Below, piece after piece: positions 1-56,981 of a stretch of DNA of 56,981 bases; the stretch's first letter is position 1; each line of letters begins with the position of its first letter. Origin of the DNA: Spirochaetota bacterium (lineage in GTDB: Bacteria; Spirochaetota; UBA4802; JAFGDQ01); assembly GCA_034190085.1 (NCBI GenBank), contig JAXHTS010000040.1, forward strand, positions 1 to 56,981, given 5' to 3'. The position numbers and the translations under genes are program-made. The notes beneath the pieces are model-generated. The model worked only from the letters and a program-made list of their open reading frames with translations. It was not told where the DNA came from and made no database searches.

Positions 1-200
1 AATCGATTCCGGAGGATTCTTGTTCGATGGGAAAAAAGAGCTGATACTTTTCTTGCAATGTTGCACATCGCATGCGGAATCATTACATGGAGAGCAACTG
101 GCCTACTGGAATAGGCTCTTACTAAAACTTACTCTGACCTGCAGGATCGGCGCTGTTTATTATTTGCGAATATATTTGTTTGTCTGGGGGTGTCCAAGAA

Positions 201-294
201 GTCATTCCTGCGAATGCAGGAATCTCAAATGTATACAAAATTTTATAAAAAATGCTTTAGATTCCGGCATTCAGCTACGCTACAGCCGGAATGA
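201..294. repeat. MITE-like inverted-repeat element
   Basis: The left arm (201-224) and right arm (260-294) are inverted copies that start GTCATTCC and end GGAATGAC, separated by about 35 A+T-rich bases. Each arm also folds on itself: TTCCTGC/GCAGGAA at 205-222 around a GAAT loop, and TTCCGGC/GCCGGAA at 262-291. No transposase is present, so this resembles a non-autonomous REP or MITE element. A related single arm lies at 1270-1292. Nothing else gene-like is visible in positions 1-458. Confidence 0.65.
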
Positions 295-458
295 CATACT
301 TATACACAGCCCCAACTCAATTCCTTAATACTATTTTATCCAATAGCATATATTGAAAAAGCACCTGAGTAGTTACGATTATGGAAAGAATTGCCCATCG
401 AAATCACAGGGCTTATCTATGATATGATAGTCTCAGGCTACAACCAAATTTTTCGTTT

Positions 459-1073
459 TCAGAAAGCTACTCCACCGAGAAGGTATAATATTGGTGACCA
501 TGTAACATCAGTGTCGTCGTTCCCTCCTGATGGTTGAGATAGGAAACCGCCATCAATATAGAATATATATCCACTTTCCAGGAAGAATTGCCATTCAACG
601 CTTAAATTAACGCCAAGGCCATCACTCTCTGCATCATCATAATCAGGGATATCTAATTTTCTGTAGCCTATATTTAGTCCGGGTTTTATGGCTTGCTTGT
701 GCGATATCTCAAAGCGCGGTTTGAAAGACATGCCGAACTCAAACATTGTAAAAGTCTCTTCTTCCGAAGCATAGGATACATCTCCCCTTGAAATGTTAAT
801 ATATCCTCCTACAGCAAACTTGGGAGCGACATACATGTCACCAATTGCGCGCAGTAAAAGGCTAGCGGACTTCTCGATATCAATGTTATAATCATTCAGG
901 CTGATATCACCGGACAACCATAATCCCGCTGAAATCCCAAGATCGTATTCCTTTTCTTCTTCTTCAAGGTTTAATCCCTCCTGCGCATTGATGCTATTAT
1001 TCATGCCCATGATAATAAAAAAACCTATAATGATAGAAAGGGTATTCCGAATAGTTGTAAGTTTTGTGAGCAT
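459..1073 (-). CDS. small outer-membrane beta-barrel protein
   Basis: A 204-residue secreted protein of no recognised family. Residues 1-30 form a signal peptide ending near SINAQ. The mature part alternates short hydrophobic and polar stretches with many glycines and aromatics, and the chain ends in Phe (GGVAF), as expected for a small outer-membrane barrel handled by the BAM complex. The start is supported by a GGAGG ribosome site a few bases upstream of the ATG at 1073. It stands alone, with no coding partner on either side, so its job cannot be inferred from context. A second small barrel-like protein lies at 4986-5717 but the two are not obviously paralogous by eye. Confidence 0.7.
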   Translation of the reverse strand: MLTKLTTIRNTLSIIIGFFIIMGMNNSINAQEGLNLEEEEKEYDLGISAGLWLSGDISLNDYNIDIEKSASLLLRAIGDMYVAPKFAVGGYINISRGDVSYASEEETFTMFEFGMSFKPRFEISHKQAIKPGLNIGYRKLDIPDYDDAESDGLGVNLSVEWQFFLESGYIFYIDGGFLSQPSGGNDDTDVTWSPILYLLGGVAF

Positions 1074-1705
1074 TTGTAATCCTCCAATTAGTTATTAAGC
1101 ATAACACTGAACACATTATTAGCAATGACTTGTTCAAGTCATTGGAATAAAAATAGAAGGCATCCTTAATAAATCAATAAAAAATTGAAGATTTCATTTG
1201 GTTGTAATGTGTTTTTTCAAAAAATGTGTGTATAGAGAGTTGTCTATACTGTCACACATGTATAATAATATTTCTGCATTCGCAGAAATGACATCTTCAT
1301 ATGCCAACTACATCATCTGATTAAAAAATCATTCTTGACATGAATGCCATTGGTGTGATTTCGTTTAATCATATAGTGGTTATCTACAGTTGTTTGTCGA
1401 GTGGCGGGAAGAAGTGATATTTCACTGACAGAGCAAAAAAGGTATCTTTTCCTCGCTTTTGTGATATTATTACTCCATTGAACCCTATGTAAATCCCCAA
1501 GGGAATATTGTTTTTGAAATGTGCATTTTTGTGAATGTCGGTCTTGTCTGCATTACATGGATTTAAGGATTTGATTTTTTACATATGGATAATGGGTGGA
1601 AGAGGATAGGGGTTAAGAATCCTTTACCCTTACTTGAAGCTTTTACTGCCAAAGGCACCTGTCTTGTCATAGGGATTATTATGAATATTATATTTGTGAG
1701 GCAAT
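1074..1705. other. intergenic region without a recognisable gene
   Basis: About 630 bases between two diverging genes. I see no coding sequence on either strand. The only structure is the short hairpin at 1270-1292. Promoters for both flanking genes must lie here but none is convincing by eye. Confidence 0.5.
1270..1292. repeat. single hairpin arm related to the 201-294 element
   Basis: TTTCTGC at 1271 pairs with GCAGAAA around an ATTC loop, and the unit ends in GAAATGAC. This matches one arm of the inverted-repeat element at 201-294 with G/C-to-A/T changes, so it may be a remnant of the same family. Confidence 0.45.
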
Positions 1706-2215
1706 ATGAAGAATAATATTATGTATGTTTTTATTTTATCTATAATTATATTCTTTCTATCTGAGACTTCCCCTTATTCAAAATCTTCCATTCAATGGCA
1801 CAGCTTCAATTCAGGCCTTGTCAAGGCAAAGAAATTGGCTAGGCCTGTTGTTATTGATTTTTATGCTAAATGGTGTACCTGGTGTAAAGTAATGGATAAA
1901 AAAACCTTTTCTGATGAGAAGGTAATTGAGAAGATGAACCGGGACTATGTAGCAGTCAAGGTAAATATGGAGTCAAATGAGACCATATACTATAAGAATA
2001 GAAAGATGTCGCCAAATCAATTTTCTAGATTTCTGGGTATACAGGGTTTACCAAGCTTTTTATTTATGGATAAGAATGGCGAGATCATCATGAAAATATC
2101 GGGTTTTAAAGAACCAAAAGTTTTTTCAGCCATATTAGGCTATGTTAGGGATGGATGTTATAAAAAAAATGTACCCTTCATGGATTATATGAATGGCAAA
2201 GTTGATTGTAAATGA
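1706..2215 (+). CDS. secreted thioredoxin-fold protein (DsbD-gamma-like)
   Basis: A 169-residue protein with an N-terminal signal or anchor (residues 5-22) followed by one thioredoxin-like domain. The redox motif is WCTWC (C57, C60) after the strand VVIDFYAK. The usual cis-proline follows in GIQGLPSFLFMD. Members of this family (thioredoxin_7, DsbD C-terminal domain) reduce or isomerise disulfides outside the cytoplasm and often serve cytochrome c maturation. Two further Cys (C152 and C168) lie near the C-terminus and could form a structural disulfide. Given the many c-type cytochromes in the window, a role in keeping heme-site thiols reduced is plausible but not shown. It is followed 180 bases later by an unrelated hydrolase. 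Confidence 0.8.
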   Translation: MKNNIMYVFILSIIIFFLSETSPYSKSSIQWHSFNSGLVKAKKLARPVVIDFYAKWCTWCKVMDKKTFSDEKVIEKMNRDYVAVKVNMESNETIYYKNRKMSPNQFSRFLGIQGLPSFLFMDKNGEIIMKISGFKEPKVFSAILGYVRDGCYKKNVPFMDYMNGKVDCK

Positions 2216-2398
2216 GTGAATAGTTGATATCTCAATTGATCATAAACCGATAGTCATCTGGGAAACAGTAGCACATGAGAGAGTGGGAAAGGAGGAATAG
2301 TGTATTTCCATATTATATAAGGTCAACTTAAGGGCCTGAGTTTTAATCAATAGATTATAGTTTACTCTCCATAAGGAGCATGAGGATCGATATAATCC

Positions 2399-3289
2399 AT
2401 GATATCAGATTATATTAACATAGAAAGAGATATTAAATCAGAAGCTCTTCAACGGATAACTGAATATGGCCTAAAATCCTCATTTGTTAATGTTAACAAT
2501 TATAATATTCATTATGTGTCCGCTGGGGAGGGCGAACCTATAATACTAATTCATGGATGGTTGTGCTGGGGTGCCTATTGGAATAGAATAATCCCTCTAT
2601 TATCGAAGAGATACCGTGTCTATGCCTTGGATCTTTTAGGAAATGGTATTTCCGATAAGCCTTGTAACAATTTTATAAAATATACAATAGATGAGCAGGT
2701 AGAGATAGTTGAAAAATTTATTGAGCAACTATCCCTGAATAATGTTTGTATAATGGGTCACTCTTTAGGTGGCGCCACTGCTGCTAAAGTCGCCATGAAT
2801 TCACCAGAAAAGATTAAAAAGCTTGTATTAATCGGCGCAGTTGGTTTCAGGAAAGGGTTGAAGCGCCTTCCCCTGTCATTAAGGGGAGCATGGGCAATGC
2901 ACATTGAAAGGATGATACCCTATTTCGTAAGTAAGGGTACCATTAAATTTTTTCATAAACGGTACCTTTTTTATCATGAAAATCCTGTTGATGATAAATT
3001 GATCGACGAAATGGTGCTTGTCAATTACAGCAATAATGAAAGCAGAATGGCATGCCAAAAGAGCGGAGAGGGGATCTTTAATGATTTTGTTAATAGTAAG
3101 GCTGTGAATATCTCTATTCCTACACTCCTCATCTGGGGTAAATATGATAAGCTTTCACCAATATCCGTGGGTAAGGAATACCATGATCTTATTGGTAATT
3201 CAAAGCTTGAAATAATTGATAATGCAGCACATATGGTGTTTCACGAAAAGCCTGATGAGGTTGCACGGCTAATTCTCTGCTTTTTATAG
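2399..3289 (+). CDS. alpha/beta-hydrolase fold protein
   Basis: A 296-residue cytoplasmic-looking hydrolase of the alpha/beta fold, without a signal peptide. The oxyanion motif HGW is at residues 52-54, the nucleophile elbow GHSLGG puts the catalytic Ser at 122, the acid is probably Asp250 in WGKYDKLSP, and the base is His278 in NAAHMV. The order and spacing are those of esterases, lipases and haloperoxidase-like enzymes, so the triad looks complete. Substrate cannot be told from sequence. It converges on the exporter-like gene on the other strand, with only 9 bases between the stops. Its ATG at 2399 follows an AAGGAGCATGAGG stretch about 20 bases upstream, so the ribosome site is not ideal. 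Confidence 0.85.
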   Translation: MISDYINIERDIKSEALQRITEYGLKSSFVNVNNYNIHYVSAGEGEPIILIHGWLCWGAYWNRIIPLLSKRYRVYALDLLGNGISDKPCNNFIKYTIDEQVEIVEKFIEQLSLNNVCIMGHSLGGATAAKVAMNSPEKIKKLVLIGAVGFRKGLKRLPLSLRGAWAMHIERMIPYFVSKGTIKFFHKRYLFYHENPVDDKLIDEMVLVNYSNNESRMACQKSGEGIFNDFVNSKAVNISIPTLLIWGKYDKLSPISVGKEYHDLIGNSKLEIIDNAAHMVFHEKPDEVARLILCFL

Positions 3290-3298
3290 ATTTCATTA

Positions 3299-4327
3299 TT
3301 AATATCCCAAAAAAAGGGCTATTGATCCTACAATAAGACCAAAAATAAGATTTATTATCTTAACAAGAAAAAAATCCCTCCTTGAATGGGCAAGAAGCGG
3401 CAGCATCCCATGTCCGTCCTGAACAATAGAGCTGACGATTAAGATGCTCAATGGAATTATGCCTTTAGCATACATCGTAATGAATATCATATGAGGTCCT
3501 GACTCTGGGATAAGCCCTGTAATACCTGCGAATAGCATTGTAAGCCACGAACTCTCCCGTATCAGGCCTTCTAAATGAAAATGCTCAGCTGAGAGATGTA
3601 ATACAATAAAAGCTCCCAGTGTCCAAAGGAATATGCGCGGCAGATGTCTCTTTGCAACATGTTCCCATAGGTGTTCCTCAAGAAAGTGATCGGGAACTGT
3701 TGCTATTATAAAGAAAGAGATGCCCATTGTGATTAGTATGGTAATTCTTATCCAGTTCCACTCCTCAGGGCCTATTTCCCCCGAAAGGAATAGAAAGATG
3801 ATAATTGACACCATTATCGCTAGAATGCCCCTTGATGATGAACAATTCATCCATTGGGAAATGATCTCACCTTTGGGATAGCAGTTGCAATGCTCAGGAA
3901 TATCTTCAATCAATCCGTCACATTTTTGAAAATATGTATTATGTTTGTTTTTAACGAATAAATCTGTAATAATACCAGAGACTACACCAATTATAACTAA
4001 CGCGCCTATTACAACAATAACATCTTCCGGAATCATTGCCAGCATAACAAAGGATTCATCCCCGCTGGTTGCGATCATTGCTGTAACAAGAGCGCCAAGT
4101 GAAAGAAGTCTATGAGAATACATCGCAACTACCATAAATGCCCCCAAGCATCCAGGAGTTGCCCCAAGTAGGGCTGCAATTAAGTACTGTGCCCATCTAT
4201 TACTCATCAACCTTTCTTGCCAAGATCCGCTTGTTAATACATTGATATATTCGATGACAAGCATTATAACAAAGACAAAGGCGCTGATCATAATCGTATG
4301 TTCAATAATCTCAATCAAAGCTTCCAT
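3299..4327 (-). CDS. polytopic membrane protein, putative 10TM heavy-metal exporter family (ArsP_2-like)
   Basis: A 342-residue integral membrane protein with about 8-10 hydrophobic segments in two halves. It carries the hallmarks I associate with the putative 10TM heavy-metal exporter family, also annotated as a putative manganese transporter: GATPGCLGAF (residues 55-64), ATSGDE (86-91) and IPESGPH (273-279). The two acidic or glycine-rich motifs are in equivalent places of the two halves. Between the halves a soluble loop holds C136, H146, C147 and C149, a possible metal site. The start ATG at 4327 is the first in a hydrophobic N-terminus. The substrate is unknown; the family name rests on homology recalled, not tested. 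Confidence 0.75.
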   Translation of the reverse strand: MEALIEIIEHTIMISAFVFVIMLVIEYINVLTSGSWQERLMSNRWAQYLIAALLGATPGCLGAFMVVAMYSHRLLSLGALVTAMIATSGDESFVMLAMIPEDVIVVIGALVIIGVVSGIITDLFVKNKHNTYFQKCDGLIEDIPEHCNCYPKGEIISQWMNCSSSRGILAIMVSIIIFLFLSGEIGPEEWNWIRITILITMGISFFIIATVPDHFLEEHLWEHVAKRHLPRIFLWTLGAFIVLHLSAEHFHLEGLIRESSWLTMLFAGITGLIPESGPHMIFITMYAKGIIPLSILIVSSIVQDGHGMLPLLAHSRRDFFLVKIINLIFGLIVGSIALFLGY

Positions 4328-4493
4328 TTCGATTCCCCATAATATTGATTCTGAATTGTGGTGATTCCAAAATTCATCATAAAAATAATAAGAAAAATAC
4401 TTATTTATTCTTTTTTGTCAACATTATTAACCTTATCACTGTTGTCGTATGCTAGTTGATAACATTATGAATAATTTCAGTTTAGGTCTTTAA

Positions 4494-4829
4494 TTGCTAA
4501 TGTATTTGAATGAATATGCCGAAATATTATATATGAACATCTCTACAGGCATGTCTGTCATAAATTATCCTGCTTTGCGGGGCAATTCTGTGGAATCCAG
4601 AAAACTCTATCTGTGGCCAGTTTACAATGCTGGTGGTGTTGAGAAGGTTCATGCTGTTAGAGGAAGAACAAGTAGCCCAGTTAATATTCAAGCAGTTTCT
4701 GAGGAATATGCTAACCAAATTCATAAGATGAAAGAGTCAGGTGAAATGCTATATACTTCACAAGGCAGGGCATACAACAGCAATATCATTTCATCACCTC
4801 TGGGATCCATGTTTACTCTGCTTGCCTGA
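4494..4829 (+). CDS. hypothetical protein, unrecognised
   Basis: A 111-residue open frame without a signal peptide or membrane segment. I do not recognise it. The composition is protein-like, with a mixed polar helix around residues 70-90 (VSEEYANQIHKMKESGE), but the upstream sequence lacks a clear ribosome site; an internal ATG at 4533 is an alternative start. It lies between the exporter-like gene and a barrel-protein gene, both with their own signals, so context does not help. Confidence 0.4.
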   Translation: MLMYLNEYAEILYMNISTGMSVINYPALRGNSVESRKLYLWPVYNAGGVEKVHAVRGRTSSPVNIQAVSEEYANQIHKMKESGEMLYTSQGRAYNSNIISSPLGSMFTLLA

Positions 4830-4985
4830 TTATAGTCCTTCCGATTCGCGGCAATGACGCGTTCAATTTATTGAAAGGTTAACAATTTTTTTATAGTAGA
4901 TAATGATTAAAAAGCTTGCTTTTTTTGGAAAAAATAATTTATTCACTCAATAATTTAAATTTAAATTAAATCATGGAGGTTTATT

Positions 4986-5717
4986 ATGAGAGTCAAATTA
5001 TTAATTTTATCAGCTCTTGTCGCTTTCATATGTTTATTGTCTATCAGTGTAGATGCCCAGTATATGACTAAGGATCTTGTTTTGTTGAAAATAGGATATA
5101 TCCCTATGAGCAATGTTACCTTTGATGATGAAGAAGTGGGCAGTGTAATCTCTTCAGTACCTATTACCGGAGATATTGAATCAATGGGTTATGCAATACA
5201 GGGGGAATATAATCTCATCTGGGGAAATTTTTGGTTTGGATTTGGTTTAGAATATCAGAGATTAAGTGTTGATCGGATTACAACCTCCCAGGGTGATACC
5301 AAGGAATTTCATAATGATTTTCTGATACCCATGGTATCTGCTAAACTAGCCGCTACTGGAGGGCTCTATGTCGGTGCCGGCATTTCCGGCAAATGGCTTA
5401 TTTCAACCGAAAAATTCAGGACTGAACCTTTTCCTACGACCCTAGGCTATACAGAAAATGAGTTTGATAAAGCGATCGACTTATGGGCAAACGCCATCCT
5501 GGGTTACCATCTGCCCATAGGTGAGGGAGTATTCTTTGATTTAGAAGGAAGGTTTGGCTTTAATTTGACTAATAATCAATTTGAAGAGAAGGAGCAGGAT
5601 TATTATCAGACATCTTCCGTACCTACGACAAGCACAATAAAATATTCGCCAAAGACAGCTTATGATATTGCCTTCTACGTAGGTGTTGGCACGAGAGCCA
5701 GAGGGTCAGAATACTAG
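4986..5717 (+). CDS. outer-membrane beta-barrel-like protein
   Basis: A 243-residue secreted protein. Residues 1-24 form a signal peptide (cleavage near SVDA-Q). The mature protein has regular alternating strands rich in Gly, Tyr and Phe (for example NFWFGFGLEYQ and GGLYVGAGISG), typical of an eight-stranded outer-membrane barrel or porin-like protein. A strong GGAGGT site lies 6 bases before the ATG. There is no recognised specific function. It precedes the cytochrome locus by 700 bases and may or may not belong to it. Confidence 0.7.
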   Translation: MRVKLLILSALVAFICLLSISVDAQYMTKDLVLLKIGYIPMSNVTFDDEEVGSVISSVPITGDIESMGYAIQGEYNLIWGNFWFGFGLEYQRLSVDRITTSQGDTKEFHNDFLIPMVSAKLAATGGLYVGAGISGKWLISTEKFRTEPFPTTLGYTENEFDKAIDLWANAILGYHLPIGEGVFFDLEGRFGFNLTNNQFEEKEQDYYQTSSVPTTSTIKYSPKTAYDIAFYVGVGTRARGSEY

Positions 5718-6321
5718 GAATAACATATTTTAGCGCTTGAAAGAGATCATGTAGCCTCATTATGTGCATTGCTTGAGGTTGTTGCAGGATTATAGCAAAT
5801 GCCTTGTGTAACCCCAAGCAAATTGCGCACTGAATCCTGTTTTTTGGGTTATATTATACAAATTTCGTTAAATAATACAGCAAATTATGGCTAACCTGCC
5901 GCTTCCCACTCCAAATTTGTCAATAAAACCACGCTTAATTAGCATGCAAACCATAATTTTATTTATTAAAATAATTATAAAATTTAAAAAAATACTTTAC
6001 TTTTTTAGTAGTGTAGTTAGTATGGACAGAGCTGGAAACAATTAAAGACATGTTAGTTATTATAGTAATTATAATTAATGATGAAATATAAAAATTCTAC
6101 TTTATTTTGACTTTTTAGATTTATTTATTATATTAGTTATGTAGTGAATAATGTTCATGTGGTTAACGAGTTTCGATTTGTGACAAAATTTAGAGATCAT
6201 ATGAAACTATAAATTATGAAATGCTTTTTGTTTACTCGATTAGATGCTACTTGCAACAAGCTACGCTATATTGGTCTACAATAGAAGTATAAGCGTTTAA
6301 AATATATCAACATATATATTG
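5718..6321. other. long A+T-rich intergenic region before the cytochrome locus
   Basis: About 600 bases without a convincing gene on either strand. It becomes very A+T-rich after 5940. It must contain the promoter and any operators of the cytochrome locus, but I cannot pick a -35/-10 pair or a sigma-54 site with confidence. Confidence 0.5.
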
Positions 6322-6429
6322 AAAGGAGGTGATTGAGAAGAAAAGGGAAATGCAACAATTGTAGGTTTATGGTGGAGTTATTTTATGCTATGATGAAAGA
6401 AATTATTAAAATTATTTTGGAGGTGAAAA
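6322..6429 (+). promoter_or_regulatory. leader with an extra perfect Shine-Dalgarno sequence
   Basis: AAAGGAGGTGAT at 6322-6333 is a full complement of the 16S rRNA tail, yet it lies about 100 bases before the first cytochrome gene, which has its own GGAGGT at 6419-6424. A TTG at 6333 opens a 66-codon frame that runs into the cytochrome gene out of frame. The spacing to this TTG is only 3 bases, and the frame looks like a shadow. This could be a leader peptide, a standby ribosome site or a chance match. Confidence 0.35.
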
Positions 6430-7425
6430 ATGAAAAAGATTGCTTTAATAGCAATGATTGGCTTTATAGCTGTTGCGATGGTTGGGTATTTTGCAAATCA
6501 GGCAATGGCTGGTGTTGGTGGTGTTTGCAGTAATTGTCATACCATGCACAATAGTCAGGGTGGCGTTCCTGTGGATGCTGATGGGCCGAACGAGGTCTTG
6601 CTGAATAATGATTGTATAGGATGTCATACTAGCGCGGCTAGTGATCCTTTGGATGATGTCAATAATACTCCCTTTGTAATGCTCAGTGGGGCTAGTGATG
6701 ATAACTGCTTAGCTGGCGGATTCTTCACGACTGCAAATCCCCTTGACGATAACGGCAACAATACACATGATATCGGCGCAACGGCTGATCCTGCCGGATT
6801 TAATTCAGCAGAAACTCCTTGGTATACTGGCAATACAGGTGATGGTCTGGGTTGTGCTGGAACTAATGGTTGTCATGGAAACCAGACTGATCTGAATGAT
6901 ATGGCAGCAATTGCTGGAGGTCATCATAATACATCGCTGGCTTATCGCATGCTCTACATTGGAACTGCTGGTGTTCTTGGGACACCTGCGAGTGACTACG
7001 AAGAGGCGTTGATTGGAACTGGTGGTGTAGTTACTGATCCACACAATGTCTATAGCGCTGGTGTTTTGGACCCAAGCATCAGTGAATTGTGCGCCAAATG
7101 TCATGGAGATTTCCATAATGAGAGTGGAACAACAGAAGATTGTGGAGCTGCCAGCCCATGGATTAGACACCCCACAGATGTTGATATTCCAGGAACATGG
7201 GCAATCGGAGATGAAACCAATGACTTAACCCGAAGTGATTATAAGAACAATCCAGTTGGCTTTGTAGGCGGTACTGAGACTGGAGAGCGTCGTGCTACAT
7301 GTCTTTCCTGTCATAGAGCACACGGCACAGCAAATAATGATCTTTTAAGATGGGATTACGGCACACAGGTTGCTGCTGGTGGAAATGCATATGGCTGTCT
7401 TGGCTGTCATGATGCACAGAGATAA
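6430..7425 (+). CDS. OmcS/OmcE-like extracellular hexaheme cytochrome c, paralogue 1
   Basis: A 331-residue exported cytochrome. The signal peptide ends at NQAMA (residue 27). Heme sites: CSNCH (33-37), CIGCH (62-66), CX5CH at 142-149, CAKCH (221-225), CLSCH (291-295) and CLGCH (323-327). The order of motifs, with HTMHNSQGG after heme 1, IRHPTD, CLSCHRAHG and a final CxxCH, follows the filament-forming Geobacter cytochrome OmcS one for one, which also has six hemes. The third site has five residues between the cysteines instead of two. GGAGGT lies 6 bases before the ATG. It is the first and shortest of a tandem family (7519, 8712, 10326, 13019). An extracellular electron-carrying role is inferred; filament formation is not shown. 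Confidence 0.85.
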   Translation: MKKIALIAMIGFIAVAMVGYFANQAMAGVGGVCSNCHTMHNSQGGVPVDADGPNEVLLNNDCIGCHTSAASDPLDDVNNTPFVMLSGASDDNCLAGGFFTTANPLDDNGNNTHDIGATADPAGFNSAETPWYTGNTGDGLGCAGTNGCHGNQTDLNDMAAIAGGHHNTSLAYRMLYIGTAGVLGTPASDYEEALIGTGGVVTDPHNVYSAGVLDPSISELCAKCHGDFHNESGTTEDCGAASPWIRHPTDVDIPGTWAIGDETNDLTRSDYKNNPVGFVGGTETGERRATCLSCHRAHGTANNDLLRWDYGTQVAAGGNAYGCLGCHDAQR

Positions 7426-7438
7426 GTAGATAAGAGAA

Positions 7439-7485
7439 ACAAGGGAAGGGGGTGGGAAGCTCAACCCTGTCCCCTTTTCCTGTTG
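7439..7485 (+). other. strong intergenic RNA hairpin
   Basis: The bases GGGAAGGGG at 7443-7451 and GGG at 7454-7456 pair with CCC at 7465-7467 and CCCCTTTTCC at 7471-7480 around an 8-base loop with a small internal loop. No T-run follows, so it is not a classic terminator. It sits between the first two cytochrome genes and may partially terminate transcription or protect the upstream transcript end, allowing different levels of paralogues 1 and 2. Confidence 0.5.
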
Positions 7486-7518
7486 TTGATTAAATTCTGA
7501 AATAACAGGATTATTAAG

Positions 7519-8670
7519 ATGAAAAAAGACGTTAAACATTCGGTTTCTGTTTTTTTCATCTTTGCTCTATCGATAGCCATTATTTGTATAATGCCTGGCT
7601 ATGTTCAGGCAAGGGTATCTGGAGAGTGCGTTAATTGTCATACTATGCACAATTCTCAAGGCGGAGACGATGTTGATGGTGACGGCCCTTACTCTTCTTT
7701 GCTTACAACAGACTGTGTGGGCTGTCATTCCTCCGCCGTCTTCACCACCTATTATGATCTGGGCGGATGTAATGTCCCGGTAGTGCTCTTTACCGGGGGT
7801 GAGCCTGCCACATATCTTGCGGGAGGCAATTTTTACTGGGTAAAAGAGGGGTTAGGTGGTGATGATACTAAAGGGCATAATGTATTCTTGGGTGAAGATG
7901 ACGATAATTTATCTGAAGCTCCTGGTGGTTTCCCAACAGGATGTGTTGATAGTTGTCATGTAAATTTGAGTCAACCCTTCCCTGATCCAGGTTTTTCTTA
8001 TGGTGATATTAATGGCAAATATGGTTGTCAGGGGTGTCATGTAAACCCAAGGCATCATGCAAATGATCACGATAATGGCGTTTCAGGTTTAGTTGATGGT
8101 GGAGATATGGGCTGGTATCGTTTTTTATCAGCTCATCAACCCGATGATTTTGGTGTAAAAGGCTTTGAAGATGGTGATTGGGAGGCGGGTCATCCAAACC
8201 ATTTGCCAGGCACAAGCGCACACAATGAATATAGGGGTGATCCTGCTTCTCATTATGGGATACACGCTTCTGACAGGGGTGACATTTCTGGCTTCTGTAC
8301 TGGTTGTCATGCATATTATTCCAGCGCATATGCATTTGATGACATACAGGGACAGAAGAATAGCCATGGCAATTGGATACGGCACCCATCGGATAGCGTT
8401 ATTCCAGATGATGGTGAATATGCGGATGTTGGAGGAGTCAGCCATCTCTATGATCCCCTTTCGCCTGTTGGCAAACCTTCTATAGACAGCACACCTGATA
8501 CAACTGTTACACCAGGGGCAGATATGGTTATGTGCATTAGCTGTCATAGGCCCCATGGAAGCCCTTATGCGGATATGTTGAGGTGGGATTATACTGAACA
8601 GGTTGCTGGTGGCGGAGGTTTGACAGATGATCAAGGCTGTTTTTATTGTCACACACTAAAGAATGAATAA
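7519..8670 (+). CDS. OmcS/OmcE-like extracellular heptaheme cytochrome c, paralogue 2
   Basis: A 383-residue exported cytochrome; the signal peptide ends near VQA (residue 31). Heme sites: CVNCH (37-41), CVGCH (66-70), CX3CH (142-147, CVDSCH), CQGCH (170-174), CTGCH (260-264), CISCH (339-343) and CFYCH (374-378). The family core is complete: LAGGNFYWV, KGHNV, APGG, GWYRFL, HNEY, IRHPSD, GEYA and LRWDY. Compared with paralogue 1 it has one more heme, placed just after the third. The third site again departs from CXXCH, here with three intervening residues. Histidines in HNEY, RHP and the KGHN motif are good candidates for distal heme ligands, by analogy with OmcS. AGGA lies 8 bases before the ATG. 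Confidence 0.85.
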   Translation: MKKDVKHSVSVFFIFALSIAIICIMPGYVQARVSGECVNCHTMHNSQGGDDVDGDGPYSSLLTTDCVGCHSSAVFTTYYDLGGCNVPVVLFTGGEPATYLAGGNFYWVKEGLGGDDTKGHNVFLGEDDDNLSEAPGGFPTGCVDSCHVNLSQPFPDPGFSYGDINGKYGCQGCHVNPRHHANDHDNGVSGLVDGGDMGWYRFLSAHQPDDFGVKGFEDGDWEAGHPNHLPGTSAHNEYRGDPASHYGIHASDRGDISGFCTGCHAYYSSAYAFDDIQGQKNSHGNWIRHPSDSVIPDDGEYADVGGVSHLYDPLSPVGKPSIDSTPDTTVTPGADMVMCISCHRPHGSPYADMLRWDYTEQVAGGGGLTDDQGCFYCHTLKNE

Positions 8671-8711
8671 TTGAGATTGAAGTGATTGATATAGAAAATT
8701 GAGAAGGAGTA

Positions 8712-9857
8712 ATGATCGTGAAAATGAATAAAAAAAGAATGTTTTTAATTCCATGTATAGCTGGTTTTGTGTTTGTTTTTGTGGGGTACATGGCTGATGT
8801 GTCATTTGCTACGATAAGCGGCGAATGTTCCAACTGTCACACAATGCACAACAGCCAGGGTAGATCTCCGATGGCTACATATGGCGATCCTAGTGAGCCC
8901 TGGACCGGCGAAGGTCCTTATAGCTTGCTTACTCGCGGTGACTGTTTGGGATGTCATGGTATGGGAACTGGCAATAGAATTGAAACCATAAACGGTAGTG
9001 ATATTCCTCAAGTCTATCATCAAGATATTGTAGACCTTGCTGGAGGAAATTTTGCCTATATCACTGGTGTAAAGGGAAGCGGCGCATCGGATGCCAAGGG
9101 GCATAATGTAATTGATCTTGGCCCTGGCAGGCTTGAAGGAACAATACTCGAGGATCCCCCAGGGGGACATGGGCCTAATCCCAACATCTTCACTTGTGCC
9201 GGTCATGGAGGTTGTCATGGATACCGTAACGATGAAAGTGGGCTAGCGTCACTCAAAGGCGCTCATCATCGAAATGTTGATGGCAAATGCGACATCGCTG
9301 ATGAAGTGTACAACAGCTATCGCTTTCTCAAATATATCAAGGGATTGGAAAATCCGATTGATGATTGGGAGAATGTTAATAGCACAAGCCATAATGAATA
9401 TTATGGCGAAACCACTCCCGCTTTGAGTAATTTTCCAAACCCATGCTCATCCTGTCATGATATGGGTAATGAAGAACTTAGACCACCAAGTAGTACCATA
9501 AGCGGATTCTGCGCGTCTTGTCACGGAAATTTTCATGCTGTATCAGGGATAGGCGGGGATTCTGTTTCACCCTTTACAAGGCATCCAACAGACATTGTCC
9601 TGAAGGGCACCGGAGAATATGCAGCTTATACAAATTACAATGTGATAGCGCCGGTTGGGAGAACCACTGTTCCAGACACGCCAAGTGATACTGTTACTCC
9701 CGGGACGGATGTTGTCACGTGTTTGTCCTGTCATGGCGCTCATGCCACAGATTATCCTGATCTTTTGAGATGGGATTATACTGGAATGATAGCTGGAGGC
9801 GGTGGCGATGATGGTAATGGTTGTTTTGTCTGTCATACAACTAAAGATGATAGCTAA
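8712..9857 (+). CDS. OmcS/OmcE-like extracellular heptaheme cytochrome c, paralogue 3
   Basis: A 381-residue exported cytochrome with a signal peptide ending near SFA. Heme sites: CSNCH (39-43), CLGCH (78-82), CX5CH (162-169), CSSCH (245-249), CASCH (267-271), CLSCH (337-341) and CFVCH (371-375). Core motifs LAGGNF, KGHNV, SYRFL, HNEY, TRHPTD, GEYA and LRWDY are kept. The extra heme relative to paralogue 1 is in a different place from that of paralogues 2 and 5 (just before CASCH). The start is uncertain: GGAG at 8706 is only 2 bases from the ATG at 8712 but 8 bases from a GTG at 8718, which is the better start by spacing. Confidence 0.83.
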   Translation: MIVKMNKKRMFLIPCIAGFVFVFVGYMADVSFATISGECSNCHTMHNSQGRSPMATYGDPSEPWTGEGPYSLLTRGDCLGCHGMGTGNRIETINGSDIPQVYHQDIVDLAGGNFAYITGVKGSGASDAKGHNVIDLGPGRLEGTILEDPPGGHGPNPNIFTCAGHGGCHGYRNDESGLASLKGAHHRNVDGKCDIADEVYNSYRFLKYIKGLENPIDDWENVNSTSHNEYYGETTPALSNFPNPCSSCHDMGNEELRPPSSTISGFCASCHGNFHAVSGIGGDSVSPFTRHPTDIVLKGTGEYAAYTNYNVIAPVGRTTVPDTPSDTVTPGTDVVTCLSCHGAHATDYPDLLRWDYTGMIAGGGGDDGNGCFVCHTTKDDS

Positions 9858-10007
9858 GGGTGATCTAAATTAGGAACCAAGATTAGTTAAATGTATATGA
9901 TCTACGGAGTAATTGAATAATGTTATCAATAATCAGAGTTATGATTGTGCTTTCGAGATTGACTATAGATAATAATATATACTGAGATAACAGGAAAAGC
10001 TCCAAGC

Positions 10008-10135
10008 TATCATAGGATAAATGATTCCCTGAGTGGATTACCTATGATAAGATCACTCTATGTGAAAGCAATGGATATGACTTTATTGCCGTGTTATATC
10101 CATTGCTGATTTATTATCAGCGGCTCTCTGAGAGT
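10008..10135. repeat. cluster of four nested or adjacent inverted repeats
   Basis: Within the 470-base gap between paralogue 3 and the decayed paralogue lie TATCATAGG/CCTATGATA (10008-10049), GCAATGGATAT/ATATCCATTGC (10068-10106), GCTGAT/ATCAGC (10105-10121) and CTCT/AGAG (about 10124-10134). The first two have perfect arms of 9 and 11 bases. No T-run follows. It may be a structured RNA, a regulator-binding array or the scar of a small element. The rest of the gap (9858-10325) shows no gene. Confidence 0.5.
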
Positions 10136-10325
10136 TATTATATTTTGGGGGGGTCTCTTTACAAATCATTTCGAATATTGATATTATCAATATCAATGAA
10201 ATTCCTATAGTTTTTATTGTGATGTCATAGGTCTAGCCAAAAGAATTATTGTTAATTATGTTTATAGATATAAAAGTCCCTTAATACAGGGATGAAGCCA
10301 ATTGAATTGTTTTTAGGATAGAGAA

Positions 10326-11483
10326 ATGTTTTGTAATTTATTAATTAAGACATTTTTATTATTTTTAATTTTATTAATTTCTTCACACGGATTCATGTCT
10401 CAATTCTCCTATGCCAGAGTCTCTGGTGAATGCTCTAATTGTCACACTATGCATAATAGTCAAAATGGTAGTAATGTTATTCTGGAAGGATCTCTATACT
10501 CACTAACAAATAATTCTTGCATCGGTTGTCATTCTCATTCTAATGCTGTAACCTATGAGCTATGCGGGTGTGAAGTTCCGGTGGTTTATACTATAGGCGG
10601 TGTGTCCTATGATGAATGCCTTGCAGGGGGAATTTTTTACTGGGTGGAACATGATGGAGATATTTATGGTCATAATGCCATCAGCAGCAATGATGGCATA
10701 CTCAGTATTGCCCCGGGTCTCAGTGATAGTACAGGCGCAATCAGTTGCACAGGTAGTTGTCATTATAAACTGACTCAATGGGAATGGCGTTGGTGGGGTT
10801 GCCCTTCACAGCACCGAGATTATATCGGTGTCGGATGTGTGGCTTGTTACACTCCAGCTCATCATAAATGCGGCGAGGCTATACCAATTGCTGATGACGA
10901 GGACGGTTGGTTTCGCTTTTTAGCAATAAAGCATAGCCCGGTGCCTGGACCGGACACTGATATTAGAAATGTTTAAGGACTTGAGGATGACGATTGGCAG
11001 AAGACAGTTTCAGCGGATGATCATAATGAGTATTATGACAATTATACCTTTGGAGGTTATGGTTCTTTAGGGATAAGCCGATTTTGTGTAGCCTGTCATA
11101 CAGATTATCATTCTATCAGATTTGATCCTGGTGGATCGGGTAGCGGATGGTATGGGGTATGGCTTCGACATCCTGTAAGCGATTATCTCCCGGGATCAGG
11201 TGAATGCAGCAAATACAATACTGATGGTTCTGGGCCAGATGGGGTTCCAGGCGAGTATAATCCCATTGCTCCCGTTTCCAGGCGAAATATTGATGGCTTT
11301 TTCTGCTCCTTCAAGCACGGTGACAGTTGGAAGCGGAGGGGATATGGTATCCTGCCTATCCTGTCTAGAGCACATGGCTCTCCCTATCCTGATATGCTGA
11401 GATGGGATTACGCTACCATGGATACCGGGGCTGGCGATAATGATACCGGATGTTTCATTTGTTATACTTCTAAGGATAATTAG
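10326..11483 (+). pseudogene. decayed OmcS/OmcE-like cytochrome, paralogue 4
   Basis: The first 216 codons are open, with a signal peptide and heme sites CSNCH, CIGCH and CTGSCH (CX3CH, 10746-10763). The fourth site is CVACY (10836-10850), its heme-ligand His changed to Tyr. A TAA at 10974 replaces the Lys of the VKG motif seen in paralogue 2. Reading on in the same frame restores family sequence (LEDDDWQ, HNEYY, CVACH, LRHP) until a +1 shift around 11280-11330; a one-base deletion at 11365-11366, inside the His codon of CLSCH, restores the frame, giving RAHGSP and LRWDY. The last site is CFICY. Five independent lesions rule out one sequencing error. The ORF to 10976 may still make a truncated protein. 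Confidence 0.88.
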
Positions 11484-11570
11484 ACTAAATGTGAAAAAAC
11501 AATATGCATATAAGCCAGCTAATTATATGCCGTTAATAAGGTTATTAATAGCTGGAATTAGAGTAAAGGT

Positions 11571-11602
11571 AGGGAGATGTTTTAGCCATCTCCCTATTTA
11601 TT
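11571..11602 (+). terminator. probable rho-independent terminator
   Basis: AGGGAGATG at 11571-11579 pairs perfectly with CATCTCCCT at 11587-11595 around a 7-base loop and is followed by ATTTATT. It lies 90 bases after the end of the decayed cytochrome. It would separate paralogues 1-4 from the downstream genes. Confidence 0.7.
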
Positions 11603-11791
11603 GATATTGCTGAAGGATTTAGAAATGCAAAGAAATTATTTGATTGAATTTGACGATGGCATAGTCTAATTCGTATATTATAATATATAGTGTAATAATT
11701 TATGCCCAGTAAATGTTCATAAATACTGAGTGAAATAGCGGATATAAGTGATAAAAATGGGCAATAGGGTACATGGAGTAGGGTATTAAGA

Positions 11792-12862
11792 ATGTTTCGT
11801 ATATTGATGAAATCGATAATTGCTGTTTTAATTCTACTAGGGGGTTATTTCTTCCTACCAGCAAGTGAAGAGATCAATACATCCAAATCTGTAACTATAA
11901 TTGAGAAGGATGAGGGAGGCGGGAATCTCTCGGATGAGGACAAAACTAATTCATCTATTTCTATTCGCGACAATCAGGAAGAGGAAGAGGTTAGGAAACC
12001 CATCACTAAGGGAAAGTCAATCCCACCCAAATGTGTCTATATCATCCATGAGGATGAGGATGGCAAAAGACTCACCTTCCCATCATCTGTTTTTTTTGAG
12101 ACAGTAAAAAATGAAATATATCTGATTGATTCCGGGAATAGTAGAATTCTTATCTATACCTTTGATTTTTTTCATCTATATACTATCGATAAGGATGATG
12201 GCATTTTTGCCCCAACCTGTATGACCGTTGATCCTGATGGTTATCTCTTTGTGGGTCAGTCCCGGGACTCTACAAATTCCAGGGCGCGAATTTCTGTCTT
12301 TAATCCTTGCCTTAAGTGGGAAAGGAATATATATTTTGGAGGATTTATAGGGGCAGAGAAATTTGTTCCAAAAAATATCGCGCTTGATGATGAAGGCAAT
12401 ATTTATTTAGCAGGGACCAATCATTTGGGGATTGTTGTTTTGGATAAAGGGGGCGCTTATCAGAATACGTTTATGCCTGAGAGAATAGCTATCTGTGATG
12501 TGGAAATAGATGAAAAGGGAAATATTTATCTTCTCAGTGAGGAATGGGGAAAGGTATATATTTATGATAAGAGTGGTGGATTGGTTGTAGAATTTGGAGA
12601 AAAGGGAGGGGGTTCAGGCAAGTTGAGCCGTCCACGAGGCTTTTCTGTAGATGCTAGTAGGGGCAGGGTTTATGTCATTGACTATATGAGGCATACTGCT
12701 AATGTTTACGATACTAACGGAAGTTATCTCTTTGAATTTGGTGGCAAGGGATGGGGAAAGGGGTGGTTCCAGTTCCCTAGTGATATCTGTATTGATCGAA
12801 AGGGTCATGTGCTTATTGCAGATACCTTTAATAATCGTGTGCAGGTTCTGGAAATTAAATAA
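11792..12862 (+). CDS. secreted NHL-repeat beta-propeller protein
   Basis: A 356-residue protein with an uncleaved anchor or signal peptide (residues 5-24), a charged low-complexity linker to about residue 75 rich in Asp, Glu and Ser, and then a six-bladed NHL-type propeller. Blade signatures are visible as repeats of FVGQSRD, NIYLAGTNH, NIYLLSEEW, VYVIDYM and VLIADTFNNRVQVLE. Such propellers bind proteins or carbohydrates, and NHL proteins commonly accompany OmcS/OmcE-type genes. The linker would hold the propeller away from the membrane. A second NHL protein closes the locus at 26576. No enzyme motif is seen; a scaffold or anchoring role is an inference from context. Confidence 0.8.
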   Translation: MFRILMKSIIAVLILLGGYFFLPASEEINTSKSVTIIEKDEGGGNLSDEDKTNSSISIRDNQEEEEVRKPITKGKSIPPKCVYIIHEDEDGKRLTFPSSVFFETVKNEIYLIDSGNSRILIYTFDFFHLYTIDKDDGIFAPTCMTVDPDGYLFVGQSRDSTNSRARISVFNPCLKWERNIYFGGFIGAEKFVPKNIALDDEGNIYLAGTNHLGIVVLDKGGAYQNTFMPERIAICDVEIDEKGNIYLLSEEWGKVYIYDKSGGLVVEFGEKGGGSGKLSRPRGFSVDASRGRVYVIDYMRHTANVYDTNGSYLFEFGGKGWGKGWFQFPSDICIDRKGHVLIADTFNNRVQVLEIK

Positions 12863-13018
12863 TCCCTTTCTGGATAAATTATCTGAACATCAATGATCCC
12901 TTCAATAATTAGAACCATATAATTAAAGCACATTAGGGTTTAACAGCTTCTAATTGTATAGAAATAGTGATTGGTTTTTATTAACTCGGAATAGAATTCA
13001 AGAGTTTAGTAGGATACA

Positions 13019-14113
13019 ATGAAGAAAATTATAGCACACATATTCGTAATATCCCTATTATTCCTAATTCCGCTTACAAGTGATTCATATTGCGAGGTTA
13101 AAGGGAATTGCAGTAACTGTCATACAATGCATCGAAGTCAGAATCCTTGGCCCTGGGATATGAATTGGGGAGGGCCTAGCTCAGCTCCAATAGAGAATCT
13201 CTTGGTTGCTGATTGTATAGGGTGTCATACCAATTATACAGATGGATCGCCCACCATTACCCTGATCACAGGCAGCGTCACTGTCACAGTGCCTGTTGTA
13301 TATAATACTGTTGTTCCCCCTAGTGCTACATTAGCTGGTGGAAATTTCTATTGGGTGGCTCATGATGACGATACAAAAGGACATAATGTGCTGGGTATAT
13401 CTGGAATGGATGCGAATTTAAGCCAAGCGCCGGGAAATGCTAATAGCTGTTCAAATAGTTGCCATTATTCCTTGGCAGTAGAACAGACTGCTTTACCCCT
13501 GCTAGGGAGCGGTTGCAAGGGCTGCCATCTTCATCCGAGTCATCATGCCGATGATCAGGGCCCTGTTATAGATAATAATCCTGATGGAGAGGGCTGGTAT
13601 CGTTTTTTATCCGGACATTTCACTGGGGAGGGTCACGGAGTGACTGGAATTGAGGATAATGACTGGCATGCGACCAAAAGTGTGAGCGATCATAATGAGT
13701 ATCTTGGATATGATGGCGGGCATGATGCAGTAGGTGCGTTTAATGAATTGGGTAATACAATGAGCGCTTTCTGTTGTGGCTGTCATGGAAATTTTCATCA
13801 GGAGCGTGACTCATTTAACTGGATACGTCATGCCTCTGATACTATTATACCCAACTCGGGAGAATATGCTAATGCCTTTGGGGCTCAAGGATCAGGAACA
13901 GGTGCATATAATCCAGATATTCCAGTGGCGCGTCCTGAATTGACCGGATGGACCGGGGCAAGCGTTGAGGTATCTCTGGGCGCCGGGGGGGATCTGGTAA
14001 TGTGCCTTTCCTGCCACCGGGCGCACGGTTCTCCATATTTTAAGCTTTTGCGCTGGGATTATCGTGGTAATGATTGGTCAGGTTGCGGAACCTGCCATAC
14101 TCAAAAACAATGA
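13019..14113 (+). CDS. OmcS/OmcE-like extracellular heptaheme cytochrome c, paralogue 5
   Basis: A 364-residue exported cytochrome with a signal peptide ending near SDSYC/E. Heme sites: CSNCH (31-35), CIGCH (66-70), CX3CH (144-149, CSNSCH), CKGCH (166-170), CCGCH (252-256), CLSCH (329-333) and CGTCH (356-360). The core motifs LAGGNFYWV, KGHNV, GWYRFL, HNEY, GNFH, GEYA and LRWDY align with paralogue 2, as does the placement of the seventh heme after the CX3CH site. The usual IRHPSD is IRHASD here. It is separated from paralogue 4 by the NHL protein. AGGA lies 5 bases before the ATG. The next cytochrome gene follows after 33 bases, so the two are probably one transcript. Confidence 0.85.
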   Translation: MKKIIAHIFVISLLFLIPLTSDSYCEVKGNCSNCHTMHRSQNPWPWDMNWGGPSSAPIENLLVADCIGCHTNYTDGSPTITLITGSVTVTVPVVYNTVVPPSATLAGGNFYWVAHDDDTKGHNVLGISGMDANLSQAPGNANSCSNSCHYSLAVEQTALPLLGSGCKGCHLHPSHHADDQGPVIDNNPDGEGWYRFLSGHFTGEGHGVTGIEDNDWHATKSVSDHNEYLGYDGGHDAVGAFNELGNTMSAFCCGCHGNFHQERDSFNWIRHASDTIIPNSGEYANAFGAQGSGTGAYNPDIPVARPELTGWTGASVEVSLGAGGDLVMCLSCHRAHGSPYFKLLRWDYRGNDWSGCGTCHTQKQ

Positions 14114-14146
14114 GTCGGATTGTACTGTTAATAAGGAGGAAATATA

Positions 14147-15391
14147 TTGAAAATACCAGCATCAATACTGTCACGTAACTATAGATCAATGTATATCTCT
14201 TTGGCGATTTTGAGTATTTTCATAATAATCATATGGATCAGCCATATTTATGCTGGCCCTTATGCGGATTCAGCTCACGGTAACAGCAGCTATGGGGTTA
14301 ATCGTTCTTTTATATCTTCTTTCAATTATTCAAGGGGCAACTGTGCTCACTGTCACGAACAGCATGCAAGTATTGGTGGGGCAGAGCCTGTTCCAGTCAG
14401 TGGCAATGCCAGTGAGCGGCTTCTCTTTCTCTCAGTATATAGTGGTCAAGCAGATATGTTTTGTTTTCAATGCCATCAGAGTGGATCTATACAGACGGGT
14501 ATGCCGCCGCAGTATAGTTATAGTTATAAATGGGGTGGGGATAACAGCTTAAGCTGCCCTGATTCAATCAAAGACTCCTTTACATTTATTAATGATGACG
14601 GAACTCATAATCCCAACTGTGGAAGCAATACCGGTTCTTCACATCAGCTTGCGCAGATTAAAAATTTCATTAGGAACAAGTGGGGTTTTGTAGGCAATTC
14701 TATCAATCCATGCTCAGGTTGTCATAATACTCACAGAGCACAGAGAGCCTTTTATCCTATCAATGTGGATGGAACATCTCCAATTTCCCGACCAAGCTCC
14801 CATGCCAATGACTGGGTCTTATGGGGAGACGATATCACAGAAAGAATGAGTAGTTATACCTCAAATTATCAAGCTCCATATTATTATAATTCAACTCTTA
14901 CATTTGAACCAAATGGCGATTCAACATCCGATGGATCAAATATGCCAGATTATGTTACATTTTGCACTGACTGTCATAATCCGAGCAATGATGGTCAGAT
15001 ATCCAGTTCTCAAAAGTATAGTTTTACAGGCAATTGGCAGGGAATACTTTTCAATCCGGATTGGGAGAATACGTCGCCCCATGGAAAGGTTAGCAGCAAT
15101 ATGCAGCCCATGATGATCAATAAGGCGCCCTATAATACATCAAATATCAATTACGTTCTCTCCTGCACTGACTGCCATGAGCCTCATGGCAGCCCAAATG
15201 GGATGCTCATCAGAAAGGAGGTAAATGGAGCCAGCACTGTAAGCTTTACAAGTTGGTCAAGCAGGGATGATTGGTTTTCACTATGCCGCAGGTGTCATGA
15301 CCCGATTAGCGGCCATAACTCAGGTGCCAAGGGCAATGATCCCTGCTATGTTTGTCATATGCATAATAGAAATTGGTTTAAACCCATTTAA
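14147..15391 (+). CDS. membrane-anchored or exported heptaheme cytochrome c
   Basis: A 414-residue protein that begins with TTG, supported by AAGGAGG 8 bases upstream. Residues 16-36 form a signal anchor or signal peptide ending near IYAG. Seven canonical sites are seen: CAHCH, CFQCH, CSGCH, CTDCH, CTDCH, CRRCH and CYVCH. The spacing and the CTDCHEPHGSP motif place it with doubled-CXXCH cytochromes rather than with the OmcS-like family; it lacks the HTMHNSQ and LRWDY hallmarks. Long heme-poor stretches rich in Ser, Asn and Tyr suggest an extracellular or surface protein. The stop is 2 bases before the next start, which implies co-translation with the propeller lipoprotein. Confidence 0.82.
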   Translation: MKIPASILSRNYRSMYISLAILSIFIIIIWISHIYAGPYADSAHGNSSYGVNRSFISSFNYSRGNCAHCHEQHASIGGAEPVPVSGNASERLLFLSVYSGQADMFCFQCHQSGSIQTGMPPQYSYSYKWGGDNSLSCPDSIKDSFTFINDDGTHNPNCGSNTGSSHQLAQIKNFIRNKWGFVGNSINPCSGCHNTHRAQRAFYPINVDGTSPISRPSSHANDWVLWGDDITERMSSYTSNYQAPYYYNSTLTFEPNGDSTSDGSNMPDYVTFCTDCHNPSNDGQISSSQKYSFTGNWQGILFNPDWENTSPHGKVSSNMQPMMINKAPYNTSNINYVLSCTDCHEPHGSPNGMLIRKEVNGASTVSFTSWSSRDDWFSLCRRCHDPISGHNSGAKGNDPCYVCHMHNRNWFKPI

Positions 15392-15393
15392 AT

Positions 15394-16794
15394 ATGAAAC
15401 ATATATTTGAAATATTATTTGTGATTTCGCTATTTAGTTTGCTAATAATAGCGGCTTGTCAATCTATTTCTATCACACACCCTCCTGCTTCTGGGGGATA
15501 TGTAAGTTTATATCTTTCCACATCCAATAAATCTCCCTCTGACATAACATTTACCCTAGAAAAGATTGAAGTGGAGGGAGAGGGTAAAGACTGGGTTACA
15601 GTATTTGAAGACAAAAGGGGGATAAACTCTATTAATCTGATGGACTGTCAGGTCTTTCTCTCGGAGATACATCTTGGAGCTGGAAAATATGAGAGGATGA
15701 GAGTAAGGGTGACGGATGCGGCTTTGGTGCGTGGTGGAAAAAAGCTATCCCTTGCGCTTCCATCTGAAAATATGGTAGTGTTGCCTGTAAGGCTTCAGAT
15801 TTACAAGAATGAGAGCACTTCTCTTTTCCTTTACTGGGATACTGAAAAATCGATAGAAAATAAATACCTTTTTTTGCCCTCATTTACACTGCTGCCACAA
15901 AAGATGGAGATAACAAGGATTATATTGTATGTTACCAATACTGATTCCAATAGTATAACAGTGATAAACCGAGAAAATGACCGGGTGGTGGGTACTATTG
16001 GTGTTGATAAGGCTCCCATGGGAATTGTCGCAAGTCCCTCAGGAGATTTAATATATGTAGCTAATTCAGGTTCAAATACCATATCCGTGATTGATACATC
16101 ACACCACAGGGTGATAGACACAGTACCTCTTAATTTTGGTCTTAGCCCTCGTGAAATCGCCATTTCTCCTAACGGCGCAAGGCTTTACGTGAGTAATTTC
16201 CACTCCAACAACGTGTCTATAGTAGACACTGTAAGTAAAAGCATTGTCGGACAGTTATCAGTTGGGAATGCCCCACTTGGCATAGCTGCCAATACAAGTG
16301 GCAATAGACTCTATGTAGCGAACAGCGTCTCAAATAATCTTTCAGTAATAGATACATACTATAATGAGGTTGTTGACACCATTGGCGTTGGTTCAAATCC
16401 CACGGATTTAATGATCGACCAGAATAAACTATTTGTCGCTAATGCCGGATCGAGTAATATCTTTCAGATCAGCGTAACTTCTCTTAGAATAGAAAAAGAG
16501 ACAATTGCCTCATATGGATCACATAAATTGGTCATGGGTTTAATGGGAAATATTTATATATCCAACATGAAAAGTAATGATATCTCAATTATACCCTCCT
16601 CTACGAATATTATTATCCAAAATATCGCAGTTGGGGATCAACCTCAAAAGATGATAGTAGATCAGAAAAGAAGAAAATTGTACGTTGCTAACGGAGGATC
16701 AGATACTGTCTCAGTAATAGATCTTGTCATCTCAAAATTGGTTGTTAGCATTCCAGTAGGGAAAAGACCTTATGGTTTGGCGCTGGTAGAATGA
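15394..16794 (+). CDS. lipoprotein with DUF4382-like and YVTN beta-propeller domains
   Basis: A 466-residue protein. The lipobox IIAAC puts the lipidated Cys near residue 23. Residues 30-165 resemble DUF4382 (SVxLYLS..., a hydrophobic beta-sandwich pattern ending in a FLPSF segment). Residues 175-466 form a YVTN/YncE-type propeller with repeated ILYVTNTDSNSITVIN-like units spaced about 42 residues. Lipidation would attach it to a membrane. DUF4382 proteins are surface or periplasmic, of unknown role; YVTN propellers often bind proteins or DNA-like ligands. Sitting between a heptaheme cytochrome and the large barrel, it may be a scaffold for the outer-membrane complex. That role is inferred. 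Confidence 0.8.
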   Translation: MKHIFEILFVISLFSLLIIAACQSISITHPPASGGYVSLYLSTSNKSPSDITFTLEKIEVEGEGKDWVTVFEDKRGINSINLMDCQVFLSEIHLGAGKYERMRVRVTDAALVRGGKKLSLALPSENMVVLPVRLQIYKNESTSLFLYWDTEKSIENKYLFLPSFTLLPQKMEITRIILYVTNTDSNSITVINRENDRVVGTIGVDKAPMGIVASPSGDLIYVANSGSNTISVIDTSHHRVIDTVPLNFGLSPREIAISPNGARLYVSNFHSNNVSIVDTVSKSIVGQLSVGNAPLGIAANTSGNRLYVANSVSNNLSVIDTYYNEVVDTIGVGSNPTDLMIDQNKLFVANAGSSNIFQISVTSLRIEKETIASYGSHKLVMGLMGNIYISNMKSNDISIIPSSTNIIIQNIAVGDQPQKMIVDQKRRKLYVANGGSDTVSVIDLVISKLVVSIPVGKRPYGLALVE

Positions 16795-16812
16795 GAATAT
16801 ATGGTGTAATTG

Positions 16813-18954
16813 ATGAGATATGTATTCTCCTACCTTGGATTGCTGTTGATCTCCTCTATGCTTATAGCCATACAACAGTCATATGCTCAGCAAATAAGCG
16901 GAAGCATTGATACCTTTTATCAAACCACCCAAACTGAGAGGGAAGATGAGCCAAAGGAGACAGATTGGACTTTTACAAGGGGATATTTTTTGGGTTTTAA
17001 AAATATAATCAATCAGCATATGAATTATTTTTTGGATTTTCGGGCAACAAAAAATGAAACGGATGCTCAGGAGACAACATCCTTGTTTAACACTGGGCAG
17101 TTTAATGTAATGAATGATATTTTTAATGGGAATCTTGGTTATCAGTTAACCGATAAGGACCCATCAATTGGCTCGCGTATCACTACGAATTCATGGAATC
17201 TTAGCCTTAACAGTACTCCAGAGGATATCCCAAGGGTTAGGCTTCTCTACAGTGAGGATAAAACCTATGATCATCTTAATGTACATCAAACGGACAATGC
17301 TGGAAAACAACTATTCAGCGGTATTCAATACAAATATCAATTTTTTGATGTATTGCTTAATTATAATCAGAGGGAATCTGAAGATTTTGTGCAAAACACC
17401 CTCCTAGAAAGTAAATCCTACATAGGGAAATTGGATTTACACAAATCCTTTTGGGGGAATATACTCTTGCTAAACAGCGATTTAAATTGGAGTCGCGAGA
17501 CCAGTAATCTAAAGTATAATAGTGATATCACTGTGCCGGAAGAACGAAATAGGGTTGAGGGGTTGTATCTTTATGATACTACACCTCTTTTGGATGAGAT
17601 GAATGAGATTTATAGCTTAATCGATGGTGATGATACTATAAGCGCAGGAATCGATATTGGCAGCACAGGTGGCATCCACCATAATATTGGTGTTGATCTG
17701 AATTTTTCTCAGGAATGTGACACAATCTATCTCTATACAACAACCGGTTATGATCCTTCCATCTCTGACTCACGTTTTATATGGGAAGTCTATTACAGCG
17801 ATGATGGAATAAACTGGAGCCTAATAACTGATAATGCCAGTTTTTCCTACGAAACCTTTAACAACCGTTTTGAGATAGATTTTCCACCTCATGAAGGCAG
17901 ATATTTTAAGGTTGTGAATACTGATTATGATGATAGATCCTTTGTGGGTTCCATCTATATTACAGAGATTGAAATATTGGGCAGTGAAAACCGCATTAGG
18001 GACGAAGAGGATAGTAGGGTCGCTTCGAGGTGGGGAATAAATTGTGCGGCTACGTTGCGTCCGATGAAGAAACTCACCCTAGGATACAATTTCTCCTGTG
18101 ACTATACTGAGAATGATCCTGGTTCAAATTATGATAAAATGAAGAAAGCCGAATTAAGTCATAGGGCAAACATCACCTATGATTTCCATAGATATCTTTC
18201 TTCTTCTGCTTCTTATTGGATAAGAACATCTGACTCAGAGACCTCAGCTACAGATGAAAGAAACAATAAAAATAGCAGCTACTCCCTTCAATTTAATTCA
18301 TCCCCCCTTACAACGCTCAACATGTCTGTCTCCTTTAATCATTCGGAATCTGAAGAAAAAAGTATTGAAGATGATGTGGAAGAAGAAAAAATTGAGAGCG
18401 AGTCAAACTCATACCTTCTCTATATTACGGCTGTTTTGTGGGAGGGCGTTGATCTCTCTAGCAATTATAATATAACTCAATCTGAAAATTCAACTGGTAC
18501 TGAAACTACTGTGCAGACAATTAATCTTGACTTAAGAACAAAACTCACCGATAATATTACCCTGGATTCCGGATGTAGTTACAACGAGCAAAAGAGCGAG
18601 AGTATAGAACAGCCTGCTGAAAGGACAGAGAGTACTGGTCTTAACTTTATACTGAGGTATAGCCCATCCAGCATCTTCTACCTAAGCGCGGATAGCAATT
18701 TTAATAAAACTGAAACCGAGACTGATTCTTCATATGGATTCAATATGAGTTGGCTTCCGACTGATAAAATCCAAATAAACTTCAACAGTAAATATAAAGT
18801 GAACGATAATAGATCTACCTCATACAATCTTGAATCAAGCTGGAACATTAGCCGTTATATGATTTTTAAGAGTGGATTAAATTATTCTATTACTAAAGGG
18901 GAAAGAAGAGATGAAACCCGGATGTTTTACACGCGTCTTTCTGCTAGGTTTTAG
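16813..18954 (+). CDS. large outer-membrane beta-barrel with a discoidin-like inserted domain
   Basis: A 713-residue exported protein. An ATG at 16813 is preferred to the in-frame TTG at 16810. The signal peptide ends near SYAQQ. Most of the chain is alternating amphipathic strands with long acidic, Ser/Asn-rich loops, ending in the aromatic signature RLSARF used by the BAM machinery. Residues about 268-393 differ: LIDGDDT, WEVYYSDDGINWSL, GRYFKV and YITEIEILG match the pattern of F5/8 type C (discoidin) carbohydrate-binding domains. It could be the porin part of a porin-cytochrome conduit or the secretion pore of the locus; it lacks heme sites itself. The following CsgG-like gene starts inside its last 44 bases. 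Confidence 0.78.
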   Translation: MRYVFSYLGLLLISSMLIAIQQSYAQQISGSIDTFYQTTQTEREDEPKETDWTFTRGYFLGFKNIINQHMNYFLDFRATKNETDAQETTSLFNTGQFNVMNDIFNGNLGYQLTDKDPSIGSRITTNSWNLSLNSTPEDIPRVRLLYSEDKTYDHLNVHQTDNAGKQLFSGIQYKYQFFDVLLNYNQRESEDFVQNTLLESKSYIGKLDLHKSFWGNILLLNSDLNWSRETSNLKYNSDITVPEERNRVEGLYLYDTTPLLDEMNEIYSLIDGDDTISAGIDIGSTGGIHHNIGVDLNFSQECDTIYLYTTTGYDPSISDSRFIWEVYYSDDGINWSLITDNASFSYETFNNRFEIDFPPHEGRYFKVVNTDYDDRSFVGSIYITEIEILGSENRIRDEEDSRVASRWGINCAATLRPMKKLTLGYNFSCDYTENDPGSNYDKMKKAELSHRANITYDFHRYLSSSASYWIRTSDSETSATDERNNKNSSYSLQFNSSPLTTLNMSVSFNHSESEEKSIEDDVEEEKIESESNSYLLYITAVLWEGVDLSSNYNITQSENSTGTETTVQTINLDLRTKLTDNITLDSGCSYNEQKSESIEQPAERTESTGLNFILRYSPSSIFYLSADSNFNKTETETDSSYGFNMSWLPTDKIQINFNSKYKVNDNRSTSYNLESSWNISRYMIFKSGLNYSITKGERRDETRMFYTRLSARF

Positions 18955-19513
18955 CAGGGGAGGAATACTCTGGCTCTTTATTTTGCTTCTCATAATTAAT
19001 TGCGCAGGGCCTCGCATGTATGTTCAACCCGATGCTGACTTTACCTATATTAAAAAGGTGGCTGTTTTACCCTTCGATAATTTGACCGGTGATAAGTTTG
19101 CTGGAGATAAGGTAAGGGATTTAGTAACAACTGATATATTGAGTCGAGGTATATTTGATGTGATAGAGGAGGGCGAGGTCCATAGGGTGCTGAAAGAGGA
19201 GGGGAAGGCTTCCGCCACAGCAATTGATCAGGAAGCTGGTAAGAGGATCGGAAAGAGGCTAGGGATTCAGTCCTTCATTTTGGGTTCAGTTGAGGAGTAC
19301 GGGATCTCACAAGGAGGAGGGCGAGCATTCTCACAGGTGGCGATCTCTATGAGAATGATAGATGCCGGCACCAGCAAAATATTGTGGCAGGCGAGTTATG
19401 ACAAAGAGGGGGGTGGCGCGCTGAGTCGGTTGTTTGGTATCGGATCGAAGACCATCAGCGAGATATCAAGGGATTTGATAGAAGAGATATTGGACACACT
19501 CTTTGAAGATTAA
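18911..19513 (+). CDS. CsgG-like lipoprotein
   Basis: A 200-residue protein with a hydrophobic N-terminus and lipobox LIINC. The mature part has the CsgG/TolB-N-like fold signature: KKVAVLPFDNLTGDKFAGD, a conserved TTDILSRGIFDVIEEGEV stretch, and later MRMIDAGTSKILWQASY. In curli systems CsgG forms the outer-membrane export pore for amyloid subunits. It starts within the end of the barrel gene, in another frame, which suggests coupled expression. Its length is shorter than E. coli CsgG (277 residues), and I cannot see whether the transmembrane hairpins are present, so a pore is not assured. A GNA1162-type peptidoglycan- or LPS-associated role is the main alternative. Confidence 0.72.
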   Translation: MKPGCFTRVFLLGFSRGGILWLFILLLIINCAGPRMYVQPDADFTYIKKVAVLPFDNLTGDKFAGDKVRDLVTTDILSRGIFDVIEEGEVHRVLKEEGKASATAIDQEAGKRIGKRLGIQSFILGSVEEYGISQGGGRAFSQVAISMRMIDAGTSKILWQASYDKEGGGALSRLFGIGSKTISEISRDLIEEILDTLFED

Positions 19514-19524
19514 TTAAAATATTC

Positions 19525-21081
19525 ATGAAAAGAAAAAATAATTTATATGTCATCTTTATTCTAATCTCAAGCATGACAATATGGTTTGTTAACAAAAATG
19601 CTTTTTGCCTGGAGACTAAACCCCCTAAGGAGATGAGCCAAATCTCAAAAAAGGGTATTAGAAGGGTAGCAGTTCTACCACTGGTGAATTTGAGTGGAAG
19701 CGATGTTGCTGCCCCTGATGTGATTGCAATGATAGAGAATTATCTTAGCAGTAAGATGAATATTGAGGTTGTTCCTCGGGAAATTGTGAAAAAATTTTTG
19801 GTGAAGGAAAGGATTAGAGGTATTGGCCTTTTAAGCAGGGCCACTTCTCGAACAATAAGTAATACTCTTAAAGTGGATGGTATTATTCTTACATGCGTTA
19901 ACCTTTTAACCGCAGAGGATAATCCTATGATAGGGATTGGATGTCGAATGATTAATGGCCGAGATGGATCACTGATCTGGTACAATCATGCATCACTTGC
20001 CGGAAGAGATTATACATCCTGGTTTGGATTGATTCGAGTTACCTCCTTGGAGGTTCTGACAACAAGGGCAGTTGAAAGATTGCTTTCTACATTTCCTAAA
20101 GATGTAATAATTATGCAGGAGGATATTGACTCCTTTGAGATTACAGAAATTTCCGCAAATCCTAAGTATCTTCATTCCCATGAAAAAATTATTCTTCGTG
20201 TCAAATTTGTATCCATGGGAAAGACGATAAAGAGGGTTAATGCGATACTGGATAAGAATAGGGGTTCCCTCGTTTCAGAAGAGGAATTGGTATATAGTGG
20301 GACAATGACGGCTCCAAGTAAGGAAGGCAAGTATCAGTTAAACCTTGAGGTTTATGATGAAGGGAATAATGTCTCTATCATCAATTCAGTAGCTATTATT
20401 CGGGTGGATAATACTCCCCCAAGTGTAGCGCTCTATTCTCGGGATGAACTCTTCTCCCCCAATGGAGATAGGATAAAGGATATGATTGTCTTTTCTACTT
20501 ATCTTAGAGAAGCGGATAATATTGATAGTTGGGAATTCATTGTTCAGAATAGTGAAGATGAGATAATAAGGAGGGCCAGTGGGAGGGATCGCCTGGCTAC
20601 ATCTTTGGTATGGAGGGGGGAGGATGACTCTTATTCGTCAGCGGGTGATGGTGAATACTACTGTAGCTTGAAAGTGATTGATCGAGCGGGCAATAAATCC
20701 AAGACTCCCAGAAAGAGATTAGTCCTGGATAAAACGCCTCCCAAGGTTCAGATTAAAATTGATTTGAAGGAAGAGGAGGGTTTCCAATTCTATTTAGAGT
20801 GTGAAGATGCTAATGGTATAGATAGATGGCAGTTGGATATATTTGATGAAGATCAGAGAATTGTTCAATCCTTCGAAGGTGAGGGAAGAGTGCCTGCCAA
20901 TCTCTGGTGGAAGACATCAACATCCCCTCATATTGAATCGCGTTACTCCTTTACGGCTAGGGATTTGGCAGGAAACAGATTAGCTCAATCCGCTCGACCT
21001 ATAAAGGCAGATTTTTTGATAAAGGAAGTAACCCCTTCCAATAAGGAAGAAAAGAGAAAAGAGTGGAATTCTGATTTTTAA
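19525..21081 (+). CDS. exported CsgG/TolB-N-like protein with Ig-like C-terminal domains
   Basis: A 518-residue protein with a signal peptide (residues 8-30). Residues 45-195 repeat the CsgG-type fold (RRVAVLPLVNLSG, then VDGIILTCVNLL and GCRMINGRDGSLIWY). The rest is built of Ig-like beta-sandwiches; FSPNGDRIKD at about residue 311 is the signature of FlgD/CHU-type Ig domains common in surface or gliding-associated proteins. There is no lipobox. It follows its CsgG-like neighbour by 11 bases and probably forms a complex with it. The combination of a pore-like module and long Ig domains suggests a periplasm-spanning assembly factor, but this is inference. Confidence 0.7.
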   Translation: MKRKNNLYVIFILISSMTIWFVNKNAFCLETKPPKEMSQISKKGIRRVAVLPLVNLSGSDVAAPDVIAMIENYLSSKMNIEVVPREIVKKFLVKERIRGIGLLSRATSRTISNTLKVDGIILTCVNLLTAEDNPMIGIGCRMINGRDGSLIWYNHASLAGRDYTSWFGLIRVTSLEVLTTRAVERLLSTFPKDVIIMQEDIDSFEITEISANPKYLHSHEKIILRVKFVSMGKTIKRVNAILDKNRGSLVSEEELVYSGTMTAPSKEGKYQLNLEVYDEGNNVSIINSVAIIRVDNTPPSVALYSRDELFSPNGDRIKDMIVFSTYLREADNIDSWEFIVQNSEDEIIRRASGRDRLATSLVWRGEDDSYSSAGDGEYYCSLKVIDRAGNKSKTPRKRLVLDKTPPKVQIKIDLKEEEGFQFYLECEDANGIDRWQLDIFDEDQRIVQSFEGEGRVPANLWWKTSTSPHIESRYSFTARDLAGNRLAQSARPIKADFLIKEVTPSNKEEKRKEWNSDF

Positions 21082-21307
21082 AAGATTTATTGAATAAAGG
21101 ATGTAATCCAGTTAAATTATTATAATTTATAGTGATTCTATGTTAGCATATCAAGTAAGATAGTTAATTGCTACCTGTATCAAGGGAGCAATCAATGATC
21201 CTTGATCCTTAAAGAGTGTATCAATCGTGACCTCACCTCGATTAAGTTGAGAAGGGCATGTTGCATTTTCACAAAATGAGAATAATTTTGGGCTGAATTG
21301 TTGAAAA
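21082..21307. other. short gap inside the export gene group
   Basis: About 225 bases without a gene. It is the only sizeable break between the barrel gene and the 16-heme cytochrome, so a second internal promoter may be here. I see no strong promoter hexamers. Confidence 0.35.
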
Positions 21308-21880
21308 ATGAGGCTACAACTTTTAGTTATTCATGTTATACTATTCCTGTCGTGTTCCTCCAATCCACATTATTTTTTGAGGGATGGGAAAAAATTCCCT
21401 CTGATTATGAAGGTTGCAGTATTGCCCTTTAAAAATATCACTACCCAGAGGGGAGCGGGAAAGGTGGTAACCAATATTTTTATACAGGAGTTGTTCAATA
21501 GCAGAATCTATAAAATAGAGGAGATGGGGATCATCCGAGATTTCTTTATAAGGCAGAGGATAAGGGAGAAGGGTGAGATTGATCTGGATACCGCTAATTT
21601 GTTGGGATCTCAGATTGATGTTGATGCCGTTTTCCTTGGAATAGTAGAGGAATATTACCAGGATGCTGGTGGTAAAGAAGGGATTAGCCCTAGGGTGGGC
21701 TTGAGTGTTCGAATGTTAAGCACCAAGACTGGGATGATACTCTGGAAGTGTTCTCATCAGAGGACAGGAGATGATTATAAAATTATCCTCGATTGGGGTA
21801 AGGTTAGGACTGTAAATTTACTTGCCAAAAAGGTGATTGAGGAAATGATCGCAACAATAAGGAAACATGGGAAAGAGTAA
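21308..21880 (+). CDS. small CsgG/GNA1162-like lipoprotein
   Basis: A 190-residue lipoprotein with lipobox LFLSC (Cys near residue 16). The mature sequence has MKVAVLPFKNITTQRGAG and later VGLSVRMLSTKTGMILWKC, matching the CsgG/GNA1162 fold of the two upstream proteins. It is the third such protein in the locus. Its last bases overlap the start of the PpiC gene by 14, so the two are translationally coupled. The function is not known; a role in outer-membrane secretion or assembly is suggested by the fold and context. Confidence 0.7.
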   Translation: MRLQLLVIHVILFLSCSSNPHYFLRDGKKFPLIMKVAVLPFKNITTQRGAGKVVTNIFIQELFNSRIYKIEEMGIIRDFFIRQRIREKGEIDLDTANLLGSQIDVDAVFLGIVEEYYQDAGGKEGISPRVGLSVRMLSTKTGMILWKCSHQRTGDDYKIILDWGKVRTVNLLAKKVIEEMIATIRKHGKE

Positions 21881-23267
21881 AATGAAAAGATATTTATCTA
21901 TTTTAATTATTTTAATAATGTGTTTTATTTGTGGAAAAGCCTTTAGCTGGTTTTGGGGAGAGGATTATTTGGCGAAGGTAAACCAGGAGACTATTTACAT
22001 AGAAGACTTTCAGAAACGCTTGAGCGAACTCCATCGTCAGGGTTCCATGCAACGGTCTAAAGGGAGGGCTGCTCAAATTGATTTGAGAGTCGCCCTTGAG
22101 GAGATGATCGATGATTATCTCTTATACCAGGAGGGCTATCGATCTGGGCTGGACAAGGATCCGGAATTTATAAGAAGGTCAAATGCTTATCTTGAGTTTC
22201 AATCCATTCTCAGGCTCAGGAGGGAAGAGATAAAGGATAACATTAAAGTTGAGGAGGATGAGATCAAGGCATTTTATGAGGAGAATTACAAAAAATCTGG
22301 GCAGGAAGGAAAAACGCCCCCGAATTATGTAAAGGTGAAGGGTAAGATAAAAAAGAAGATTTATAAAACAAAGGAGAAGGAACTGGAAAGGCAGTATATA
22401 AATAAATTAAAGGAGAATGCCAAGATTGAGATTTATACAGATGTTCTTTCCTCTCTTGGGAATACTAAGAAGGATGGGAAAAGAGTAGTCGCTTCTATTA
22501 ATGGAAAGCCCGTTTTGGTTTCAGATTTGGAAAAGGAATATGGAAAGTCAATCCAGGGCAAGAAGGAAGAGGAAGCGAAAAAGATAAGGAAGAAGGCATT
22601 GGATGGATTGATAGAATATCTTCTCATTAAAGAGGATGCCTTAAATCATAATTATCCCCAAGAAGATCCTCCCTTCGGAAAGATGATAGCCCAATACCGT
22701 ATTCGGCTGATGAATTTTATATTTAATACAAGGATTATTTCTCCTCAAATAAGGGTTACAGAGGAGGATTTAAAGGAATATTATAAGAAGAATAAGGAAA
22801 AGCACAGGTTGCCGGATCGCTTTAAGTTGAAAATAATTAGCCTTAAAGATGAAAAAGAGGCCAATAAACTTCATAAGGAGTTGGAAGCGGGCGCAAACTT
22901 CAATCGATTGGCACGATCTGCCTCTGATAGTATGCAAGGGGATAATAGCACGAATACTTCATGGTGGTATAATAGGAATTTGTCTGATCCGATAAGAAGC
23001 GTGGTAGAAGGGATGAAGGTGGGGGATATATCTAGGGTAATTAAAGACCGTTCATTTTACAAAATAGTGAAACTGGTTGATCTTAAGAAGGGAGCAATTA
23101 TAAATTACCCTAAGGTAAAGGGGATGATAAAGACCAAGCTGGGAAGGGAAAAGTTTCAATCCCTGTTGAATAAATATCTTAAGATGATGAGAGAGAACTC
23201 ATCAATTAAGATAAATGAAGATGTTCTCAAAAATTATGAAATGAAGGTAAAAAATGAGCGTAAATAA
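21867..23267 (+). CDS. exported PpiC/SurA-type peptidyl-prolyl isomerase
   Basis: A 466-residue periplasmic foldase with an N-terminal signal (an ATG at 21882 is an alternative start). Two SurA-N-like helical arms are seen at residues about 30-180 and 205-290, the second with INGKPVLVSDLEKEYG. A parvulin domain follows at about 310-420: FKLKIISL, a FNRLARSASDS helix and a conserved VGDISRVIKD segment. Such proteins fold outer-membrane barrels or secreted proteins. PpiC-type genes are recurrent neighbours of multiheme cytochrome clusters, so its client may be the barrel or the cytochromes. The charged Lys/Glu-rich middle is unusual but common in A+T-rich genomes. It overlaps the 26-heme gene by 14 bases. 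Confidence 0.82.
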   Translation: MGKSKMKRYLSILIILIMCFICGKAFSWFWGEDYLAKVNQETIYIEDFQKRLSELHRQGSMQRSKGRAAQIDLRVALEEMIDDYLLYQEGYRSGLDKDPEFIRRSNAYLEFQSILRLRREEIKDNIKVEEDEIKAFYEENYKKSGQEGKTPPNYVKVKGKIKKKIYKTKEKELERQYINKLKENAKIEIYTDVLSSLGNTKKDGKRVVASINGKPVLVSDLEKEYGKSIQGKKEEEAKKIRKKALDGLIEYLLIKEDALNHNYPQEDPPFGKMIAQYRIRLMNFIFNTRIISPQIRVTEEDLKEYYKKNKEKHRLPDRFKLKIISLKDEKEANKLHKELEAGANFNRLARSASDSMQGDNSTNTSWWYNRNLSDPIRSVVEGMKVGDISRVIKDRSFYKIVKLVDLKKGAIINYPKVKGMIKTKLGREKFQSLLNKYLKMMRENSSIKINEDVLKNYEMKVKNERK

Positions 23268-25203
23268 ACGTTTAGTATCAGGAATTCTCTTCTCATTTCT
23301 TTTCCTTATTGTAAGTTGTACTACTGGACCACCCTCCAGTCGATTCGCATCAAAAACATGTATCGACTGTCATCAAGACAAATTGGCTAAACTCAAACAG
23401 GGAAATATACACAGACCGGTTGATAAGAACGAGTGTGAACAATGCCATAGGCCTCATGGCATTATTGGAGCGGCTTACCTGAAGAAAGATGAAAATACCC
23501 TCTGCTTTGATTGTCATAAACGTGAAACAATAATTGATAAACATGTGCATTCTGCTCTGAATAAGGGTAAATGTATTGATTGTCATAAACCACATTCTTC
23601 ACCTCATTCATTTTTATTAAAAGAGGAGGGGAATAAGCTCTGTCATTTATGCCATAATAAAGAAATGTTCAGTAGAAAAAAGGTACATGAACCGTCAGCC
23701 AAAAACTGCATCACATGTCATAAGCCTCACTCATCTCCTAATAGGTATCAACTTGTTGATCCGGAGGATAAGGCTTGTTTGAAATGTCATGATATTGTTA
23801 AAAGGGAATTTGCGCGTGCTCATTCAGACTATCCAGTGAAGGGGAAGACCTGCACCGACTGCCATACCCCTCATTCCTCTTCCAATGATAATCTTTTGAG
23901 GGAGGTTGCCCATTCCCCAATGAAATCCATAAAGTGTGACTCTTGTCATAATCCTGCGGATTCTCAAGAACCCTTAAAGGTGAAGGAAACGGGAAGTAGA
24001 ATCTGCTATCCGTGTCATGATAAAGGAAAATTCAAGGATTCGCATATCCACAGCCCTGTTGATGATGGAGAGTGCCTATCATGTCATAAACCCCATGCCA
24101 GCGATTATACAGGCATGACTGTATTGGAGAATGAGAGGCTATGCTATTCCTGTCACGATGACAAGGAAGATGAATTTAAGAAGAGACATCCTCACGCGCC
24201 TATAAAAGATGGGAACTGTCTGGGTTGTCATAATCCTCACGCTTCGTCTTTTAAATCAATACTTAAGGCAAAGGGCGGGGCTCTCTGTTATAAATGCCAT
24301 GATAAGAAAAGTTTTAAGGGAATCTTCACTCATCAGCCGATTGTTTCAGGGAATTGCTTAGAATGTCATGATTCTCATGGCTCAAACTTAAAATTTATTT
24401 TAAAATCATCGCAGAAAGAACTCTGTTATGGCTGTCATAAGGATGAAAAGAAGGATTTTGACAGGGTAAATGCGCATACACCTGTGAGAAAGGGGAATTG
24501 TTCCGGTTGTCACAATCCTCATGCCTCTTCACAGAAAGACCTGTTGATTCAGGATAAAAAATCCATCTGTTGGAATTGTCATAATTCCATGAGGGAAGAG
24601 TTGAAAGAAGGAATTATGCATCCTCCCTTTAAAACTGAAAAATGTATGCATTGTCACCAACCTCATGCCAGTAACCACGACTTCCAATTGAGTGAGGAAG
24701 AGAAGGGTTTGTGTGTTGGCTGTCATCCTAAAGTTAAAGACGGAATGAATAAAGGCAAGTATATCCATTCACCCCTGAAAGAGGGGAAGTGTGTAGTCTG
24801 TCACAATCCTCATGGCAGTAAAATTAAGGGACAGCTTGTAAGACCATTGAAGCAGGTTTGCCTTTCCTGTCATATTGAAATTGAAAAGGAATTTGAAAAG
24901 GAATATGTCCATCCGGTTGCACAAGAGGGCAAGTGTTTAACATGTCATCTCCCACATTTCGCTGAGCTCAATGGTTTGCTGGTAAAGATCGGCGCGGTTC
25001 TTTGCGGGGATTGTCATGACATAAAAGACGTGAATTTAATTGATAAACATCACAGGATATCATTAACAAGTAGCAACTGCGCTGACTGTCACGAAGCCCA
25101 TGGTTCTCAGCATAAAAATCTTTTTCATAAGAATATCCATTCACCCTTTGGAGAAAAATTATGCAGTAAATGTCATAAACCTAAGGAAAAGACAGGAAAG
25201 TGA
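23254..25203 (+). CDS. 26-heme cytochrome c lipoprotein
   Basis: A 649-residue lipoprotein (lipobox LIVSC, Cys22). I count 26 canonical CXXCH sites, all CX2CH, from CIDCH at residue 36 to CSKCH near the C-terminus. They alternate with a period of about 45 residues in pairs: one site followed by PHASS or PHGS, then one followed by DK or NK and a downstream HSP/HAP. This is the doubled-CXXCH pattern (PF09699-type), giving bis-His pairs along the chain. It is almost all hemes and linkers, so it could make a long electron wire tethered by its lipid. Length suggests it can span the periplasm or reach outward from the surface. It is coupled to its neighbours by overlaps (14 bases upstream; GTGA downstream). 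Confidence 0.9.
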   Translation: MSVNKRLVSGILFSFLFLIVSCTTGPPSSRFASKTCIDCHQDKLAKLKQGNIHRPVDKNECEQCHRPHGIIGAAYLKKDENTLCFDCHKRETIIDKHVHSALNKGKCIDCHKPHSSPHSFLLKEEGNKLCHLCHNKEMFSRKKVHEPSAKNCITCHKPHSSPNRYQLVDPEDKACLKCHDIVKREFARAHSDYPVKGKTCTDCHTPHSSSNDNLLREVAHSPMKSIKCDSCHNPADSQEPLKVKETGSRICYPCHDKGKFKDSHIHSPVDDGECLSCHKPHASDYTGMTVLENERLCYSCHDDKEDEFKKRHPHAPIKDGNCLGCHNPHASSFKSILKAKGGALCYKCHDKKSFKGIFTHQPIVSGNCLECHDSHGSNLKFILKSSQKELCYGCHKDEKKDFDRVNAHTPVRKGNCSGCHNPHASSQKDLLIQDKKSICWNCHNSMREELKEGIMHPPFKTEKCMHCHQPHASNHDFQLSEEEKGLCVGCHPKVKDGMNKGKYIHSPLKEGKCVVCHNPHGSKIKGQLVRPLKQVCLSCHIEIEKEFEKEYVHPVAQEGKCLTCHLPHFAELNGLLVKIGAVLCGDCHDIKDVNLIDKHHRISLTSSNCADCHEAHGSQHKNLFHKNIHSPFGEKLCSKCHKPKEKTGK

Positions 25204-25205
25204 TC

Positions 25206-26459
25206 ATGAAAAAATATAAATACTATTTTACATCGATATTGATTATTACCACTGCCGTCTTTACATTTTCTGTCAGAGGCGTCAACTCTGAGGCAGGAAG
25301 GGATGAAGGTCGGATATGTTATCAATGTCATCCTGAAGTCAAAAAGGCCGTATTTTCTCAATCCGCTCATCTCCCAGCAAAAAAGGGGGATTGTGTAAAA
25401 TGTCATAATCCACACACATCAAATTATGATAATTTTCTTTTAGAGGAAGGCGGCAATTTATGCTTCCAGTGTCACCAGGAAAAGAGGAAGGAGTTTCATA
25501 CAAGTTATATGCATCTTCCGGTTAGTAAAGGGGAATGTGTTAAATGCCATAATCCCCATGCTTCAAAGAATCAGAAGCTCTTAAGTACAGGTAGTAATGA
25601 TATCTGTTTCCAGTGCCATAAAAAGGAGAAGATATTTTCCCGGAAGAATATTCACGAACCACTAAATGAGGGCAACTGCCTGGAATGCCATAACCCGCAT
25701 GCTTCAGAAGAAGAATTTCTGCTGGTTAGAAACAGCAGAGCGATTTGTCAGGATTGTCATTCCTCCGGTGACGAGGATTTGCGTAAGGCCCATAGGGATT
25801 CAATATCTGATGATACTAACTGCCTGGGCTGTCATAATCCTCATTCCTCCAACCACGATGCGCTGGGGAGAGAGTTCTCTCATAAACCCTTTGATGACAA
25901 TGATTGTGAGGACTGTCACACCTCTAATGGAAACAGGATAACCATGACGATGAATAAAAATGGGAAGGCCCTCTGCTTTGATTGTCATGAGGAGATGGAG
26001 AAAAAATTTCAGAAGGTCTATAGTCACCTTCAGGGATATAGAGATAATGCTTGTCTGGAATGTCATAATCCTCACGCCTCTGATGATAAGGGTTTAAAGA
26101 GGGCGAGGGATGAGAAGATATGCTACTCCTGTCATGCTGATACTAAAAGGCGTGTGAAGGGAAATGATCCGATGTATAAATATAAACATCCTGACATTGA
26201 ACGGTGTACAAGTTGTCATAATCCTCATGGAAGCAACTACAGACTGCTCTTGAAGTCTGATGAGAATGCTTCCTGTGAGGTATGCCATGAGACCCAGGGA
26301 AAGTTTACTCATCCTGTAGGAGCTAAGGTTATTGACCCACGATCGAAAAGGGATGTTAACTGTGTAACATGTCATAATCCCATGGGATCAGAGGATGAAT
26401 ACTGCGTTAGATTCGGCCGTAAAAAGAAATTATGCATTCAGTGCCATAGATATAGATAG
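25206..26459 (+). CDS. 16-heme exported cytochrome c
   Basis: A 418-residue protein with a signal peptide (cleaved near VNSEA) and no lipobox. I count 16 CXXCH sites in the same alternating arrangement as the 26-heme lipoprotein, with repeated CxxCHNPHAS motifs. The two genes probably share origin by duplication. An ATG at 25206 with AGGA about 8 bases before it is preferred to the GTG at 25200, although that GTG overlaps the previous stop. Sitting at the end of the coupled run of export genes, it is a candidate soluble periplasmic partner of the lipoprotein. The final CIQCH is followed by only three residues. Confidence 0.87.
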   Translation: MKKYKYYFTSILIITTAVFTFSVRGVNSEAGRDEGRICYQCHPEVKKAVFSQSAHLPAKKGDCVKCHNPHTSNYDNFLLEEGGNLCFQCHQEKRKEFHTSYMHLPVSKGECVKCHNPHASKNQKLLSTGSNDICFQCHKKEKIFSRKNIHEPLNEGNCLECHNPHASEEEFLLVRNSRAICQDCHSSGDEDLRKAHRDSISDDTNCLGCHNPHSSNHDALGREFSHKPFDDNDCEDCHTSNGNRITMTMNKNGKALCFDCHEEMEKKFQKVYSHLQGYRDNACLECHNPHASDDKGLKRARDEKICYSCHADTKRRVKGNDPMYKYKHPDIERCTSCHNPHGSNYRLLLKSDENASCEVCHETQGKFTHPVGAKVIDPRSKRDVNCVTCHNPMGSEDEYCVRFGRKKKLCIQCHRYR

Positions 26460-26575
26460 TGTTTTGCAAGCCATGATTGATTTAGTAAAATATTCTGGAA
26501 TACATGCATAATTATTCTATCTCTACATATCAAAATGGAGTAGTATCAGTATTTTAATTATAAGAGGAAAGGAAT

Positions 26576-27508
26576 GTGAAAAAGATAAGGATATGGTTTT
26601 TTATAGGTAAATTGAAGATTTTCTTTTTTTTAATACTTCTAGACATGTCTTTTATTGTTAAGGGTGAGATCTATGCCGGGGAGACCTTGAGGTTTATCGC
26701 TACAATACATGGCGATGAGGTTTCTAAACCATTCAACCAACCATGTGGTTTTTTTTATGATGAGTCAAGGAAGAGAATTTATATAGCAGATACCAGGAAT
26801 AACCGTTTGGTGTCCTATGATTCGCAATTTACATTTTTATCTGAATTTAGCGCAGAGGGAAAGCTGGAATTGCCAACGAGTTTGGTAAGGGATAGGAGAG
26901 GCAGACTGATAGTAACTGAAAGTAAAAAAAATCAGGTAACCCTAATAGACATTAAGAATAAAAAATACGATCCCCTGGATTTTTCAAAGGTGCCTACAGG
27001 TGATCCGGTTGTGCCTGGAAATCTGGCTATTGATAAAAAAAATCAACTTTACGTTGTAGATCGAGCCAATAAAAGGATCCTTGTATTCAATGAGAGTGGC
27101 AAATACATTCGAGGGATTACAATCAAAGAGGGCCTTGGTGGTTTTAACGATGTTAAGGTAGGCGAGGATGGCAATATTTATGCTATTGATACCCTAAAGG
27201 GTCGGGTTTATATCTTTAATCAGGAGGGAAAACTCCTTAGAAAATTTGGTGAAAGGAATAAAGGGGAAGGAAAGTTTGATTTTCCCGTAAGTTTGGCAGT
27301 TGATCGAAGGGGTCTGGTCTATGTGATTGATAGACATAAGAACCGTCTTCTGGTTTATAATCAAAAAGGGGATTATATTGAGGGCTACTCTCAGATTGGT
27401 TGGAAGGAGGGTAGATTTTATTATCCTACATATATCTTTATTGATCAATCGCAGCGGATATTTATAATTGATAGGGATAATAATAGAATACAGGTCTACA
27501 AAAGATAG
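26576..27508 (+). CDS. secreted NHL-repeat beta-propeller protein
   Basis: A 310-residue protein that starts at GTG, with GAGGAAAGG 3-8 bases upstream. The signal peptide or anchor covers residues 14-34. The remainder is a six-bladed NHL propeller: repeated NRLVSYD, LYVVDRANKRILVFN, IYAIDTLKGRVYIFN and VYVIDRHKNRLLVYN units about 45 residues apart. Unlike the NHL protein at 11792 it lacks the acidic linker. It ends the locus. NHL propellers near OmcS-type cytochromes are thought to act outside the cell, but the role is unknown. Downstream there are only 70 bases before a convergent gene. Confidence 0.8.
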   Translation: MKKIRIWFFIGKLKIFFFLILLDMSFIVKGEIYAGETLRFIATIHGDEVSKPFNQPCGFFYDESRKRIYIADTRNNRLVSYDSQFTFLSEFSAEGKLELPTSLVRDRRGRLIVTESKKNQVTLIDIKNKKYDPLDFSKVPTGDPVVPGNLAIDKKNQLYVVDRANKRILVFNESGKYIRGITIKEGLGGFNDVKVGEDGNIYAIDTLKGRVYIFNQEGKLLRKFGERNKGEGKFDFPVSLAVDRRGLVYVIDRHKNRLLVYNQKGDYIEGYSQIGWKEGRFYYPTYIFIDQSQRIFIIDRDNNRIQVYKR

Positions 27509-27578
27509 AAACCTTATTTGAAACTGATCGACAAACTAATATAATGTTAGCATAGTGAATCATTAGCTATATCCATTA

Positions 27579-28571
27579 TTATATAAGATCAATCTTTACC
27601 AATTTTGATAAATCTCTCTTATCGATTATTATCCTTCTATAGATTTCAAATGCAGCAGTAATATCTTGAATTGCGAGGCCAGTTGAGTCGAAGATGGTCT
27701 TTTGATCTGAAGATTCCCTTCCGGGTTTTTGCCCGGTCACAATCTCTCCAATATCACCATAGATATCCTTCTGTGTAATAACCTCTTTTGATACCGCTAC
27801 ATTTATCTCTCCACTATGTGAGGACTGTTCCCAGTTGTCTATTATGATTCTCGATTGAGTAAGAACTTCAAAATCTAATTCCTGCTTGCCTCGTGCGTCG
27901 GCACCGATTGCGTTTATGTGGACACCCTTTCGAATGTGTTCAGCTTTTACTATGGGTGTTCTAACTGGTGTTGTGGTGGTAATTATATCCGCTTTGCCGG
28001 CTGCTTCATCAACTGATAATGTATATTCTGCATCTAGCCCGTATTCATTGTTAACCATTTGAGCAAAGTCTTTCATGCTATCCTTAGAGACGTCATATGC
28101 TATTATTTTGGATATCCTGGGTCTAGCAATCAGGAGGGCCTTTAACTGTGTTCTTGCCTGATCACCTGTACCTATAAAAGTCGCGATTTCAGAATCCTCT
28201 CTCGATAGATATTTCGCGGCGATTCCTCCAGCGGCCCCGGTTCTCATCTTGGTTATATGGGTGCCATCCATTATAGCCAGGGGATAACCAGTGTCAGGGT
28301 CTATCAATGTTATGGTTGCCATCACAACAGGCATATCCTTATTATTAGGGTGAACAGTCACATTTTTCACCCCGGCTATTTTCATGGAAGGGATATGCAC
28401 GGGCATACATCTCATATCCCCTTTATCAAAATAGAGATATTCCTTGGGTGGCATCTGCATCTTGCCCTCGCCGTACAGGATAAATGCTCTTTCAACTGTA
28501 GTGAGGTAATCGTTCATATTGAATACCTGTTCTATTTTAGATCTCTGAATTATATATGTTGACATCTTCAT
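27579..28571 (-). CDS. ornithine cyclodeaminase / mu-crystallin family protein
   Basis: A 330-residue cytoplasmic enzyme. Residues about 133-142 hold the dinucleotide motif GTGDQARTQL. Nearby IIAYDVS marks the end of the second strand. The N-terminal part has the KNVTVHP segment typical of the family, with the substrate-binding Lys. Members include ornithine cyclodeaminase, alanine dehydrogenase of archaea and ketimine or pyrroline-2-carboxylate reductases, which cannot be separated by eye. GGAG lies 8 bases before its ATG. It is not obviously related to the cytochrome locus or to the menaquinone operon that starts 430 bases beyond it, divergent from it. Confidence 0.82.
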   Translation of the reverse strand: MKMSTYIIQRSKIEQVFNMNDYLTTVERAFILYGEGKMQMPPKEYLYFDKGDMRCMPVHIPSMKIAGVKNVTVHPNNKDMPVVMATITLIDPDTGYPLAIMDGTHITKMRTGAAGGIAAKYLSREDSEIATFIGTGDQARTQLKALLIARPRISKIIAYDVSKDSMKDFAQMVNNEYGLDAEYTLSVDEAAGKADIITTTTPVRTPIVKAEHIRKGVHINAIGADARGKQELDFEVLTQSRIIIDNWEQSSHSGEINVAVSKEVITQKDIYGDIGEIVTGQKPGRESSDQKTIFDSTGLAIQDITAAFEIYRRIIIDKRDLSKLVKIDLI

Positions 28572-28914
28572 CGTTTGGACTCCAATTATAGTCTTATATC
28601 CACTCCTTTACTAGTTTAGCATAATATAAGGGGATGCATAATAAATTTTTAGATTTTTCTCTCATCATATCCTATTTATCGGTTGCTTATAATGTTCCAA
28701 AAAATGAGAATAGACAAATTACATCATTACTCCTAATAAATCTGTGATAGTGCAGGCAATGATTAGTCTTTCTGGGAGGATATCCCTTATTTCCTTTGAA
28801 TACATGAGACTCAAACCCTTGGGATGTGATAGTCATAAGTATTAAGGGGTGGCAAAGCCCTAGGCCTAATTTGTTCTAATTCTGGATTATCTTTTCATAA
28901 TAAAAAGTTCATAG
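28572..28914. other. intergenic region between divergent genes
   Basis: About 340 bases without a gene. Positions 28805-28869 hold a segment that resembles part of a GEMM (cyclic dinucleotide) riboswitch: CAAACC, a stem of CCCTT/AAGGG, then GGCAAAGCC and GGCCTAA. The conserved 3' half of that class is not seen. Confidence 0.25.
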
Positions 28915-28941
28915 TTGACATTCTGTTATTATTTGTAAAAT
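28915..28941 (+). promoter_or_regulatory. sigma-70-type promoter of the menaquinone operon
   Basis: TTGACA (28915-28920), a 15-base spacer and TAAAAT (28936-28941, 5 of 6 consensus) lie 58 bases before the mqnL start. The spacer is short, but the probable selenoprotein promoter at 49489 has the same 15-base spacing. Confidence 0.5.
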
Positions 28942-28999
28942 GTAGCGCAAATATGCTGGGGGGATAACTTTATAAAATTAAAAATTGTAAGCGAATAAG

Positions 29000-30445
29000 A
29001 TGGCATATGAAAACATACAACAATTCATCGAGAAGATTGAATCAATCGGGGAGTTGCATAGAATCTCCGCTTTAGTGGATCCGGTTTTGGAGATTACTGA
29101 GATCTCTGATCGAGTGTGTAAAATGAACGGGCCTGCCCTTCTCTTTGAGAATGTGAAGGGATCGCACTTCCCTCTTCTTATCAATGCCTTTAGTGGATAT
29201 AATAGGATGCAGTTGGCCCTGGGATGCAGTTCCTTTGACGAGATTGGGGCTCGATTGGAATCCTATATAAAGATGCAGCCGCCAAAGGATATAAAAGAAA
29301 AGATAAGAACACTCTTTACACTTAAGAAAATGGCAAATTTTATTCCAAAAAGAGTAAAGCGAGCGCCATGTCAGGAGATTGTCTACAACAGTGATGTTCC
29401 ACTACTTGATATGCTTCCCATTCTCAAATGTTGGCCTCAGGATGGTGGCCCCTTTATTACTCTACCCATAGTGATTACAAAGGATCCAGATAACGGGATT
29501 CAGAATGCCGGAATGTATCGCATGCATAAATATGACAACACCTCAACTGGAATGCATTGGCAATACAATAAGGATGGTGCGCGGCATTATGAGAAATATA
29601 AGAGGAGGGGTATCCGAATGGAGGTCGCTGTGGCTCTTGGTGGATCCCCTGCAGTGACCTATGCCTCAACTGCGCCGCTGCCGCCTGATATAGATGAATT
29701 CTTGTTTGCTGGCTTTATTAACTCACATCCTGTTAATATAGTAAAAGCCAAGACCCTTGATCTATATGTGCCTGCTGAATCTGATTTTATCCTCGAGGGA
29801 TTTGTTGATCCTGTTGAAGAGAGGATTGAGGGCCCCTTTGGGGATCATACAGGATTCTATTCACTTGCGGATAACTACCCAGTGTTTCATGTTACCAGTA
29901 TGACATGTAGAAGGGATGCAATCTATCCTGCGACTGTTGTGGGTAAACCTCCCATGGAGGATTGTTACATGGCAAAGGCTACTGAGAGGATATTCCTTCC
30001 ATTAATAAAGATGATTGTGCCAGAGATAGTTGATATGGAGCTTCCCCTGGAGGGTGTCTTTCACAATTGCGCCTTGGTATCGATTGACAAAAGGTACTCA
30101 GGCCAAGCAAAGAAGGTTATCAATGTTTTATGGGGATTAGGACAGATGTCATCAACAAAGTATATTACGGTGTTTGATAAGGACATTGAACTTAGGGATT
30201 ACAGCACTGTTGTGTGGAAACTCTTGAATAATGTTGATCCCAAGAGGGACATCCTCATATCTGAAGGACCCTTAGACGCCCTTGATCATTCAGCCTCGTA
30301 TCCCAATTTTGGAGGGAAGATGGGCATAGACGCAACAAGAAAGACCCGTGAGGAAGGAATGGGTCGGGAATGGCCGGATGAGATTGTAATGGATGATATA
30401 ATAAAAGAGATAGTGAATAGACGATGGAAGGAATATGGATTTTAG
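29000..30445 (+). CDS. mqnL: UbiD-family decarboxylase, menaquinone (futalosine) pathway
   Basis: A 481-residue UbiD-family enzyme. Members use prenylated FMN to decarboxylate an aromatic or unsaturated acid; in the futalosine route this is the MqnL step acting on the prenylated naphthoate ring. Family features include ALLFENVKG near residue 50, GPFGDHTGFYS around 280 and an intact length. It opens a tight operon (mqnL-P-M-E-A-C-menG-D), which is the basis for choosing mqnL over other UbiD roles. It overlaps the following prenyltransferase gene by 11 bases. The prenyl-FMN cofactor would come from the UbiX-like gene two positions downstream. Confidence 0.85.
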   Translation: MAYENIQQFIEKIESIGELHRISALVDPVLEITEISDRVCKMNGPALLFENVKGSHFPLLINAFSGYNRMQLALGCSSFDEIGARLESYIKMQPPKDIKEKIRTLFTLKKMANFIPKRVKRAPCQEIVYNSDVPLLDMLPILKCWPQDGGPFITLPIVITKDPDNGIQNAGMYRMHKYDNTSTGMHWQYNKDGARHYEKYKRRGIRMEVAVALGGSPAVTYASTAPLPPDIDEFLFAGFINSHPVNIVKAKTLDLYVPAESDFILEGFVDPVEERIEGPFGDHTGFYSLADNYPVFHVTSMTCRRDAIYPATVVGKPPMEDCYMAKATERIFLPLIKMIVPEIVDMELPLEGVFHNCALVSIDKRYSGQAKKVINVLWGLGQMSSTKYITVFDKDIELRDYSTVVWKLLNNVDPKRDILISEGPLDALDHSASYPNFGGKMGIDATRKTREEGMGREWPDEIVMDDIIKEIVNRRWKEYGF

Positions 30446-31274
30446 TAGGTTCTCTAAACTTATTCTTATAGACCAGACTCTCTATGCTCTTCCCTTTGCC
30501 TATATAGGTGTGTTATTCGCAGGTGGGGGATCGCTGGTGATCTGGATTCTAGTCACGGTAGCCCTTGTTGCCGCAAGGACCGCAGGAATGTCATTTAATA
30601 GGGTAATTGATGCCAGGATTGATGCCATAAATCCCAGAACTAAAGATCGTCATATACCAAAGGGAGAGGTTAAGCCTATACAGGTTTGGATGTTAGGCAT
30701 AACAGCATCGATTGTATTTGTTGGCGCATCATACATGTTCAATCCCCTATGTTTTTATCTGTCCTTTGTCGCTGTTACAATGCTCTATACATATTCCTAT
30801 TTCAAACGTTTTACATCATCTTCACATTTTTATCTTGGGTTCATTGAGGCTGCGGCTCCTATTGGCGGATATCTTGCTGTAAAGGGTGAATTTGACTTGA
30901 TCCCCTTGATTCTTGGATTTATTATCCTATGCTGGATCGCTGGGCTTGATATCCTTTATGCAATTCAGGATATGGAGTTTGATATTACTGAGAGGCTCTA
31001 TTCAATACCAGCTATCCTTGGGGTGAGGCGGGCTTTGTTCATTTCAGCGTTCAGCTATATATTATCCTTTATCGCTCTAATATTCATAGGATGGTTCACG
31101 CACAGAAATTTTTCATTTTGGATTGCAGCAGTAGGTATTGGGGGAATATTAATCTATCAACAGAGACTTGCTCGGCACGATGAAATTTCTTCCGCTATTG
31201 AAAGGATATTAGCGGTTAACAGGTATATCTCCCCATTGCTTTTTGTGGGGGTTCTAATTGAATCACTCTTTTAA
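30435..31274 (+). CDS. mqnP: UbiA-family prenyltransferase, menaquinone pathway
   Basis: A 279-residue membrane prenyltransferase with about eight hydrophobic segments. The first Asp-rich motif, NRVIDARIDAINPRT, binds the Mg-diphosphate of the isoprenoid; the second, DILYAIQDMEFD, completes the active site. It attaches the polyprenyl tail to the dihydroxynaphthoate ring. It is the UbiA member of the futalosine pathway by context (MqnP). It starts inside the last codons of mqnL, which suggests translational coupling. Confidence 0.86.
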   Translation: MDFSRFSKLILIDQTLYALPFAYIGVLFAGGGSLVIWILVTVALVAARTAGMSFNRVIDARIDAINPRTKDRHIPKGEVKPIQVWMLGITASIVFVGASYMFNPLCFYLSFVAVTMLYTYSYFKRFTSSSHFYLGFIEAAAPIGGYLAVKGEFDLIPLILGFIILCWIAGLDILYAIQDMEFDITERLYSIPAILGVRRALFISAFSYILSFIALIFIGWFTHRNFSFWIAAVGIGGILIYQQRLARHDEISSAIERILAVNRYISPLLFVGVLIESLF

Positions 31275-31287
31275 AGGATGGAATGTA

Positions 31288-31893
31288 ATGATAGTAACAG
31301 CAATTACAGGTGCTAGCGGATCCATATTGGGAATTAGGCTTATTGAGGAACTCCTCAACTCAGGAGAGAGGGTCGTGGCGATTGTGTCAGAAACTGCTTG
31401 GCGAATCATAGGTTGCGAGGTAAGCCATAATAAAGAGAATTACACATCCTTAAAGGAATTATTGATGTATCGCGGTGTAGCGCAAGGATTGGATCACTTT
31501 CATGAGTATGATAATAAGGATTTATTTTCACCTGTAGCCAGCGGCTCAACATCCTTTGAGGCTATGGTAGTCATCCCATGCTCCATGAAAACCCTGGCTT
31601 CTATATCACATGGTTATGCTGACTCACTAATAAGCAGGGCCTGCGATGTGGCTATAAAGGAGAAGCGAAGATGCATAATCGTTCCAAGGGAGACTCCCAT
31701 GAGTATTATTCATTTAGAGAATATGTATAAAGCAGGTCTTGCAGGCGTGGACGTTGTGCCGCCAGTGCCAGGATTTTATACACACCCTAGGTCAATTGAT
31801 GATGTAATAGACTTTGTTATCGGCAGAATTCTAAATCTATTGGGCAAGGAACACGCATTGTTCAAGAGTTGGGGAAACGTTGGTCTCTCCTGA
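31288..31893 (+). CDS. mqnM: UbiX-family prenyl-FMN synthase, menaquinone pathway
   Basis: A 201-residue flavin prenyltransferase. The N-terminus TAITGASGSILGIRL is the flavin-binding signature; CSMKTLASISHG and CIIVPRETPMS further mark the family. UbiX enzymes join dimethylallyl phosphate to FMN to make the cofactor of UbiD, here presumably for mqnL. I chose the ATG at 31288, with AAGGA 9 bases upstream, over an in-frame TTG at 31258 that would add ten residues before the typical start. It follows mqnP by 13 bases. Confidence 0.86.
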   Translation: MIVTAITGASGSILGIRLIEELLNSGERVVAIVSETAWRIIGCEVSHNKENYTSLKELLMYRGVAQGLDHFHEYDNKDLFSPVASGSTSFEAMVVIPCSMKTLASISHGYADSLISRACDVAIKEKRRCIIVPRETPMSIIHLENMYKAGLAGVDVVPPVPGFYTHPRSIDDVIDFVIGRILNLLGKEHALFKSWGNVGLS

Positions 31894-31918
31894 TATAATA
31901 ATTTGAGTATAATCAACA

Positions 31919-33013
31919 GTGGAACTACAAAATAAAATAAAAAATAGAGAGCTTCGAAGCATAGCAGAAAAGGTATGCCAGGGAGTCCCTGTAAGCGATT
32001 CAGACGCAGAGTATATGCTCACTACAAATGATATCCTTGATCTCGGTAGCATCGCTAACTTCCTAAGATCAAAATTGCATGGTAATAATACCTATTATGG
32101 CGTTAACATCAATTTGAACTACACCAACATCTGTCAACTGCGCTGTCCCATCTGCGCATTCTCCAGGGATGAAGATGACGAGGATGCTTATTGTATGACA
32201 CTTGGGCAGATCGAGGAAAGGATTCGAAAGGCTCTCCCCCTTGGCATAGATGAGGTTCATATTGTGGGGGGTCTCCATCCTACACTCACTATTGATTACT
32301 ACGAATCAATGATAAGACGCATAAAGAGCATAAAACCGAGTATTTTTGTAGTGGCCTTTACAGCGGTTGAGTATGATCATTTTGCAAGATTGAACAGTAT
32401 GTCATTGGAGGAGGTGTTCAAAAGGCTTATTGATGCTGGTGTGGGGGCATTGCCTGGGGGTGGCGCAGAAATCTTTTCGCCTAGAGTGAGAAACGTAATC
32501 ACGCCAAAAAAGATAACAGGAGAAGAGTGGATAGATGTTATGCGTACAGCCCATAAAATGGGCATTAAAACAAATGCAACTATGCTGTACAATCATATTG
32601 AAAGTGTTGAGGATATTGTTGATCATCTCTCGCGGATAAGATCCCTGCAGGAGGAGACAGGTGGCTTCAAAACCTTTGTCCCACTTCTGTATCACGATCG
32701 CAATGCCAGAATGAAATCCAATCGATCCACAATCACAGGATTTGATGATATTCGGATTTATGCAACTAGCAGAATTTATCTGCATAATGTGACTCATCTA
32801 AAGTCGCTGTGGATGTATGTTGGAGATAAAATGGCTCAAGTGCTTCTGAAATTTGGTGTTGATGAGATGGGCGCAACATATAATAATGAAAAGATCGTGC
32901 ATTCTGCCGGGGCACAGACACCGGATTATGGCTCAGAGTCATTCCTGCGAAGGCTTATCGAAGAGGCGCGATTCAATCCTATAAGGTCTACAGCAAATTA
33001 TACAATCAATTGA
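31919..33013 (+). CDS. mqnE: aminofutalosine synthase (radical SAM)
   Basis: A 364-residue radical SAM enzyme that starts with GTG. The cluster motif CQLRCPIC fits CX3CX2C, followed by AFSRD. PGGGAEIF and NATMLYNHIES are hallmarks of MqnE, which joins the chorismate-derived enol ether made by MqnA to the adenosyl radical of SAM to make 6-amino-6-deoxyfutalosine. It lies 25 bases after mqnM and 13 before mqnA. The MqnE/MqnC distinction rests on these motifs and on the presence of a second, MqnC-like protein two genes later. Confidence 0.85.
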   Translation: MELQNKIKNRELRSIAEKVCQGVPVSDSDAEYMLTTNDILDLGSIANFLRSKLHGNNTYYGVNINLNYTNICQLRCPICAFSRDEDDEDAYCMTLGQIEERIRKALPLGIDEVHIVGGLHPTLTIDYYESMIRRIKSIKPSIFVVAFTAVEYDHFARLNSMSLEEVFKRLIDAGVGALPGGGAEIFSPRVRNVITPKKITGEEWIDVMRTAHKMGIKTNATMLYNHIESVEDIVDHLSRIRSLQEETGGFKTFVPLLYHDRNARMKSNRSTITGFDDIRIYATSRIYLHNVTHLKSLWMYVGDKMAQVLLKFGVDEMGATYNNEKIVHSAGAQTPDYGSESFLRRLIEEARFNPIRSTANYTIN

Positions 33014-33026
33014 AGGGAGGAACAGA

Positions 33027-33839
33027 ATGAAACTCGGTTATATTGATTATCTGAATTGTTATCCCTTCTATCACTATATGTTTGAGAAGGAGAATTTAAA
33101 GGGGGTATGTGTTATACCGGGGTATCCTAACGAACTCAATCGGATGATGCATTCTCATGAACTCGATATGAGTCCTATTTCCGCGGCAACCTGCGCGGAC
33201 ATTGCAGATGAGATTATGCTGCTTCCGCAGTTCTGCCTAAGTTCAGCAGGATACGTCGGTTCAGTAATACTTGCAAGCAAGATACCCATTGAAAAGCTGA
33301 ATAACAAGAGAATCGGAATCACCAGCGCATCACATACATCATGTGTGATGTTGAAAGCTTTGTTGCAAAATTATTATAGGGTTAATCCGTTATATTTTAC
33401 AACCGATCCTTTTCCTGACCTAAAGCATATGGATGCCGCATTGATTATTGGCAATGAGGCTATGATCCCCCATAATGAACCCGTTCCCTATGTATATGAT
33501 CTGGGTGAGCTCTGGTTTCAACAGACCGGCTTCCCAATAGTCTTTGCAGTATTTTCCATTCGAGAAAGAATTATTGAAAGGTATGCTTCAGACATAAGGT
33601 CTGTTATACAATCCTATCACAATTCCCTGCTCTGTCTTGAAAAGGAAAAAGAAAACGTTATTCTCAAGGCAAGAGAAAAGTATCCCAATGTCTTTTATAA
33701 CATTGATGAGTATTATAGTAATCTACAATTCGAGTTCACTAAGGATTTAAAAAGGGCATTAGATTTTTATCATTCCATAGCCGGGGAGTTGGGATTGATT
33801 AAAAAGGTTGCGTCATTAAAATATCTAACAATTGATTAA
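33027..33839 (+). CDS. mqnA: chorismate dehydratase
   Basis: A 270-residue enzyme of the periplasmic-binding-protein fold used in the cytoplasm. The start GYIDYLNCYPFYH, the PNELNRMMHSHELDMSPIS region and IGITSASHTSCVM match MqnA, the first enzyme of the futalosine pathway, which dehydrates chorismate to 3-enolpyruvylbenzoate. GGAGG lies 7 bases before its ATG. It is related in fold to MqnD at 35664; both lie in the same operon. Length and motifs are normal. Confidence 0.87.
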   Translation: MKLGYIDYLNCYPFYHYMFEKENLKGVCVIPGYPNELNRMMHSHELDMSPISAATCADIADEIMLLPQFCLSSAGYVGSVILASKIPIEKLNNKRIGITSASHTSCVMLKALLQNYYRVNPLYFTTDPFPDLKHMDAALIIGNEAMIPHNEPVPYVYDLGELWFQQTGFPIVFAVFSIRERIIERYASDIRSVIQSYHNSLLCLEKEKENVILKAREKYPNVFYNIDEYYSNLQFEFTKDLKRALDFYHSIAGELGLIKKVASLKYLTID

Positions 33840-33865
33840 TGCCGGTCAAGAGGTGGAAAGTTTAA

Positions 33866-34942
33866 ATGTTTGAAGATAGGGAAAGCAATAGTCTTGTTGA
33901 CAGGATATATAGGGGAGAACGAATATCCACCCAGGAAGCCAGAGCGTTATTCGAATGGGGTTTTGTCGAGCTGGGCACAGCTGGGGATATGAGAAGAAGA
34001 TTGGCATCTCCAAAGGCAGAGGTGGGATTTATTGTTGATCGAATTATCAATTTTACTAATATATGCGAGGCTGGATGTGAATTTTGTGCCTTTCACGCTG
34101 GCGCTAAGAGCATTAGCGCTTATGAACTTACAATAGACAATATATGCAAAAAGGTTGAGGGGCTTCAAATATTAAGGGGAACACAGGTTATGCTCCAGGG
34201 GGGACTCCATCCTAATTATACATTGGACACCTATCTTGCTATGGTGAGAACCATAAAAAGCAGTTTCCCTGATATCTACCTCCACTCTTTTTCTCCGGCA
34301 GAACTGATGCATATCTCCCAAAAGGAAGCTATTACGCTGGATGAGGTTATAAGCGCATTAAAAAACGCAGGCCTTGATTCTGTGCCCGGCGCATCTGATC
34401 TTTTAGTAGATAGAATTAGGAAAAGGGTTAGTCCCAAGAAATTAACAAAGGATGAATGGTGCGAGGTTATGCGCGCTCTTTGTCGTCATGGGATTAAGTC
34501 GTCAGCAACAATGACCTATGGGATGGGAGAGTGTATTGAGGAGAGGATTGAGCATCTGAAGGTGATACGGGATATTCAGGATGAAACAGGCATCATTCGA
34601 GCCTTCATCCCATGGTCGTTTTCTCCTGTCAATACATGCCTTGACAATATCCTGCCAGCGACTGGGATTGAGTATCTCCAAATGGTTTCTATTTCAAGAA
34701 TATTTCTTGATAACATTAAATATATACAGGCAGGTTGGCTCACAGAGGGATTAAAACTCGCCCAGATCGCTCTAGCAATGGGGGCTAATGATATGGGCGG
34801 GGTGCTCATGGAAGAGGTGGTTGTAAAAGCGACAGGCATTAAAACAAAGACAAACATCCCTGAACTCATAAATATAATCAAAAATGCTGGCAGGGTTCCT
34901 GTTCAAAGAGATTCTGAATATAATGCTATCAGGAGCTTTTAA
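33866..34942 (+). CDS. mqnC: cyclic dehypoxanthinyl futalosine synthase (radical SAM)
   Basis: A 358-residue radical SAM protein. CEAGCEFC (CX3CX2C) followed by AFH is the cluster motif; MTYGMGE and FIPWSFSPVNT are typical of MqnC, which closes the ring of dehypoxanthinyl futalosine. One deviation stands out: where MqnC and MqnE proteins usually have PGGGAEIL or PGAGAEIL, this one has PGASDLL. The sequence around it is intact, so it is not a frameshift. The stop of this gene overlaps the menG start (TAATG). Confidence 0.82.
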   Translation: MFEDRESNSLVDRIYRGERISTQEARALFEWGFVELGTAGDMRRRLASPKAEVGFIVDRIINFTNICEAGCEFCAFHAGAKSISAYELTIDNICKKVEGLQILRGTQVMLQGGLHPNYTLDTYLAMVRTIKSSFPDIYLHSFSPAELMHISQKEAITLDEVISALKNAGLDSVPGASDLLVDRIRKRVSPKKLTKDEWCEVMRALCRHGIKSSATMTYGMGECIEERIEHLKVIRDIQDETGIIRAFIPWSFSPVNTCLDNILPATGIEYLQMVSISRIFLDNIKYIQAGWLTEGLKLAQIALAMGANDMGGVLMEEVVVKATGIKTKTNIPELINIIKNAGRVPVQRDSEYNAIRSF

Positions 34943-35667
34943 TGAAGAGCAGACTCGGTTATGAGATCAATAATGACAATCCCGAAGACAAAAAAAGGTT
35001 TATTAGGGGTTTGTTCAAATCAATAGTATCCACCTACGATATCGCTAATAGGGTGTTATCTTTTGGAATTGATATGCGGTGGCGCAGAGAAATGCTGAGC
35101 TACATCAATATTTTGCATAACATTCGGGCTGTTGATCTATGCTGCGGAACGGGGGATGTCACTAAGCTTTTTCATAAAAGGGGTATAGAGGTCTTTCCCA
35201 TTGATTTCAGCATCGATATGATACGTAAGGGTGTAAAGAGAAGGGCGCTTAGGGATCGTTCAATTGTAGCTGATGTTAGCTCGTTGCCATTAAAGGATAA
35301 TAGCTTCAATTTAGCAACAATCGCATTTGGTGTTCGCAATATCCCTGATCTGGATATTTTTATGATTGAAGTCAGGCGAATATTAACCAAAGGCGGAAAG
35401 CTTATATTATTGGAGCTTGTTCGACCTGAAAATATCGTTATTAGATTTTTGTATTCGCTATACCTTAATATAATGTTGCCATTTGTAGGAGGGCTAATGT
35501 CCTTTAAACCAATGGCCTACCGATATCTATCAAGGAGCATTGCCACCTTTATGTCCCCTGAAAATCTAAAGTTCATGCTGGAAAAACACGGTTTTGTCGA
35601 AATCTGTCATTATTTTCAAACCTTCGGTATTGCTATCATTATTGTCTGCCAAAAGGATCAGTCATGA
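34942..35667 (+). CDS. menG: demethylmenaquinone methyltransferase (UbiE/MenG family)
   Basis: A 241-residue class I methyltransferase. SAM motif I is VDLCCGTGDVTK at about residue 56-67; FGVRNIPDL and LILLELVRP are UbiE/MenG signatures. It adds the ring methyl group in the last step of menaquinone synthesis. It is placed between mqnC and mqnD with overlaps of 1 and 4 bases, so all three are probably translated in a coupled way. Confidence 0.87.
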   Translation: MKSRLGYEINNDNPEDKKRFIRGLFKSIVSTYDIANRVLSFGIDMRWRREMLSYINILHNIRAVDLCCGTGDVTKLFHKRGIEVFPIDFSIDMIRKGVKRRALRDRSIVADVSSLPLKDNSFNLATIAFGVRNIPDLDIFMIEVRRILTKGGKLILLELVRPENIVIRFLYSLYLNIMLPFVGGLMSFKPMAYRYLSRSIATFMSPENLKFMLEKHGFVEICHYFQTFGIAIIIVCQKDQS

Positions 35668-36482
35668 CCACGCTGGATATCGCTTTCTCTCCATGTCCCA
35701 ATGACACCTTTGTGTTTCATGCAATGCTTCATGGCTTGATCAATACTGAACCATTTCATTTCACCCCATACGTTCATGATGTTGAGGATTTGAATATGAA
35801 GGCCTTTTCGTGTGATTTTCGTATTACAAAGCTTTCATTCTATGCCTATCTTCAATTGAGTGAGAAATACGAACTCCTCGATTCAGGGGCAGCGTTGGGT
35901 TATGGGTGTGGACCCTTGTTGGTCGCAAGGTCGTCAAACATTCCAATTTCCAAAGCTACGATAGCCATTCCTGGAAGATACACCACAGCGTATCTTCTCT
36001 TGAAAATCGTCTATCCAGATGTTTCTAATATTCAGGTAGCCCGATTCGATGAGATACTTCCAGGTGTGCAGTCTGGGAGATTTGATGCTGGCCTTATCAT
36101 ACATGAAGGCCGATTCGTTTATCAGGATTACAATTGTGTGAAGATTATAGACCTCGGTGAATGGTGGGAAGAGGAGACAGGGATGCCTATCCCTCTGGGA
36201 TGTATTGCAATTAGAAGGGATCAAACCACACTTCAATATAAAAGGGATATTGAATCAATTCTTGTAAAATCTATTCAATTTGCGGAGCAAAATAGAAACG
36301 CGTCACGGGATTTCATTAAATCATATGCACAGGAGCTGGAAGATCATGTTATAGATGAACATATCAATCTATATGTGAATGAGTATACGCTTTCTTTAGG
36401 TGATATTGGCGAAAGATCAATACATATGCTCAAACAAATGGCGCAAGAAAGGAGACTATTGACTATTCAGCGGGATATTTGA
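35664..36482 (+). CDS. mqnD: 1,4-dihydroxy-6-naphthoate synthase
   Basis: A 272-residue protein beginning TTLDIAFSPCPNDTFVFHA, an MqnD hallmark; TKLSFYAYL and GYGCGPLLV also fit. MqnD cleaves cyclic dehypoxanthinyl futalosine to dihydroxynaphthoate. It closes the operon. The only dedicated futalosine-pathway enzyme missing from this cluster is a futalosine or aminofutalosine nucleosidase (MqnB), which may be elsewhere or be replaced by an MTA/SAH nucleosidase. Confidence 0.88.
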   Translation: MTTLDIAFSPCPNDTFVFHAMLHGLINTEPFHFTPYVHDVEDLNMKAFSCDFRITKLSFYAYLQLSEKYELLDSGAALGYGCGPLLVARSSNIPISKATIAIPGRYTTAYLLLKIVYPDVSNIQVARFDEILPGVQSGRFDAGLIIHEGRFVYQDYNCVKIIDLGEWWEEETGMPIPLGCIAIRRDQTTLQYKRDIESILVKSIQFAEQNRNASRDFIKSYAQELEDHVIDEHINLYVNEYTLSLGDIGERSIHMLKQMAQERRLLTIQRDI

Positions 36483-36753
36483 TCGAATAGTATTCTTGAA
36501 AATATAATTATGATATGATTCGGGCACATGCCCTCTGTCACATTTTGATATTAACCATTTTGGCCTGCTTTCAAAAAAGGATCTCTTACTAAATAGTAGG
36601 ACAAGTGCATCCCCTTAACCATAATTGGCAGTCCCTATCCTATAATACTCTTGATCCTATCTTTTTATAGTTGTGGATAATTAATTAAAGTATGTTTTAT
36701 AAACTGAATATGAGGTATCACCTTAACATAGCATCAAACAATTGCTGTCATTG

Positions 36754-37092
36754 TTATGAGCTTGTTCTGTCGTTTTTTATGATTCTATCTTTTAACTCTT
36801 TTATTTCCTTATTCAACCTCTTTGTCTCTTTGTGTTTTTTTGCAAGCGATGTTAAAGTAACAATGGCAACAATAGCCCCACCTATAGCCAAAACTAAAAA
36901 TATCAGTAAGATGATATTTGTCTCAAACTCCCATGCTGCAAATTTCAGTGCTATTGTTTTGTTGTTCTGAATGCCAAATATTATTATCAGTACCCCTAAC
37001 AAAATGGCTGTAACCAATTTAACTCTTGATAAAACTGTACCCTTTGATTTTTCAACAGTGCCTTCAGGTATTGCTATTCTTTTGTCAGTCAT
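36754..37092 (-). CDS. LapA-domain (DUF1049) inner-membrane protein
   Basis: A 112-residue protein with two membrane helices at about residues 24-43 and 58-80 and a charged coiled-coil tail at 86-108. The segment QNNKTIALKFAAWEFET between the helices is the LapA/DUF1049 signature. LapA family proteins take part in envelope or lipopolysaccharide assembly. The start overlaps the end of the small upstream gene at 37085-37252, showing the two are one operon. The long frame on the other strand here is a shadow. Confidence 0.78.
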   Translation of the reverse strand: MTDKRIAIPEGTVEKSKGTVLSRVKLVTAILLGVLIIIFGIQNNKTIALKFAAWEFETNIILLIFLVLAIGGAIVAIVTLTSLAKKHKETKRLNKEIKELKDRIIKNDRTSS

Positions 37093-37252
37093 TTTTATCG
37101 CCAGTTTCTTTATCTTCGCTTACAGCTTTTTGCATCTTCTCAAGGATAGTTGATGTGCTTTTTCGTAATTCCCCAAGTCCACCTGTTTTACGCAGTGCAT
37201 AGATTGAGAGAATTAAAGCAATTATGGCAATTATAAAATTTAATACAGTCAT
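37085..37252 (-). CDS. 55-residue membrane protein upstream of lapA-like gene
   Basis: A short gene, start ATG at 37252, preceded by AAAGGAGAGGG. The product begins with a membrane helix, MTVLNFIIAIIALILSIYAL, then a charged helix with KSTSTILEKMQKAVSED. Its stop overlaps the ATG of the LapA-like gene in another frame (the bases ATGACTGA), so it is almost certainly translated. I do not recognise a family. A one-helix accessory subunit of the LapA-like protein is a fair guess. Confidence 0.7.
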   Translation of the reverse strand: MTVLNFIIAIIALILSIYALRKTGGLGELRKSTSTILEKMQKAVSEDKETGDKND

Positions 37253-37473
37253 AACACCCTCTCCTTTTTGTTCAAAATTTACTCTGTATAAAAGCTTGCT
37301 TATTAAATATTTTAATAGCTTATGAAAAAAGCAATCATCATATTTTATAATTTATGCATTTATCAAGTTCATGTAATTAGGAATACATCTCATTTTGTAG
37401 TATACACAACTTTTCTTCTCCTAAATATTATCACATTTCCTTGTTAATCCAAATCGTCATTTATAGTAAAATA

Positions 37474-37623
37474 TTATTCTTCATATTCATCATCAAGTGG
37501 CTCTTCCTGTTCAACTGATTCTGTAGGATTATTTTGTTTATCTTTTGAACATTCTGTAAGAGAAAAACAAATAGATAGCGAAACAACACATAAAAGTATA
37601 ATTTTTAATAAGCTATTAATCAT
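37474..37623 (-). CDS. 49-residue acidic lipoprotein
   Basis: A short gene, start ATG at 37623 with GGAG 7-8 bases upstream. Residues 5-22 are hydrophobic and end in the lipobox SLTEC (Cys25). The remaining tail is polar and acidic (EEPLDDEYEE at the C-terminus). It resembles the 85-residue protein at 37835-38092 in layout: short signal, Cys, acidic tail ending in Glu and Tyr. The function is unknown. Positions 37253-37473 between it and the next gene hold nothing clear. Confidence 0.65.
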   Translation of the reverse strand: MINSLLKIILLCVVSLSICFSLTECSKDKQNNPTESVEQEEPLDDEYEE

Positions 37624-37834
37624 TATCTTGCTCCATATAATTATTTATTTTCAGATTTTTATAAATAAGTTATTAGATTCCTGCTTTTAGGAAAATATAA
37701 CTTTTTTGTGAACAATAATTAGTATTTGCCAGCCTCCATCTTCTTCTTATGAATTTCACTACCTGTCTTTACTATAATTAGACGTAATATTGTGCTGATT
37801 TAATAATTCAAGATTGATTGTAATCGTTAGTGTT

Positions 37835-38092
37835 TTAATAACTCTCTTCATACTCTCCTTGATCTTCATATTCTTGGTATTCATCATCCTGCTCATTTTC
37901 TTCTTCATTTTCAGATGTAGTATCTAAAGATTCACCCTCTTCAGAAGATTTACTATCATCTTGATCATCTGTGATAGCCCCTGACGTCACGTCTCCTGCA
38001 GGGCATAAAGGATCAGATTTTTGAATTGATTTACACTCAATTGAGTAAATAATCACCAACAAAACCACCAGAGCTAATTGTAACTTCTTCAT
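37835..38092 (-). CDS. 85-residue acidic lipoprotein-like protein
   Basis: An 85-residue exported protein. Residues 1-19 are a signal peptide; the Cys after IYSIE at residue 20 is a non-standard lipobox. From residue 40 onward nearly every residue is Asp, Glu, Ser, Gln or Tyr, ending EYEESY. A GGAGG lies about 8 bases before the ATG at 38092. It lies 60 bases after the end of the arsR-type gene, which is on the same strand, and may be cotranscribed with and controlled by that regulator. Such an acidic tail could bind metal ions, but no function is known. Confidence 0.65.
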   Translation of the reverse strand: MKKLQLALVVLLVIIYSIECKSIQKSDPLCPAGDVTSGAITDDQDDSKSSEEGESLDTTSENEEENEQDDEYQEYEDQGEYEESY

Positions 38093-38154
38093 GCTTCTAC
38101 TTCCTCCTAGCGATAATATGTAGATGACTTATAAATAGTCCTTCATGAATATCT

Positions 38155-38487
38155 TTAAGAATCGAGCTTTTTGAGCTTTTCTATATCCTCTTTTGCCGTT
38201 TTTGAATCTGATAATTTTTTTATTATAGTATTTATTAGGTCTCTCTGAAATTTATCATCTGACTTTATTAAATGATAATTAGTAAACTGTCCTTCACGCT
38301 CCTCGTTCACGATGCCTGTAAGCCTTAATCGTGTTAGGTGCTTTGAGATGCTGGGTTGTGTGGCATCGAGAACCTGGCTTAATTCAGAAACATTCATGTA
38401 ACGTATATGCAGAAGATTTATTATTCGAAGTCTCGTGTCCTCGCCGAGTGATTTCAATATTTTCCTTGCTTTTTTTATGTCCTCCAT
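38155..38487 (-). CDS. ArsR-family transcriptional regulator
   Basis: A 110-residue winged-helix repressor. LGEDTRLRIINLL and the recognition helix in SELSQVLDATQPSISKHL are typical of ArsR/SmtB proteins; no obvious Cys pair (CVC-type metal site) is seen, so the inducer is not predicted. The start ATG at 38487 abuts a perfect palindrome (38488-38511). No ribosome site precedes the start; instead GGAGG is inside the first codons. Autoregulation is very likely. The downstream acidic lipoprotein is the most likely further target. Confidence 0.83.
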   Translation of the reverse strand: MEDIKKARKILKSLGEDTRLRIINLLHIRYMNVSELSQVLDATQPSISKHLTRLRLTGIVNEEREGQFTNYHLIKSDDKFQRDLINTIIKKLSDSKTAKEDIEKLKKLDS

Positions 38488-38511
38488 ATTACCATATGCT
38501 CATATGGTAAT
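38488..38511 (-). promoter_or_regulatory. ArsR-type operator, 11-2-11 inverted repeat
   Basis: ATTACCATATG, two bases, CATATGGTAAT: perfect arms of 11 bases. This is the size and symmetry of ArsR/SmtB operators. It ends one base before the regulator's start codon and overlaps the -10 element, so binding would block initiation. Confidence 0.8.
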
Positions 38512-38537
38512 ATGGGTCCAATGTTGAATTTTGTCAA
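38509..38537 (-). promoter_or_regulatory. sigma-70 promoter of the arsR-type gene
   Basis: On the minus strand TTGACA (38532-38537), a 17-base spacer and CATATT (38509-38514). The -10 element overlaps the operator, and transcription would begin within the palindrome, giving a leader of only about 15-20 bases. Confidence 0.6.
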
Positions 38538-38864
38538 GTCAATATTGTTTTTCTAAATTATTTTTTAAACATAAAAAACAGTTGATAATTATAATTGTAA
38601 AAATATTTATTCTACTTCTAAAAATCGATCTTAAATGTTGGAATAAATGAAGATGAAATGTGATTTAGCATATTTATATGCTTTGTTTAGAGCAAAGCCA
38701 CAAATATTTAGAATTTCCTCCTTTAATATTTTGCAAAATTTATTAAGAGAGGATAATTATATAATATTTTTTAAAATTAATAAAATAGTTAGTGGTGCGA
38801 GCTCATTTTTCAGTGTAAGAGAATTAAATGTAGCAGGTTATAGTTATATCAGTGAGGCAACAAG

Positions 38865-39473
38865 GTGAATATTACATCAATTATTAGTTTTGATATTTTT
38901 TCTTATGTTATCCTTCCTCTTCTTATTTTCATTGCACGCGTCTGTGACGTTTCGATTGGCACAATACGCATTATATTTGTATCTAAGGGGAATAAGGTGC
39001 TCTCTCCATTGCTAGGCTTCTTTGAAATACTAATTTGGCTTTGTGCAATTGGTCAGATTATGCAGAATTTAAATAACTTCGGCTGCTTTATCGCATATGC
39101 AGGCGGGTTTGCTGCTGGAAATTTTGTGGGAATATTCATTGAAGAGAGATTAGCCGTGGGTATATTGCTAATACGAATTATTACTAAAAGGGATGCTTCT
39201 CAACTTATAGAATATCTTAAGGCTGATGGTTACGGGGTTACAGTGATAGATGCTGAAGGAGCATGTGGCAAAGTAAACGTCATTTATACAATAATTGATC
39301 GTCATAACCTTGAAGATGTTGTTGGTATCATTAAAAGTTTTAATCCAAAAGCATTTTATTCTGTAGAGGATGTCAAATTTATAAGTGAAAGAATATCTCC
39401 ATTAAAAAATTCAAGAACCCCAAAAAATAATAAATTGTTACAATTGCTTAGGCTTCGGAAAAAAGAAAAATAA
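38865..39473 (+). CDS. UPF0316/DUF2179 family membrane protein
   Basis: A 202-residue protein that starts with GTG (GAGG 7 bases before). Three hydrophobic segments are seen in residues 10-100, with RVCDVSIGTIRIIFVSKGNK typical of UPF0316. Residues 105-180 form a soluble DUF2179 domain, with GVTVIDAEGACGKVNVIYTIIDR. The function of the family is unknown; DUF2179 domains are small-ligand-binding modules. It is divergent from the arsR-type gene but over 350 bases away, so shared control is uncertain. Confidence 0.78.
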   Translation: MNITSIISFDIFSYVILPLLIFIARVCDVSIGTIRIIFVSKGNKVLSPLLGFFEILIWLCAIGQIMQNLNNFGCFIAYAGGFAAGNFVGIFIEERLAVGILLIRIITKRDASQLIEYLKADGYGVTVIDAEGACGKVNVIYTIIDRHNLEDVVGIIKSFNPKAFYSVEDVKFISERISPLKNSRTPKNNKLLQLLRLRKKEK

Positions 39474-39879
39474 CCATAAATGAATGATGAATATGCTAAA
39501 GTGTGAGCGTTATGTATTGTGGATTAACATAAAAAATGGCATTAAATAAAAAACGAATTGACTTATAAAATAGTTATGTAGTTTAAAGGCCAAAAAGTAA
39601 ATTATGAACCTAAAAAGATTCAATCCTCTCATATGCTATCCCTTAGCAAAGGTGATAAATGAGTACTCGAATTTGAAGTTAGATTGTTTGTAATGCTTTT
39701 TAATAGATAATATATTCCCAAAAACACTATATTAGGGTTTAAAGTGATGTTTAGCAGAGATTTTATCCTTACGGTGAGTGTAATATTTCATATTGGCTTA
39801 AGGGGAAAGGATGAATAGTGATTAGCATGATTTCTATCCTTGAACCCGAGACTAATATACAGAGTAGTTTGATATAAAT
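39474..39879. other. intergenic region before the kor operon
   Basis: About 400 A+T-rich bases. No coding sequence or clear regulatory structure is visible. Confidence 0.45.
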
Positions 39880-40089
39880 ATGAAGGGACGAATAATCATA
39901 GATAAGGAATTCTGCAAAGGTTGTAAATTTTGCATCGAGTTTTGCCCCAAAGGCACTATCCATTTATCAGATGATTTTAATACTAAGGGGTACTATTACG
40001 CAGAATTCAGTGATGGAATGGAGTGCTCAGGATGTGCTATTTGCGCTATTATGTGCCCTGAGGCTGCTGTGGAGGTGTATCGTGAATAG
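39880..40089 (+). CDS. korD: ferredoxin-type delta subunit of a 2-oxoacid:ferredoxin oxidoreductase
   Basis: A 69-residue protein with two four-Cys clusters, CKGCKFCIEFCP and CSGCAICAIMCP, for two [4Fe-4S] centres. This is the delta subunit of the four-subunit Kor/Vor/Por enzymes and carries electrons from the thiamine-bound intermediate to ferredoxin. Its last bases overlap the alpha-subunit start by 8. A korD name is used; vorD would be equally valid until the substrate is known. Confidence 0.86.
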   Translation: MKGRIIIDKEFCKGCKFCIEFCPKGTIHLSDDFNTKGYYYAEFSDGMECSGCAICAIMCPEAAVEVYRE

Positions 40090-41164
40090 AGTGCTGATGA
40101 ATGGGACCAGCGCAATTGGTGAGTCGGCAATTCAGGCCGGATGCACCTATTATTTCGGATATCCAATAACCCCGCAGAATGAATTGCCTGAGTACATGTC
40201 GCAGAGGCTTCCTGAGGTTCCTGGTGGTGTGTTTATTCAAGCGGAGAGCGAGCTTTCTGCAATAAATATGGTTCTTGGCGCTAGCGCTGCCGGAGCCAGG
40301 GTAATGACCTCTTCAAGCAGTCCTGGCATCAGCCTTAAACAGGAGAGCATCTCATACCTCGCTGCCCAGGAACTCCCTGCTGTAATTGTGAATATTGTGA
40401 GGGGAGGACCTGGCCTTGGCAATATATCATTCTCTCAAGCCGACTATTTTCAGTCAACGCGTGGTGGTGGTCATGGTGATTACAGAACCATTGTCCTTGC
40501 GCCAGACTCAGTTCAGGAGATGGCTGACATGACCTATAATGCATTTGATTTGGCTGACAACTATAGAATGCCTGTAATTGTATTGGGAGATGGCATGCTC
40601 GGTCAGATTATGGAACCGGTGATAATCCCTAATGCTAAGAAGAAGACACCTGTAAAGAAGGATTACATTGTTAATGGCGCCAAGGGGAGGGGGCCACGAG
40701 TAATCAAGTCGTTTTTTGTGGAAGGCAAAGACCTGGAAGATCACAACTGGAAGTTGTTTAGAAAATACAGAAAGATTGAACAGACTGAGGTGCTCTATGA
40801 TACCTACCTTCTTGATGACGCAAATATGGCTGTTTTAGCGTATGGCACAGCTGCGAGAATTGCTAAGGGAGCAATTAAGAGACTCCGAAAGGAGGATGAA
40901 AATATTAAAATAGGGATGATAAGGCCTAAGACACTCTGGCCCTTCCCGACAAAAGTGATCAAGGATACATCTCGGATCATCAATGATTTTTTTGTCTTTG
41001 AGCTTAGCACAGGACAGATGATAGATGATGTTAAGCTTTCGCTCGATGGCAGAGGACATATCCATTTTTATGGAAGGCCTGGGGCTGTTGTTCCAACACC
41101 ATCTGAACTTGCCCGAATAATGGCACGTCATTATCACCAATCACAAAGGACAAGGAAGGGATGA
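40082..41164 (+). CDS. korA: 2-oxoacid:ferredoxin oxidoreductase alpha subunit (Kor/Vor type)
   Basis: A 360-residue pyrimidine-binding subunit. I start at the GTG at 40082, with GGAGGT 6 bases upstream; the longer upstream frame lies in the ferredoxin gene. GYPITPQNELPEYM and SSSPGISLKQESISYLA are the pyrimidine-domain signatures; RPKTLWPFP marks domain II. The enzyme oxidises a 2-oxoacid (2-oxoglutarate or branched-chain 2-oxoacids) with CoA and ferredoxin. Four subunits in order D-A-B-C, with overlapping frames, show one operon. Confidence 0.86.
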   Translation: MNRVLMNGTSAIGESAIQAGCTYYFGYPITPQNELPEYMSQRLPEVPGGVFIQAESELSAINMVLGASAAGARVMTSSSSPGISLKQESISYLAAQELPAVIVNIVRGGPGLGNISFSQADYFQSTRGGGHGDYRTIVLAPDSVQEMADMTYNAFDLADNYRMPVIVLGDGMLGQIMEPVIIPNAKKKTPVKKDYIVNGAKGRGPRVIKSFFVEGKDLEDHNWKLFRKYRKIEQTEVLYDTYLLDDANMAVLAYGTAARIAKGAIKRLRKEDENIKIGMIRPKTLWPFPTKVIKDTSRIINDFFVFELSTGQMIDDVKLSLDGRGHIHFYGRPGAVVPTPSELARIMARHYHQSQRTRKG

Positions 41165-41901
41165 GGAAGTTCTATTCGAGACCAAATTCATTAAAAAGAA
41201 TCCCGATGCACTATTGTCCTGGATGCGGACATAGCATCATTCATCGTCTAATAGCTGAACTCCTTGATGAAATGGATCTTCAGGGCAGAGCGATATGCAC
41301 ACCACCACCTGGATGTTCAGTATTGGCTTATAATTATCTGAACATTGATATGGTTGAGGCGCCTCATGGGCGCGGCGCAGCGGTTGCCACTGGCATTAAG
41401 CGAGTGCAGCCTAACTGCCTCGTCTTCTCCTATCAGGGCGATGGTGATCTTGCTGCCATTGGAACGGCTGAGACAATACATGCAGCGAATCGGGGTGAGT
41501 TTATTACAGCTATTTTTGTCAATAATGCAGTCTATGCAATGACCGGTGGACAGATGGCGCCTACAACACTTATAGGACAGAAGACAACTACATCGCCTTA
41601 CGGCCGCAATCCCCAAAATGAGGGACAACCGATTAAAATGAGTGAACTCTTATCCGCTTTTGATGGCGTCTCCTATATTGAACGTACTGCAGTTAACAGT
41701 CCGGCAAATATTAAAAAAGCTAAAAAATCAATACAAAAGGCCTTCCAGCATCAATTGAATAAAACGGGTTTTTCCCTTGTTGAAATATTATCACCATGCC
41801 CAACAAACTGGAAGATGGATCCTTTACAGTCATGCAAATGGATAGATGAAGTCATGACAAAAGAATTTACACTTGGTATAATGAAAGAAGTAAAATGTTA
41901 A
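41161..41901 (+). CDS. korB: 2-oxoacid:ferredoxin oxidoreductase beta subunit
   Basis: A 246-residue thiamine-diphosphate subunit. CPGCGHSIIHR near residue 20 and GDGDLAAIGTAE with FVNNAVYAMTGGQMAPTT form the TPP and Mg-binding motif. It starts with an ATGA overlap on the alpha subunit. Length and motifs are complete. The substrate remains open between 2-oxoglutarate and branched-chain acids. Confidence 0.87.
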   Translation: MRKFYSRPNSLKRIPMHYCPGCGHSIIHRLIAELLDEMDLQGRAICTPPPGCSVLAYNYLNIDMVEAPHGRGAAVATGIKRVQPNCLVFSYQGDGDLAAIGTAETIHAANRGEFITAIFVNNAVYAMTGGQMAPTTLIGQKTTTSPYGRNPQNEGQPIKMSELLSAFDGVSYIERTAVNSPANIKKAKKSIQKAFQHQLNKTGFSLVEILSPCPTNWKMDPLQSCKWIDEVMTKEFTLGIMKEVKC

Positions 41902-42464
41902 TAAAAACTATATTTTCCGGATTCGGCGGTCAGGGAATTCTATCTATGGGACAAATATTGGCAAAGGCCGCTATGTTAGAAGGCAAGTATGTTACCTACC
42001 TCCCTTCATATGGCACAGAGGTAAGGGGAGGAACCGCAAACTGCACAGTTACCATATCCGATGAAGAGATTGCATCACCCATTGCGTCAGAACCGGAGTT
42101 TATAATTGCAATGAATCAGCCCTCTTTTGTCAGGTTTCAAAGCCTGCTCCAGTCTGGTGGTTTTTTATTGTATAATTCATCATTGATTAATCCAAATTCT
42201 GTGAGAGGGGATATTGAAATACTAGGAATACCTTTGTTTGAAATTGTGCAAGAACTGGGTAGCAGGAAGGTGGCAAACATGGTAATACTCGGAGCCTATA
42301 TTCGAATTAGCAACATAATCTCTATTGATAGTATAATAAAAAATCTTCCTGAAATTCTTGGAGCTAAGAAAGCCAAGCTGTTAAAGGAAAACAGAGAGGC
42401 CATGCTCCTCGGATATAATTATCTTAAGGAGTGGGAGAATGGTAATAAAACAGCTTTCAGTTAG
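41895..42464 (+). CDS. korC: 2-oxoacid:ferredoxin oxidoreductase gamma subunit
   Basis: A 189-residue subunit with the family start GFGGQGILSMGQILAKAA and the PSYGTEVRGGTANCTV motif. It overlaps the beta subunit by 7 bases and the following ACT gene by 26 bases. The gamma subunit takes part in CoA binding. Confidence 0.87.
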   Translation: MLIKTIFSGFGGQGILSMGQILAKAAMLEGKYVTYLPSYGTEVRGGTANCTVTISDEEIASPIASEPEFIIAMNQPSFVRFQSLLQSGGFLLYNSSLINPNSVRGDIEILGIPLFEIVQELGSRKVANMVILGAYIRISNIISIDSIIKNLPEILGAKKAKLLKENREAMLLGYNYLKEWENGNKTAFS

Positions 42465-42867
42465 TTTGGAAAATATACCAGGGAAATTGAGCGATATTAG
42501 CGACATTATGGGGAAGGAGGGGGTTAATATACGAGCCATCTCCGTTGCGGATACCTCGGATATCAGCACAGTCCGTTTTGTGGTTGATGATCCTCCAAAG
42601 GCGATAAATATCCTTAAATCAAATAATTATAACGTAAAAGAAACCGATGTGCTGGCAGTTGAAACACCTGATCATCCAGGGGGTCTCAACGCAGTCCTAC
42701 AGCCACTCAAGGCAGCTAATATTAATGTTCACTACCTTTATCCATTTCTCGGCCGGATTAGCGAACAGGCCATAATAATACTCGGTGTTGATAAGATAGA
42801 AGAGACGGATAGAGTATTAAAAGAGAATTGGGTTCATACATTAGGAGAAGAGATATATAATATGTAA
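42439..42867 (+). CDS. tandem ACT-domain protein
   Basis: A 142-residue protein made of two ACT modules: SLENIPGKLSDISDIM (residues 8-23) and the related ETPDHPGGLNAVLQPL (about 75-90), each starting the glycine-turn that binds amino acids. No catalytic domain is attached. Genes of this kind are found after kor/ior/vor genes, where they may sense branched-chain or aromatic amino acids and modulate the enzyme. The 26-base overlap with korC indicates coupling. Confidence 0.8.
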   Translation: MVIKQLSVSLENIPGKLSDISDIMGKEGVNIRAISVADTSDISTVRFVVDDPPKAINILKSNNYNVKETDVLAVETPDHPGGLNAVLQPLKAANINVHYLYPFLGRISEQAIIILGVDKIEETDRVLKENWVHTLGEEIYNM

Positions 42868-43178
42868 TATACCCCAACTAAATCTTTGCATACAGCATTG
42901 GGAATATACCAATCCATCCCACCATCCGTAAAAAAATCCCATTATCAAAAGCTATTATCACTAAATACATTACACTGCTACTACCCTCTATATATCCACT
43001 ATGGTGTTGAAGCTGATAAGCTATTATATGATCTGATCATATTATGAAAAAATTCTATTCTCATGGAATAAAATAAATTTTGACTTTCTTAAAAAAATAA
43101 AATATAATCTTAGCAAGATCAGTATTGGATACACTTTCAATATGTTGAATATTAAGATGAAAAGCAGAGAACATAAGA
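42868..43178. other. intergenic region before the hydrogenase-cytochrome group
   Basis: About 310 very A+T-rich bases. Nothing gene-like is seen. Antisense open frames here have no ribosome site and overlap the start of the cytochrome gene. Confidence 0.4.
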
Positions 43179-43892
43179 ATGAATTTATCTGAAAGATGGA
43201 ATATATACTTTTTATTATGCACAATAGCATTGCTATCAATATCTTGTTCAGAAGAGAAAAGCGGAACAGATATTGTTTCAATATCCAGTGTTAATGCTTT
43301 TGTAACCATCTCTGATATTAAAAAAGGCATTAAGAAGACAACCTCCCGAATGACTCAGGTTAACCTCTCTCATCAGGTTCATGAGGAGACCGGAGTCCCT
43401 TGTATTACCTGTCATCGAAAGGAGAAGAATGATTCAAGAATCAAGAAATGCGTTTATTGTCATAAGGGGCTACAGGGTGCAACACATCTTCATAAATTCT
43501 GTATAAAGTGCCATAAAGAGAAAAACAATGGCCCTATATCCTGCGTTGAATGCCATGTTGAAGGAAATAGAAAGTATCTAAATGAAGAAACGAAAAAAGA
43601 ATATAGCTCTAATGGTGTATATAACAAAAACATTCGCCTTCTTCATGAAAAAGCGGGAGTACAATGTATTGTATGTCACCATAATAGTAGTGTTACTGAT
43701 AGTGTGGACATGAAGCAGGAGAAAAAATGTTCAAATTGTCATACAGGTGAATCAAGAATGCGCATAATGCATGTCTTCTGTAAGGAATGTCATAAGAGAA
43801 AAGATAAGGGCCCTATCCTAAGCAAAAAAAATGGTCCTATCGATTGTGATGGATGTCATAAAAGAAAAGATAACATGATATCTCAGAAATAG
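43179..43892 (+). CDS. octaheme class III cytochrome c lipoprotein
   Basis: A 237-residue lipoprotein (lipobox LLSISC, Cys23). Eight canonical sites are seen: CITCH, CVYCH, CIKCH, CVECH, CIVCH, CSNCH, CKECH and CDGCH. They form two c3/c7-like tetraheme modules, each starting with a helix and a ligand His (LSHQVH and RLLHEK). The protein would be a periplasmic carrier fixed to a membrane. It lies 170 bases before the hydrogenase genes, so it probably exchanges electrons with that enzyme. Confidence 0.84.
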   Translation: MNLSERWNIYFLLCTIALLSISCSEEKSGTDIVSISSVNAFVTISDIKKGIKKTTSRMTQVNLSHQVHEETGVPCITCHRKEKNDSRIKKCVYCHKGLQGATHLHKFCIKCHKEKNNGPISCVECHVEGNRKYLNEETKKEYSSNGVYNKNIRLLHEKAGVQCIVCHHNSSVTDSVDMKQEKKCSNCHTGESRMRIMHVFCKECHKRKDKGPILSKKNGPIDCDGCHKRKDNMISQK

Positions 43893-44066
43893 ACCTGTTT
43901 TGGTTAAATGATAATTCTACATGGAGTGTGAAAATGATCCTTCATGTATAATTCCTGTTAAGGTATTAACTGAGATTGAATACTTGCTATTTTGCAATTT
44001 CAAAGAATTAAAGAGTTTTTGATTTGGCTGTGAAATTATTCATTATTGCATTTATTGAGGAATACG

Positions 44067-45089
44067 ATGAAATCGGATAATAATTCATTTAATCTAAATA
44101 GAAGGGATTTTCTTAAGTTATTCGGAGGCACAGTTGCTGCATTGAGTATTCCCTCAGCTGTGCTTGAAGGCTGCAAAAAGGAGATACAAAAGGCGATAGA
44201 GGCAACCCCTGTCATATGGCTGCAGGGTCAGTCCTGTTCAGGATGTTCTGTTTCGCTATTAAACACAACAAAGCCTGATGCAGCAACACTGATTACAAAA
44301 TATATCAGCCTGAACTTTCATCAGACCATAAGCGCTGGTACAGGGCATGTGTTGATTGATGTAATAGAGGATGCTCTTAAGAAGAAGCGAAAAGATTTTA
44401 TTCTAGTTGTTGAGGGCTCCATACCTACAAAAGGAAACGAATACTGCACACTCGGTATTGTCAAGGATGATCATGTGGATATTGAAAAGTGGGTTTCAGA
44501 ACTCGGTAATAATGCAAAAGCTGTGATCGCTGTTGGAACGTGCGCTGCATTTGGCGGTATACCTGCAGCAAGGGGCAATGTTACTGGCGCGAAATCGGTT
44601 ATCGATATTCTTCCTAAAAGATCGATCATCAATGTTCCCGGTTGTCCGCCACATCCGGATTGGATTACAGGAACGATTGTGCATTATCTCCTATATGGCA
44701 AGCCTGAACTCGATGAATTCAACAGGCCTAAGTATTTTTTCGCTAAAACGGTGCATGACATGTGTGAACATCTTCCCAAATATAAAAAGGGAGAGTTTGC
44801 TCAGTTTTGGGGTGATGAGGGTTGTCTATATCTGCTTGGATGCCTTGGCATAGACTCAAACTGTGACATACCCAAGAGAAAATGGATGGATGGCGTGAGT
44901 TCATGTACAGATTGCGGTTCGGGCTGTATTGGATGTACGGAGAAGGTGTTCCCAGACACAGGCAATAGAGGACTATATATGCATAGGATGGCTGAGTGTA
45001 AGGAGGGTGAGGTGATTGACAGCGAAGAAGCGGGTAATCCATTTGAGTATTCAACCCATCGAATAGAGAGAGGAATAAATAATGTCTAA
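44067..45089 (+). CDS. [NiFe] hydrogenase small subunit, Tat-exported
   Basis: A 340-residue subunit. I start at the ATG at 44067 with GAGG 6 bases upstream, rather than the TTG at 44046. RRDFLKLFGG is the Tat signal, so the folded complex is exported. CSGCSVSLLN, EYCTLG, GTCAAFGG and PGCPPHPDW provide the proximal [4Fe-4S] ligands. FFAKTVHDMCEH supplies the distal-cluster His and Cys, and CTDCGSGCIGC the rest. There is no C-terminal membrane anchor, so the enzyme is soluble in the periplasm and should pass electrons to a cytochrome. It overlaps the large-subunit gene by 8 bases. Confidence 0.88.
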   Translation: MKSDNNSFNLNRRDFLKLFGGTVAALSIPSAVLEGCKKEIQKAIEATPVIWLQGQSCSGCSVSLLNTTKPDAATLITKYISLNFHQTISAGTGHVLIDVIEDALKKKRKDFILVVEGSIPTKGNEYCTLGIVKDDHVDIEKWVSELGNNAKAVIAVGTCAAFGGIPAARGNVTGAKSVIDILPKRSIINVPGCPPHPDWITGTIVHYLLYGKPELDEFNRPKYFFAKTVHDMCEHLPKYKKGEFAQFWGDEGCLYLLGCLGIDSNCDIPKRKWMDGVSSCTDCGSGCIGCTEKVFPDTGNRGLYMHRMAECKEGEVIDSEEAGNPFEYSTHRIERGINNV

Positions 45090-46647
45090 GGTACTAATTG
45101 ATCCATTAAGCAGGATTGAAGGACATCTATCAATAGAAATTGATGTGTCCAATGGGACGGTGAATAACGCTAAATGCAAGGGTGATATGTTTCGTGGTTT
45201 CGAAATGCTCTTAAAGGGAAGAAACCCTGTGGATGCAAATATGATAACCCAAAGGATATGCGGGGTTTGCCCCATATCTCATGCTGTGGCATCGAGTAAA
45301 TGCTTGGAATCGGCTTTTAATATTAAACCCTCCAGGAATGGAATGATATTGAGAAACCTAATACTTGCGGCAAATTATTTGCAATCGCATATAATTCATT
45401 TTTATCATCTTGCAGCGCTGGATTATGTAGATATTAAAGCGCTTCTTAAATATAGTGGAGAAAACAAGGCTCTCAATAATCTAAAATCATGGGCTAACAT
45501 AGAACTCCAAAAGAAGAGCGGAACTCCCAATGAAATTACAGCCCTTGCGCCATTTCTTCCCAGGTATGAAGGAGAGGATTTCTATATTAAGGATACAGGC
45601 TTGAATATTGACCTAATCTCACACTATGTAATGGCTTTGGATATTAGGATGAAGGCGCATAAGCTAGCCGCAATCTTTGGAGGCAAGATACCCCATGCCG
45701 CAAGTCTGCTTCCTGGCGGGGTGTCACAAAAGGTCACAAAGGATAAATTGAAAGAGTATAAAAGTTTATTGGAAGAAATAGAAGTCTTTGTAAACAAAAT
45801 ATATCTTAATGATATTCTTGAGGTGGCAAAGGCATTTCCTGAATATTTTTCCATGGGAAGATATTATTCATTCCTTTCATTTGGTGTTTTTGGTGATGAC
45901 CTGAATGAAGAGTTCCTGTTTCATAGGGGTGTGGCTCAGAAGACGAGGCTAAGAAGGTTTGATCCTGCTAAGATTAAAGAATATGTACAGCATTCTCGTT
46001 ACAAATCTATGAGTGGACTTCATCCGTCAAGGGGTGAAACAGTCGCGCATAGAGATAAGGAAGACGCATATTCATGGGTAAAGGCGCCTCGATATAATGG
46101 AATGCCCTATGAGGTGGGACCGCTTGCCAGGATCGTTGTCAGCTATCTTTCGGGCAGTAGTGTTGTTAAGGGAGAGGTGGATTCACTTTTAAGAATTTTT
46201 AGCGCGGACATAACATCGCTGTTCTCTGTTATAGGCCGTCACGCCGCGCGGGTATTGGAATGCAAAATTCTATGTCAACAGGCAAGGAACTGGATTGAAG
46301 AGGTTAAGATCGGCTCTCCATCCAGAACGCAATACAGGATTCCCGATAAGGGCGAAGGCATGGGGCTTACTGAAGCGCCTAGAGGCGCTTTGGGACATTG
46401 GATGGTTATCAAAGATTATAAAATAGATAACTATCAGTGTGTGGTGCCAACAACGTGGAATATCGGTCCAAGGGATGATGATGGCAACTTGGGGGTTGTG
46501 GAACAGGCTCTATCCGGAACTAAAATATCTGATAAACACAATCCTATTGAGGCGGCTAGAGTTGTTAGATCCTTTGATCCCTGCTTGGCATGCGCAATCC
46601 ATGTTATTGAAGGAGATCGCGCCCTCAAACGCTTCAAGGTATGCTGA
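45082..46647 (+). CDS. [NiFe] hydrogenase large subunit
   Basis: A 521-residue catalytic subunit. The nickel-binding pairs are C60/C63 in RICGVC and C501/C504 in DPCLACAIH. A 14-residue tail follows His507, which a specific protease would cut during maturation, so the gene encodes the normal precursor. Together with the small subunit it is a group-1-like uptake enzyme by export signal and cytochrome neighbours; the exact group is not assigned. None of the maturation genes (hyp, protease) is within the window. Confidence 0.88.
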   Translation: MSKVLIDPLSRIEGHLSIEIDVSNGTVNNAKCKGDMFRGFEMLLKGRNPVDANMITQRICGVCPISHAVASSKCLESAFNIKPSRNGMILRNLILAANYLQSHIIHFYHLAALDYVDIKALLKYSGENKALNNLKSWANIELQKKSGTPNEITALAPFLPRYEGEDFYIKDTGLNIDLISHYVMALDIRMKAHKLAAIFGGKIPHAASLLPGGVSQKVTKDKLKEYKSLLEEIEVFVNKIYLNDILEVAKAFPEYFSMGRYYSFLSFGVFGDDLNEEFLFHRGVAQKTRLRRFDPAKIKEYVQHSRYKSMSGLHPSRGETVAHRDKEDAYSWVKAPRYNGMPYEVGPLARIVVSYLSGSSVVKGEVDSLLRIFSADITSLFSVIGRHAARVLECKILCQQARNWIEEVKIGSPSRTQYRIPDKGEGMGLTEAPRGALGHWMVIKDYKIDNYQCVVPTTWNIGPRDDDGNLGVVEQALSGTKISDKHNPIEAARVVRSFDPCLACAIHVIEGDRALKRFKVC

Positions 46648-46717
46648 ATTTGATTATATCCGGCATTGATATGTTAACTTAAAGAAATAGACTCCAAAAT
46701 ATTAAGGAGTATAGAAA

Positions 46718-47092
46718 ATGCTTTTAAGGACAATTATATATTTATTATATTTGCTCATTTACATAACAATGACCATTTCTTTTGCGGATCAGAATGATTC
46801 CTCAAAACCGAAAAAAAAACTTAAGGATATGAAAATTATCATACTCCCGAAAACAGGGCATAGAAAATCGGAGATCATGTTCAATCACCTTGAACATATT
46901 GAGAAGTACAATACTGAATGTGTTGATTGTCACCATAAGGCGACTAATAAGAAATGCGCAACCTGTCATTTAAAGAAGGATCAGCGAGAGATAGTGAACC
47001 TCAAGGACGCGTTTCATCAACAATGTCATGATTGCCACAGAGAAACATCAGGCCCAAAGGCCTGTGGAAGGTGTCATATAAAGAATGAATAG
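46718..47092 (+). CDS. tetraheme cytochrome c3-like protein
   Basis: A 124-residue periplasmic cytochrome with a signal peptide (residues 1-23). The sites are CVDCH, CATCH, CHDCH and CGRCH. The ligand histidines include those in FNHLEHIEKY before the first site, the class III pattern. It lies 70 bases after the hydrogenase large subunit and is the natural electron acceptor of the hydrogenase, as TpI-c3 is in Desulfovibrio. The extended charged linker KPKKKLKDMK is unusual but does not touch the heme region. Confidence 0.84.
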   Translation: MLLRTIIYLLYLLIYITMTISFADQNDSSKPKKKLKDMKIIILPKTGHRKSEIMFNHLEHIEKYNTECVDCHHKATNKKCATCHLKKDQREIVNLKDAFHQQCHDCHRETSGPKACGRCHIKNE

Positions 47093-47135
47093 CCTTATTC
47101 TCAGACTATTCTATGCAATCATAAGGAGATGATCT

Positions 47136-49442
47136 ATGAAAAAGCTATTCTCATTTTTTAATGAGATGAGTATAAGGAAACGGGTTACTTCTACTCTTAT
47201 TGGTCTTTCCCTGTTAATTTTAACTGTATATTTGTGCATTAATTTTTTCTATACCAGAAATAATATTTATGAATTTATAATAAATCACTTTAAGGAGATA
47301 ATAACAAAGGAATTTGAATATATTGAATATTTAACTGAAAACAACATTGAAGCCATTGAAAGAATAGCTCGAAACAAAAGAATAATAAAGGTTACTCATG
47401 ATTCTTATAATAATGAGATTGAACAGGATAGTTTTGATGAGATGAAATATTTCCTGAAGTCTATAATGAATGAACGACAGGAACTCGAGACGATTGAGCT
47501 AGTAGATAGCAATTGGGATATATTTTACTATTCAGATAAGAATAAGCCAATCAGTGATAGCATATTGACCGAGATCAAGGGGACTAATGATGTGCATATC
47601 TATGATGCAATTGTGATAAGGGATGAGAAGGGAGCAATGATGTCTCAACCAATAAGTTATCCAATATATAAGGGGGGTGATGAGAAGAGTCAAATTGTAG
47701 GTTATATTATAGCGCATATAAATATGAATATACTTGATGATTCCTTTTCCAGAATTGATGTAGGGGAAGGAGGCGAGGCTTATCTTATAGATTCCGGAGG
47801 GAGGATATTATGTTCATCCGGAGAATATGAATTTGGATACAACAGAGGAGATTTTTCCGATTATTATTTAGCTAATAAATCTACATCAGAGGGCTATAGA
47901 ATAATTAATCCTCAAAGTGGTCAGCTTGTGGATAGTGTCCGGGAATGCTTCAGAACAGTTAGGGCCGGTTATGATATATACATAAATCATAAGGGAGAGG
48001 AGGTAATAGGCGTATGGAAGTGGTTCAGTTATTTTAAATGGATGTTGTTGCTCGAGATAGAAACAGGAGAGGCATTTAGCACGGTTTATAATACTATTAT
48101 ACTTTATTCAATTCTGTCTGTAATACTTATTTTATCGACACTTGTCATAGCATATTTCTTATCCGATAGCATTAAGCGTACCTTTATAGAATTTATTAAT
48201 ACCTTTAAAAAGGGCGCCTCAGGAGATTTAACAACCAGGTATTCCCTATCATCTCCGCATAATAAGATCGAGGTTTATAATAAGACACGTCATTCTAAAA
48301 GTGAAGAGTATGTTGAATATGACAATAGAGAGGGTTTATGTTTCTTTGAGATTGGCACACTCAGTGAAGAGAAAGAACAGGAAGGGATATGCAGATTTAT
48401 TAAAGAGGGAACTTATGCCTCCTGTAGAATGTGTAAAATATATAAATCTATTATTAAAAGTGAGATGGATGATGCGGGAGCATTATTTAATATGCTTATG
48501 ACAAAGACCAATAAAGTAATAGGCATGATCACGAATATGACAACTATGTTGTTCTCTTCTTCCAGCGATCTGTCCAAAACTACTTCGACCTTTCTGGCAA
48601 ATGCAAATAATCAAGCCTCCACAGTAGAGGAGGTTATGGCCGCGATAGAGGAGTTAACTGCCGGATTCGATAATATTGCTAAAGGAACATTGGATCAGCA
48701 TAAAAGCCTTGAGACGATGATTACCAGGGTGGATGAATTGTCTCTGATTATCAATGAGTCAGGAGAGCAGATAGATGAAATAAAAAAGAGAACCAATAAT
48801 TTTTCTTCAAAAGCGATAAATGGCAAAGAATCCCTCAATATTATGAATCAGAGCATGATCAAGATTGAAGGCAGTTCCAAAAGGATGATGAATGTAATTG
48901 AAATAATTGATGAAATATCTGAACAGATCAATCTACTCTCGCTAAATGCGAATATTGAAGCGGCTCGAGCTGGTGAGGCTGGAAGAGGATTTGCTGTTGT
49001 TGCTGATGAGATATCGAAGCTTGCAGATCAGACCGCCTCGAGTTTAAAAGAGATTGATTCACTAATCATAATAAATAGTGAAGAGATACAAAAGGGGATG
49101 TCGAGCATTAAAGGGACCGTTGACGTTATTAGCGAAATTATCGAAGGATTTAATTCCATTAGCCTAATGATGAACAATATATCCGAATATATTGAAAAGC
49201 AGGTTGATACCAACAACGCTGTGAATGAAGAGATGAATAATGTTAAGGATAAATCGGACGAGATCATGTATGCAACAGAGGAACAGAAGACTGCATCAGA
49301 TGAGATTGTGAATTCCATGTCTTTAATAAGTGAATTAAGTCAGGAATATGCCAATAAGGCTCAAGACCTCTCGGCAGATTCTGAAACCTTTGAGACGTTA
49401 GCAACGTTACTCGATAACTCCACATTGTATTTTAGAAAATAA
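47136..49442 (+). CDS. methyl-accepting chemotaxis protein with a two-CW-like cysteine motif
   Basis: A 768-residue chemoreceptor. Membrane helices lie at about 19-39 and 315-340, and the loop between them fits a double-Cache sensor. After the second helix comes a cysteine cluster, C402, C419, C430 and C433 ([10 protein letters not shown], then SCRMCKIY), which resembles the two-CW motif of some chemoreceptors. The signalling domain has [16 protein letters not shown] and [16 protein letters not shown]. The ligand is unknown. It follows the tetraheme cytochrome by 43 bases but has its own AAGGAG. It might sense redox state if the four cysteines bind a metal, heme or cluster. Confidence 0.86.
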
Positions 49443-49488
49443 TCCCGCTTATCCAATCACTTCATGTCTTTTTGTTTTCGGTTAACGG

Positions 49489-49515
49489 TTGACAAAAAAA
49501 CGATTTGTCTATAAT
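49489..49515 (+). promoter_or_regulatory. consensus sigma-70 promoter of the selenoprotein gene
   Basis: TTGACA (49489-49494) and TATAAT (49510-49515) are both perfect, with a 15-base spacer, 75 bases before the start of the FrnE-like gene. The spacer is shorter than ideal, which may lower or tune activity. Confidence 0.65.
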
Positions 49516-49589
49516 TCAGTATAGAAATCATTATTGGTGCGTAACTATATATTAGGCAATATAAATCAATGACCTGAAGGGAGGAATAG

Positions 49590-50189
49590 ATGAGCATAAG
49601 CATTCGAGTATTCTTTGATTACATTTGACCCTTCTGCTATATAGGCAAGGGGCTTGTCGATGAGCTAACGAAGGAATTCGATGTCAAAGTTGAATGGCTT
49701 GGTTATGAGATTCACCCGGAAACACCCAGAGGTGGTGTGCTAATTTCTAGCCTTTTCCCTAGGAGTAGATTAGTAGAAATGCTTCAAAATCTTCGTTTAA
49801 GAGGCGCGCCCTTTGGTTTATCATTTACCGAGATGAGCATTCTTCCAAATTCGAAAATGGTTTTGATAGCAAGCGAATTTGCCCGTGAGAACAATCGGTT
49901 TGATGAATTCCATGAGTTGGTTTTTCGTTCATTTTTTACTAATGGAAGGGATATTGGCCATATTGAAGTGATTAAAGAGATAGCTCATGATGCGGGATTA
50001 AACGTGGATAGCCTCATAGACGCATTGAGTGAGAGGAAATATAGAGCAAGAATTGATGAGGTAAGACAAGAGGCTATTGAAAATGGTGTTACCTCTATTC
50101 CAACATTTATAATTGAAGAGAGAGAGCGAATCATTGGCGCACAACAGGTCGATGTTTTTCGAGACACCATGAAAAAATATGTCATGTAA
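49590..50189 (+). CDS. FrnE-like DsbA-family selenoprotein (in-frame TGA)
   Basis: Reading from the ATG at 49590 (GGAGG 5 bases upstream), the frame is SIRVFFDYI, then TGA at 49626-49628, then PFCYIGKGL and on to the stop at 50189: 199 residues with Sec13. The DsbA/FrnE family has CPFCYIG in exactly this place, and here UGA replaces the first active-site Cys, leaving UPFC. The rest is a typical FrnE-like helical and thioredoxin chain, ending with the cis-Pro region GVTSIPTFII. A conventional gene finder would start at 49737 and miss the active site. A selenoprotein oxidoreductase is favoured over a nonsense mutation because everything else is intact and the codon is at the one redox residue. 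No SelA/B or tRNA-Sec gene is in the window. Confidence 0.8.
49626..49652 (+). promoter_or_regulatory. possible bacterial SECIS hairpin at the UGA codon
   Basis: Directly after TGA, CCCT (49629-49632) pairs with AGGG (49648-49651), and TGC (49635-49637) pairs with GCA (49645-49647) around a 7-base loop; two bases bulge between the stems. Position and size fit a SelB-binding element, but the match is short and may be chance because the bases also code. Confidence 0.4.
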
Positions 50190-50328
50190 ATAGGAGTCAC
50201 TCATTTTACATGATTTGGGATTCTGAATATTGTAACGCTATTCCCATGGGAGACTCTTTAGGCAGGATGACAAACATCCCTTCTAATGTGCAATTAAGAA
50301 GTTAGGGTTAAGGCATTTATCTTGTTAG

Positions 50329-51465
50329 TTACGTTGATACTGTGCCTTTCTCCTTTAGTTCTGTAATTTCGTTTTGTGTATATCCGCATTCAGTTAATAT
50401 TTCTATTGTATCCTGACCCACATTACGGGAATTACAACGGATTTCAGGAACCGTGCGACTAAATCGAGGAGCTGGTGCCTGCTGCATAATACCGTCTACC
50501 TCAACATGTGTCTTTCGGGCTTTGTTATGAGGATGGTTTAATGCCTCAGAAAGAGAGAGCACTGGTGCAAAGCAGACATCTGTGCCCTCCATTAATTCAC
50601 ACCACTCATCCCGGGTTTTGTTCTTGAAGACTCTAATTAGTTCTGCTTTAAGTTCTGGCCATTTTGTTGTATCCATTTGGGGAGCAAATTTTTCTGGGTC
50701 CAGATTGGCCTTTTCGATTAAGAGTTGATAGAACTGCGGTTCTATTGAACCAATGGAGATGTATTTGCCATCCTTTGTCTCATATGTATCATAAAAATGG
50801 GCACCGCCATCGAGCATATTGCTCCCCCGCTCTTCAACGAAAATGCCCATATTCTTGAATGTAAAGAACATTGCCATGAGAGCTGCTGCGCCATCAACCA
50901 TCGCGGCATCTACCACCTGCCCTTTCCCTGATTTGTTCGCTTCCAATAGGGCGCATACTATTCCAAATGCAAGTAACATGCCGCCGCCACCAAAATCGCC
51001 AACTAAATTTAAAGGTGGAACCGGGGGCTCGCCTTTGCGTCCGATAGCATGCAATGCGCCTGTTAAAGATATATAGTTAATATCATGTCCTGCAGCTTTA
51101 GCCATTGGACCATCCTGTCCCCATCCAGTCATGCGACCATAAACCAATTTAGGATTACGCTTCATACAATCATCAGGGCCAATACCAAGTGATTCAGCAA
51201 CACCAGGTCGAAAACCCTCAAAAAGGGCATCAGCCTTTTCACAAAGCTTTAGCACGATATCTATGCCTTCTGGAGATTTTAGGTTAGTAGCTATAGAGCG
51301 TCTGTTACGATTAAGTACATCATTGGGTATACCGCTGCCCAATCCCCCACTAATACGATCGATACGAATAATTTCTGCTCCCATATCTGCCAACATCATA
51401 CCGCAGAATGGTCCAGGCCCAATGCCAGCAACCTCGATTATTTTAATTCCATCTAGTGGTCCCAT
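50329..51465 (-). CDS. CaiB/BaiF CoA-transferase family III, alpha-methylacyl-CoA racemase-like
   Basis: A 378-residue enzyme. The start GPLDGIKIIEVAGIGPGPF and the run GADxIRID are typical of family III. GHDINYISLTG and NLVGDFGGGGM supply the His and Asp used by alpha-methylacyl-CoA racemases, so racemase activity on branched acyl-CoA is more likely than CoA transfer. The family is large and annotation by eye is uncertain at the substrate level. It is convergent with the selenoprotein and has no functional neighbour in the window. Confidence 0.82.
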   Translation of the reverse strand: MGPLDGIKIIEVAGIGPGPFCGMMLADMGAEIIRIDRISGGLGSGIPNDVLNRNRRSIATNLKSPEGIDIVLKLCEKADALFEGFRPGVAESLGIGPDDCMKRNPKLVYGRMTGWGQDGPMAKAAGHDINYISLTGALHAIGRKGEPPVPPLNLVGDFGGGGMLLAFGIVCALLEANKSGKGQVVDAAMVDGAAALMAMFFTFKNMGIFVEERGSNMLDGGAHFYDTYETKDGKYISIGSIEPQFYQLLIEKANLDPEKFAPQMDTTKWPELKAELIRVFKNKTRDEWCELMEGTDVCFAPVLSLSEALNHPHNKARKTHVEVDGIMQQAPAPRFSRTVPEIRCNSRNVGQDTIEILTECGYTQNEITELKEKGTVST

Positions 51466-52041
51466 TTTTATTCTCCTTCAAATTATTTATTTCTACAGTT
51501 AGTGAGGATCGGGTGTATTCTCACCAACGACATTAGCGTTTGTTTGATAATATTAAAATAATAGTCACTTATCGGATTTTTATTGTGAATATCGATAAAT
51601 ATTCATCCCTAAAAGTCAAGCCATTATCCTGAAATTATAATTATTTTTTGGTTACAACACAAAAGCATGTAATAATTTGAAAAAATAGAAATAATTCAAG
51701 AATAATACAATATTCATCATCCTTTGGGGTTGCCTTGTTGCTATTATATAGGCATTTGATTTCATTCCTAACCAAGATATAAGGTGCCATATTGTTTTTT
51801 ATTACTATTTATAAGCATAGCCATCTGAATAATCCTGAGAAAATATTCCTAGAAAGGGATTATGCTGAGTAGTGCAGAATTTTACTTCATGCAAGCAATA
51901 ATGTATTAACGCAGATTATATAGTTTAAATCATTATTAATTTATTGGGGTATCAGAGAGCAGGGTTTTGCTGCTTATGTATAAGATTTATACTTTTAATT
52001 TGGGAAACCTATATGAGACTATAGTTGCTTATGCTATTATT
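51466..52041. other. intergenic region before the tRNA cluster
   Basis: About 575 very A+T-rich bases. I see no gene or clear regulatory structure. It holds the upstream signals of the minus-strand racemase-like gene. Confidence 0.45.
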
Positions 52042-52115
52042 CACGCCCGGCAGGATTCGAACCTGCGACGCACGGATTCGAAGTCCGACGCTCTATCCAA
52101 CTGAGCTACAGGCGC
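52042..52115 (-). tRNA. tRNA-Arg (anticodon TCG)
   Basis: On the minus strand the 5' acceptor GCGCCTG pairs with CGGGCGT (two G-U pairs), D-arm TAGCTCAG, anticodon loop CTTCGAA reading TCG, and T-arm GGTTCGAATCC. The CCA end is not encoded. Confidence 0.92.
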
Positions 52116-52119
52116 ATAG

Positions 52120-52191
52120 GTGGAAGACGGGGCTCGAACCCGCAACCACTGGAACCACAATCCAGGGCTCTGCCATTGAGCTACTCCCACC
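52120..52191 (-). tRNA. tRNA-His (anticodon GTG)
   Basis: Acceptor GTGGGAG pairs with CTTCCAC, with the extra G at the 5' end (position -1) opposite C73, a histidine-tRNA identity. The anticodon loop TTGTGGT reads GTG; T-arm GGTTCGAGCC. It is 4 bases from the neighbouring tRNA-Arg(TCG). Confidence 0.93.
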
Positions 52192-52440
52192 ATATATAAA
52201 TTTAATGAATCATAAGCATAAGATCCATCATTTTATGGATGTCATTAAAAGGCAAATTTATTCCCATGTCAACATAATTTTATTCTACTTATTCTGTTGT
52301 CGAATGACGTAACACAAAAAGCATATTTAAGCATTCAATATAATTTGAATCTATGCTAAGGGCCTTAATATATGATTAATGAAAAAAGGAGATAGTGAAT
52401 TAGTCAAATATCTCCTTTACTCAATCATATATTTAGAATA

Positions 52441-52514
52441 CACGCCAGAGAGGACTCGAACCTCTGACCTACGGCTTAGAAGGCCGTTGCTCTATCCAAT
52501 TGAGCTACTGGCGC
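52441..52514 (-). tRNA. tRNA-Arg (anticodon TCT)
   Basis: Acceptor GCGCCAG pairs with CTGGCGT; anticodon loop CTTCTAA reads TCT; T-arm GGTTCGAGTCC. The 249 bases between it and tRNA-His hold nothing recognisable. Confidence 0.93.
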
Positions 52515-52519
52515 AAAAA

Positions 52520-52594
<75 letters not shown>

Positions 52595-52837
52595 TATTTA
52601 TCACTATAGATATTAAATCGACTACGTGACGTCAATTAAAATTTGACTGCAAGAACATAAGAATGATATTTTACATAAAATAGGGTTTAACCTTTCCATT
52701 GATTTCGTCTAGTTGAATTCTTCTTCAAGGGAGCGGAATGGAGGTTGCTCTCATTCTGTCATAAATCATCCAGCTTTTTACATTCATGTCGTTTATTGAG
52801 ATTTTGATGTGCTTATATATTATGAATCATATATTGT

Positions 52838-54589
52838 TTATAGCATCTTTTCAAGCATTTCTTGCATAGATACATCCCCATCTTCAATAATCTTCTTGAG
52901 GTCTTCCAAAAAGCCTATGAATTCATTCTTTACAAGCCTTTTTACATCATTGGAGTTCCTCGCTTTCACTTCAATTTCACCATTTTTGAAGTAGCCTTTT
53001 CCAATTGTCACTCTGACAGGAATGCCTACGAGGTCCGCGTCAGCAAATTTATAACCAGGAGATACCTTTCTGTCATCATATAATACATCAATACCTAAAT
53101 CATCAATATTAGAATAAATTTCATCAACCATTTGTTTCTCTTCGTCATTCTTGAAGATTCCTATAAGATGAAGGTGAAAGGGTGCCACTGATATTGGCCA
53201 CATAATACCCTTATCATCGTGATGTTGATCAATTATTGCTGCCATTGTCCTGTTGACTCCAATGCCATAACAACCCATTATTGGGTGTAAAGCCCTCCCC
53301 TCTTCATCTAGCACTGTAACATTCATAGATTCAGTATATTTATATCCAAGCTTAAAGATATGCCCAACCTCTATGCCCTTTTTAGATATCATAGGCTTCT
53401 TGCATTTAGGGCATTTATCTCCCTCATCAGCAATAGTGATATCCCCCTCATCCTTTATCTCAAAATCTCTGCCATGATTTACTCCTATATAATGCTTATC
53501 CCTTTGATTCGCGCCAGTGATAGCATTTCCTATATTCTTAATGGATATATCAAAGATAGTTCTCAGATTAAAATCATTAACAGGACCGGCAAAGCCAACA
53601 GGCGCGGATGTTACTGCTTCTACTATAGGGTCCGGCGCAATGCTGAGTTCAGTTGCGCCAATATAATTTTTAAGCTTAAGCTCATTCACTTCCCTACTGC
53701 CTGGTACAACCGCCATTACTGGCTCATCATCTGCAACATATATAATGCTCTTTAGAAATCTATCAGGGGAACAACTGAAGAAAGAAACCAGTTGATCGAT
53801 CGTCTTCACATTAGGTGTGTCTACAATCTGTAATTCCTCAGGATTTATATCCCCTGTATTATTGTCAGCCCTCATGTATTCCGCCCTCTCTTGATTGGCC
53901 TGATATCCACAGGAATTACATATGATGATCACCTCCTCCCCTATATCCGATGCGACCATAAATTCTTCGGAATCGCTGCCACCCATTGAGCCTGTATCCG
54001 CCTCAACTGGGATGGTTGAGAGACCGCATCTTTTAAATATATTTCGATAGGTTTTCCTCATCGCCTGATAGGACGCCTCAAGCCTGTTTTCAGTCATATC
54101 AAAGGAATAAGCATCCTTCATGATAAATTCTTTACTCCTCATCACTCCGAATCTAGGCCTTATTTCATCTCGGAATTTTGTATTTATTTGATACACAGTT
54201 AATGGAAGATCACGGTATGATGAAATCAAGGAACGAACAACGCTAGTAAAAGCCTCTTCATGAGTTGGTGCCATGGCATACTCCATCTCGTTTCTGTCTT
54301 TAATCCTTATCATCTCAGGGCCCATGACACTCCATCGGCCAGACTCTTTCCATAAGTCTGCGTTCGTTAATTCCGGCATCAAGAACTCTAAAGCTCCGGA
54401 CCTGTTCATCTCCTCTCTTATTATTTGAATTATTTTATGTAACACGCGTAGCCCAAGTGGGAGATATATATACATCCCGGCAGATTCCTTCCGTATTAAA
54501 CCAGCCCTTATCATAAGCCTGTGACTTATTACGACCGCATCGGAGGGGTCTTCCTTAAGAGTCGGAAGTATGTATTTTGATAACCTCAT
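52838..54589 (-). CDS. proS: prolyl-tRNA synthetase
   Basis: A 583-residue class II aminoacyl-tRNA synthetase of the bacterial type. The catalytic core has LPLGLRVLHKIIQIIREEMNR, MRSKEFIMKDAYSFD and GCYGIGVNRTMAAIIDQHHD; the editing (INS) domain lies between motifs 2 and 3 at about 225-400. The C-terminal anticodon domain ends with MLEKML. The catalytic core starts near residue 20 (SDAVVISHRLMIRAGLIRKESAGMYIYLP begins the family pattern). It precedes the tRNA cluster, whose first gene is tRNA-Pro. Confidence 0.93.
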   Translation of the reverse strand: MRLSKYILPTLKEDPSDAVVISHRLMIRAGLIRKESAGMYIYLPLGLRVLHKIIQIIREEMNRSGALEFLMPELTNADLWKESGRWSVMGPEMIRIKDRNEMEYAMAPTHEEAFTSVVRSLISSYRDLPLTVYQINTKFRDEIRPRFGVMRSKEFIMKDAYSFDMTENRLEASYQAMRKTYRNIFKRCGLSTIPVEADTGSMGGSDSEEFMVASDIGEEVIIICNSCGYQANQERAEYMRADNNTGDINPEELQIVDTPNVKTIDQLVSFFSCSPDRFLKSIIYVADDEPVMAVVPGSREVNELKLKNYIGATELSIAPDPIVEAVTSAPVGFAGPVNDFNLRTIFDISIKNIGNAITGANQRDKHYIGVNHGRDFEIKDEGDITIADEGDKCPKCKKPMISKKGIEVGHIFKLGYKYTESMNVTVLDEEGRALHPIMGCYGIGVNRTMAAIIDQHHDDKGIMWPISVAPFHLHLIGIFKNDEEKQMVDEIYSNIDDLGIDVLYDDRKVSPGYKFADADLVGIPVRVTIGKGYFKNGEIEVKARNSNDVKRLVKNEFIGFLEDLKKIIEDGDVSMQEMLEKML

Positions 54590-55088
54590 CTATTATTGCC
54601 CCTTATCAATTATATGGTTGAACATTATTGTCTTTGAAAATTATTATCCGAGTATAAAAGCTATCAATCTCATGGATGAATCAATTGGTTTTGTGAAATC
54701 CACATATATTCATTATCCAGCAATTCAAGGAATTTTACAGCATGCTCAAAACTAAAAAAATACTTTCTCAATTGCAATCATTTATTTTTAGACATAAAGT
54801 ATTTATAAAACATTCAGGTGATACTATAGCATCAAGATGCATTTTAATTTTGAAAAGCAAATGATATCTTTTATATTGCAGGCAAGATGCTGGAAAAATC
54901 TAACAGTAAAGCAAGGTTAATGAAAGTAACAGAAAAGATACTGTTTTGAAAAACAAATTTATACTCAGTTGACTTGAGTTTGCGAAATTATTAAATTTCT
55001 GTCAGTCTTCTGATTTTGAGGAGTTATGGTGAAAAGTTGGCTAATTTTGGATAAAATTTCCGCAAACCTATTTAGAATGAGTATAACA
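54590..55088. other. intergenic region
   Basis: About 500 A+T-rich bases between two minus-strand genes. No coding or structural signal is evident beyond a few weak A+T repeats. Confidence 0.45.
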
Positions 55089-56513
55089 TTATTTAATCTG
55101 CCACATGCCCTTGATCTGTGGAACAGCGGTATTGCCATACATGTCCGTACAATCTATATTCATCCTCAATGGGGCTGTTGTATCCCACTCTGTTATGGGA
55201 TAGAGAGTTAGTGTATCATATGTAAAAGTAGTTGTTGACCATACTCCGCCATCGCAGTCGTCAGCCATTTGTCCGCTCAGAACAACTGAAGAAATATCAA
55301 TAGCTTCGTCAAAGGTAAAGATTACAGGATCAGTCAAAGTAAGATCCTTCTTTGCTGGAAAGGTCGTCGCAGATGGTCCTTTGGCATCCACATCATATGT
55401 AAGAGGTACAGTAGAAAGGCTGTTGCCGAAAAGATCATCACAGTCAATTGTCAGGGTTCTAGCTGCGCCGCCAGTCCATAGAGTATTGGGACTTATTGTG
55501 AGCGTATCATCTTCAACGGCTGTGGTTGACCAGTAACCTCCATCACTCTCACCTGAGAGATCGCCTTCGAGACCGAGACTTGACCTATCTATGGATTCAT
55601 TGAAGACTATCTCAATTATCTGGTTAACATCTATGGTTGATCCGATTACAGGAGTTTCCGAATATGTAGGAGGAGTAATATCAACTGTGTAACTGAGATT
55701 TATTGTTGGAAGGCTGTTGCCATATACATCATCACAGTCTATTTCTAATGTTTGTTCACCTCCGGTCCAAGTTGAAGCCAAAGCTGGTCTTACTGTTAGG
55801 GTGTCGTTGTCATATGTTGATGTAGACCAAACACCTCCATTACTCTCCACAGCCATTGATCCAACATAGCTTAGAGTAGCTGTATCCATTGATTCGCTGA
55901 ATGTAATCACTAAAACCTGATTATCGCTTATAGTTGAGCTGTTAACTGGTAGTGCGTCAAATGATGGAATATCCGCATCTACATCATAAATTAAACTCAG
56001 AGTTGACAGATTATTGCCCGAAGTGTCTTTGCAATCTATGGTCAGAGTTTTGTCAGTTCCTGTTGTCCATCCAAAGTCAGGATAGATCGTTAATGTATCA
56101 TTCGGTACGGTTGAATTACTCCATACACCTCCATCACACTCGGGAACAAATGTTCCATCTAATACAAGAGAATCCATATCTATCGTTTCATTAAATGAAA
56201 TTATAATCTCCTGATCAGGGCCAATAGTTAAGCCGTTCCCCGGTGAAAAAACCGCAACTGGTGCTGTTGTATCAGAATCTATAGAATCAGGGTTTAAAGC
56301 TTCAGTGTTAGTATCTTCAGGTTCAGTTGTATCCAAATCTGAATCTCCATGATTACCTGCATCTATATTTGTATTTTCAGGATTAGTTGTACTGGGATCA
56401 TTCGTAACAATAAGTGGCAGATCGCTTGAATTACTACCACCTTTGCTGCATGCACAAAATAAACAAAATGTTAACAATACCGTAAAAAATAAGTATAAAT
56501 TAGATTTTTTCAT
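55089..56513 (-). CDS. lipoprotein with four tandem bacterial Ig-like (Big_5-like) domains
   Basis: A 474-residue lipoprotein (lipobox FCAC, Cys about residue 22). A linker rich in Asp, Thr, Asn and Glu runs to about residue 84. Four repeats of about 93 residues follow; each contains DGGVWS or a close variant, then DTLTIxP, then TLTIDCxDxxGN. This is the SbsA/Big_5-type Ig fold, common in surface proteins. Each repeat holds a conserved Cys in the IDC motif and the first and last a second Cys in ECDGG or DCDGG. The role is probably surface adhesion or a scaffold; no partner gene is visible. Confidence 0.8.
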   Translation of the reverse strand: MKKSNLYLFFTVLLTFCLFCACSKGGSNSSDLPLIVTNDPSTTNPENTNIDAGNHGDSDLDTTEPEDTNTEALNPDSIDSDTTAPVAVFSPGNGLTIGPDQEIIISFNETIDMDSLVLDGTFVPECDGGVWSNSTVPNDTLTIYPDFGWTTGTDKTLTIDCKDTSGNNLSTLSLIYDVDADIPSFDALPVNSSTISDNQVLVITFSESMDTATLSYVGSMAVESNGGVWSTSTYDNDTLTVRPALASTWTGGEQTLEIDCDDVYGNSLPTINLSYTVDITPPTYSETPVIGSTIDVNQIIEIVFNESIDRSSLGLEGDLSGESDGGYWSTTAVEDDTLTISPNTLWTGGAARTLTIDCDDLFGNSLSTVPLTYDVDAKGPSATTFPAKKDLTLTDPVIFTFDEAIDISSVVLSGQMADDCDGGVWSTTTFTYDTLTLYPITEWDTTAPLRMNIDCTDMYGNTAVPQIKGMWQIK

Positions 56514-56865
56514 CCCTCATGCTCCACTGGATATAGTAAAATATTGTTTTTCAATAAACTGAACAAAGAATCCTTACTGAACCATAATAAATTAATCAAA
56601 GAAGTCTACCTGGTCAAATTAATATGCAATTATTACTTTTTTTGTCAGAGGGGGACAGTCGCTGTCGTTATATAACAAATTTTGAATAACATTCCCTAAA
56701 ATATATTTCCTGATTACAAAATCATCCTGAGTACACAATTAAAATCCCTATACTCTCTCTCCCTCCAGCTTTCATATCCGGTTTTATTATAACATTTCAA
56801 AGCATAATAATAAAAATTTTAATTCTATCCAAAAAATAAGCGTTAAATGGTGTTTTGGATAATTT
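56514..56865. other. intergenic region between divergent genes
   Basis: About 350 A+T-rich bases between the Ig-repeat lipoprotein and the gene at the window end. No gene seen; the sigma-54-type site follows at 56866. Confidence 0.4.
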
Positions 56866-56881
56866 TGGCACAATAGATGCA
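56866..56881 (+). promoter_or_regulatory. sigma-54 (-24/-12) promoter
   Basis: TGGCAC, then AATAGA, then TGCA: GG and GC are exactly 10 bases apart, and the -24 element is a perfect match. It lies about 80 bases before the start codon at 56960, so the gene that begins there is probably activated by an enhancer-binding regulator. Confidence 0.6.
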
Positions 56882-56959
56882 TAATACTATCAGGAAGTCA
56901 CAATTCGAGGTTTTTTTGACCTTTGTGGCTCAAAATTAAATAAAATGAGAGGTGTTAAA

Positions 56960-56981
56960 ATGGTTACAAAAGATTTTAAAA
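56960..56981 (+). CDS. start of a gene cut by the window edge
   Basis: ATGGTTACAAAAGATTTT with GAGAGG about 8 bases upstream reads MVTKDFK before the window ends. The family cannot be told from seven residues. Confidence 0.45.

Follow-up and report, generated by a model that had tools for sequence, protein, structure and literature searches.

Gene content of the locus

The window, a stretch of 56,981 nucleotides (contig JAXHTS010000040.1 of assembly GCA_034190085.1), carries a probable OmcS-type nanowire locus at positions 6430-27508, with all genes on the same strand (Table 1). Omc1 to Omc5 are the only copies of their family in the genome (4.27 Mb searched), and Omc5 occupies the OmcS/OscC position in the gene order. 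The first-pass annotation had described four intact cytochromes and one decayed copy, which is borne out by the four open frames and by the stop codon in Omc4; the frame changes of the latter lie near the CLSCH motif, and its lost haem motifs read CVACY and CFICY in place of CXXCH. The decay of one of the five copies was counted against reading the locus as filament-forming.

Table 1. Genes of the OmcS-type locus, with their positions in the window
Feature	Position	Strand	Motifs and matches
Omc1, OmcS-family cytochrome	6430..7425	+	5 CXXCH and one CX5CH (CAGTNGCH)
Omc2, OmcS-family cytochrome	7519..8670	+	6 CXXCH and one CX3CH (CVDSCH)
Omc3, OmcS-family cytochrome	8712..9857	+	6 CXXCH and one CX5CH (CAGHGGCH)
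Omc4, decayed OmcS-family copy	10326..~11480	+	In-frame TAA at 10974, frame changes
NHL-repeat propeller 1	11792..12862	+	Pfam NHL E=1.1e-17
Omc5, OmcS-family cytochrome	13019..14113	+	6 CXXCH and one CX3CH
MHC7 cytochrome	14147..15391	+	7 CXXCH
OscD homologue, YVTN beta-propeller	15394..16794	+	Geobacter-type counterpart E=1.8e-42
OscE (OetI) homologue, outer-membrane beta-barrel	16810..18954	+	Geobacter-type counterpart E=2.5e-8
OscF homologue, CsgG/LpoB-like	18911..19513	+	Geobacter-type counterpart E=7.7e-33; Pfam LpoB E=2.7e-7, CsgG E=5e-6
OscG part 1, CsgG/TolB-like domain then Ig-like (Big_3) repeats	19525..21081	+	Domain 1 of tandem OscG iE=1.6e-15; Big_3_2 E=3.6e-8
OscG part 2, CsgG-like	21308..21880	+	Domain 2 of tandem OscG iE=1.2e-19
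OscH homologue, SurA/PpiC-type prolyl isomerase chaperone	21867..23267	+	Rotamase_2 E=7.3e-15; Geobacter-type counterpart E=9.4e-26
OscI homologue, 26-haem cytochrome	23254..25203	+	26 CXXCH; 26-haem Geobacter-type counterpart E=1.2e-139
OscJ homologue, 16-haem cytochrome	25200..26459	+	16 CXXCH; 15/16-haem Geobacter-type counterparts E=8.5e-71 and 2.2e-77
OscK homologue, NHL propeller 2	26576..27508	+	Pfam NHL E=4.7e-24; Geobacter-type counterpart E=1.5e-30

Downstream, the first-pass annotation had placed NHL and YVTN propellers, an outer-membrane barrel, a PpiC foldase and long haem-chain proteins on the same strand, several of them coupled by overlapping frames. The domains detected (NHL, YVTN, CsgG/LpoB, PpiC/SurA and Paired_CXXCH), the CXXCH counts and the AlphaFold2 model of the barrel (pLDDT 87.4) confirmed these assignments, and four overlaps were found, namely OscE/OscF (44 bases), OscG2/OscH (14), OscH/OscI (14) and OscI/OscJ (4). 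The three proposed CsgG/TolB-like proteins do carry CsgG-like domains, with the amendment that the middle one is half of a split OscG with Ig-like repeats. The barrel is large and contains an inserted discoidin-like domain, while the starts of the OscD and OscI homologues are lipoprotein-like and lipobox-like, respectively. The first NHL gene and the 7-CXXCH cytochrome gene also belong to the locus: an NHL gene precedes omcS in Geobacter relatives as well (loci L082, L084 and L085), and MHC7 stands beside Omc genes in many non-Geobacter loci and is missing from the three Geobacter-type loci. A CcmF-like haem lyase is encoded in the genome. The pattern of the locus as a whole is well beyond chance.

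Relation of the cytochromes to OmcS

The alignment of the four intact Omc proteins revealed the invariant motifs CXXCHTMH, DCxGCH, LAGG, RH, CxSCHxxH and LRWDY, and KGHN was present in three of the four, Omc1 having NGNN. The OmcS motif order ascribed to these paralogues was recovered as described, except that LRWDY is absent from OmcS itself and is a motif of the window's cytochrome family. A search with the family profile, among whose members Omc1 is included, matched OmcS along nearly the whole chain (E=1.7e-25, positions 4-313 of 334), and OmcS was the sole nanowire protein matched, anything else scoring E=5e-5 or worse; Omc2 as a single sequence also matched OmcS (6EF8, E=3e-6). Judged by sequence, the window cytochromes belong to the OmcS family, in which the profile search, put forward earlier as a possible refutation, has placed them. 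The initial label "OmcS/OmcE-like" holds for OmcS only: no OmcE chain was among the matches of the family profile to E=0.01 or of a four-sequence profile to E=1, and OmcE membership was rejected. For these cytochromes, the curated families of Pfam and NCBIfam yielded no more than generic doubled-CXXCH hits or weak, partial ones.

Histidine 44, within the N-terminal CXXCHTMH motif, is invariant in 120 family members and aligns with residue 16 of the OmcS chain, which we take to be the inter-subunit haem ligand of OmcS. OmcS has six CXXCH haems, and an axial ligand of one haem is supplied by the neighbouring subunit (PMC6584659). Besides CXXCHTMHNS with histidine 16, the window proteins have KGHN, RHP and CLSCHRAH in common with the OmcS nanowire (PDB 6EF8, 6NEF), whereas their third haem motif is additional or altered. 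Since six or seven motifs were counted, one of them non-canonical (CX3CH in Omc2 and Omc5, CX5CH in Omc1 and Omc3), the window proteins are relatives of OmcS and not OmcS itself; counting the conserved non-canonical site, six or seven haems are predicted per subunit. The AlphaFold model of Omc2 (pLDDT 80.5, pTM 0.84) found no match in PDB by Foldseek, OmcS included, a negative judged uninformative in view of how poor such proteins are in secondary structure. This result and the low sequence identity of OmcS to the window cytochromes were likewise counted against filament formation.

Correspondence with osc and Oet loci

The osc (omcS-companion) operon of Geobacter sulfurreducens comprises GSU2500-GSU2493 with omcS, omcT and oscC, according to Shen et al. 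(2025, Cell Chem Biol) as cited in PMC13194489 and PMC12977616, and these two reports link osc genes to the folding, secretion and morphology of OmcS nanowires, in Geobacter only. Among the Geobacter relatives of OmcS, polymerization is known for OmcS only (PMC12977616), and the part that OmcS filaments play in Geobacter physiology is disputed (PMC11077965). When compared with three Geobacter-type loci, the downstream block of the window proved colinear gene for gene, sharing the order NHL, OmcS-type cytochrome, propeller, barrel, CsgG-like, OscG, PpiC, 26-haem, 16-haem and NHL; all of these companions stand beside OmcS-type genes. The window differs from Geobacter osc in that OscG is divided between two genes and has additional Ig-like repeats, that the 7-CXXCH cytochrome and four divergent OmcS-family subunits are present, that the subunits have six or seven haems with a CX3CH or CX5CH site, and that the host is a spirochaete. 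Relative to the Geobacter set for building and exporting filaments, the predicted gene set is complete. The suggestion that the locus encodes nanowires along with genes for their export and assembly is consequently the best reading, by OmcS-family membership and osc colinearity; because osc has been published as linked to OmcS nanowires, such a system is already known and is not a new idea.

The search for this gene order in other genomes, also suggested beforehand, extended the colinearity to some 25 further loci of Desulfobacterota and Nitrospirota. In sulfate-reducing partners of ANME, a cluster of OetABI, OmcX and OmcS-like genes has been described, and the conduit proposed for it acts together with filaments (PMC10553843). 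The Seep-SRB1g genome C00003106, which defines OetI, gave one barrel match (E=1e-62) on a contig with the order OscF-OscE-OscD. As the only match there, it was taken to be OEU57520.1, and from its position in OscF-OscE-OscD, Oet and Osc look like one and the same operon. The window shares with this cluster the colinear barrel, propeller and OscF, and an OetI barrel homologue with large cytochromes as neighbours, whereas its host belongs to a different phylum and the role proposed for Oet is that of a conduit.

It could accordingly be argued that the companion genes mainly form a porin-cytochrome conduit (OetABI, Murali et al.), with OscE holding or contacting the 26- and 16-haem cytochromes and with extracellular Omc proteins that need not polymerize. 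Besides the apparent identity of Oet and Osc, the fold of the barrel points this way, the top PDB match of its model being MtrB, the large outer-membrane barrel and porin of the Shewanella Mtr conduit (6R2Q; 6r2q_B, E=1.1e-11). The TM-score to MtrB is only 0.43-0.47, however, with generic TonB-type barrels close behind; the discoidin-like insert sets the window barrel apart, and the barrel profile matched no PDB sequence, MtrB included. A conduit would also leave the dedicated foldase, the CsgG-like proteins and the propellers unexplained, as well as the osc effects on OmcS nanowires described in PMC13194489. We regard it as unlikely to be the main role of these genes. It is compatible with filament formation and not exclusive of it, and an electron conduit is an equally plausible role for the barrel.

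Host, ancestry and proposed function

The host is a spirochaete: FlaA, the sheath protein of periplasmic flagella, was found in 41 of 41 genomes of the phylum and in none of 14 controls, with three matches in the genome of the window. RpoB, at 49-61% over the main segment to every named group, showed no close kin among the named genomes. That the locus belongs to a Desulfobacterota or Nitrospirota organism and entered the bin by way of a chimeric or wrongly assigned contig might be suspected from the absence of the OmcS family from 295 other genomes of Spirochaetota, from the fragmented assembly without 16S and from a left flank lying outside the comparison with relatives. Yet UbiD, 1.5 kb downstream of OscK, is 71-73% identical to same-order spirochaetes and at most 58% elsewhere, ProRS near the other end is 65-74% versus at most 50%, the mqn gene order is that of same-order genomes, and the tetranucleotide usage of the osc segment correlates with the host at 0.76, the values for osc loci from other taxa being 0.28-0.61. 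No companion protein, moreover, exceeds 36% identity to any sampled locus, and misbinning is very improbable. Given the spirochaetal flanks and host-like composition, the locus is resident, horizontally acquired DNA, almost certainly from another phylum. No recent donor was found among the sampled loci, in which the window forms a deep branch. A relic without a working system is less probable still: a stop codon, frame changes and lost haem motifs have broken one of the five cytochromes, but the remaining fifteen genes all have open frames, keep their conserved motifs and are for the most part closely spaced.

In a quick tree, each Omc paralogue was closer to a counterpart in another genome than to the other paralogues, which led us to reject local duplication as their source and implied that they had diverged before arrival. 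The nearest kin of Omc1 is in a Desulfobacterales locus (L003) and that of Omc5 in Seep-SRB1g C00003106 (L007); Omc2 is 69% identical to a copy in locus L001.

We infer that this osc-type locus, now part of a spirochaete chromosome that acquired it horizontally, is expressed and most likely makes cytochrome filaments for electron exchange. Omc1, 2, 3 and 5 would be exported cytochromes with six or seven haems each, folded by OscH, exported or anchored by OscE, OscF and OscG and shaped by OscD and the NHL propellers; the 26- and 16-haem cytochromes may pass electrons to the outer membrane or across it, and the polymerized extracellular filaments would send electrons out or take them in. More tentatively, and with somewhat less than even confidence, we propose that OmcS-type nanowires, which may be the first for the phylum, are assembled in this spirochaete from a number of divergent subunits, that some of these bind seven haems, one of them at a non-canonical CX3CH/CX5CH site, and that the export machinery used was acquired as a whole from another phylum.

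To our knowledge, spirochaetes are not known for extracellular electron exchange via protein wires, and a literature search, which did not extend to the phylum lists of Shen et al. and Baquero et al., listed no paper that links them with OmcS or nanowires. The osc system itself being described already, the new aspect is the host, which suggests that this group could exchange electrons with the outside through protein wires. It also suggests that the osc machinery can pass between phyla in its entirety and be retained intact, an argument for the genes working together as a set. Two design questions are raised: does OscG need both of its CsgG-like domains on a single chain, and does the wire tolerate a third haem site ranging from CX2CH to CX5CH? 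The locus points to a lineage of spirochaetes suited to tests of extracellular electron transfer.

Family membership and haem sites of the cytochromes

All the elements named in the first-pass annotation were recovered in place, including four intact cytochromes and one decayed copy: four of the genes are open, and Omc4 is broken by a stop, by frame changes near the CLSCH motif and by the loss of haem-binding histidines. A whole-genome search of the 4.27 Mb host assembly returned these five as its only OmcS-family copies. The NHL, YVTN, CsgG/LpoB, PpiC and multihaem assignments were backed by Pfam, NCBIfam and motif counts, and overlapping frames were confirmed for four adjacent gene pairs (4-44 bases, with start codons assigned mechanically).

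Coordinates of the features discussed
Feature	Coordinates	Remarks
Exported 243-aa protein	4986-5717	Immediately upstream of the cytochromes; no Pfam match at E 0.01
Omc1	6430-7425	Intact
Omc2	7519-8670	Intact
Omc3	8712-9857	Intact
Omc4	10326-11480	Decayed; stop at 10974
Omc5	13019-14113	Intact
MHC7	14147-15391	7-CXXCH cytochrome
UbiD	29000	1.5 kb beyond OscK
Menaquinone cluster	29000-36482	Futalosine type; UbiD, UbiA, UbiX and Mqn genes, ordered as in same-order spirochaetes
[NiFe] hydrogenase and c3-type cytochrome	43179-46647	
ProRS	52838-54589	
Big_5 protein	55089-56513	Minus strand
Zodletone Omc array	L001:7487-16391	Zod_Metabat.896
RpoB matches	G001:C157:7216-11154	Genome of L001
Second cytochrome c assembly match	L123 (G000:C51:36914-37441)	Host genome

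The cytochromes had been ascribed to an OmcS/OmcE family. As a single query, Omc2 matched OmcS (6EF8; E=3e-6), and Omc1 gave no match in the same kind of search. Combined into one profile, the four window proteins matched OmcS at E=3.7e-14, and a profile of 100 relatives did so at E=1.7e-25, with nitrite reductases next best (5e-5) and OmcE absent from its matches. Therefore, the OmcS part of the assignment holds and the OmcE part is dropped. In a quick tree, each paralogue clustered with kin from other genomes. CXXCHTMH is essentially invariant across the family alignment (120 rows, including two off-target long cytochromes), as is its histidine aligned with OmcS residue 16. His16 is presumably the OmcS histidine that reaches the neighbouring molecule. 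In OmcS, one of the 12 axial histidines is supplied by a neighbour (PMC6584659).

A variable third site follows the second haem site and precedes the CXGCH site at about residue 260. Its spacing is CX5CH in 64 of the 120 rows and mainly CX2CH, CX3CH or CX4CH in the rest, and one extra CXXCH often follows it. Since its two cysteines and its histidine are all conserved, this site probably binds haem whatever its spacing; some other cytochromes carry haem at longer-spaced motifs. Six haem sites are predicted in Omc1 and seven in Omc2, Omc3 and Omc5, compared with six in OmcS. Eight more histidine columns are kept in at least 88% of rows, which would suffice to give seven haems two histidine ligands each.

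Companion genes and the osc operon

Colinearity was tested directly against two Geobacter-type loci with OmcS at 72-73% (genomes G076 and G033) and a third in G086. The Geobacter-type loci share the order of the window: NHL, OmcS-type cytochromes, YVTN, barrel, CsgG, OscG, PpiC, 26-haem, 16-haem and NHL proteins; in G086, the barrel was undetected at the threshold used. This order recurs repeatedly in Desulfobacterota and Nitrospirota (tblastn, 77 named loci). In PMC12977616, the counterpart in G. sulfurreducens, eight genes (GSU2500-GSU2493) downstream of GSU2501, is tied to OmcS nanowire maturation and secretion, and PMC13194489 names the block osc and proposes roles in folding (OscH), secretion (OscE/F/G) and morphology (OscD). 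Apart from OmcE, the first-pass reading of a nanowire locus with its own export and assembly genes is supported; the locus is real and, colinear with osc, is of a kind already explained. It is of interest for its host phylum, for the transfer of the whole locus and for the variable third haem site.

Geobacter-type OscG carries two consecutive CsgG-like domains in one chain, whereas the window encodes them as two proteins, the first of which also has Ig-like repeats. The first part occurs in like form in several Desulfobacterota loci, so the split marks a lineage and is not peculiar to this locus. MHC7, located between Omc5 and OscD, is found alongside Omc genes at many loci, though not at the Geobacter-type ones; it may be the Apc2a cytochrome of PMC10553843, since locus L007 of the Seep-SRB1g genome C00003106 has both Omc5 and MHC7. 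The Oet conduit of methane-consortium sulfate reducers seems to be the osc operon under an independent second name, because the genome defining its barrel, OetI, has a single barrel match, with OscF and OscD on either side. The fullest matching Omc array (Omc2, Omc3, Omc2, Omc1, NHL, Omc5) belongs to an unclassified Zodletone bacterium, in whose genome no barrel match was found; its RpoB matches lie within a 2,680-codon open frame, which suggests an rpoB-rpoC fusion.

Barrel, and proposed subunit export and electron supply

The AlphaFold2 model of the OscE barrel was confident (pLDDT 87.4, pTM 0.61). It shows a signal helix and about 29 long strands, and a small domain inserted at roughly residues 258-377 bears a weak Pfam likeness to F5/8 type C. 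Among solved structures its best match was MtrB (Mtr conduit; E=1.1e-11), which keeps an electron-conduit role viable beside the secretion reading, although the TM-score is 0.43-0.47 and TonB-type barrels rank close behind. Going beyond sequence and gene order, we infer that exported subunits would be matured by a Ccm system, chaperoned by the OscH homologue, and passed across the outer membrane or assembled there with OscE/F/G; the histidine after haem 1 would join each subunit to the next, and electrons would arrive via OscI/OscJ. The host genome encodes a CcmF-like protein, near which a second cytochrome c assembly match is interrupted by two TGA codons and one TAA; this may be a CcmC-like gene that is broken or has shifted frame. 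On the same contig as the locus, a c3-type multihaem cytochrome adjoins a [NiFe] hydrogenase whose small subunit begins with a Tat-like NRRDFLK signal; the pair might supply the nanowire locus with electrons from the periplasm.

Host and origin of the locus

No 16S gene was found in the host assembly. FlaA (PF04620), to our knowledge near-exclusive to spirochaetes, gave three matches in the host and was present in 41 of 41 genomes of its phylum and none of 14 controls. Among 296 genomes of the phylum, the OmcS family was detected only in the host, two others giving nothing beyond 47-position matches at one haem pair; among 59 relatives, the barrel was likewise the host's alone.

The best reading is that the locus was acquired and has long been resident, as suggested by flanking genes and composition. 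In relatives-based flank tests, which covered the genes downstream (UbiD, menaquinone genes and ProRS), ProRS showed 65-74% identity to all ten same-family or same-order genomes tested, whereas no other genome exceeded 50%; UbiD reached 71-73% in four same-order genomes and did not exceed 58% elsewhere; those four also share the menaquinone gene order after UbiD. Tetranucleotide usage of 6000-27500 correlated with that of the host at 0.76, within the host's own range (0.69-0.85), compared with 0.28-0.61 for osc loci of other taxa. When four companions were concatenated for a tree, the window had no close sister and formed a deep branch in the half with Desulfobacterales and Desulfofervidaceae. 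Near ProRS, a protein with Big_5 Ig-like domains is encoded.
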